DNA of 32,959 nt from Legionella drancourtii LLAP12 (GTDB lineage Bacteria; Pseudomonadota; Gammaproteobacteria; Legionellales; Legionellaceae): assembly GCF_000162755.2 (NCBI RefSeq), contig NZ_JH413832.1:71697-104655 (forward strand), given 5' to 3'. Positions 1 through 32,959 of this stretch are shown piece by piece. The first letter of the stretch is position 1, and each line of letters opens with the position of its first letter. A program made the translations under genes and the position numbers. The notes under the pieces were generated by a model. That model made no database searches, was not told where the DNA came from, and saw nothing but the letters and a program-made list of their open reading frames with translations.

Positions 1-1
1 T

Positions 2-226
2 TGCGATGAATCCATTGAAAATGCAGGAACTGCTTTTCATATTGCGGGCTTAGCACTACTAGCCACCGTTGTTAGTACCTTATTGGCGGTCATTAGTTTA
101 TTTCATACCCCTCTTTTGTTTTTTACGCGCACTGGAGCAACTTTAGCCGGTTATGTTGCTTTCTCGCCAGAAAAACAAGAAGAAAAACCAAAACAAATAG
201 AATATGCAATGAACTTTTTTATTTAA
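2..226 (+). CDS. Small membrane protein, 3' fragment; paralogue of the next gene
   Basis: Open from the window edge to a TAA, giving the last 74 residues of a protein whose start lies outside the window. It has a hydrophobic stretch (GLALLATVVSTLLAVISLF) and then a glutamate/lysine-rich tail ending in NFFI. It aligns well with the C-terminal half of the gene at 480-1001: both share an STLLAV core, a TR(T/S)GA motif and a final FF. The two are therefore tandem paralogues. The function is unknown. The glutamate cluster 14-18 residues from the end with a hydrophobic residue at -3 resembles the E-block of Legionella Dot/Icm effectors, which is suggestive only. Confidence 0.6.
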   Translation, partial: CDESIENAGTAFHIAGLALLATVVSTLLAVISLFHTPLLFFTRTGATLAGYVAFSPEKQEEKPKQIEYAMNFFI

Positions 227-479
227 TGCCAGTTTTGGATAAGAAATCGAGTAAAACTTTACTTTTCTACGCTCCGTTTGGGCTGAGAAGGAATCAAGCT
301 CGGTTCTGATTTTTTATTCAGTACGACGTTATTTAGATTAGGCGCTGATGGTGGTGACGTTTACGTTGTGTAATATCGTAACAATAGAGGATGATTTAAT
401 AATGCTTACTTAGGTTGTAAATTTGACGAACTGGTTTTTTGTGAGCATAATGGGTTATTTTAATTCTCAGGGGGATTTT

Positions 480-1001
480 ATGTTTGGTTTATATGGTGAT
501 CGTGAAGTTAATTATATATTTTCCAATCATAACTCTAGCGTGGAAGGTATCGCATCCAGAGCCTATGAACTCTATAAAAAACGTCCAGGCTTTTTTACCC
601 CATATAAAAATGGCAGACATATTGTCGGAGGAGTAGTTGCTCCGCTTATTTACCCGGTTGCAGGGGTGGTTCTGGCAGGCTATTCCTTGATTGTTTCGGC
701 TATCGCCTCCGTTGTTTTCGTTGGGAGTTTGCTTGTTGCAGGAGGTGCTTATTTGTTAGAAAATACTGCCCTTTATAATGATGCTCAAGGCATAGCTGGT
801 TGCGCTTTGAAGTTTACCGGCGTGGCGCTTTTAACAGCAGCTATTTCTACGTTACTTGCAGTTCTAAGTATTCCCCATGGTATGGCTCATTTGGTAACTC
901 GTTCTGGTGCCAGCATTGCTGCGTTTACTACGGGTTATAGCGATGGTTATAAGGAACCTGAGGAATTTAAGGATTCCGATCACACGATAGGCTTTTTTTA
1001 A
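480..1001 (+). CDS. Hypothetical small membrane protein with acidic C-terminus
   Basis: I do not recognise this family. The start is placed at the ATG at 480 because a strong Shine-Dalgarno (AGGGGGAT, about 469-476) precedes it; a longer reading from a TTG at 423 has no such signal. The 173-residue protein has a soluble N-terminus, a long hydrophobic region near residues 50-93 that could form two membrane passes, another at about 105-138, and a charged tail ending in IGFF. It is paralogous to the truncated gene just upstream. It converges on the last gene of the flagellar operon and is not part of it. The E-block-like tail (E at -12, -13, -15; I at -4) is compatible with a Dot/Icm substrate, but this is inference. 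Confidence 0.6.
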   Translation: MFGLYGDREVNYIFSNHNSSVEGIASRAYELYKKRPGFFTPYKNGRHIVGGVVAPLIYPVAGVVLAGYSLIVSAIASVVFVGSLLVAGGAYLLENTALYNDAQGIAGCALKFTGVALLTAAISTLLAVLSIPHGMAHLVTRSGASIAAFTTGYSDGYKEPEEFKDSDHTIGFF

Positions 1002-1059
1002 ATTAACTTGAGGTTTAGGTAACGCTTTATTTCACATCGATGACTCACCTTAAGTTAAT
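1002..1059. terminator. Inverted repeat between convergent genes, possible bidirectional terminator
   Basis: ATTAACTTGAGG at 1002-1013 is matched by CCTTAAGTTAAT at 1048-1059, a 12-bp inverted repeat with one mismatch and a 34-base loop. It lies between the convergent stop codons of the small membrane gene and fliP and runs into the fliP stop. No T-tract follows on either strand, so intrinsic termination is uncertain. Confidence 0.3.
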
Positions 1060-1780
1060 GGAAACTGCCCACTAAAGCTTGCACCACTAAATCCCATCCA
1101 TCGATTAAAATAAATAATAAGATCTTGACGGGCAAAGAAATGCTCATTGGCGGCATCATCATCATGCCCACTGTCATTAAGATTCCTGAAACAATTAGAT
1201 CAACCAATAGAAACGGTAAAAAAATCATAAAGCCAATTTGAAACGCGGTTTGTAATTCGCTTAATAAAAAGGCAGGGATGAGTTGATAGAATTTAATTTT
1301 TTCCGCAGAAGAGGGCATGGGTTCCTTGGCTAATTGCAAAATGACGTTCATGTCTTTTTCTCGCGTTTGTTGCAACATAAATTTTTTTAATGGTTTTATT
1401 GCATTATTCAAAGAGGTTTCTGTATTCATTTGATGCGCTTCGTACGGTAGATATGCCTCGTTATAAATTGTTTTGGCCACGGGCATCATCGTAAATAAAG
1501 TCAGGAATAAGGACAAACTAATAATGACAGTATTGGGTGGGGTCTGTTGTAAGCCTAATGCATTACGCAACATCGAAAGGACAACCACAATTCGTGTGAA
1601 TGAGGACAACATGATTAAAATACTAGGCGCCAAACTTAACACAGTAAGCACGGCAAAGGCTTGCAGAGCAGGGGATATATTATCCTGCTCCAAATGGATA
1701 GGGCCGATGTTTGTTCCTGCTAGGCAGGCTAAAGGGGCGCTTAATAAAATAAACGTGACAATAAATTGTTGAATCTTCAT
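1055..1780 (-). CDS. fliP: Flagellar-type export apparatus protein FliP
   Basis: FliP is a core membrane subunit of the type III export gate and assembles with FliQ and FliR. The 241-residue product matches the family in length and layout: a cleavable signal peptide ending near LACLAG, then the conserved FAVLTVLSLAPSILIMLSSF and TRIVVVLSMLRNALGLQQ(T)P segments, a periplasmic loop with PLKKFMLQQT, and C-terminal membrane helices around DLIVSGILMTVGMMMMPP. It is the last gene of the 24-gene operon. Its ATG overlaps the end of fliO by 4 bp, which suggests translational coupling. In many gammaproteobacteria fliP is followed by fliQ and fliR, but here those two genes open the operon about 17 kb upstream. 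Confidence 0.97.
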   Translation of the reverse strand: MKIQQFIVTFILLSAPLACLAGTNIGPIHLEQDNISPALQAFAVLTVLSLAPSILIMLSSFTRIVVVLSMLRNALGLQQTPPNTVIISLSLFLTLFTMMPVAKTIYNEAYLPYEAHQMNTETSLNNAIKPLKKFMLQQTREKDMNVILQLAKEPMPSSAEKIKFYQLIPAFLLSELQTAFQIGFMIFLPFLLVDLIVSGILMTVGMMMMPPMSISLPVKILLFILIDGWDLVVQALVGSFH

Positions 1781-2328
1781 AAGGAAGGTTTTCCCTCGTG
1801 TAAGGGGTGAATGGCCAGAGCATTTTGATTATCGGCAATTAAAAAACGTTGACCTTGGTAATCAAGCACATAGATTTGCGTTTTATGGTTAATGGGGATT
1901 TTTTCAATAATCAGGTTTTTGCCGTTGTTCGTAGTTAAGCCCTTTGATTTTTTGGCTAGAACAAGTAGGGCGACTAATAAAATAGCAAGCACTAATAGGT
2001 AGGGAAACCAATGTACTGTACTTAGCGGTTCTTTTTTAAAAGCTAACGTACTTTGCGCATGCAATACGCTCGATAAAAAAAATAAAACCGTGGATTGGGC
2101 TATACGCCATAGTGGCGCCGTATAGCGAAGGCTTTTTTTTGATCGTTCGGATTGATGAAGCGTTTTAGCGCTGTCTCGAAGCATTGTTCGTCTTGGCGCC
2201 AGGTTTTGATACGGTATAAATGCCTCCTTAGCTCGAACGGGGCTGGAGGGCCTTAACGGTTTTTGATGGCCATGGGTTATATGGCCCAATACTGTGCTCA
2301 CATTCCACAATAAAACTTGGTCAATCAT
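1777..2328 (-). CDS. fliO: FliO-like export protein with an in-frame repeat in its N-terminus
   Basis: FliO assists assembly of the FliP-FliR export gate. The identification rests on position between fliN and fliP, one strong membrane helix (about residues 105-125, FPYLLVLAILLVALLVLA) followed by a KKSK basic stop, and a small cytoplasmic domain with the FliO-like pattern IEKIPINHKTQIYVLDYQGQ. The ORF is 183 residues, starts at an ATG overlapping fliN by 4 bp, and carries an odd first 70 residues. Residues about 30-63 are the translation of a palindromic repeat found elsewhere in the window. A signal-peptide-like segment (VLFFLSSVLHAQ) follows the repeat, so the ancestral start was probably near there. 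An internal ATG at codon 49 could also be used. Whether the long form is made and works is unknown. Confidence 0.8.
   Translation of the reverse strand: MIDQVLLWNVSTVLGHITHGHQKPLRPSSPVRAKEAFIPYQNLAPRRTMLRDSAKTLHQSERSKKSLRYTAPLWRIAQSTVLFFLSSVLHAQSTLAFKKEPLSTVHWFPYLLVLAILLVALLVLAKKSKGLTTNNGKNLIIEKIPINHKTQIYVLDYQGQRFLIADNQNALAIHPLHEGKPSL
2141..2240 (+). repeat. Palindromic repeat (family A) inserted inside fliO
   Basis: About 100 bp with inverted ends (CGTTCGGATTGATGAAGCG at the left; the reverse complement of the right end reads CCCGTTCGAGCTAAGGAGG). Four landmarks, CGTTCGG (2144), AGCGCTGTCT (2167), GTCTTGGCGC (2190) and GGTATAAATG (2213), recur in the same order and with identical 23-base spacing in the copy at 22327. 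It keeps the fliO frame open. The ends resemble the short palindromic intergenic repeats common in bacterial genomes. Confidence 0.8.
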
Positions 2329-2630
2329 GAATAAATTTCCGTAATCTGTACTGCAAAATGATCTTCATGGCTCATTAACTCCCCACGTGCAATAACGCGC
2401 TCATTAAGCACAATCTCTACAGGCTCATGAGTCTTTTGTTCCAAGTGCAATTCCTGTCCCGATTTAAGTTCTTTCAACTCGGCAATCGTCAGATTTAAAG
2501 TGCCAATACGCACGGTACATTGCACTTCAATATCCCCCACTAAACCCAAATAATTTTTATTAATGAACTGTCCTTCCGTTTGTTGCGGTGGGTGTTCCGT
2601 TAAATTTACTTTTTTTACCGTAATACTCAT
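2325..2630 (-). CDS. fliN: Flagellar C-ring protein FliN (SpoA domain)
   Basis: FliN forms the base of the cytoplasmic C-ring and docks the FliH-FliI ATPase complex to the export gate. The 101-residue product is almost entirely one SpoA domain: GDIEVQCTVRIGTLNLTIAELKELKSGQ, a short hydrophilic turn, then EIVLNERVIARGELMSHEDHFAVQITEI. Length and motifs fit FliN or its injectisome relative SctQ-C. It overlaps the upstream fliM-like gene and the downstream fliO by 4 bp each. Because FliN serves export as well as rotation, its retention beside a reduced FliM is compatible with an export-only machine. Confidence 0.93.
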   Translation of the reverse strand: MSITVKKVNLTEHPPQQTEGQFINKNYLGLVGDIEVQCTVRIGTLNLTIAELKELKSGQELHLEQKTHEPVEIVLNERVIARGELMSHEDHFAVQITEIYS

Positions 2631-3331
2631 GATGACCTCTTTAATACAATTGATTTATGGTGCGCGGAGTAACCTAATTCTGCTTGTGCCAATAGCTCAT
2701 TTCCACAGATTAGTCTTAGGGGCGTACTTAATGGGTGAGTGGTTGAGAGTACGTCACCGACTTGTATGCCCGCTAAATGGTTTACTGATAATTTACTAGG
2801 GAGTAATTCCAGACACAGCTTAACCGTATGCTCTGCTAAAGCCTCATCCAGAGAGTCTAGCATCACCAGCGTTTTCTTCTTTGGCAATTGTTGATAGACC
2901 CAATTTGGATTTAGGGCCAGGGTAAAATGACTTTGCGCACAACTAAGGCTTAGTAACAAACTGGTCGAGCCAGCATAAAACCAGTCGGAAATTTCGCCAG
3001 TATTTTGCTGCAGCGTACACAGTTCGCTTTTGCACAAGGCACTTAGTAAGCTCAGCCCAAGTTTTTGGCTGGTGGCATGAAAACTGGGTTTATCACAATT
3101 AAATAAAGCGTAATTGAGCACCGTTAAATAATCGCCTGCAACCATGGCTAAATCATCACTCGCTTCCTGTAGTCTTTGCGCCTTGAGCACCTTGTAGTCT
3201 TTGGGGGTTGGGCTTAGTTGCAGACTAAGCGGCATGAGCGCGTATTCTTCATTCCAATCCGCTACGACCTGACTAAAATGTTGATTTAGCGCCTGCAGTT
3301 CGGAGGCATTAATTAAGCGATATGGCTTCAT
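2627..3331 (-). CDS. Short FliM/SctQ-like C-ring protein
   Basis: This 234-residue protein lies just before fliN, where fliM belongs. Its C-terminal portion (about residues 165-232: VKLCLELLPSKLSVNHLAGI, then VGDVLSTTHP and LICGNELLAQAELGY) has the pattern of a SpoA domain. Canonical FliM is about 330 residues, starts with an EIDALL-type peptide that binds phospho-CheY, and has a CheC-like middle domain containing GGxG. Neither the peptide nor a GGxG motif is visible here. In size and layout it looks more like SctQ (YscQ/HrcQ) of injectisomes. I infer a C-ring scaffold for export without chemotactic switching. It overlaps flgE and fliN by 4 bp each. Confidence 0.7.
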   Translation of the reverse strand: MKPYRLINASELQALNQHFSQVVADWNEEYALMPLSLQLSPTPKDYKVLKAQRLQEASDDLAMVAGDYLTVLNYALFNCDKPSFHATSQKLGLSLLSALCKSELCTLQQNTGEISDWFYAGSTSLLLSLSCAQSHFTLALNPNWVYQQLPKKKTLVMLDSLDEALAEHTVKLCLELLPSKLSVNHLAGIQVGDVLSTTHPLSTPLRLICGNELLAQAELGYSAHHKSIVLKRSS

Positions 3332-4638
3332 GATTTAGATTCCAATTCTTCTAATAATTGCTTGTCTATGTCCATGATTTGCGAACAGGCCTGGAACATT
3401 CTTTGTAAAACAACGATGTTCGCAAATTCGGCAGTGGAGTCGACGTTGGAGGCTTCTAATTCATTTGCTCTAATGCATTCAAAACCATTGTTATTCGGTC
3501 GCCCATAATGAATGCCTCTATTGGTTTTTGCCCGGAAAAAATTATCTTGGGTTTGGATAAGGTTATTTTCCATGTCATCGAAGCGCGCAAGACCAACATG
3601 AATGCCTTTAATAGTTTGTCCATTATCATAGTAATAGGCTATTTGCCCTTCCTCATCGAAGGACCAATAACTTTGTTTGCCTACGCCATAGCCATCATTG
3701 TAGTCAATTTCGATGTTCGTTCGTTTTTCATTAGAAAATGCACCTTCTACTGTGTCTAGTTGCACGGAATTAGTACTACCATTATGTGCGCTTCCAAAAT
3801 AAATATTAACTTGTTTGCCATTTAACCCAAATTGAATGCTGTCTTTTCCAGGTTCTGCTCCTGAACTAGAATAAGCAAACTCTATTTTTTGATCGTAATA
3901 AGGAGTTATATCTACATCTTTATCGTCACAATGAACATCCTCTAATACCCAAAATTTTTCTAGGTTATACTGTTCTCCCAAAGGCGGTTCATTTTTAAAT
4001 TCAAAGGTGACTTTATGCGCTTTGCCTTGGGCATCGTAAATTTTATCAAGCGTTAAGACCACATTTTCATATTTATTTTTTTTCTCAGTTGGAGCTTTAG
4101 GTGTGGGATCCGGTATGTTGGGATCGGGTATGTTGGGGTCGGTATTTTTTTTCTCATCGATTAGATGAGCAACAAAACTTCCTTTGAGAAAAATATCACG
4201 ACTTGCTTTCCCGGGCGTCGTTTGCGGGCCTTTCTCATGAATCGGTGCCAGATTTCCTGCGCTATCATAACCCTGGACTTGCCCGCCTGTTTTGCGATCA
4301 ATTAAGATCCCATCTTCAAAGTTAAAATGCCCATCACGGGTATAAACAAATTCATTATTTTTTAATTTAACCACAAAAAAACCATGACCTACGATTGCCA
4401 AGTCAGAGTCCCCCATGCCTTTTAAATAATTCCCCGGGCCATAATTAGTCCGCATCCCACTAACACGAACACCATGCCCCATTCCTTCTTCACCCTGGCC
4501 ATTGCCTAATGAGGAATAGAAGACATCGCTGCGTTTAAAGCCATGACTTTGCATGTTGGCGATGTTGTTTGAGGTATTTTGTAAGCCGTAGCTCGCGGCA
4601 AGCATTCCTGATAAGCTGCTATAGTAGGTATTACTCAT
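3328..4638 (-). CDS. flgE: Flagellar hook protein FlgE
   Basis: FlgE polymerises outside the cell to form the hook and is exported by the type III apparatus. The N-terminus (SSLSGMLAASYGLQNTSNNI, then ANMQSHGFKRSDVFYSS) is the classical rod/hook helix and NxxANxxxxGFK motif. The C-terminus carries the partner helix (ELEASNVDSTAEFANIVVLQ). At 436 residues it is within the FlgE range. The middle domain contains a short DPNIP tandem repeat and a proline-rich linker near residues 167-183 (DNA about 4108-4142), which looks recently expanded. It follows flgD with no gap and overlaps the fliM-like gene. No hook-associated protein (FlgK or FlgL) is encoded nearby. Confidence 0.93.
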   Translation of the reverse strand: MSNTYYSSLSGMLAASYGLQNTSNNIANMQSHGFKRSDVFYSSLGNGQGEEGMGHGVRVSGMRTNYGPGNYLKGMGDSDLAIVGHGFFVVKLKNNEFVYTRDGHFNFEDGILIDRKTGGQVQGYDSAGNLAPIHEKGPQTTPGKASRDIFLKGSFVAHLIDEKKNTDPNIPDPNIPDPTPKAPTEKKNKYENVVLTLDKIYDAQGKAHKVTFEFKNEPPLGEQYNLEKFWVLEDVHCDDKDVDITPYYDQKIEFAYSSSGAEPGKDSIQFGLNGKQVNIYFGSAHNGSTNSVQLDTVEGAFSNEKRTNIEIDYNDGYGVGKQSYWSFDEEGQIAYYYDNGQTIKGIHVGLARFDDMENNLIQTQDNFFRAKTNRGIHYGRPNNNGFECIRANELEASNVDSTAEFANIVVLQRMFQACSQIMDIDKQLLEELESKS

Positions 4639-5010
4639 TTATTTTTCTACCTCATAAATATGGTTTACGTCTACCCAGGGCTCGCCGCCATTTTCCCTTT
4701 GGATTCTTACTTCGGGCATTTGCTCCTCTGTAAAACGGATGGCTTCTACCAGGCCGTATCCCTCTTCGCCAGTGATTTTCACACTATGACCTAATAAACT
4801 GAGCCCACGATTGCCATAGTGTAATTGTATTAACTTCATTAAATTTTCATTGCTTGCGCTTGCTTGCTGCAATGTTGAAAACTGGGCCATTTGTGCCATG
4901 AATTCACGGTTGTCTATTGGTTTTAAGGGGTCTTGATAGGTTAGTTCTTGCATGAATACTTTCATGTAATCCGCCTGGCCTACATCCACGCCATTAACAG
5001 GTTCAGTCAT
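4639..5010 (-). CDS. flgD: Short hook-capping protein FlgD
   Basis: FlgD is the scaffold cap under which hook subunits assemble. The N-terminal half has the family signature: DYMKVFMQELTYQDPLKPID, then NREFMAQMAQFSTLQQ. After this comes only a small beta-rich segment (LLGHSVKITGEEGYGLVEAI, ending VDVNHIYEV) similar to the start of the usual C-terminal region. At 123 residues it is about half the size of enterobacterial FlgD (about 230), lacking most of the FlgD Ig/tudor-like portion. Short FlgD versions exist in other bacteria, so this need not be a defect. It overlaps the fliK-like gene by 8 bp and abuts flgE, a sensible partnership for hook building. Confidence 0.9.
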   Translation of the reverse strand: MTEPVNGVDVGQADYMKVFMQELTYQDPLKPIDNREFMAQMAQFSTLQQASASNENLMKLIQLHYGNRGLSLLGHSVKITGEEGYGLVEAIRFTEEQMPEVRIQRENGGEPWVDVNHIYEVEK

Positions 5011-5701
5011 TGTTTACTCCATTAATAATTAAACGGCTTAATACCAAGCCTTTTTGCTTTAAATGATTCTGGATTAGTTGTATGAGTTTTTTTTGTTCTT
5101 TTTTGTCGCATGAGTGCAGATTTAAGGTGAGTTCTGCGTGTTCGCCTTGGATAAATAAGTGGTTATTTTTAAATTGGATGCGGCGATTTAGACTCTCGTT
5201 TACCCATTTTATGCTGTTGTCTTGGTTGTTTGTCACCTGGGTCGTTTTTTTATTGCTGGTGGCCAGGGGGAGCGTTGATTGCTCTAAAGCTTGTATTAAC
5301 GCATGAATTAACGGCGCGAATTTTTTTGCGCAGGCATCATAGTTTTCTCTATAGGGGCCGAGGTCATTTAATTGCGAGCGCTCTTCCATCAGAGCTGTTG
5401 GTTCTTGTTTGGTTGTTGTCGCAAAAATCGACGTTTCTGTAGTGTCCATTATTGGTTGTTGTTGTCGGTTTTCTTGGGGGAGGGCATCGAAATGCAAACG
5501 GGATTGTTGCAATTGTGTTTGGTGCTGCCAATAGTATTCATCCCCAGTGCTTTGTTGGGTGGGACTAATTAATTGTTGCCAGTTGGGTTCTTTGACCCAG
5601 TCTTCAGATTCACCTAACCAATTGCCAAAATTGGCAGGGTGTGGTTTTTTTGTTTGCGCTTGCTGCTCGCTAGTCCACGGAGCTAATTCGTCAATTTTCA
5701 T
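5003..5701 (-). CDS. fliK: FliK-like hook-length control protein
   Basis: The assignment rests mainly on position between fliJ and flgD. The 232-residue product is hydrophilic and glutamine-rich over its first 150 residues, as expected of an exported ruler. It ends in a compact domain (about 170-228: HLFIQGEHAELTLNLHS, then KKLIQLIQNHLKQKGLVLSR) that follows the FliK/SctP C-terminal pattern. The start is set at the ATG at 5701 because its ATGA overlaps the fliJ stop and an AAGGGA Shine-Dalgarno lies 7 bases upstream; a start 27 bases earlier lacks both. FliK measures hook length and switches substrate specificity through FlhB. With no filament gene here, what the switch would admit is an open question. 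Confidence 0.72.
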   Translation of the reverse strand: MKIDELAPWTSEQQAQTKKPHPANFGNWLGESEDWVKEPNWQQLISPTQQSTGDEYYWQHQTQLQQSRLHFDALPQENRQQQPIMDTTETSIFATTTKQEPTALMEERSQLNDLGPYRENYDACAKKFAPLIHALIQALEQSTLPLATSNKKTTQVTNNQDNSIKWVNESLNRRIQFKNNHLFIQGEHAELTLNLHSCDKKEQKKLIQLIQNHLKQKGLVLSRLIINGVNND

Positions 5702-6114
5702 AGTGATTCCCTTTTTTGGATAACCCATTCGTCCAGTGCATTATCATGTGCTTTTTTCTGTTGTTCGTGGTGACTTGATTCTTCGCGCTCTAAGTACTTT
5801 TCCAACATCTTTAATTCGGTTTTGACGCGTTGTATTTTTTCCTTTAATTTGCGTTCGACATCCTGATGATTTTTTAGTTCGGCGCTTAACTCATCTTTTT
5901 TGTTTGCTTCCTGGGTCATGAAGTTCAGTCGATTCATTTCCAGCTCAGGGTTAATCACTAAAGACTTTGGGCGCGCTTGATTAATGAGGCCATCAATCGC
6001 CTGAATTTGCGTGGTTAGCGACTGAGACTGGGTTTGTGACTCGTGTAAATGTAGATTAAGTTCATTAAGTTGCCAGTTTAATTTGCTCATCAGGGCATTG
6101 AGTGGCTGATTCAT
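5698..6114 (-). CDS. fliJ: Flagellar export chaperone/stalk protein FliJ
   Basis: FliJ is a coiled-coil protein that sits in the centre of the FliI hexamer, links the ATPase to FlhA and resembles the gamma subunit of F1-ATPase. The 138-residue product is almost all charged helix, with heptad-like spacing throughout (for example LNWQLNELNLHLHESQTQSQ, and a long KDELSAELKNHQDVERKLKE helix). Sequence conservation in this family is low, so the call depends on composition, length and position directly after fliI. It overlaps fliI and the fliK-like gene by 4 bp each. Confidence 0.85.
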   Translation of the reverse strand: MNQPLNALMSKLNWQLNELNLHLHESQTQSQSLTTQIQAIDGLINQARPKSLVINPELEMNRLNFMTQEANKKDELSAELKNHQDVERKLKEKIQRVKTELKMLEKYLEREESSHHEQQKKAHDNALDEWVIQKRESL

Positions 6115-7403
6115 CGTAAAATATCCTTAAAGCGGTGCATGAGTTCATCAAAGGATAAAAAGTGGTTTTTATCTTGAATGAGGAGCTGGTTAATGGCCGG
6201 AAGTCGTTCAACTGCCTCATCTAAAAGCGCATTATTTCCTGGTTTATAAGCGCCCACTTCAATCAAATCCTTATTCTGCTGATAGAGGCTGAGCGTGGCG
6301 ATGATTTGATTGATAAGCTGTTGTTCCTCTGGCGCGACTATGTGTTTGGCCAGACGTGAGACACTTTGCAGTATCGATATCGCGGGATAATGCCCTCGTT
6401 GCGCTAATTCTCGGGTCAGCACAATATGACCATCTAACAAGGCACGCATGTGATCGGCTAGTGGTTCATTAAAGTCATCGCCTTCGACAAGTACCGTGTA
6501 TAAGGCACTGATACTTCCTTGCTCTTTAAAATTTCCCGTACGCTCAATGATTCCTGGGAGCAAGGCAAAAACACTGGGGGTATAGCCACGAGCAGTTGGT
6601 GGTTCGCCTAAGCTGAGACTGATTTCTCTTTGTGCCATGGCAAAACGGGTAATTGAATCCATAAACAACATGACCTGCTTACTTTGCTGGCAGAAATATT
6701 CAGCAATGGCCGTTGCTGTATAAACCGCCTGGCGGCGCATTAAGGCGGATTCATCACTGCAGGAGACGACCAATACGGATTTTTTTAAGGTAGCCTCATC
6801 CAGATGATTCACGATAAAGTCATTTACTTCGCGGCCACGTTCGCCAATCAGGGCAATGACGTTAATCTCACTTTGCAGATTTTGCACCATGGTTCCGAGT
6901 AAGGTACTTTTACCAACACCACTGCCGGCGAAGATGCCTATTCGTTGTCCTTTACCTAGAGGAAGGAGGCTGTCTATGGCTTGTATTCCGGTAGTTAGGC
7001 GTTCGTTGATGGGCATTCTGGTTAATGGATTGATTTTTTTATTTTTAGTTAAAACCCGTTGTGTGTATGTTAGCTTAATTTGTTCATCAATGGGTTGGGC
7101 AAAGGCATCGACGACATGTCCAAGTAGTGCTTCGCCAACCGCAATGCTAAGATGATTCCCGGTGGCTCTTACTTTGTAGCCCATACATACCTGGACTGAA
7201 TCATATGGCATCAGGTAGACTTTGCCTTGCTCAAAACCAATAACCTCTGCTTGCATGACGGTTTGCTGGTTTTGATCGAGAATGTCACAGACCTCACCGA
7301 TAAATGTTTGGGGTGGGCCATTGGCAACCAGTTTTAAGCCCACAAATTGCTCAATTTCACCTAAGCGCTCGATTGCTTGCAGAGTGTTAAGCCAGGGATG
7401 CAT
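6111..7403 (-). CDS. fliI: Flagellar type III export ATPase FliI
   Basis: FliI is the cytoplasmic ATPase that energises unfolding and delivery of export substrates. The 430-residue protein shows the Walker A loop AGSGVGKST at residues 159-167, the ALIGERGREVNDF segment at about 184-196, Walker B VMLFMDS at 244-250 and the conserved SLGEPPTARGYTPSVFALLP(G) region. The catalytic site looks intact, so the export motor is probably functional. It is slightly shorter than E. coli FliI (457) because of a short N-terminus. It overlaps fliH by 17 bp and fliJ by 4 bp, matching the physical FliH-FliI-FliJ complex. Confidence 0.97.
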   Translation of the reverse strand: MHPWLNTLQAIERLGEIEQFVGLKLVANGPPQTFIGEVCDILDQNQQTVMQAEVIGFEQGKVYLMPYDSVQVCMGYKVRATGNHLSIAVGEALLGHVVDAFAQPIDEQIKLTYTQRVLTKNKKINPLTRMPINERLTTGIQAIDSLLPLGKGQRIGIFAGSGVGKSTLLGTMVQNLQSEINVIALIGERGREVNDFIVNHLDEATLKKSVLVVSCSDESALMRRQAVYTATAIAEYFCQQSKQVMLFMDSITRFAMAQREISLSLGEPPTARGYTPSVFALLPGIIERTGNFKEQGSISALYTVLVEGDDFNEPLADHMRALLDGHIVLTRELAQRGHYPAISILQSVSRLAKHIVAPEEQQLINQIIATLSLYQQNKDLIEVGAYKPGNNALLDEAVERLPAINQLLIQDKNHFLSFDELMHRFKDILR

Positions 7404-8025
7404 GCTGTCCTCGGTGTTTGAGTTGTATAAGCACTTCTTTTAACTTGTCGATTTGTTTTTCGATGCTGGCATCAAAAACACCATGATTCGTTTTTATCAC
7501 ATAGCCCCCTAAAATAAGTGACTCATCGCTTTTGATTTTTAAACCATTTAAATGAGTTGCATCTAATTGAATGGCGCCATTTTGCAGGGCCGTAATTTCT
7601 TGTGGGTGCAGGCACAGTTCAACATGGTGCTTATTATTTAATTGGCCAAGTACCTGATTAATTTGTTGTCCCAATGCTTGGGTATCTTTTTGTTGCTCAA
7701 TAAAAAATTGTTGGGTGATAAGCAAAACAATATCGGCAATTTCATTGTTTAAGTCGCTACGATTTTGGGCGATGGCTTGAGGAATTGCTGCAAGGCTTGC
7801 CTGCAATTGCTTTTTGAGTTGCTCTAGTTCTTTTTCATTATGGGTACGTTCTTCATTTTTTCCTGCTAAATATCCTTGCTCATAAGCTTCTTTTTTGAGC
7901 TGCTCTATATGTGCTTCATCGACTTGGCGAATTGACTTTTCTGGTTCAGGGGCAAGTTCTACGTTGGGCTGATTTAAAAATACTTCCTCATTACTGATGA
8001 CGGCTTTTTTGTATAATTTAGCCAT
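7387..8025 (-). CDS. fliH: Flagellar assembly protein FliH
   Basis: FliH is the peripheral stalk that holds the FliI ATPase and anchors it to FliN. The 212-residue product has a charged N-terminus, a central coiled coil including the GY(L)AGKNEE segment (EAYEQGYLAGKNEERTHNEK), and a C-terminal FliH/SctL-type domain (IADIVLLITQQFFIEQQK, then LGGYVIKTNHGVFDASIEKQ). Spacing of Gly and Glu in the central helix and the closing V-x-DASI-x-x-Q pattern fit the family. It overlaps the preceding 145-residue gene by 8 bp and fliI by 17 bp. Confidence 0.92.
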   Translation of the reverse strand: MAKLYKKAVISNEEVFLNQPNVELAPEPEKSIRQVDEAHIEQLKKEAYEQGYLAGKNEERTHNEKELEQLKKQLQASLAAIPQAIAQNRSDLNNEIADIVLLITQQFFIEQQKDTQALGQQINQVLGQLNNKHHVELCLHPQEITALQNGAIQLDATHLNGLKIKSDESLILGGYVIKTNHGVFDASIEKQIDKLKEVLIQLKHRGQHASLA

Positions 8026-8455
8026 GTATGGTCTCCAAGTGATCTTGGAAGCTAAGTTGTGCTTGCCATTGTTGAAAAACGAGCGACTTGGTGGCTGGTT
8101 TTAATGCCTTAACTTCGGTTTGCACTAGTTCGTTGATCGGATGTTTTTGGGGACAGGTTGCCAAAAATTGCTGTTCCCAGCTAAATTGTCCTTGTTGGAG
8201 AATAATGGCGATATAAAGAGGGTCTTCTTGATGCAGTTGCTGGCAAGCTTCGGGTAAGGGTATTTCTTGCTGAAGCATCGGTATTTGTGGGGCGGATAGT
8301 TTGCGAAATTTACGCGCATCACGGAGCAATGAATGGCCCTGCAATTTATTAAATTGCGCATTTTGTTTTGCGGTGAGCTGTTTAAGTACCCACTGTTGAT
8401 CTGTATGTGGGAGCTTGGCAAGATTTAATAAGATTTGTTTCAATTCATTATTCAT
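8018..8455 (-). CDS. Short protein in the fliG position, not recognisably FliG
   Basis: The gene lies exactly between fliF and fliH, where fliG normally sits, and overlaps both neighbours by 8 bp. The product is only 145 residues, against about 330 for FliG. I see none of the FliG hallmarks: no EHPQxxALIL middle motif, and no C-terminal torque helix with its alternating charged residues. It is a soluble, glutamine-rich, helical protein with an LLRDARKFRKL segment near residues 43-53. It could be a degenerate FliG remnant, an analogue of injectisome SctK (also a small protein linking the inner ring to the C-ring), or an unrelated adaptor. The function is not established. Confidence 0.6.
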   Translation of the reverse strand: MNNELKQILLNLAKLPHTDQQWVLKQLTAKQNAQFNKLQGHSLLRDARKFRKLSAPQIPMLQQEIPLPEACQQLHQEDPLYIAIILQQGQFSWEQQFLATCPQKHPINELVQTEVKALKPATKSLVFQQWQAQLSFQDHLETIHG

Positions 8456-9800
8456 GATGATTTAACCATTGTGTTAATTCGAGCAAAAGCTGTTGGCGTT
8501 TTTTTTGGCGGATGCTCCGGAGCACTAGAGCGCCCGAACTACTAAGGGCGATGAAAAAGAGTAAAGCAAGTATTGCCTGCCATTGTTTATCCTTATCCCA
8601 ATATGTGTGCATGGTTTCCCAAAAACTAATCGTCATGGCCGTTTGCGGTGTTGCATTCAAGATAGGCGAGGGGCGTTTTGTCGAGAACACGGGTTGTGCA
8701 ATTAGGGCTTCAACACTAATTACATCCCCACGTTTCTCATTAAAACCAACGGTATTTTTAATTAATCGTTGTACTTGAGCAATGGTTTTGGCATCGGTAT
8801 ATTGGGGTATGACAACACTAATCGACAAGCGCTCAATTGTACCGCTGGCACGCTTGAATAATTCTTTTTCACTGCCAAATTCATAGGTTTTTTCCAGCGT
8901 TAAATCCTGATTGCCTTTTTGTTTTCCTTTTTTATCGACCGTGGAATGTTTAATTTCTTTTTCGTGAGTAATTTGTCCTTTGGTTTGTGGTTTAATTAAT
9001 TCACGTTGCAGTTCATCGTAATTAATTTCGGCATTGATTTTTACCATGACCTGGTTTTTCGCAAAGATTTTGTGGAGCATTTGCGTTACTTTATCATTCA
9101 GATAGTGTTCTATATTTTTTTTACTGGCAAAATGAGTAGAAGAAAGGTCTTCTTCTGTCTGTGACAGTGTATTGCCATTTTGATCCACCACGACTACATT
9201 TTTTAAGCTCAAATGGGCGACACTGGCCGCGACCAATTGTTGGATACTGCGTACCTGTTGGTTCGTTAGCGCTTGTTTTAAATGTAAGGTTATTGCCGCT
9301 TTAGGTTGGTTCTCTTCGTGATCAAATAAATGAGTTTCAGGAATAACCAAATGCACCCGTGCTTGGCGTATTTCATCAAAACTGGATATAGTGCGTTCGA
9401 GCTCACCTTGTAATGCCCGTTGGTAATTAATTTTTTGTGAAAAATCCGTCATGCCAAAATCATTTTTATCAAACAATTCAAAGCCAACATTGCCGGCTAA
9501 TTGCAAGCCGGAGCCCATGATCTTGAGCCGGGTTTTGGCGACTAAATCTTTATCAATTAAAATATCTTGGCCGCCATGGCGTACTTGATAAGAAATATTC
9601 TCTTGTTCTAGCTGGCTTAAAACTTTATTGGCATCTTGCTCGTCTAAATGACTAAACAAGGTGGCATAAGAAGGCGATAACGCCCACCAGCTAAGCGCGA
9701 TGGTAGCCATAAAAATTAAGGCAAAAGATAGAGTTAAACTTAATTTGCGTTTTAATTCTAAGTGATTAAACCAGTGCAAGGCAGTTTGTAAATAATTCAC
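8448..9800 (-). CDS. fliF: MS-ring protein FliF with shortened cytoplasmic tail
   Basis: FliF forms the inner-membrane MS ring that houses the export gate. The 450-residue product has a first membrane helix at about 20-42, the conserved ring-building region (YATLFSHLDEQDANKVLSQL, GNVGFELFDKNDFGMTDFSQ, then INYQRALQGELERTI) and the RVHLVIPE motif, a variable beta-collar region, and a second membrane helix at about 408-427. Only about 23 residues (RSIRQKKRQQ and a short LLLELTQWLNHH helix) follow it. Typical FliF is about 550 residues with a longer cytoplasmic tail whose end binds FliG. The short tail fits with the lack of a recognisable FliG next door. The gene starts one base after fliE. Confidence 0.94.
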   Translation of the reverse strand: MNYLQTALHWFNHLELKRKLSLTLSFALIFMATIALSWWALSPSYATLFSHLDEQDANKVLSQLEQENISYQVRHGGQDILIDKDLVAKTRLKIMGSGLQLAGNVGFELFDKNDFGMTDFSQKINYQRALQGELERTISSFDEIRQARVHLVIPETHLFDHEENQPKAAITLHLKQALTNQQVRSIQQLVAASVAHLSLKNVVVVDQNGNTLSQTEEDLSSTHFASKKNIEHYLNDKVTQMLHKIFAKNQVMVKINAEINYDELQRELIKPQTKGQITHEKEIKHSTVDKKGKQKGNQDLTLEKTYEFGSEKELFKRASGTIERLSISVVIPQYTDAKTIAQVQRLIKNTVGFNEKRGDVISVEALIAQPVFSTKRPSPILNATPQTAMTISFWETMHTYWDKDKQWQAILALLFFIALSSSGALVLRSIRQKKRQQLLLELTQWLNHHE

Positions 9801-9801
9801 G

Positions 9802-10095
9802 TTAAATTTGCTCTCTTAATAAATCTTGATAAGCACTCATCAAGCGGTTACGAATTTGTTCCAAATATTGAAACGAGAGTTTGGCCTGTTCCAGGGTTAA
9901 CATGGTTTGGTGTAAATTCTCTGTATGTCCACCGGCTAACTCATTTAACGCCTGATCGGCCGTATTAAGTTGCTCGTTGGTGTTGCCTAGTTTTTCCGCG
10001 ACCCAAGTCGAAAACTGAATTTCTGGTTCTTTGCTGGTTTCCACACTGTGGACATTCGGTTTAAGAAATATATTATCAAGCGCATCAATTCTCAT
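9802..10095 (-). CDS. fliE: Basal-body protein FliE
   Basis: FliE joins the MS ring to the rod and is an early export substrate. The 97-residue protein has the family's conserved C-terminal half (LHQTMLTLEQAKLSFQYLEQ followed by IRNRLMSAYQDLLREQI), closely matching the canonical LEKASLSFQ...VRNKLVxAYxEIM pattern. The N-terminus is short and variable, as usual. It overlaps flgC by 4 bp and is separated from fliF by one base. The flgB-flgC-fliE-fliF order is widely conserved and supports a genuine basal-body operon. Confidence 0.96.
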   Translation of the reverse strand: MRIDALDNIFLKPNVHSVETSKEPEIQFSTWVAEKLGNTNEQLNTADQALNELAGGHTENLHQTMLTLEQAKLSFQYLEQIRNRLMSAYQDLLREQI

Positions 10096-10514
10096 CGCTC
10101 ATCTCCTATGCTTAAGGCTTGTAAATACAGACTGTGTGCACTGTTTATTATTTTAATATTGGCTTCATAAGCACGTGATGCACGCAGAAGGGTAGTCATT
10201 TCATCAATGGTACTTACGCCGGGGTAATTCACATAACCTTGTTTGTCGGCTGCGGGGTGTCCGGGCTGGTACACTTTGCTGGGCGGAAGATTTTCAGGAA
10301 CCACCTCAACTGAATCAATGCCCATTTCCTGGGGCTTATCAACCAGTTCAGCAAATGATTTGGCTGTGGTTACTACTTGGCTTGCTTGAAAGAGCGAGCC
10401 GTCAGCCTTTTGTAATGAGTGTTGGTTGGCAATGTTGTTGGCAACTACATCAACACGTAATTTTTCTGCATTCATACCTTGGCTGGCAATGGCGTAAATT
10501 TGAGCGTAATTCAT
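10092..10514 (-). CDS. flgC: Proximal rod protein FlgC
   Basis: FlgC is one of the proximal rod subunits. The 140-residue product begins with the rod signature (IYAIASQGMNAEKLRVDVVA, then NNIANQHSLQKADGS) and ends with the matching C-terminal helix (TTLLRASRAYEANIKIINSA). It also carries the FlgC-type central part VEVVPENLPPSKVYQPGHPA followed by an aromatic GYVNYPGV turn. Size and motifs are typical. It overlaps flgB by one base (TAATG) and fliE by 4 bp. Confidence 0.97.
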   Translation of the reverse strand: MNYAQIYAIASQGMNAEKLRVDVVANNIANQHSLQKADGSLFQASQVVTTAKSFAELVDKPQEMGIDSVEVVPENLPPSKVYQPGHPAADKQGYVNYPGVSTIDEMTTLLRASRAYEANIKIINSAHSLYLQALSIGDER

Positions 10515-10855
10515 TATTGATTATTCCCTTGTAATGCGAGTTTCATGATGGCTAATTTTTGATTTAATCCTTTTACAAGCGCGCGGTAGTGGGTCATATT
10601 TTGCACGTTTAAGGTCATTTGCTCATCAATAGTCGATTGATGATCGCTTAGCTGGTAGTGGGGGGGAATGATCGCTAAATCACTTGCTTCGCTGCTTAAA
10701 TGATTTTCATTTAATTGCTGCTCAAAATTAACTTCCAGCGTTTGATAGCCTGGGGTATTGATATTGGCAACATTATTGGCAATTGCGGTTTGACGCATTA
10801 AGGTTGCATCTAAAGCCAGGCTGATTAATTGTATGGTTGCATCTGAGTTCATCAT
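10514..10855 (-). CDS. flgB: Proximal rod protein FlgB
   Basis: FlgB is a proximal rod subunit. The 113-residue product has the rod-family N-terminal motif (LMRQTAIANNVANINTPGYQ) and the short FlgB-type C-terminal helix (LNVQNMTHYRALVKGLNQKL). Length is slightly below the E. coli protein (138). Two adjacent ATG codons could start it (10855 or 10852); both are compatible with the 6-9-base gap after flgI. The gene sits after flgI rather than at the head of a flgBCDEF operon as in enterobacteria. Confidence 0.96.
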   Translation of the reverse strand: MMNSDATIQLISLALDATLMRQTAIANNVANINTPGYQTLEVNFEQQLNENHLSSEASDLAIIPPHYQLSDHQSTIDEQMTLNVQNMTHYRALVKGLNQKLAIMKLALQGNNQ

Positions 10856-10861
10856 AGTTCC

Positions 10862-11974
10862 TTATTGAATAACTAATTCAGCATGTAATGCACCAGCTCG
10901 TTTTAAGCTTTCCAAAATCGCAATAATGTCGCGTGTTGACGTTTGTACTTTGGTTAACGCGCTGATGAGATCGGCCACCGTGGCCCCTTGTTTTAATTTC
11001 ACCGTATTGGCCGTATGCTCACTGACATTAATATTGGTGGACGGCGTAATGGTGGTGCGCACCTGCCTTCCCATGTTTTGGATTAAGGTCGGTTGCGATA
11101 CCTGGTAATCGGTGGAAATGGAGACTTGTAAATTGCCATGGGAAATAGTTACCGCGTCAATGCGTACATCGGCACCGGCAACAACTACACCGGTGCGTTC
11201 ATTAACGACTACTGTTGGTAGATTGTCCGGTGTAATCACCACATTTTCGAGTTGGCTAACAAAACGAATAAAGTGTTTTCTTGCCGGGAGTGGTGGGTGG
11301 ATTTCAATATCCTGCGCAGAACGCGCCAGGGCGGTATTCTCGCCAAATTGTTTATTAATCGCCGCTTCAATGGTATCTGCCGTGGTAAAATCCGGGTGGT
11401 TTAGAATGAGGTGAATCCCGCCTGTTTTATCGATCATATCATTGTAAAGCGTTTTTTCTATGATGGCGCCACCAGGTATTAAACCGGTGGTGGGATGATT
11501 TTTTTGAATCACATTGCCATAAAGATCGTATTTAAAGCCACCAATAGAAATCGGGCCTTGGGCCAAGGCATAGACTTGATTGTCCGTTCCTTTGAGCGGG
11601 GTGACCAGTAAGGTGCCGCCTAATAAACTTTTCGCATCTCCTAAAGAGGCAACGTTAATATCTATTTTATCGCCTTGATGAGCAAAAGAAGGGAGGTTCG
11701 TGGTGATGATCACCGTTGCCGTATTGCGACTATTTATTTCATTCGGGCTAAGTGTGACCCCAAAAGTTTGTAATAAGTTAGAAATAGCCTGGGTGGTATC
11801 TTTGTTGCGCCGGGAATCGCCCGAGCCTGCTAAACCAATCACCAAGCCATAACCGGTCAGCGGGTTTTCTTGCAGACCAGATAAGCGCGCGATTGATTTT
11901 AAACGTACGGCCGCATTGCTTGGTTGCCAGCCTATTTGGGCGATAAGTAGGATAAAAAAGAGTATTTTCTTCAT
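10862..11974 (-). CDS. flgI: P-ring protein FlgI
   Basis: FlgI forms the peptidoglycan-level bushing around the rod and is secreted to the periplasm by Sec. The 370-residue product has a signal peptide (ILFFILLIAQIGWQPSNA) and the highly conserved FlgI core: RLKSIARLSGLQENPLTGYG, LVIGLAGSGD and later VVVNERTGVVVAGADVRI. The closing ATVADLISALTKVQTSTRDI segment is also typical. No truncation is seen. Retention of P and L rings indicates a rod that crosses the whole envelope, unlike injectisomes, which use a secretin. Confidence 0.97.
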   Translation of the reverse strand: MKKILFFILLIAQIGWQPSNAAVRLKSIARLSGLQENPLTGYGLVIGLAGSGDSRRNKDTTQAISNLLQTFGVTLSPNEINSRNTATVIITTNLPSFAHQGDKIDINVASLGDAKSLLGGTLLVTPLKGTDNQVYALAQGPISIGGFKYDLYGNVIQKNHPTTGLIPGGAIIEKTLYNDMIDKTGGIHLILNHPDFTTADTIEAAINKQFGENTALARSAQDIEIHPPLPARKHFIRFVSQLENVVITPDNLPTVVVNERTGVVVAGADVRIDAVTISHGNLQVSISTDYQVSQPTLIQNMGRQVRTTITPSTNINVSEHTANTVKLKQGATVADLISALTKVQTSTRDIIAILESLKRAGALHAELVIQ

Positions 11975-12579
11975 TACACTAATCCTATAAACGACAGGAT
12001 TTTGTAAATGTAATTACGATCTTGGGAGTTCGAGACAGAACCGGCACCTGTATAGGTAATATGTGCTTGTGCCAGGCGTGTCGATAAGATGGTATTTTGT
12101 GGACTAATGTCTTCAGGTCGAACCACGCCACTTAGCAAAATTCTTTGTTGTTCACCATTAATGGTAATCATCTGCAATCCTTCAACGAGGTAGGTATTAT
12201 TGGGAAATACTTCTTTAATGCGCACCGTTAATGCAGCTTTGATTTTGCCATTACGCCCAGTTTTGGCGGCGGTACTTCCTTTGCCTTCTAAACCAAATTC
12301 CACCTTATGGTTATCGCGGTTGTAGCCAGCTTCTAAGACTGTTTTTATCTCTTTATGCGAGGAAAGATCAGCACTGGTTTGGGCATTGGATGTTTCAAGG
12401 ACAATAACGGTGAGTACGTCCCCAGGCAAAGTTGCTTTGCGATCGGCAATTAAGGGGCGATAAATGTCTTCATCAAATAGGTTGACTGCCCAGGTTGTTG
12501 GCGATGCTGTGATAATAAGCAAGAGGCCTATTATTAATGTTGTCGGATGTGGTTGACCATATGCAAAAAATCTTTTCAT
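11974..12579 (-). CDS. flgH: L-ring protein FlgH, without a lipobox
   Basis: FlgH forms the outer-membrane bushing around the rod. The 201-residue product has the family core: LPGDVLTVIVLETSNAQTSA near residues 52-71, an LTVRIKEVFPNNTYLVEGLQ segment, and GVVRPEDISPQNTILSTRLA near 150-170. FlgH is normally a lipoprotein with a Cys in an LxxC lipobox. This protein has a hydrophobic leader (LIIGLLLIITASPTTWA) but no cysteine anywhere, so it cannot be lipidated in the usual way and probably uses signal peptidase I. It overlaps flgA by 4 bp and flgI by 1 bp. Confidence 0.94.
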   Translation of the reverse strand: MKRFFAYGQPHPTTLIIGLLLIITASPTTWAVNLFDEDIYRPLIADRKATLPGDVLTVIVLETSNAQTSADLSSHKEIKTVLEAGYNRDNHKVEFGLEGKGSTAAKTGRNGKIKAALTVRIKEVFPNNTYLVEGLQMITINGEQQRILLSGVVRPEDISPQNTILSTRLAQAHITYTGAGSVSNSQDRNYIYKILSFIGLV

Positions 12580-13472
12580 TCTACAATCTCCGCTTGATTT
12601 TTGCCGGTCACTGTGGCGACAAAATATTTATTGGTTTGCGGATTTTGCATCCGAACGGCCTGGCCTAGATAAGCATCACTTTGTGCTAAGGCTTCCATCA
12701 TTATGGAAATTCCATGTTGTCGTACATTCACGTTTACTTTGTGTCCTTGCATTACCTCAGGTGTAGTACGCACATCGTCATGAGTTAGAATCTGATTTTT
12801 ATTTATTGAGCGTGTGAGCCAAACTCTTTGGGGGAATTGGGTTAATGGAGGATTTTTTAAGCCGGCAATATTGCGTCGTTGCAACGCTATGTCCTCGGAA
12901 TGAAGCAGTGTATGCTGTTTTATTTTATGTTGCGCCACGAATACAGCCTGATAGGCTTTTACGGCAAACCACACAGGAATCGAGCGTTTTTTAGAGTTTA
13001 AATGAAGGCATACACGTTTTGCTATGGGGTATTTCTTTGGCACTTGCACGCTAAAATCAGTTAAGGGAATATCACTGTCTTTTAACAAGGTTTTACTGTT
13101 TAAGAGCACCTGACTGTAGGCTTGACTTTTAAGTTGCTGAGCTAAAGCCTGGCGGGCTTTATTTAAAAGATCCTGAGCCTTAGTACGGACTATGATGCGG
13201 ATAATGGCTGTATTTTTTCCTTTCCATTGGTAGCTAAATACGCCTACTTTATTTTGTAGCCAGGTAATGATTTGTTTTTTGTTGAGGCGAGCGCCGTCTC
13301 GTGGTTGGCTATCCAATATGATTTTGCTCCAATGATGTGGATCTGGAGTAATCAGCAGTAAATCGCCAACACGCTTAGCCTGCGGTGTAATATGCGCCTG
13401 GAAACGCAGTACCGTTTCTGCCTGCGCTGGGAATATGGCCAATAAAAAAACTAAATTAATCGCGAATTTCAT
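12576..13472 (-). CDS. flgA: P-ring assembly chaperone FlgA
   Basis: FlgA is the periplasmic chaperone that helps FlgI assemble into the P ring. The 298-residue product has a signal peptide (FAINLVFLLAIFPAQAE), a variable N-terminal domain and a C-terminal SAF-type domain. In the latter, VAQHKIKQHTLLHSEDIALQ, LTRSINKNQILTHDDVRTTP and VMQGHKVNVNVRQHGISI follow the family pattern. It is longer than E. coli FlgA (219), with extra N-terminal sequence. It overlaps flgG by 17 bp and flgH by 4 bp. Confidence 0.92.
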   Translation of the reverse strand: MKFAINLVFLLAIFPAQAETVLRFQAHITPQAKRVGDLLLITPDPHHWSKIILDSQPRDGARLNKKQIITWLQNKVGVFSYQWKGKNTAIIRIIVRTKAQDLLNKARQALAQQLKSQAYSQVLLNSKTLLKDSDIPLTDFSVQVPKKYPIAKRVCLHLNSKKRSIPVWFAVKAYQAVFVAQHKIKQHTLLHSEDIALQRRNIAGLKNPPLTQFPQRVWLTRSINKNQILTHDDVRTTPEVMQGHKVNVNVRQHGISIMMEALAQSDAYLGQAVRMQNPQTNKYFVATVTGKNQAEIVE

Positions 13473-14232
13473 TAGTCAATTTTTCCAGTTCATCCGCAAT
13501 TTGTACGGCTTTGGCATTGAGTTGGTAAACCCGTTGCGCCATAGTAAGTTGCATGAGCGAACTCACCATATCCACATTTGAGCCCTCTACTTGATATTGT
13601 GCCAAGGTGCCTAAACCACTACTGCCGGGATTGTCTATGAGTGGTTCGCTGGATTCATCGGTTAAGGTATAGGTTCCAGAACCTACCGGATTTAAGGTTT
13701 CGGGGTTAATAAATTTAGCTAATTGAATGGTCCCTAAAAGTTGCGGTTCAGGCTCATCAACCAGCGTTACCTCAACATTGCCATTGGTGTGAATGGTTAG
13801 TTGGGTGAAATCTTCGGGAATCTGAATATTATCTGCCAGTCTTAATCCTTCTTGCGTGGCAAGGTAATGATCGGCATCAACACTCAAGGCTGAGTTACGC
13901 GTATAAGCAATGCTGCCATCGGTATTAATTACCTGATAAAAACCTGAGCCATTGATGGCTACATCATTCCAGTTATTACTTGCTTTGAGTGGCCCATCAG
14001 TAAAGTCTTTACTCGATTTATAGAGCGCTGTGCCTAGTCCTAATTTGGCACTAGGCTGGTTATTAAATAAGGACTCTTCACCGTGAATGTTTTGATAAAG
14101 CACATCTTCAAACGTTAGCTTAGTGGCCTTGTAATTGGCGGTATTTAAATTGGCAAGGTCATTGGCAATGCGGTCAATGTGATATTCTTCTGCTTTAAGA
14201 CCACTGGCCGCAATAGCAAGTGCATTAGACAT
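13456..14232 (-). CDS. flgG: Distal rod protein FlgG
   Basis: FlgG builds the distal rod that passes through the P and L rings. The 258-residue product has the FlgG N-terminus (ALAIAASGLKAEEYHIDRIA, NDLANLNTANYKATKLTFED, then VLYQNI), the FYQVINTDGSIAYTRNSALS strand region, and a C-terminal VDMVSSLMQLTMAQRVYQLN helix. Length is as expected (E. coli 260). It follows flgF with an 8-bp overlap. The FEDVLYQ motif after the N-terminal helix separates it from flgF and flgE. Confidence 0.95.
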   Translation of the reverse strand: MSNALAIAASGLKAEEYHIDRIANDLANLNTANYKATKLTFEDVLYQNIHGEESLFNNQPSAKLGLGTALYKSSKDFTDGPLKASNNWNDVAINGSGFYQVINTDGSIAYTRNSALSVDADHYLATQEGLRLADNIQIPEDFTQLTIHTNGNVEVTLVDEPEPQLLGTIQLAKFINPETLNPVGSGTYTLTDESSEPLIDNPGSSGLGTLAQYQVEGSNVDMVSSLMQLTMAQRVYQLNAKAVQIADELEKLTNEIRD

Positions 14233-14938
14233 TTCCTTCTCCTAACTGATTAATGGCAGTGGCTAATAAATTATCTGCGGTACGCATGATTCGTTGATTG
14301 GCTTCAAAATGGCGTGAGGTTTTGACCATATCCATCATTTCATCGATGGATTTCACATTGGATTGCTCAATAAATCCTTGATGTACTTGCGTGTTTGCGC
14401 CAACAGGAATGGGGGAGTCATCACATTGATAGAGGCCATTGCCGCTGTAACGCAACAATTGCGGCTGTTTAAATTGTACAATGTTTAATTGATCGACTTT
14501 ATGGTGGTCAATAAATAGCGCACCTTGGGCATCGACTGTAAACGCGTGATCATCTACTTTAATCACCCCACCTTTTCCCAAAACGGTTTCTCCCGTTGCC
14601 GTTGTTAATTCGCCTTGATTATTTACTTGAAAATCACCACGTCGCGTATAAAAAATGCCTTGCTCGCCTTGTACTTGAAAATACCCCTCACCACATAAGG
14701 CAAGATCGGTGGGATTTTTAGTTTGATTTATGAGTCCTTGCGCTTTTAAATGCGATTGCTCTAGTTGTTGGGCAACCTGATTCACATTCGCTTGCAAATG
14801 CATATCAAAGCCGGCGTTTTCAATTAATTGTCGTTTAAAGCCAGGGGTGTTCATGTTGCTGATATTTTGACTGATGGATTGCAATTTTAATTGATCATAA
14901 TCCATGGCCAGTTGCGTTGCAGTAATTGCATCAAACAT
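14225..14938 (-). CDS. flgF: Proximal rod protein FlgF
   Basis: FlgF is a rod protein closely related to FlgG. The 237-residue product has the rod N-terminus (LKLQSISQNISNMNTPGFKR), the GEGYFQVQGEQGIFYTRRGD core, and a C-terminal IDEMMDMVKTSRHFEANQRI helix. Its position directly before flgG and its slightly shorter size support FlgF over FlgG. It begins 9 bases after the flhA stop, the largest gap in the operon, and overlaps flgG by 8 bp. Confidence 0.92.
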   Translation of the reverse strand: MFDAITATQLAMDYDQLKLQSISQNISNMNTPGFKRQLIENAGFDMHLQANVNQVAQQLEQSHLKAQGLINQTKNPTDLALCGEGYFQVQGEQGIFYTRRGDFQVNNQGELTTATGETVLGKGGVIKVDDHAFTVDAQGALFIDHHKVDQLNIVQFKQPQLLRYSGNGLYQCDDSPIPVGANTQVHQGFIEQSNVKSIDEMMDMVKTSRHFEANQRIMRTADNLLATAINQLGEGNV

Positions 14939-14947
14939 ACGATTTCC

Positions 14948-16951
14948 TTATTTCACGATACCAAAAGACTCCACCTGAATAGTGATGGGAATTTCACTCA
15001 TAGCCAGCACCGTCAGGTGAGGAATCACTCTTTGTGTTAATTGTTTTATGTGTCTTCTTAGCATGGGTGAACACAGCAAAATAGGGCGCTTACGTTCGCC
15101 TAACATTTGTTCGACCTGATTTGCCAAGGATGTAATTAAGTTTTCTGTGACCTTGGGTTCCAGTGCTAAATAATCTTTAGCGCTAATACTTTGGTTTAGC
15201 TTTTGTTCCAGCGATGCTTCTAGCGTGAGTACATATAAATTGTTTTGATTGCCTAATAGTTTTTGGCAAATAGGCATCGCTAAGCCTGCTCTGACCAGTT
15301 CGGTAAGCTGAACAGGATCTGGCATTTGTTTGGCATGTTCCAGTAATAACTCCATAATTTGTTGCAAATGGCGGATGGAAACCTTTTCTTGCAATAAGAT
15401 TTGCAGGATACGTTGAACATGACTTAAGGGCAGAAGCGCTGGGATTAGTTCTTCGCTTAGGGCTTTTATCCCGGGTTGAAGCAATAGTTTTTCTGTTTCT
15501 TCGCGAGTTAAGAGCTCAGCAACATGGGCATGAATGAGTTCATTAAGGTGAGTCGTTAATACAGTTATTGGTTCGCAAATCGTATAACCTGCATCAGTTG
15601 CTTCATGTTTATTCTGCGGCTCTATCCAGCAAGCAGGTAAACCATAACTGGGGTCACGTACTTCTAATCCAGTAATTAAGGCCTGGTCCTTATTTTTATT
15701 ACGCGCAGAAAAAATGGCCAATACCTTATCCATATGCAGTGGATTGGTACCGGAAGAATTGCCTTGTATGGCAATTTGGTACAAGGGGTAGTTTAGTTTT
15801 TTATCATTTTTTATTTTCACTTCCGGTAAAACAAAACCCAAATCAAAGGCAATGCGTTCGCGAATTTGCTGAACAACGCGGAGTATCTGTTCTTCATGGG
15901 CTAATAAGGTGGTATATAGTTCTTTATTTAGATTAATTTCAATGGGATGAATACGAATTTTATCGTATAAATTTTCTTCTTCGGCTTCGGCAATTTCTTC
16001 TTTATTTGCCTTCATGGCAAAAAAAGTAATTAAAACGAAGAGTCCTAAAATGAGCAGTACAGGGACAAGAGGAATCCCCTTTAAAAATAAAAGACAGCTT
16101 AGGCTCAAACAAACCAACATTAAGCTTTTGGGGTAGGCGCTAATTTGTTTGGCAACTTCTGAACCTAAATGGGCATCCGTTGCCGCTCGAGTGACGATGA
16201 TCCCGGTGGCCGTGGAAATAATTAAGGCGGGGATCTGGGTCACTAAACCATCGCCAACTGTAAGCAAGGTATAGGTCTGAATTGACTCGGATAAGCTAAA
16301 TCCTTTTTGCAATAAACCAATGGCAAAGCCACCGATGATGTCCACTAAGATGATGAGGATTCCGGCAATCGCATCGCCTTTAACAAATTTACTGGCGCCA
16401 TCCATGGCCCCATAAAAATTAGCTTCTTTTTCAATTTGTGCACGTCGGAATTTCGCTTCATCTTGCGAAATACTGCCCATATTCAAATCGGCATCAATAC
16501 TCATTTGTTTGCCGGGCATACTGTCTAAAGTAAAACGTGCCGCGACTTCCGCAACGCGTTGAGCCCCATTGGTTACTACGATAAATTGTACAATAATCAG
16601 GATTAAAAAGACCACTAAACCCATGACGTAATTGCCATGAATAACATAATGCCCCATGGCTTCAATTACTTTACCGGCATGGGCATCAGATAAAATTAGC
16701 CGCGTTGCTGAAATATTAAGTGCCAGCCGAAATAGGGTGGAAATTAGTAAGAGGGCAGGAAAGGTCGAAAAACTTAAGGGTTTATCGGTGTAAAAAGTTA
16801 ACAGTAAAATAGTTAATGCCCAGCTGAAATTAATGATCAGCAATAAATCCAAAAGTTCGGCCGGAATCGGTATAAATAAAATAAAGAGGATACTCGTGGC
16901 AAAAGCAATCATAATCATTTCGCTGCTGTTGCTGAAGAAGTTTGTTTTCAT
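14948..16951 (-). CDS. flhA: Export gate protein FlhA
   Basis: FlhA is the major export-gate component. Its membrane domain conducts protons and its cytoplasmic ring receives substrates from FliI, FliJ and chaperones. The 667-residue product has about eight hydrophobic segments in the first 320 residues and the FHIPEP-family signature around residues 131-160 (QRVAEVAARFTLDSMPGKQM, then SIDADLNMG), followed by EAKFRRAQIEKEANFYGAMD and GASKFVKGDAIAGI. The C-terminal domain is complete (QPGIKALSEELIPALLPLSH, IRHLQQIMELLLEHA). It overlaps flhB by 4 bp. The export gate therefore looks intact. Confidence 0.98.
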   Translation of the reverse strand: MKTNFFSNSSEMIMIAFATSILFILFIPIPAELLDLLLIINFSWALTILLLTFYTDKPLSFSTFPALLLISTLFRLALNISATRLILSDAHAGKVIEAMGHYVIHGNYVMGLVVFLILIIVQFIVVTNGAQRVAEVAARFTLDSMPGKQMSIDADLNMGSISQDEAKFRRAQIEKEANFYGAMDGASKFVKGDAIAGILIILVDIIGGFAIGLLQKGFSLSESIQTYTLLTVGDGLVTQIPALIISTATGIIVTRAATDAHLGSEVAKQISAYPKSLMLVCLSLSCLLFLKGIPLVPVLLILGLFVLITFFAMKANKEEIAEAEEENLYDKIRIHPIEINLNKELYTTLLAHEEQILRVVQQIRERIAFDLGFVLPEVKIKNDKKLNYPLYQIAIQGNSSGTNPLHMDKVLAIFSARNKNKDQALITGLEVRDPSYGLPACWIEPQNKHEATDAGYTICEPITVLTTHLNELIHAHVAELLTREETEKLLLQPGIKALSEELIPALLPLSHVQRILQILLQEKVSIRHLQQIMELLLEHAKQMPDPVQLTELVRAGLAMPICQKLLGNQNNLYVLTLEASLEQKLNQSISAKDYLALEPKVTENLITSLANQVEQMLGERKRPILLCSPMLRRHIKQLTQRVIPHLTVLAMSEIPITIQVESFGIVK

Positions 16952-18003
16952 TGCTCCTTCCTCCGACGCGCATAAATTTCTTTGAAAATGGCAGCTGCAA
17001 AGGGATAGAGTTCTTTATTGATCCATTGATTGAGCTCAACAGAATGATAAAGCAGGCGGGCAAAGCTTTTATTCTCGATGATGGGAACGCCATGTTTTCT
17101 CGCCAATTCTTTCACTTGCGACACCATTTCACCTTGTGCTTTACAGACCACTTTAGGTGCGGGCATGCTGGTACGATCGTATTTTAAAGCGATGGCTAAA
17201 TGAGTGGGGTTGGTAATGATTACATCGGCTGTTTTAACTTGTTTTAATGAGGCTGTTTTTTGGCGTAATTGTTGTTGCAACTGTTTGATCTTCGATTTTA
17301 TTTTCGGATCGCCTTCTCGCTGTTTGTACTCATCTTTAACTTCTTGTTTGCTCATGCGTTGGTCTTTAGCAAATTTCCAACGCGTATAAAATTTATCAAG
17401 GACTGCCAGCAGTGAGAGTAAAAGGAGCAATTGAAAAATAAGGCTTAATAAAAAATGCATCATAAGGCCTGGATGCTGAGCGGTAGGTGTTAAGGCTAAT
17501 GGTAAAATATTGGTAAGTTGATGCTTGAATGCAAAAAATAAGAAAATAAACGTACTCATCAATTTCAGGGTACTTTTTGCCGCTTCAAAACAGGTTTTTA
17601 TGGAAAATAGTTTTTTAAATCCTTGCACGATATTTAAGCGCTTAAAATCAGGAACAAGTGGCGTAGTCGACCACACGATTCCCGATTGGGTCAAATTAGC
17701 AAGGATAATGGCCAGGACACCAGCTAAGGCAAAAGGAAGCCACTGATGGAGGAGTTGCATTAGGATAAATTGGTGTAAATGGTTGATGTTATCCAGACTA
17801 AATTGCATTTGTGCCGCAAGATAAAGAATATGGCGCAGCATTTCTTGAATTTCATGTAACTGCTTGGGCCATAGGGCGCTCATCATGCCTAACAGTACCA
17901 ACAATGAAATACAGGTTGTCAATTCAGCGCTTTTGCTAACTTGTCCTTTTTCTTTGGCTTTTTGTAATTTATAAGGCGTTGCCTTTTCTGTTTTTTCACT
18001 CAT
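16948..18003 (-). CDS. flhB: Export specificity switch protein FlhB
   Basis: FlhB is an export-gate protein whose self-cleavage at NPTH allows the switch from hook to late substrates. The 351-residue product starts MSEKTEKATPYKLQKAKEKG, the classic FlhB beginning. The ATG at 18003 is chosen because it fits this motif and overlaps the fliR stop as ATGA; a start 30 bases upstream adds an unrelated leader. Four membrane segments lie between about 30 and 205, followed by DEYKQREGDPKIKSKIKQ, and the intact cleavage motif NPTH at residues 265-268. The switch therefore appears functional, together with the fliK-like gene. Confidence 0.97.
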   Translation of the reverse strand: MSEKTEKATPYKLQKAKEKGQVSKSAELTTCISLLVLLGMMSALWPKQLHEIQEMLRHILYLAAQMQFSLDNINHLHQFILMQLLHQWLPFALAGVLAIILANLTQSGIVWSTTPLVPDFKRLNIVQGFKKLFSIKTCFEAAKSTLKLMSTFIFLFFAFKHQLTNILPLALTPTAQHPGLMMHFLLSLIFQLLLLLSLLAVLDKFYTRWKFAKDQRMSKQEVKDEYKQREGDPKIKSKIKQLQQQLRQKTASLKQVKTADVIITNPTHLAIALKYDRTSMPAPKVVCKAQGEMVSQVKELARKHGVPIIENKSFARLLYHSVELNQWINKELYPFAAAIFKEIYARRRKEQ

Positions 18004-18749
18004 GACATAATTTCCTGCCAAGTGTGAAAACATTGTGAAAATACGGTAGTGGTTAGAGGATTGATGTAATTTAACATCATGAATAATAAAAATAAACCGA
18101 ACAGTATTTTTATGGGTAAGGTAAGAAAGTAGGTGCTGACTTGTGGCATATTACGGGTAATCAGGGCGCCACATAAATCGAGAGCAAGCAGGGCAATGAT
18201 GATGGGGCTTGCGATCATAAAGGCCATGCTAAACATAAAGCTAAATTGCTTAATTACCGGTGTGAAACCCGCGAATAAGCTTAAGGTTCCCGGTGGAATA
18301 ATGATAAAAGAATAAGCCAGGCCTTTAAATAACCACTGATGCCCATCCAAACTAAAAAAGAATAAGACCGCCAGCATGGATAATAAATGACTGGTTAATG
18401 GTTCCTGGCTGTGTTCACTGGGATTAAAAACGGCGGTAGCATTGTATCCTGTTTCACTATCAATGAGTTGTCCTGCTATTTGAAATATGGCAAAGGCGGC
18501 ATACAGGCTAGTAGCTAAAATTAAGCCATTAGCAAATTCGGCAAGACCACCAAAGAGAATGGCATTATTGCTTAGCTCTGATTTTTGCGGGACGTAGTTA
18601 GCCAGCAGCATGCTCAAGGTGAAAATAAGGATTAGGCGTGCATGAATCGGCAGCTGACGTATTGCTTGAATGGGGGTGAACAGGAGTACAGTGCCTAAGC
18701 GAATTGTGATGAAAAATAAGCTAGTCAGCCAGGGCAGGGAGATGGTCAT
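18000..18749 (-). CDS. fliR: Export apparatus protein FliR
   Basis: FliR is an inner-membrane subunit of the FliPQR core channel. The 249-residue product is very hydrophobic with about six membrane segments and family features: an N-terminal FFITIRLGTVLLFTPI segment, an IPIHAR-like LPIHARLILIFTLSMLLANY stretch, and an FQIAGQLIDSETGYN(A)T region equivalent to the conserved GxxIDxQxGF motif. The C-terminal LPIKILFGLFLLFMML helix is also typical. It overlaps fliQ and flhB by 4 bp each. Order fliQ-fliR-flhB-flhA is conserved in many flagellar and injectisome loci. Confidence 0.96.
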   Translation of the reverse strand: MTISLPWLTSLFFITIRLGTVLLFTPIQAIRQLPIHARLILIFTLSMLLANYVPQKSELSNNAILFGGLAEFANGLILATSLYAAFAIFQIAGQLIDSETGYNATAVFNPSEHSQEPLTSHLLSMLAVLFFFSLDGHQWLFKGLAYSFIIIPPGTLSLFAGFTPVIKQFSFMFSMAFMIASPIIIALLALDLCGALITRNMPQVSTYFLTLPIKILFGLFLLFMMLNYINPLTTTVFSQCFHTWQEIMS

Positions 18750-19021
18750 GGTTTTATCGCCCCAGGAATGCTTACAAAGATATGTTGCGCAAACTCAACC
18801 AATGAATGCAACATCCAGCTCCCACAAAGCATGAGCATCAGTACTACGGCCAAAATTTTGGGGACAAAACTTAAACTAGAATCTTGGATTTGCGTGACAA
18901 CTTGAAGTATTGAGATAAGCAAACCACTAATTAGGGCGACTAGAACGACAGGGGCGGCAATCAATAAGGCATGCCACAGTAATTGTTTGCTTAAATAGAT
19001 AGCTAAATCGTTAGACATCAT
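18746..19021 (-). CDS. fliQ: Export apparatus protein FliQ, first gene of the operon
   Basis: FliQ is the small two-helix subunit of the export channel. The 91-residue product has both helices and the central motif: LLIAAPVVLVALISGLLISI, then LQVVTQIQDSSLSFVPKIL. Length is standard (E. coli 89). Two consecutive ATGs (19021, 19018) follow a GGAAAGGG Shine-Dalgarno. The second has the better spacing, so the true protein may begin MSND. It is the first gene of the 24-gene block, with a long AT-rich leader upstream. Confidence 0.96.
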   Translation of the reverse strand: MMSNDLAIYLSKQLLWHALLIAAPVVLVALISGLLISILQVVTQIQDSSLSFVPKILAVVLMLMLCGSWMLHSLVEFAQHIFVSIPGAIKP

Positions 19022-19056
19022 CCCTTTCCATTAGTGCTAACTTGCAGTAATCCTTC

Positions 19057-19080
19057 TTGCATCAACAAAAACCAATGCAA
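19057..19080. promoter_or_regulatory. TTGCAT/ATGCAA inverted repeat upstream of fliQ
   Basis: TTGCAT at 19057-19062 and ATGCAA at 19075-19080 form a perfect 6-bp inverted repeat with a 12-base spacer, 36 bases upstream of the fliQ start. If the promoter at 19104-19133 is right, it lies in the untranslated leader and could be a short hairpin or an operator. No regulator is identified. Confidence 0.3.
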
Positions 19081-19103
19081 GCTTACATTTTATCCATAGG
19101 TAC

Positions 19104-19133
19104 TATATATGAAACACGGGAGGATTAAATCAA
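19104..19133 (-). promoter_or_regulatory. Candidate sigma70-type promoter for the fliQ-fliP operon
   Basis: On the minus strand, TTGATT (19133-19128) and TATATA (19109-19104) are spaced by 18 bases, and transcription would begin about 75 bases before fliQ. I found no convincing sigma54 (GG-N10-GC) or sigma28 match, although those are the usual flagellar promoters. The same AT-rich stretch could also serve as a plus-strand promoter (TTACAT and TATATG, 17 bases apart). Confidence 0.3.
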
Positions 19134-19257
19134 ACTTAAGCGAGCAAAACAAGTCTATTGATTTAAAAAAATGAAAAAATTTTGCAGTATATGTAGATGT
19201 AATATTGGGATGATATATGCCATTTAGCATCCTTTTTCTAAAACATGCTATCAATAA

Positions 19258-19410
19258 GTCAGACCGGGAGACGGTTCTGGTTTTAACGCGATAGTGTGCG
19301 ATCTGCGGTTTTCACTTCCTCAAGGTGGCTAACCACCGTGCCTACCCGGTCGCAGTGGCCGGCAGAATTAATGCAAAATCGACACCGAGACTAGAAGAGT
19401 CAGAAAAAAA
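19258..19410. other. GC-rich hairpin-rich island, candidate structured RNA
   Basis: Within the 577-base gap between fliQ and tRNA-Ala, this block is visibly richer in GC than its AT-rich flanks and codes for no protein of meaningful length. It can form a long-range stem GACCGGG (19262-19268) with CCCGGTC (19345-19351). This encloses a hairpin CAC (19313) ... GGTGG-CTAA-CCACC (19324-19337) ... GTG (19338), and is followed by GACT-AGAAG-AGTC (19389-19401) and a run of seven A. It matches no RNA family I recognise (not 6S, 4.5S, tmRNA or RNase P). Strand is undetermined. Confidence 0.35.
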
Positions 19411-19555
19411 CACGCGAAGCATTGATTTGTTTTCAATTTAAAATTGGCTAAAGTCCAATCCACAGTTTCATTGACACTTAATAAGTGCATAAATGCAATA
19501 AATTTTACAAGGATATATAAAATTTAACATAGGCGCTAAAAAAATAAAAAACTGC

Positions 19556-19584
19556 TTGACAGAGGCAGGGCTGGTCATTACAAT
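19556..19584 (+). promoter_or_regulatory. Strong sigma70 promoter of the tRNA cluster
   Basis: A perfect -35 TTGACA (19556-19561) is followed by a 17-base spacer and TACAAT (19579-19584), with a GC-rich discriminator (GCGAGCC) just before the tRNA-Ala gene at 19599. This is the architecture of stable-RNA promoters under growth-rate and stringent control. It probably drives all three tRNAs. Confidence 0.85.
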
Positions 19585-19598
19585 GCGAGCCTTATTTA

Positions 19599-19674
<76 letters not shown>

Positions 19675-19712
19675 TCAACATCGTTGCATGTTGATGGGTA
19701 AAAACGTCTAGG

Positions 19713-19788
19713 GTCCCCATCGTCTAGTGGCCTAGGACACTGCCCTTTCACGGCGGTAACAGGGGTTCGAACCCCCTTGGGGACGCCA
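19713..19788 (+). tRNA. tRNA-Glu (TTC), copy 1
   Basis: A 76-base gene with encoded CCA. The acceptor arms GTCCCCA and TGGGGAC pair fully. The anticodon loop CTTTCAC gives TTC and the T-arm is GGGGGTTCGAACCCCC-like. It follows tRNA-Ala by 38 bases and has no separate promoter that I can see. Confidence 0.97.
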
Positions 19789-19848
19789 TTTTTGGTGTTT
19801 GAAGTAGTAAAGAATAAGTAGTACAATGTAGTAAGATAAAACATCTAG

Positions 19849-19924
19849 GTCCCCATCGTCTAGCGGCCTAGGACACTGCCCTTTCACGGCGGTAACAGGG
19901 GTTCGAACCCCCTTGGGGACGCCA
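19849..19924 (+). tRNA. tRNA-Glu (TTC), copy 2
   Basis: Nearly identical to copy 1: the D-arm reads CTAGCGG instead of CTAGTGG and the rest matches. Short flanks are also duplicated (AAAAC-TCTAGG before, ATTTTTGG after), which points to a tandem duplication of the gene with its immediate surroundings. Confidence 0.97.
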
Positions 19925-20003
19925 TTTTTGGCTTAATGAGCTCACTTCTATACGCACCATTTCATAGTAAATCTTGGGTAATTCTTAATTCTAATCAATC
20001 AAA

Positions 20004-20028
20004 CTTAATAAAGCTTTATCTTATTAAG
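20004..20028. terminator. AT-rich perfect hairpin downstream of tRNA-Glu
   Basis: CTTAATAA (20004-20011) and TTATTAAG (20021-20028) form an 8-bp perfect stem with a 9-base loop, about 80 bases after the last tRNA. No T-run follows on the plus strand, so it is at best a weak terminator or RNA processing signal. Confidence 0.25.
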
Positions 20029-20257
20029 CACAGACGCGTTTTATCCTTCTTATATTGGGGATGCCAAATCATTAGAAAAAAAAATTGACACCCCTGTCGA
20101 TTGGACTCTAATTCACTCCGAGGATGAAAATGCCCATTATGAACAAAAAAACGGGGCGATCCTTCAGGTCAACGACCCAACCTACTTATCGTTAAATACT
20201 GTCTTTATAAGTTTGATTCGGGATAAAACAACGTTATTTATAAGCGTTCAAAAATAG
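20012..20257 (+). pseudogene. Possible gene remnant between tRNA-Glu and dgt
   Basis: A plus-strand frame stays open for 81 codons to a TAG, with protein-like composition (for example KKIDTPVDWTLIHSEDENAH, then QVNDPTYLSLNTVFISLIRD), but it has no in-frame ATG, GTG or TTG start near its beginning. Its end overlaps the last 20 bases of dgt on the other strand. It could be the decayed 3' end of a gene cut off by rearrangement at the tRNA cluster. I do not recognise the family, and chance remains possible in this 313-base gap. Confidence 0.3.
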
Positions 20258-21563
20258 TTCGCGTATTAAAGCCAAACAAACGCTCATGCATGCGATAAGC
20301 ATATTCATCCGTCATATTCGCCAAATAATCACAAACGACGCGATACGCTGCTGTCTCATCTTCAGCTTGTTTGAATAAAATGCGGTTTTTATTATCTAAG
20401 AGACTGCCTGGATTGGAACTAATGGCATCAAATAAGCGCAATACCACAGTTTGCCCACCATACTCAAAAGTACGTGCTTCTTGTGAATCAATGACATTAT
20501 GATAAATACACTGCATTAAATAATGCAAAAGAGCAGCGGCTTCAGGAATTAAGGTGAGGTTGAATTTAAATAAATTATTTTCAAACGCTTCATTAGTTAC
20601 CATTATTTGTGTTGAGGTAATAAAATAATTAACCATTTCCCCAATAGTTTGTTTTCTTAAATAGGGGTCTTGAGAAAATAATGAGTCTATTATGCGATCC
20701 TGATGAATTGCCAACACCGTATCACCTAATAATTGCCTAAATTCCGGAGTATCTAAATGAGACTGGTTAATAAGGCGTAAGTGAATGGCATCTTCTAAGT
20801 CATGAACACCATAAGCTATGTCATCTGCAGTATCCATGATCGAGCAATCAAAACTATGATAGGCCGCTTTTCCTGCTTTTGTATTTTGCGGCATTTGCGC
20901 CAATGATTGAAATAACTCTCTGTCTTGAGTTGAAAAGGGAGATAATAACCAATCCACCTCGGGTTGTTCGCAATCAAAATAAGCTTTAGGTGGCAGCCAA
21001 TCATTAACTTTGATGGTTTTATGAATGGATTCGTGAACAGGCGGTTGTTTGGGGGCGAGTACACTCGAACGTTTTACTGGGTATTTTAATACACCAAGTA
21101 GAGCTCGCCGAGTTAAATCCAAGCCAAACGCGCCATAACTGCTTTCGACTTTGGTCAATAAGCGTAGCGTTTGTCCATTTCCTTCAAAACCACCATAATG
21201 ACGCATCATGTAATTCAATGCCACTTCTCCACCATGGCCAAAAGGGGGGTGACCTATATCGTGGAGTAAGCAAATAACTGAAATTAAATCATCATTAGGT
21301 AATAACCCGGTTAAGATTGTATGTTGCTCTTGATTAATCATCAGATTACGAACTATGCTGCGTCCTATTGAATCAACTTCCAGCGAGTGAGTAAGACGAG
21401 TTCGGTGAAAATCACCTTCGTCGGTGCCTAATATTTGGGTCTTTCTTTGTAATCGGCGAAAAGAAGGGCAATGAATAACCCGAGTCCGATCTCGCTCATA
21501 AGGATCGCGATGATCTTGAGTCCCTCGTTGATTGGTTTGCCCTGAGCGTCGGTGAGTCCACAT
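20238..21563 (-). CDS. dgt: dGTPase-family HD-domain triphosphohydrolase
   Basis: The enzyme hydrolyses dGTP (or dNTPs) to the deoxynucleoside and triphosphate, affecting nucleotide pools and mutation rate. The 441-residue cytoplasmic protein has the N-terminal YERDRTRVIHCPSFRRLQRK signature and the HD metal-binding set: RLTHS (His59), CLLHDIGHPPFGHGGEVALN (His101-Asp102), and DTADDIAYGVHDLEDA. The catalytic site looks complete. The size fits the shorter dGTPase class rather than E. coli Dgt (505). It is transcribed alone, divergent from the SPOR lipoprotein gene with 135 bases between them. Confidence 0.94.
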   Translation of the reverse strand: MWTHRRSGQTNQRGTQDHRDPYERDRTRVIHCPSFRRLQRKTQILGTDEGDFHRTRLTHSLEVDSIGRSIVRNLMINQEQHTILTGLLPNDDLISVICLLHDIGHPPFGHGGEVALNYMMRHYGGFEGNGQTLRLLTKVESSYGAFGLDLTRRALLGVLKYPVKRSSVLAPKQPPVHESIHKTIKVNDWLPPKAYFDCEQPEVDWLLSPFSTQDRELFQSLAQMPQNTKAGKAAYHSFDCSIMDTADDIAYGVHDLEDAIHLRLINQSHLDTPEFRQLLGDTVLAIHQDRIIDSLFSQDPYLRKQTIGEMVNYFITSTQIMVTNEAFENNLFKFNLTLIPEAAALLHYLMQCIYHNVIDSQEARTFEYGGQTVVLRLFDAISSNPGSLLDNKNRILFKQAEDETAAYRVVCDYLANMTDEYAYRMHERLFGFNTRTIFERL

Positions 21564-21698
21564 AAAATTTTGCCATAAACATAATAAAAAGAGTAACTGT
21601 AAGCCATACTTTATGCTTAAACAACATAAACCGCTAAAGTTTTTTTGAATTTAGTAGATAACTGTAAATAAGAACAGTTATAACTCAGGGGAATAATA

Positions 21699-22244
21699 AT
21701 GAATAATAATATTAAATTCGCCGTAGTCGGACTCTGTGCTTTAGGCCTGTCTTCCTGTGCCATGATGGATGACAGTACGGGTACTAGTTTGAATTACCCT
21801 GCTTATGCTTCTTACTATGATAGCCAAGCTTACATGCGTAATACTTATAATATGCCAAATTATAATTATAATTACAAATATTATGAGAGTACGCGACCAA
21901 AGCAGGACGTTGTTGTACCGGACTCTTATCATGTCGGCGACATGAGGCCACCTGTTTCATTCCAAGATCGCGATCAAACCTGGGTAAGCAGCCAAAATCC
22001 TCAAGGTTATACGATTGAGTTAGCAGAAGGGGACAAGGCTTCAAAAGTAGCGCAAACACTTTATAAAACCCCTAAAAAAGATCGCATGGCTCAAGTGAAG
22101 GTACAACGTGATGGTAAAGATTATTATCGTGGTGTTTATGGTACATTCAACAGCGCAGCTGATGCACAAAAAGCTTTGAATGCTTTGCCTCCCGAGATTA
22201 AAAGCAGTGCTACGGTGAGAAATTGGAGTAGTGTTCAGCAGTAA
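21699..22244 (+). CDS. SPOR-domain lipoprotein
   Basis: The 181-residue product has a lipoprotein signal peptide ending in the lipobox LSSC (Cys20), then an Asn/Tyr-rich linker (NMPNYNYNYKYYES, around residues 52-65). A C-terminal SPOR-like domain spans about residues 100-178 (GYTIELAEGDKASKVAQTLY, RDGKDYYRGVYGTFNSAADA). SPOR domains bind peptidoglycan stripped of stem peptides at division septa. The protein is therefore probably a membrane-anchored cell-envelope or division factor. A strong AGGGGA ribosome site precedes the ATG. It is monocistronic. The domain call rests on the Y-x-x-x-G-x-F and AQKALNAL patterns. Confidence 0.8.
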   Translation: MNNNIKFAVVGLCALGLSSCAMMDDSTGTSLNYPAYASYYDSQAYMRNTYNMPNYNYNYKYYESTRPKQDVVVPDSYHVGDMRPPVSFQDRDQTWVSSQNPQGYTIELAEGDKASKVAQTLYKTPKKDRMAQVKVQRDGKDYYRGVYGTFNSAADAQKALNALPPEIKSSATVRNWSSVQQ

Positions 22245-22270
22245 TTGGGGAAGGAGCATCGCTAGAGTTA

Positions 22271-22314
22271 GGCTATGCTAAAGTTCATAGCCGTCAGGTT
22301 AAGGAATTTAACCT
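22271..22314. terminator. Two consecutive perfect hairpins after the SPOR gene
   Basis: GGCTATG (22271-22277) pairs with CATAGCC (22286-22292) across 8 bases. Four bases on, AGGTTAA (22296-22302) pairs with TTAACCT (22308-22314) across 5 bases. They lie 27 bases after the SPOR gene stop and just before a family A repeat. No T-tract follows, so the role (RNA 3'-end protection, or termination in either direction) is uncertain. Confidence 0.4.
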
Positions 22315-22326
22315 TGTCTATCCTCG

Positions 22327-22416
22327 ATCCGTTCGGGCTAAGGAAGCGCTTCAGCGCTGTCTTGAATCCTTGCCAGTCTTGGCGCAAGGATCCGAGATGG
22401 TATAAATGTGAACGGG
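22327..22416 (+). repeat. Palindromic repeat (family A), intergenic copy
   Basis: This copy shares CGTTCGG (22330), AGCGCTGTCT (22353), GTCTTGGCGC (22376) and GGTATAAATG (22399) with the copy inside fliO, all at the same 23-base steps, so the two align without gaps for about 80 bases. The right end is shortened relative to the fliO copy. It lies between the convergent SPOR gene and gspM. Confidence 0.8.
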
Positions 22417-22458
22417 TTGGGAGAGGAGCAAAGAGCTTTTTTTCTTAATATTTCAGTA

Positions 22459-22932
22459 CTACGTTGCTGCACTTAGTAAAACCATCACATGCACTACTCC
22501 AGGAGTTGGGGTACGTTCCGCATTAAATTGTTTCAAATTGATGGCATAGCGCTTATTGATTTTTTCTAACCAGGCAATAAACAAATTAAAGGCAACTGTA
22601 TCAAAGGTGAGTTGGATATCACCTGAGCCAGTTTGTTGCAATTGATAAGGAAATTTCAGCGTAGAATCTTCTTTAAGCTGTGTGGCCAAAATAGTCAGTA
22701 ACTGACTGTTATCAACCGTTTCTTTTGTTTTGGATTTGTGATTTTGCTGCCTTACTTTTTTCATCCAATCCAAAGTAGCGATTTTTTCAACTAACTGTGT
22801 GGATTTCTGAGTTACCTGATGGCTTAATGGCGTATATAAAAATAAATAGTAACAATAGAGAATAAGACATAAAACTGCGCCTATAAGCATCCATTTTTCT
22901 CTTTCGTTGAGTGTACTTAAATAAGCTTTCAC
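22459..22932 (-). CDS. gspM: Type II secretion protein GspM (LspM)
   Basis: GspM is an inner-membrane platform protein of the type II secretion system that pairs with GspL. The 157-residue product has the typical start (LNEREKWMLIGAVLCLILYC), with one membrane helix at about 16-33, a short coiled segment, and a periplasmic ferredoxin-like domain ending FNLFIAWLEKINKRYAINLK, where the W-L-xx-(I/L)-xx-R-Y-x-(I/L) pattern is a family feature. It overlaps gspL by 4 bp. In Legionella the type II genes are scattered over several loci and lspLM is one of them, which this arrangement matches. Confidence 0.92.
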   Translation of the reverse strand: MKAYLSTLNEREKWMLIGAVLCLILYCYYLFLYTPLSHQVTQKSTQLVEKIATLDWMKKVRQQNHKSKTKETVDNSQLLTILATQLKEDSTLKFPYQLQQTGSGDIQLTFDTVAFNLFIAWLEKINKRYAINLKQFNAERTPTPGVVHVMVLLSAAT

Positions 22933-24068
22933 GTTAACTCCAGGGTAGCGACAACTTGTTGCTCACGAGTAGATGCTTGCGTTTGCTTGACATTAAGTTG
23001 TGATTTTTTTAATTGATTCTCCAATTTTTCCAAGCTTGCAAAATCAGAACTGATTAGTGTAACGGATAATGTTTTATTTTGATAATGAAGTTGTTCCAAA
23101 GTGAATTGCTCACTGTTTATTACCTTGGAAAATTGATTGAGTAAAAACCAAAAGCGTACTTGCTCTTCGCTCTTATTACCTTTTAACAATTGGTCAATAC
23201 GGAATTTAGGACTAATTATTTGTTTGGCACCTGGAAAAAATTCACGGTAAATAACGGCAATTTGCTCATCAATTTGTGCTGTTTGTTTATTCACAAAATG
23301 TAAGTTTATTGCATTAACCAAAATCAGTGATACCAACCAAAGACCAAAAAGCACGCCGGCTAGTTGATATCCTTTTTTAATCAAGTCTGACTTATTGCCG
23401 TGGAGCATTTCACCTTGGCAAATGTTCATTAATCTGGATTGCAAAATTCGTTGTGCAATCCAGAAATAGGAGGTTTCTTGGCTCTTAGCTAGCTCAGCAT
23501 TTTGCTGTATCTGGCTATCTGAAAATAAGAGCGGTTGATATGTCGGATGGTTTTTAATATAGCTCTGGGCCAGATCACCGGAGAGAGCACCTTTAAAATC
23601 ATCGGCGTTAACGAGTAGTGTTGATTCACTAACACATAACTCAGCAGGCTCTAGAGCAAACCAATCTAAAGTGATTGCCGTAAAGGCAATTTCTTTTTCA
23701 CCAAGCAATTGCATGATGTAGCGCAGTCGTTGTTTATCGATAATGGTAATCAGATACTGATTGTTTTGGTAGCGTACCTTATCAAAAGCAAAATGAAGCT
23801 CATCAACCGATTGAGCCAGTTTATCTTCCAGGGCATAAGGGATAGCAACGCGCGCTTTTCTATCGGGAAGCCAGGGTAATTCAAGATTTAGAAGACTGGC
23901 ATTCGCACTCGTTTCAATAACTAGCGTATTACATTCTTTTTGTAATATTTGAATGTCAGCAAAACTGCGCTGTGCAGGCGGAGCACTTAAGGCTCCATCC
24001 TCATCAAGCTTCAGACAAAAACATCCTTCATCATTCAGATGTTTGGTGAATAAAAAAAGGGTATTCAC
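22929..24068 (-). CDS. gspL: Type II secretion protein GspL (LspL)
   Basis: GspL links the cytoplasmic ATPase GspE to the inner-membrane platform. The 379-residue product has an actin-like cytoplasmic part (about 1-235, including LELPWLPDRKARVAIPYALE and DKLAQSVDELHFAF, a hallmark region), one membrane helix near 238-258 (LAGVLFGLWLVSLILVNAIN), and a periplasmic domain after it. The sequence LPDRKARVAIPYALEDKLAQ closely follows the family consensus. It overlaps mltB by one base and gspM by four, so the three form one operon. Confidence 0.93.
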   Translation of the reverse strand: MNTLFLFTKHLNDEGCFCLKLDEDGALSAPPAQRSFADIQILQKECNTLVIETSANASLLNLELPWLPDRKARVAIPYALEDKLAQSVDELHFAFDKVRYQNNQYLITIIDKQRLRYIMQLLGEKEIAFTAITLDWFALEPAELCVSESTLLVNADDFKGALSGDLAQSYIKNHPTYQPLLFSDSQIQQNAELAKSQETSYFWIAQRILQSRLMNICQGEMLHGNKSDLIKKGYQLAGVLFGLWLVSLILVNAINLHFVNKQTAQIDEQIAVIYREFFPGAKQIISPKFRIDQLLKGNKSEEQVRFWFLLNQFSKVINSEQFTLEQLHYQNKTLSVTLISSDFASLEKLENQLKKSQLNVKQTQASTREQQVVATLELT

Positions 24069-25090
24069 TAAGCATAAGCCCTATGTTTTTTAGCGTTCAT
24101 GGCAATCCATTGTTGTTTTAATTGTTGTGATAACAAATAAACGACAAGCGCATATTGAGGGCTTGAATTGTAACGAGTAATCACAAAGAAATTAGGATAG
24201 GCTATCCAATATTCATTTCCTTTCGCAGTAACAAGCTCAATTACTCCAGCACGTGAAGGATGATTATGGGATGCTGTAACTGGTTTTACGCCATTGGCAG
24301 TTAATTGATTGTAGTAATAATTCGCTTTTTTAGGATTCATTTGAATGGATTGATAGCGTTTGCCAATCAATTTTGCATGTTGCGCAACACCTGCATTGGT
24401 TTGCCAGCCATGAGCTTTGAAGTAATTGGCAATACTTGCAATAGAATCGTCATTATTCGTTACCAGATCACGTTGACCTTTATGCTTAAAGTCTACGGCA
24501 AAATTTCTGTAACTGCTTGGCATAAATTGAGGTTGGCCTATAGCTCCGGCATAAGAACCTTTGTATTTTGTTGCAGGGACATTATGTTCACGACAAAGTA
24601 GCAAATATTCTTTTAATTCATGTTTGAAATAGGGGGCACGTTTGGGGTAATCAAAGGCAAGTGTCGCCAATGCATCAAGCACTCTATTGTCACCTTGACG
24701 CTCACCATACAAGGTTTCTACACCGAGAATCGCTACAATCATTTCGGCAGGCACACCGTATTTTTTTTGTGCTTCTTCCAGTGTTTTTCTATTTGCAGCC
24801 CAATAGTCTATACCGCCTTTTAAGCGCGCAGGAGTAAGAAATAGATCGCGATAAACATCCCAATTTTTCTTTTCATAGGGTTTATCCATGGATTCGATAA
24901 TTTGCGGTTGCAGTTTCACTTGACTTAGCGTTGCGGTCAGTTGTCTGGCATTAAAGTGGTACTCTTTTACCATATTATTGATAAAAAGTTGTACGTCTTT
25001 GCGTTTTGTAAATGCAGCATCAGCAAAAGTTGTACAAGAAAAAAAATAGAGTATTAGTGCGGTAAAACCCAACTTGGCCATTCGTTGCAT
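24068..25090 (-). CDS. mltB: Membrane-bound lytic murein transglycosylase B
   Basis: MltB cleaves the glycan backbone of peptidoglycan to form 1,6-anhydromuramic ends. The 340-residue product has an N-terminal export signal and the family-3 catalytic region: KYGVPAEMIVAILGVETLYG with the catalytic Glu125, then GSYAGAIGQPQFMPSSYRNF and the DSIASIANYFKAHGW segment. A cysteine in LYFFSC could be a lipid site but is not a clean lipobox. The co-transcribed gspL-gspM suggests local wall remodelling accompanies type II secretion, although this could be just genomic adjacency. Confidence 0.94.
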   Translation of the reverse strand: MQRMAKLGFTALILYFFSCTTFADAAFTKRKDVQLFINNMVKEYHFNARQLTATLSQVKLQPQIIESMDKPYEKKNWDVYRDLFLTPARLKGGIDYWAANRKTLEEAQKKYGVPAEMIVAILGVETLYGERQGDNRVLDALATLAFDYPKRAPYFKHELKEYLLLCREHNVPATKYKGSYAGAIGQPQFMPSSYRNFAVDFKHKGQRDLVTNNDDSIASIANYFKAHGWQTNAGVAQHAKLIGKRYQSIQMNPKKANYYYNQLTANGVKPVTASHNHPSRAGVIELVTAKGNEYWIAYPNFFVITRYNSSPQYALVVYLLSQQLKQQWIAMNAKKHRAYA

Positions 25091-25221
25091 GGTACATCCC
25101 GATAAGTGAGGCGAAAGGACAAATTTTATTAAAAATGCGAGACATTAGCAAATTTTTATAATTACTTTAAGCTAGAGCATATTTAGGCTAAAATGCACTA
25201 TTTGCAAAAAGGTTATCTGAG

Positions 25222-27024
25222 TTGAGTGATTTAAAGCGTATTCGCAACTTTTCAATTATTGCCCATATCGATCATGGTAAATCTACCTTGGCGGATAGAT
25301 TTATTCAAATCTGTGGTGGATTAACTGATCGTGAAATGAGCTCGCAAGTGCTTGATTCTATGGATATTGAGCGTGAGCGAGGTATCACGATTAAAGCTCA
25401 GTGCGTGTCACTAAATTATACCGCTAAAGATGGTAAAATTTACTTATTGAATTTTATTGATACACCAGGGCATGTGGATTTTAGTTATGAAGTTTCGCGA
25501 TCATTAGCTGCTTGCGAAGGAGCTATCTTAGTTGTCGATGCCGCGCAAGGGGTTGAGGCTCAGACAGTAGCCGTGTGTTATACGGCAATTGATCAATCGC
25601 TCACAGTGTTGCCAGTACTTAATAAAATTGACTTACCACAAGCGGAACCAGAACGGGTTATTTCTGAAATTGAAGACATTATTGGTGTTGATGCACATGA
25701 TGCTATCCGCACGAGCGCTAAGAGCGGCATAGGGGTTGAAGATGTCCTTGAAGCTTTAGTTGCAAATATTCCACCACCAGAAGGGGAGGTGGATGCGCCC
25801 TTGCAAGCACTTATTATTGACTCATGGTTTGATAGTTATCTTGGCGTTGTTTCTTTGGTGCGTATTGTTAATGGCTCGATTCGTAAAGGCGATAAGATGC
25901 GTATTATGTCTACGGGTCGTTCTTACGAAGTGGATCAGGTCGGTATTTTTACCCCGAAACGTACTAAATTAGACGCATTGCATGCAGGTGAAGTTGGTTA
26001 TGTTGTTGCGGGTATTAAAGAAATTCAAGGCGCTCCAGTTGGTGATACTCTTACCCTGGAAAAAAATCAGGCGGCTAGTGCTTTACCCGGTTTTCAACGC
26101 GTAAAACCACAGGTTTATGCCGGTTTATTCCCGATTAGCGCGGATGATTTTGAAGCATTCCGCGAAGCTTTAGCTAAATTAAGTCTTAACGATGCTTCTT
26201 TATTCTATGAACCCGAATCTTCTGAGGCATTAGGTTTTGGTTTTCGTTGTGGCTTTTTGGGTATGTTGCATATGGAAATCATCCAGGAGCGTCTGGAACG
26301 AGAATATAATTTGGATTTGATTTCTACGGCACCAACAGTGGTTTATCAAATCGTGACGCAAAAAGGTGAGACCTTACTTATTGATAACCCTTCTCATTTA
26401 CCGCCAGCGACTCAAATAAAAGAGATGTATGAGCCTATTGTGCGCGCCAATATATTGGTGCCACAGGACTACTTGGGTTCCATTATTAATTTGTGTATCG
26501 AGCGGCGTGGTGTGCAAGTCAATATGACTTATAGTGGACGTCAGGTTTCGGTAACTTATGATTTGCCAATGAGTGAAGTGGTTTCTGACTTTTTTGATCG
26601 CTTAAAGTCAGTCAGTAGAGGCTATGCTTCATTAGATTATAATTTCTTACGTTTTGATCCGGCTGATTTGGTAAAAATGGATATTTTAATTAACAGTGAA
26701 CGTGTTGATGCACTTTCTGTTATTGTCCATAGAGCTTCTTCGCACAGTCGCGGTAAGATCATTGCTGAAAAAATGAAAGATTTAATTCCACGACAAATGT
26801 TTGATGTAGCCATTCAAGCTGCCTTAGGAAGTCATATCATTGCTCGGCAAACAGTTAAAGCCTTGCGTAAAAATGTGACGGCTAAATGTTATGGCGGTGA
26901 CGTGTCACGTAAACGAAAATTATTAGACAAACAAAAGGCAGGGAAAAAACGCATGAAGCAAGTAGGGCATGTAGAAATCCCTCAAGAAGCCTTTATGGCG
27001 GTTTTCCAATCGGATAAAAAGTAG
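25222..27024 (+). CDS. lepA: Elongation factor 4 (LepA)
   Basis: LepA is a ribosome-associated GTPase related to EF-G that acts in translation and initiation/ribosome biogenesis. The 600-residue protein has the G1 loop AHIDHGKST (14-22), RGITIKAQ switch I, DTPGH (G3) and NKID (G4). The LepA-specific C-terminal domain contains [20 protein letters not shown]. The start is TTG at 25222, supported by the exact [20 protein letters not shown] family N-terminus and an AAAAGG ribosome site. It heads the lepA-lepB-DUF4845-rnc group. Confidence 0.98.
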
Positions 27025-27035
27025 GATCTGGTGGG

Positions 27036-27047
27036 GCTCTCGAGAGC
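27036..27047. other. Perfect 12-bp palindrome between lepA and lepB
   Basis: GCTCTCGAGAGC is a perfect palindrome 12 bases after the lepA stop. With no spacer and no T-run it is not a classic terminator. It might be a protein binding site or a weak hairpin. Confidence 0.3.
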
Positions 27048-27106
27048 ACTAGAACAGAAGTAGCTGGGACGTAAATTCAGTTGAACATTTATTAGGATAT
27101 GAAGTT

Positions 27107-27862
27107 ATGAATTTTGCTTTAATATTGGTTATTCTGTCATTTGTCAGTGGGTTTATTTACCTACTCGATGTGCTATTTTGGGCAAAAAAACGCACTGAAG
27201 GTCAGAATCCAAATAAGATTATTGAATATGCACGTTCCTTTTTCCCGGTATTTTTTGTGGTTTTACTGTTACGCTCGTTTTTGATTGAGCCGTTCCGTAT
27301 CCCCTCTGGTTCTTTAGAGCCTACTTTATTGGTTGGTGATTTTGTTGCTGTAAATAAATTTGCTTATGGTTTTAGGCTTCCTGTGGTGGAAGAGAAAGTA
27401 GTTTCAGTTGCTAATCCGAAAACCGGCGAAGTGGCGGTATTTCGTTGGCCGCCAGATCCATCCTATGATTACATTAAACGCGTTATTGGTGTTCCTGGGG
27501 ATCAAATTAGTTACCATAATAAAGTGCTAACGATTAATGGCCAAGAAGCAAAACAGAGTTTTGTTGAGTATACAACGGATGAAAGTTCTGGAAAGCCGGT
27601 ATCTAAATATAAAGAAAATCTAAATGGTGTCGTTCATGATATTTTTGTGAGAACGGATGTTCCCGCTGTAGATTTTGATTTGGTGGTGCCCGAAGGTAAT
27701 TATTTTATGATGGGCGATAATCGTGATGATAGTGCGGACAGTCGTTTTTGGGGATTTGTGCCTGATTCTTATTTTAGAGGAAAAGCCTTTTTAGTTTGGA
27801 TGAGCTGGAATGGCAAAACAGATAATGTCCGTTGGTCTAAAATAGGTAAGATGATTAATTAA
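27107..27862 (+). CDS. lepB: Signal peptidase I (LepB)
   Basis: Signal peptidase I removes Sec and Tat leader peptides on the outer face of the inner membrane. The 251-residue product has two N-terminal membrane helices (about 3-25 and 45-60), the catalytic serine box IPSGSLEP with Ser69, the general-base lysine in YIKRVIGVPGD (Lys124), and the GDNRDDSADSRFWGFVP box. The usual SGSM is SGSL here, a mild substitution next to the nucleophile. A good AGGATATGAAG ribosome site precedes the ATG. Order lepA-lepB-DUF4845-rnc is common in gammaproteobacteria. Confidence 0.97.
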   Translation: MNFALILVILSFVSGFIYLLDVLFWAKKRTEGQNPNKIIEYARSFFPVFFVVLLLRSFLIEPFRIPSGSLEPTLLVGDFVAVNKFAYGFRLPVVEEKVVSVANPKTGEVAVFRWPPDPSYDYIKRVIGVPGDQISYHNKVLTINGQEAKQSFVEYTTDESSGKPVSKYKENLNGVVHDIFVRTDVPAVDFDLVVPEGNYFMMGDNRDDSADSRFWGFVPDSYFRGKAFLVWMSWNGKTDNVRWSKIGKMIN

Positions 27863-27937
27863 ACAGGTAATGTGCCTTTCAGGGGATGATGTATTGGCGA
27901 TAAGCTAAGTACAAAATGAAGAATAAGGATTGTTCTG

Positions 27938-28330
27938 ATGCACAAACAACAAGGAATGACTTTTATTGGCATGTTACTGACGATGGCGACAGTAATTATA
28001 GCGGCAATTTTGGTAATGCGTGCGGTGCCTGTTTATCTGCAGTATTATTCGATAATTGAATCAATAAAAAGTTTAAATGCGGTGCCTGTTGCCAGTTTAA
28101 CTGGTGATTCATATAGCGATGTTGAGGTGCTGCGTGGTCGTTTGAACAAGCATTTAGAGATCAATGGATTGGATAATTTAAAGCCCGATCAATTGACTAT
28201 AGTACCCAATGGCACAAATAAGTTTACAGTAAAACTAAAATATCAGATTGTTAGGCCTTTACTGTATAATATAAGCTTATTATTCGATTTTAATGATACT
28301 CAAGAGGTTGTAACCGGTAGTGAAAATTGA
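27938..28330 (+). CDS. DUF4845-type membrane protein
   Basis: The 130-residue protein starts like a type IV pilin-related membrane protein (KQQGMTFIGMLLTMATVIIA), with one helix at about 8-30 and a periplasmic domain afterwards (VPVYLQYYSIIESIKSLNAV). This layout and its location between lepB and rnc match the small DUF4845 family found in this place in many gammaproteobacteria. The function is unknown. It overlaps the rnc start by 11 bases, suggesting coupled translation. Confidence 0.8.
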   Translation: MHKQQGMTFIGMLLTMATVIIAAILVMRAVPVYLQYYSIIESIKSLNAVPVASLTGDSYSDVEVLRGRLNKHLEINGLDNLKPDQLTIVPNGTNKFTVKLKYQIVRPLLYNISLLFDFNDTQEVVTGSEN

Positions 28331-29006
28331 TTTAGAAAGACTGTGCCGTCGCATAGATTATCATTTTGAAAAGCCCGCTTTTTTAAAGCAGGCGTTGACT
28401 CATTGCAGCGTTGGTAGTGAAAACTACGAGCGTTTTGAATTTCTTGGCGATTCCATTTTAAGCTTTGTCATTGCTAATGAGCTATTTCATCGTTTTCCTT
28501 CGCAAAGTGAGGGGCATCTTAGTCGTCTGCGTTCGTTTCTTGTTCGTGGTGACATGTTGGTAGAAATTGCCAGAGAACTTGATTTGGGTGATTTCCTCTT
28601 TTTAGGGCAGGGTGAATTAAAAAGTGGCGGTTTTCGTCGGGCATCTATTCTTTCTGATGCCCTGGAAGCGGTCTTTGCCGCCGTCTTTTTTGACGGTGGT
28701 GTGGATGCGGCAAAAGAAGTTATTTTGAAGTTGTATCGTTCCAGACTTGAAGATCCTAATTTAAACGATTGTCTAAAAGATTCTAAGACTCGATTACAAG
28801 AGTACTTGCAGGCAGAAAAAATCGCCCTTCCTGAATATGCTTTAATTAAAGTAGAAGGGGATGAACATGAGCAGTTGTTTTATATCACCTGTACTGTTGA
28901 AGCGGAAAAATTAGTGACGCAGGGCGAAGGATCTAATCGGCGTAAGGCAGAGCAATTGGCTGCAAAAGCGATGTTAGAGCAATTACGTCCAACTAAGAAA
29001 AAGTAA
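28320..29006 (+). CDS. rnc: Ribonuclease III
   Basis: RNase III cuts double-stranded RNA in rRNA maturation and mRNA control. The 228-residue protein has the catalytic signature ERFEFLGDSIL (residues 37-47, with acidic residues at 40 and 44), the second acidic box DALEAVFAAVFFDGG, and a C-terminal double-stranded-RNA-binding domain (KTRLQEYLQAEKIALPEYAL ... GEGSNRRKAEQLAAKAML). The GTG start at 28320 overlaps the preceding stop. In many relatives era follows directly; here the next 350 bases are non-coding with a repeat, so the operon stops at rnc. Confidence 0.97.
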   Translation: MKIDLERLCRRIDYHFEKPAFLKQALTHCSVGSENYERFEFLGDSILSFVIANELFHRFPSQSEGHLSRLRSFLVRGDMLVEIARELDLGDFLFLGQGELKSGGFRRASILSDALEAVFAAVFFDGGVDAAKEVILKLYRSRLEDPNLNDCLKDSKTRLQEYLQAEKIALPEYALIKVEGDEHEQLFYITCTVEAEKLVTQGEGSNRRKAEQLAAKAMLEQLRPTKKK

Positions 29007-29146
29007 GTGTGGGCTGAATTTTAGTTAATTATAAATCCCAATGAATCTTGTCGTTGTAATCATAGGTACTTGGGATGCTCATTTTTTTCCTTTCCAGTTT
29101 TTAGATAAATCAAAGGCTATAAGTCTGGTTTACATGTTCCACTAGA

Positions 29147-29287
29147 GGCTGTTGATCTTTCTATTAGCTTGGCCAAAATGAGTCAGACTTTCTGTGCTCC
29201 GATGCGTACATACTTGATGTATGCTCTGCTTCGGTGCCTAAGAATCAACCAATTCTTGACTCAATCTAGCGCCAATGGCAACAGACC
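29147..29287 (-). repeat. Palindromic repeat (family B), copy 1
   Basis: About 140 bp with short inverted ends (GGCTGTTG at 29147, CAACAGACC ending 29287) and an imperfectly palindromic centre around TACATACTTGATGTATGC. Its reverse complement aligns with the block at 32371-32500 over CTAGATTGAG, GCACCGAAGC, AAGTATG, ATCGGAGC, CAGAAA and TCAACAG in the same order. It fills most of the 29007-29333 gap; I see nothing else there. Confidence 0.8.
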
Positions 29288-29323
29288 CTAACCTAATTTA
29301 ATTTTTTGTTAATAAATCTATTT

Positions 29324-29329
29324 TATAAT
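29324..29329 (+). promoter_or_regulatory. Likely -10 element of the ankyrin gene
   Basis: A perfect TATAAT ends 31 bases before the ATG at 29361; transcription would begin near 29336. The -35 match is weak. The position argues against the earlier ATG at 29334 as the start, since that would be leaderless. Confidence 0.45.
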
Positions 29330-29360
29330 CACAATGAATTATTATTGGATGGTTAGTGTA

Positions 29361-30542
29361 ATGAGAACAGAAAATGATGTTGTATATCGAAAACAGGCTT
29401 TGGATCTAAGTTGTGATTTAAGTCAAATAAAAATTGATGGTGATTTTCAGAATTCCCTTTTGTTGCACTTTATTAATGAAAATGAAGAGCATTTTGCAAT
29501 GAAAATAGCGAAACGTCCTGATCTTTCGACCTTTATTAATATGACTGATCAACAATGTGGAAATAGTGCATTATTGTTTGCTATTAAACGTGGTTTTTTT
29601 AAATTAGCCCAGTTTTTAATTAATCACGGAGCCGATGTAAGTCTTGTTGATGCTTCTGGGCATAATGCATTACATTATGCATGCTACTTACGAGATGAGG
29701 GGCTTCTCCGCGCTTTGTGCTCATCAGATTCGTACAAGCGTACTAAGGAAAAGTGTCTTCAGCAACAAACACGACGTGAGCACTTTACTCCGGTTGATTT
29801 ATATTTATTTGAATCACGATTTCTCTTTCCTTCTAATTTAAGTACTCATAACAATTTATGGGACTACCGGGCGGCCCCTCCTTTTGAACAAGCCTATAAT
29901 CGCCCTAAAGTAACATTTGCATGGATTCATGGTTTTGATTGTGAGCAGGCTTCGCAAGCGCTACTTGAATTTGCAAATAAGCATCATGAGCATTATTTTA
30001 AGAATAGACTTTATGTCCAGAGAGTTCATAATGCTGCTGGTGGCTTTGAGATTATACGTCCTACAGATGCACAAGTAACGCAGTTAAAAAATGATAATGC
30101 GCAGTACTTAACTGCTGAGTATTACACCGATCATTGCAGAGCAATGAAATTGCCGGCTATTGAAAAATTATTACATTTGAGCGAGCAATATTTGCAACAT
30201 CTTGAACGTATGGTAGTAAGACCCAATACGGGTGCTTGGACTCTTCTTGAGACGAAAAAAGAAACAGTGAACGCGTTGCTAAATACTTTGAAGGATTCAT
30301 CTACCTCAGAAGGCACTAAAATTAGAACGTTTCAAACGGGTTTGAGTGATGCTCATGAGACTTTATCAAAACATCGTGACAGGGGTTGGATAGCTTTCTT
30401 GGGCAGAGCCTTGTCGGTTATAACGGGCATTAGATTTTTCTACACAACAGGCTCTGTGTATTTCTGGCGAAGTCATGGCGAGCAATTTGAGCGCAATTGT
30501 GATGAGATGCTTAAGTCTCAGCAGCTTCCGAAATTATGTTAA
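29361..30542 (+). CDS. Ankyrin-repeat protein, possible Dot/Icm effector
   Basis: The start at 29361 is preferred because GGATGG lies 8 bases upstream and a TATAAT box lies just before 29334. The 393-residue product has two ankyrin repeats (CGNSALLFAIKRGFFKLAQF, INHGADVSLVDASGHNALHY) in the first third. A long, mostly helical region that I do not recognise follows, with a hydrophobic patch near its end (GWIAFLGRALSVITGIRFFY). Ankyrin proteins are a common class of Legionella translocated effectors. The C-terminus has scattered acidic residues (E at -12, -17, -20). Translocation is inference. The gene is flanked by repeats and unrelated small genes, as in an accessory region. Confidence 0.75.
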   Translation: MRTENDVVYRKQALDLSCDLSQIKIDGDFQNSLLLHFINENEEHFAMKIAKRPDLSTFINMTDQQCGNSALLFAIKRGFFKLAQFLINHGADVSLVDASGHNALHYACYLRDEGLLRALCSSDSYKRTKEKCLQQQTRREHFTPVDLYLFESRFLFPSNLSTHNNLWDYRAAPPFEQAYNRPKVTFAWIHGFDCEQASQALLEFANKHHEHYFKNRLYVQRVHNAAGGFEIIRPTDAQVTQLKNDNAQYLTAEYYTDHCRAMKLPAIEKLLHLSEQYLQHLERMVVRPNTGAWTLLETKKETVNALLNTLKDSSTSEGTKIRTFQTGLSDAHETLSKHRDRGWIAFLGRALSVITGIRFFYTTGSVYFWRSHGEQFERNCDEMLKSQQLPKLC

Positions 30543-30551
30543 GTTCACGCG

Positions 30552-30638
30552 AATTAGGGATAAGGATCGAATAAAACCGTTCTTCAGTGCGAATGGATCA
30601 GAATAGGATAAACCCTGTTTTGCTCTCTTATCCCGAAT
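30552..30638. repeat. Inverted repeat between accessory genes
   Basis: AATTAGGGATAAG (from 30552) is mirrored by CTTATCCCGAAT (30627-30638); the inner 8 bases (30557-30564 and 30627-30634) pair perfectly across 62 bases. It could be a small palindromic element or a leftover insertion. The rest of the 30543-30787 gap is AT-rich with nothing evident. Confidence 0.4.
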
Positions 30639-30787
30639 CTACGCTATTTAATGGATATAACTCTATTAATTTGGCGTTATAATGCGCAGCGAATCACCTC
30701 AATGCGTATAAATATAATATTTCTCTTGAAAAACATAGTTATTTAATTTAACTTACTGATTTTAATAATAAAATTTAATAATAAAAC

Positions 30788-31132
30788 ATGCATAATAATA
30801 ATTCTCATTCTACGCGCAATTTTGTTAATAAATTACGTGGATTCCATGCAAAAAACGATGCGCATGGTCGCTATGACAGGCCTATTACCGTAACGATAAA
30901 AAAATTTTGTGAAACACATTTTGATGAGTTGATGCAACTTTGTGAGCAAGATGAAACTATTGTCTTAATTTGTAGTTTACCTATTCCTGAGTTGCAACAA
31001 TATTGGCAAGACCAATTACCCGACGATGCAAATTATAATGGAAATGGGCGCCCAATTTTTGAGCAAGTTATGAGCCGTTTTAGCCCACCAGAAGAACCCA
31101 TAGATGAACCAGGGGTTGGGCTAAAACGTTAA
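30788..31132 (+). CDS. Hypothetical protein, 114 residues
   Basis: I do not recognise this protein. It is soluble, Asn/His-rich at the N-terminus, with a compact middle (ITVTIKKFCETHFDELMQLC, TIVLICSLPIPELQQYWQDQ) and a proline- and glutamate-rich tail (SPPEEPIDEPGVGLKR). The tail has E at -8, -12 and -13 and Leu at -3, an E-block-like pattern. No clear ribosome site is seen before the ATG. It is convergent with the next gene, with 9 bases between the stops. Confidence 0.55.
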   Translation: MHNNNSHSTRNFVNKLRGFHAKNDAHGRYDRPITVTIKKFCETHFDELMQLCEQDETIVLICSLPIPELQQYWQDQLPDDANYNGNGRPIFEQVMSRFSPPEEPIDEPGVGLKR

Positions 31133-31141
31133 GTGGTTATA

Positions 31142-32182
31142 TCATATGCCTACGGAAGAGCCATTTTTAGCACTTTGCTGAGCATTGTCAGAAGTTTGCG
31201 CCGATGCAAAAAATGAAGTATTGGGCGTTTTTTTCTTTCGCGCGTATTCGTTTTTTTGAGTAATTTGCTCTTCTTGAGTAATTTGCGCTGCAAGTAATTC
31301 GCTAAGACGTCTTTTATGAGTACTTATTTGGGCTTTTGTTTCTTGAGCTTTCGATTGCTCTATAAACAACCTCCTAAGACTTTTTTTAGGAGTACTCATT
31401 TGAGGACTAGAAGTTACGCTCCTTATGGCTTTTCGCACTGTATAACTGGGTAATTCACCTTGGGTTATGCGTTGTGGAGGACCCGAGCCATCTTTCTTCG
31501 TCGTTGGGTAAAATGCATCAATTAATTGCATATTGGGATGGATGAATTTAGTAATATTTCTTTGGGTTTCGTCCCAAGTAGATTTGCTTTGCTGAACTAT
31601 CCATTCCGGAATATTAGAAAGATAAAGGGTTTTTAAATCCAACTCATTGTTGATGATCCATTGTTCTATAAGCAATAGATCTGTTTGCTTTGTCAGATTT
31701 GCTTTACCGAAAAAAACTCTTCCTTCCGTAATCATATTTTTCAAGTAATTAAAATTGTCTTGGCTGGCAAGAAAGCCATGAGTATTGTTTTGCATGAGTT
31801 TAAATTGGTCTTCTAAAAAAACACTAAAGGGCTCAAGATTTTCATTTTCATTGATGACTTTTAGAAATTGAGAAATAAACTCTTCTTTTGAGGCTGAATT
31901 CAAAATTAAAGATTGTAATAATGGATATATAAAACTATGTACTGCGGGGTCGATATCAAAAATAGCCGCATAAAAGGGACGGGTTGTGCAAATGATGTCT
32001 AGGTTAAACCATACAGAAAAACCTACATGAAGGGTACTTTTATCATTTTCTGGCAATTGAGTTAAGCTTGCTAGTGTTTCTTGTTGCTTTTGTTCATTGC
32101 AAATAACATAAGGTAAATCGTTAATTGGGGTACTGCAAGCTTCTGCATACAGGGCAATTAGCTCATGAAATATTTTTATCAT
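31142..32182 (-). CDS. Hypothetical protein with possible methyltransferase-like domain and charged tail
   Basis: The start is set at the ATG at 32182, with GGAT just upstream; a TTG at 32194 would add four residues. The 346-residue product has an N-terminal domain (about 1-210) where an AAIFDIDPAVH stretch followed later by GRVFFGKANLT and LDLKTLYLSNIPEWI resembles the strands of a SAM-dependent methyltransferase-like fold. This is a tentative reading. The C-terminal 120 residues are Lys/Arg/Gln/Ser-rich and probably disordered or coiled (KSLRRLFIEQSKAQETKAQI). No signal peptide or membrane helix is seen. An intracellular effector is possible but not shown. Confidence 0.5.
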   Translation of the reverse strand: MIKIFHELIALYAEACSTPINDLPYVICNEQKQQETLASLTQLPENDKSTLHVGFSVWFNLDIICTTRPFYAAIFDIDPAVHSFIYPLLQSLILNSASKEEFISQFLKVINENENLEPFSVFLEDQFKLMQNNTHGFLASQDNFNYLKNMITEGRVFFGKANLTKQTDLLLIEQWIINNELDLKTLYLSNIPEWIVQQSKSTWDETQRNITKFIHPNMQLIDAFYPTTKKDGSGPPQRITQGELPSYTVRKAIRSVTSSPQMSTPKKSLRRLFIEQSKAQETKAQISTHKRRLSELLAAQITQEEQITQKNEYARKKKTPNTSFFASAQTSDNAQQSAKNGSSVGI

Positions 32183-32292
32183 TATTTTATCCAAAAGAAT
32201 TCATACAATCTTCCTTGGGAAATTTAGTAACATCCTTAAAAACTATTATTTCTATTTATCAATAAGTTAAATAGAGTCAGCTTCATAAATAG

Positions 32293-32355
32293 GCTAATTT
32301 GATTTATTTATGGGCATTTTGCGCGTTGCATCTTACCATATTTTATCAAATTAGC
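32293..32355. repeat. Perfect 11-bp inverted repeat
   Basis: GCTAATTTGAT (32293-32303) and ATCAAATTAGC (32345-32355) form a perfect inverted repeat around a 41-base spacer that is more GC-rich in the middle. It sits directly beside the family B repeat in the 32183-32506 gap. It may be another small mobile palindrome or a regulatory hairpin. Confidence 0.45.
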
Positions 32356-32370
32356 GTCATTTATCTTTCG

Positions 32371-32500
32371 CTAGATTGAGCCAAAATGGGTTTATTTTCG
32401 AGCACCGAAGCGGAGTATACATTAAGTATGCGTGTATCGGAGCGCAGAAAATCAATTCATTTTGACCAAATAGTAGAGATAGTAGAAAGGTCAACAGACC
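32371..32500 (+). repeat. Palindromic repeat (family B), copy 2
   Basis: Inverted relative to the copy at 29147-29287 and alignable with its reverse complement from CTAGATTGAG to TCAACAGACC. The left end lacks the clear terminal sequence seen in copy 1. The right end stops 6 bases before the stop codon of the solute-binding gene, so the repeat lies immediately downstream of that gene. Confidence 0.8.
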
Positions 32501-32506
32501 CTGACT

Positions 32507-32959
32507 CTAATGGCCATAATATTTCTGATAAATAGAGGTATATGTCCCATCTTTTTCTATGCTGAGAATCGCTTTGTTTATTTCGGTGATTAATGCTTCT
32601 TTATCTGAAAGAGCGATAATGCCGTAACCCTCCCCTAATGGTATGGCATGTCCTACTAATTTAATGTTATAAATATTGTTGTTGATGAAGCTATAAGCAA
32701 TAGCGTTATTTAGCACAATAACATCAACTTTATTTTGTGCTAAACCAGATAAGAGATCGGAAACTAAATTATAGGCAATAATCTGATTGTCATTATGATA
32801 AGAAGATTGGGTCAATAAGTTATAAAAAGTAGTCTTAATCACCCCGATTTTTTTGTTTTTTATATCGGCTATGTTATTGATGGGACTGTTTTTTGAAGTA
32901 ATAAACTGCATTTTACTGACTGCATAAGGAACGCTGATTGCATATTGCTCTTGCTCAAG
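32507..32959 (-). CDS. Periplasmic amino-acid-type solute-binding protein, C-terminal part
   Basis: The frame runs through the window edge, so the 5' end is missing; 150 residues are visible. It reads EQYAISVPYAVSKMQFITSK, then DIKNKKIGVIKTTFYNLLTQ, a middle SGLAQNKVDVIVLNNAIAYS, and a closing YGIIALSDKEALITEINKAI followed by DGTYTSIYQKYYG. This is the second-lobe pattern of family 3 extracellular solute-binding proteins (polar amino-acid ABC transporters). The ligand cannot be inferred. The methionine at 32911 is internal, not the start, because in-frame family sequence continues upstream of it. Confidence 0.88.
   Translation of the reverse strand, partial: LEQEQYAISVPYAVSKMQFITSKNSPINNIADIKNKKIGVIKTTFYNLLTQSSYHNDNQIIAYNLVSDLLSGLAQNKVDVIVLNNAIAYSFINNNIYNIKLVGHAIPLGEGYGIIALSDKEALITEINKAILSIEKDGTYTSIYQKYYGH

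What the first reader, a model, noticed from the sequence alone, without database searches (positions are those of the whole stretch)
1055..19021. Single 24-gene operon for a hook-basal body without filament, stator or switch parts
All 24 genes are on one strand, with every junction an overlap or a gap of at most 9 bp. The export gate, ATPase, rings, rod, hook, hook cap and length control are all present, and the catalytic motifs in FliI and the FlhB NPTH site are intact. No fliC, fliD, flgK, flgL, fliS, motA/B, fliA, flgM, fliL or chemotaxis gene is in the block. The gene order (fliQR-flhBA-flgFGAHI-flgBC-fliEF...fliNOP) also differs from the dispersed flagellar clusters known from Legionella pneumophila. 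Together with the reduced rotor parts this suggests a flagellum-derived secretion machine that ends in a hook.
Basis: partly seen in the sequence, partly recalled or inferred. Interest (0 to 1): 0.9.

Follow-up and report, generated by a model that had tools for sequence, protein, structure and literature searches.

The report
Hook-only flagellar toxin export machine
A Legionella-type genome carries a second flagellar base and hook with no propeller and no motor parts, and related genomes that have such a machine nearly always also carry a giant Rhs-type toxin gene, which suggests that a swimming organ was turned into a weapon-export device.

Summary
Window 1055-19021 is a one-strand 24-gene hook-basal-body operon (junctions -34 to +9 bp); no filament, stator or chemotaxis gene was found in the window. 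It is the little-studied Legionella "PFS2" locus (Gomez-Valero 2014; Heuner review 2017), whose function was left open. The switch is reduced, not absent: a 145-aa FliG-like protein too short for the torque domain, a 234-aa FliM and a FliN. The window's own genome is not held. Among 143 Legionellaceae genomes, 35 have PFS2; 24 of these also have an ordinary flagellum and 11 have none. Its FlhA forms a separate clade with the same operon in six non-Legionella loci, three on plasmids. New here: a giant Rhs/YD protein (3,687-3,810 aa in 20 Legionellaceae copies; no Sec-like N-terminus; exchanged C-termini, some peptidoglycan-cutting; small immunity-like gene next to it) is found in 32 of 35 PFS2 genomes and 4 of 108 without. 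It lies beside the operon in the six outside loci (two as contig-edge fragments). The association survives a phylogenetic test; the flagellum shows none. Most likely PFS2 exports this polymorphic toxin; export itself is inferred, not shown.

The parts
1055..1780 (-). FliP, export gate
   Evidence: Pfam FliP E 1e-75; TIGR01103 over cut-off
1777..2328 (-). FliO-like (start probably too far upstream)
   Evidence: TIGR03500 E 2e-4, below cut-off; 12 of 14 orthologue ORFs 109-126 aa
2325..2630 (-). FliN, C-ring SpoA protein
   Evidence: Pfam FliMN_C E 2e-19
2627..3331 (-). reduced FliM (234 aa)
   Evidence: FliMN_C E 5e-8; model (mean pLDDT 75, low in the last third) matches FliM C-ring chains at E 2e-7
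3328..4638 (-). FlgE, hook
   Evidence: TIGR03506 over cut-off, FlgE models below cut-off; Pfam FlgE/F/G domains
4639..5010 (-). short FlgD, hook cap (N-terminal region only)
   Evidence: Pfam FlgD E 6e-15
5003..5728 (-). FliK position, hook-length control candidate
   Evidence: position only; conserved C-terminal block in 14 sequences
5698..6114 (-). FliJ-like
   Evidence: TIGR02473 E 0.009, below cut-off, and position
6111..7403 (-). FliI, export ATPase
   Evidence: TIGR01026 over cut-off; FliI_clade1 542 bits against SctN 494, both below their cut-offs
7387..8025 (-). FliH
   Evidence: Pfam FliH E 3e-13
8018..8455 (-). FliG-like adaptor without the torque domain
8448..9800 (-). FliF, MS ring
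   Evidence: TIGR00206 over cut-off
9802..10095 (-). FliE
   Evidence: Pfam and TIGR00205 over cut-off
10092..10514 (-). FlgC, rod
   Evidence: Pfam Flg_bbr_C and Flg_bb_rod and position
10514..10855 (-). FlgB, rod
   Evidence: Pfam Flg_bb_rod and position
10862..11974 (-). FlgI, P ring
   Evidence: Pfam FlgI E 9e-119
11974..12579 (-). FlgH, L ring
   Evidence: Pfam FlgH E 9e-39
12576..13472 (-). FlgA, P-ring chaperone
   Evidence: Pfam ChapFlgA E 2e-24
13456..14232 (-). FlgG, distal rod
   Evidence: Pfam FlgE/F/G domains and position
14225..14938 (-). FlgF, rod
   Evidence: TIGR02490 best match, below cut-off
14948..16951 (-). FlhA, export gate
   Evidence: TIGR01398 714 bits against SctV 552, both below their cut-offs; tree
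16948..18033 (-). FlhB, NPTH present
18000..18749 (-). FliR
   Evidence: Pfam Bac_export_1 E 6e-48; TIGR01400 best, below cut-off
18746..19021 (-). FliQ
   Evidence: TIGR01402 over cut-off

Best explanation
The operon builds a non-rotating hook-basal body (PFS2): export gate, ATPase, C-ring scaffold, rod, P and L rings and hook, but no torque domain, stator or filament of its own. It most likely works as a dedicated flagellar-type secretion system: the 24 genes assemble a channel through both membranes that ends in an open hook, and the gate then exports a giant Rhs/YD-repeat protein, coded elsewhere in most Legionellaceae genomes and beside the operon in the outside relatives. That protein has a shared N-terminal domain instead of a Sec-like signal, a long Rhs repeat region, a LysM domain and an exchangeable C-terminal toxin, some of which match peptidoglycan-cutting families. 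So the likely use is killing rival bacteria. SHOWN by computation: operon, missing motility parts, presence without a flagellum, separate lineage, co-occurrence and linkage with the giant gene, C-terminal exchange. INFERRED: that a hook is built, that the giant protein passes through it, and what its target is.
For: dN/dS 0.02-0.40. 11 of 35 PFS2 genomes have no flagellum. FliG-like protein too short for the torque domain. FlhA clade 100/98 apart from canonical flagella and SctV. Giant Rhs N-terminal domain in 32 of 35 PFS2 and 4 of 108 other Legionellaceae genomes (Fisher p 4e-24; 31 of 34 and p 2e-23 without G083, whose own sequence is in the profile). In the class draw the top four genomes by this domain are the four with PFS2-type FlhA (G362 is in the profile). 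On a LepA DNA tree of 90 genomes, 11 independent pairs: giant goes the same way in 8.1 on average, the other way in 0.0 (median p 0.008), while the ordinary flagellum shows no association. Giants: Rhs repeats, LysM, exchanged C-termini, SLT / VgrG3-like / pesticin / PT-TG domains in 5 of 9 tips, small ORF within -35 to +30 bp in 19 of 20.
Against: No secretion, structure or expression data. The giant-gene idea was raised by five linked loci and then tested, so linkage in those five is not an independent test; the two found later (G406, G441) are contig-edge fragments. In Legionellaceae other than G083 the giant gene was not linked to the operon in the 10 loci of 9 genomes inspected. G026 has an intact-looking giant gene and no PFS2 FliF; G062, G030 and G089 have partial or weak matches; three PFS2 genomes (G003, G037, G063) show none. 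Ten class genomes have weakly similar N-termini without PFS2-type FlhA; in the five of them inspected the gene follows a different gene of 631-1,246 aa, so the domain family is not exclusive to PFS2. A protein LepA tree gave only median p 0.06. Four of nine tips matched no family. The window's own genome is not held, so its giant gene was not seen.
Confidence: 0.62

Rival explanations
1. A hook-only surface organelle (adhesin or pore) or general export channel for other, unidentified proteins; the giant Rhs gene is merely carried by the same lineages.
For: Hook, rings and gate genes are kept and under purifying selection; in Legionellaceae other than G083 the giant gene was not beside the operon in the loci inspected; the giant family exists without PFS2 in a few genomes.
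Against: Same-way changes in 8.1 of 11 independent pairs and none opposite; physical linkage in the six outside loci, two as contig-edge fragments, and in G083.
Confidence: 0.2
2. A second flagellum that uses the filament, stators and switch of the ordinary flagellum.
For: 24 of 35 PFS2 genomes also hold an ordinary flagellum.
Against: 11 of 35 hold PFS2 with no canonical FliF and no flagellin, FliG_C or MotB_plug over cut-off; the FliG-like protein is too short for the torque domain; no association with the flagellum on the tree.
Confidence: 0.07
3. A decaying relic of a flagellum, retained by chance.
For: Broken or split flhA frames in G004 and G037; G115 has extra DNA between its fliF and fliG positions and only part of fliF and fliG matched.
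Against: dN/dS well below 1 in all genes tested; same order in lineages as far apart as Legionellaceae and Burkholderiales.
Confidence: 0.04
4. An injectisome-like system that injects effectors into amoebae or other eukaryotic hosts.
For: Legionella live in protists (recalled); the apparatus is a type III export machine.
Against: No secretin or needle family among the window ORFs scanned; FlhA and FliI score closer to flagellar than to injectisome families; three of nine candidate cargo tips match wall-cutting or T6SS-type antibacterial families and 19 of 20 have an adjacent small ORF, which points to bacterial targets.
Confidence: 0.07

Closest known systems
PFS2 / additional flagella operon of Legionella fallonii and L. 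micdadei (Gomez-Valero 2014 PMC4256840; Heuner review PMC5655016)
   Same: Basal body, export and hook genes, no flaA or fliD; the window fits this by gene content.
   Different: Those papers left open whether it is a T3SS or a second flagellum; nothing on the giant Rhs gene, a truncated FliG or non-Legionella relatives in what I read (passages and section 6).
Gammaproteobacterial flagellum
   Same: Gate, ATPase, rod, rings, hook homologues; sister clade by FlhA.
   Different: No filament, hook-filament junction, stator or chemotaxis gene in the block; FliG-like protein without torque domain; one 24-gene operon.
Non-flagellar T3SS (injectisome), incl. the motility-less Myxococcales form of Abby and Rocha 2012 (PMC3459982, passages seen)
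   Same: Flagellum-derived export machine without motility parts.
   Different: Keeps rod, P/L rings and hook, no secretin in the block; FlhA lies on the flagellar side of SctV.
Rhs polymorphic toxins (Zhang 2012, PMC3482391, passages seen)
   Same: Rhs/YD repeats, exchangeable C-terminal toxin, adjacent small immunity-like gene.
   Different: Own N-terminal domain with no Pfam match in its first 120 residues, LysM before the toxin, association with a flagellar-type operon; T6SS, Tc or T7SS delivery of known ones is recalled.
Buchnera hook-basal bodies
   Same: Flagellar bodies without filaments on an endosymbiont's surface (recalled; the reference is visible in PMC13063649).
   Different: Buchnera's is a reduced ordinary flagellum (recalled); PFS2 is a separate lineage that occurs next to or without a flagellum.

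Membership tests
Bacterial flagellum (motility organelle) | Hook-basal body and flagellar export gate | tested here: met
Bacterial flagellum (motility organelle) | Filament (flagellin, FliD, FlgK/L) | tested here: not met
   none among the window ORFs scanned; no flagellin over cut-off in 11 of 35 PFS2 genomes. The window's own genome is not held
Bacterial flagellum (motility organelle) | Stator (MotB plug) and FliG torque domain | tested here: not met
   none among the window ORFs scanned; none over cut-off in the same 11 of 35 genomes; in the other 24 FliG_C over cut-off occurs at one place each
Non-flagellar T3SS | Secretin and needle genes in the locus | tested here: not met
   no such match in the 24 ORFs or the scanned flanking ORFs; the rest of the genome is not held
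Non-flagellar T3SS | Gate protein groups with SctV | tested here: not met
   FlhA tree with 2 SctV rows; TIGR01398 714 bits against hrcV 552
PFS2 of Legionella | Basal body, export and hook genes without flaA/fliD | tested here: met
   definition from PMC5655016 section 6. The fallonii and micdadei loci were not compared by name
Rhs polymorphic toxin (the giant partner) | Rhs/YD repeats | tested here: met
Rhs polymorphic toxin (the giant partner) | Conserved body with exchanged C-terminus | tested here: met
Rhs polymorphic toxin (the giant partner) | Neighbouring immunity gene that protects | not testable with these tools
   small ORF adjacent in 19 of 20 loci; protection untested
Rhs polymorphic toxin (the giant partner) | Export by the PFS2 apparatus | not testable with these tools
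   co-occurrence and linkage only

The most novel reading that the evidence does not exclude
PFS2 is a separate class of secretion machine: a motorless, hook-ended flagellum that delivers giant Rhs polymorphic toxins (about 3,700 to 13,000 aa) with wall-cutting and other tips to rival bacteria, spread across Legionellaceae, Burkholderiales and other members of the class, partly on plasmids. It would be the first flagellar-type system known to me that is dedicated to interbacterial toxins, and an independent, living parallel of the flagellum-to-injectisome step.
Probability: 0.5. Interest if true: 0.95.

Novelty: new variant of a known kind. Interest (0 to 1): 0.85.

Why it matters
It gives a concrete candidate cargo to a locus whose purpose was left open in 2014 and 2017, and makes the question directly testable. 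If right, flagella were turned into protein-delivery machines at least twice, once by losing the hook and rings (injectisome) and once by keeping them and losing torque and filament. It would also add a route by which bacteria deliver Rhs toxins without a T6SS.
Full report
1. What is there. Twenty-four ORFs on the - strand fill 1055-19021, with junctions from -34 to +9 bp. Family scans identify the export gate (FliPQR, FlhAB), ATPase set (FliHI, FliJ weakly), MS ring, rod, P and L rings, hook and hook cap. FliO and FliJ are weak matches and FliK is placed by position. No filament, junction, stator, sigma-28 or chemotaxis family appears among the 39 window ORFs scanned. On one side lies a 192-aa ORF of unknown family, on the other three tRNA genes and an HD-domain (dgt-like) gene; further out are gspLM, mltB, lepA, lepB and rnc.

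3. Distribution. In 143 Legionellaceae genomes the PFS2-type FliF (295 bits or more) is in 35; the ordinary FliF scores at most 140.3. Of the 35, 24 also have canonical FliF and flagellin, FliG_C and MotB_plug over cut-off; the same 11 (G029, G063, G064, G065, G067, G115, G129, G134, G135, G136, G140) lack all of these; G115 has a sub-cut-off flagellin match and G129 a sub-cut-off MotB match with a stop. Six of the 11 are small (1.3-2.2 Mb, possibly incomplete), but G115, G129, G134, G135 and G136 are 3.0-3.6 Mb, and G115 has a 3.2 Mb contig. The 24-gene order is seen whole in 13 of 14 genomes. One search covers 20 loci (19 further genomes and G005 again): all 24 genes are found in 2, and only FlgA goes undetected in 9; in the rest one to three diverged genes go undetected (4 loci), contig ends cut the block (3), or the block is split, with flhA on another contig (G140, G067). 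Genes tested are under purifying selection (dN/dS 0.02-0.40).

4. Outside Legionella. All three carry the same gene order with FliG-position proteins of 181-202 aa, which align with the Legionella ones by profile (hhalign probability 91, E 1e-6). Among plasmids the best three of 473 records are Burkholderia ubonensis pMSMB2035 (predicted conjugative), Variovorax sp. PDNC026 and Undibacterium sp. YM2. B. ubonensis lists 23 CDS in the same order, FliM and FliN being represented by one listed CDS; Undibacterium has the order with FliH moved and FlgI as two CDS; Variovorax is unannotated and 13 genes were matched in order. G441, G406, B. ubonensis and Undibacterium have a sigma-70-family gene after fliP. 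TPR genes lie near in G362 and B. ubonensis, and similar-looking ones in G441 and G406 (by eye). In an FlhA tree of 51 rows the 13 Legionellaceae rows (100/100) and the six outside rows (93/73) together form one clade (100/98), apart from 30 canonical flagellar rows and two SctV rows.

5. The giant partner. ORFs of 3,779 to 12,948 aa (in G362 at least 2,391 aa, cut by the contig end) lie next to the operon in G083, B. ubonensis, Variovorax, Undibacterium and G362, and share their N-termini. That finding raised the hypothesis; the tests follow. Fragments of the same N-terminus lie at contig edges beside the operon in G406 and G441. The shared first 120 residues have no PDB match, and the scanned N-terminal parts match Rhs/YD repeats and, beyond residue 130, minor families. 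A profile of the five N-termini (A6) hits 36 of 143 Legionellaceae genomes: 32 of the 35 with PFS2 and 4 of the 108 without (Fisher p 4e-24, not corrected for kinship; without G083, which is in the profile, 31 of 34 and p 2e-23). Misses: G003, G037, G063. Extras: G026 (strong, with the usual partner gene), G062 (68-aa fragment), G030 and G089 (weak). Of the 11 flagellum-free genomes 10 have it. In the class draw 14 of 369 genomes match; the top four are the four with PFS2-type FlhA (G362 by construction), the other ten are weak (E 3e-15 to 5e-4), and in the five of those ten inspected the gene follows a different gene of 631-1,246 aa. On a LepA DNA tree of 90 genomes, among 11 independent pairs that differ in PFS2 the giant gene goes the same way in 8.1 on average and never the other way (median p 0.008); PFS2 against the ordinary flagellum gives 1.4 and 2.1 (p 1), and the flagellum against the giant gene 1.2 and 1.5 of 8 (p 1). 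A protein LepA tree had less power (5.3 of 8 the same way, median p 0.06).

6. What the giant looks like. Twenty giants from 19 PFS2 genomes were fetched whole (3,687-3,810 aa). Ten pairs compared are 48-96% identical per 250-residue block over the body; the last 120 residues drop to 14-22% in G008/G022, G013a/G013b, G018/G002 and G008/G046 and to 32-49% in four other pairs, but stay at 78-79% in G131/G129 and G008/G020, where the tip is shared. An alignment of the C-terminal parts shows conservation stopping at one point. Before it lies a LysM domain, over the Pfam cut-off in G008 and G018 and just below it in G129 and B. ubonensis. Of nine C-termini scanned, one matches SLT transglycosylase, one the VgrG3-like C-terminal domain (a wall-cutting T6SS domain, recalled), one pesticin (lysozyme-like), two the PT-TG pre-toxin, and four nothing. 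A small ORF (80 aa or more, same strand) follows within -35 to +30 bp in 19 of 20. The N-termini have no strong hydrophobic stretch (best 12-residue mean 0.4-1.1; 1.6 in G018, where the called start adds an upstream extension), against 1.8-2.6 for five partner proteins. The partner lies directly upstream in 8 of 10 loci inspected; one was scanned and has a He_PIG Ig domain.

7. Reading. PFS2 looks like a dedicated export machine with a hook as its outer end and the giant Rhs toxin as its main cargo. Operon, missing motility parts, separate lineage and cargo candidate are shown by computation; passage of the protein and killing are inferred. Earlier reports describe the locus in Legionella and leave its role open: PMC4256840 (passages) and PMC5655016 (passages and section 6). 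Other papers were seen only as passages: PMC3459982, PMC3482391, PMC7526173, PMC9803151, PMC11828895, PMC13063649.

Noticed in passing
window 19599-19924: Three tRNA genes (Ala, Glu, Glu) lie between fliQ and the dgt-like gene; the 82-aa ORF 19596-19844 overlaps them and is probably spurious. In relatives the interval holds varying genes, so it may be an insertion spot.
   Followed up: partly
window 19022-19150 and upstream of fliQ in 12 relatives: By eye, a partly conserved leader with repeated ATGGA/GGA motifs lies just before fliQ; it could be a CsrA-type control site (recalled), untested.
   Followed up: no
window 423-1001: A 192-aa hydrophobic ORF, convergent with fliP, is conserved next to the operon in L001, L002, L003 and G018 (47-52% identity); not detected in the other fetched stretches, some of which end close to fliP.
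   Followed up: partly
L222:4537-6150 and 7 other loci: A 450-590-aa protein precedes the giant Rhs gene in 8 of 10 loci inspected and in G026; five tested have a hydrophobic, signal-like N-terminus and the one scanned a He_PIG Ig domain; possibly an outer-surface partner.
   Followed up: partly
L342, L344, L345, L346, L347: A second, weakly similar giant family, in five loci of four genomes without any FlhA match, follows a 1,078-1,246-aa gene, which hints at another delivery route.
   Followed up: partly
G004 (L. norrlandica), L019, L024-L026, L186: Both the PFS2 and the ordinary flhA frames are broken, and the giant frame is only 705 aa: both systems may be decaying.
   Followed up: no
L211, L229: Downstream of the two giant genes of G013 lie further small secreted-looking ORFs and fragments shared with other loci, as in orphan toxin-immunity cassettes.
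   Followed up: no
L164, L166: The Undibacterium plasmid's giant protein is 12,948 aa (annotated 'tandem-95 repeat'), FlgI is annotated as two CDS and FliH lies on the opposite strand.
   Followed up: no
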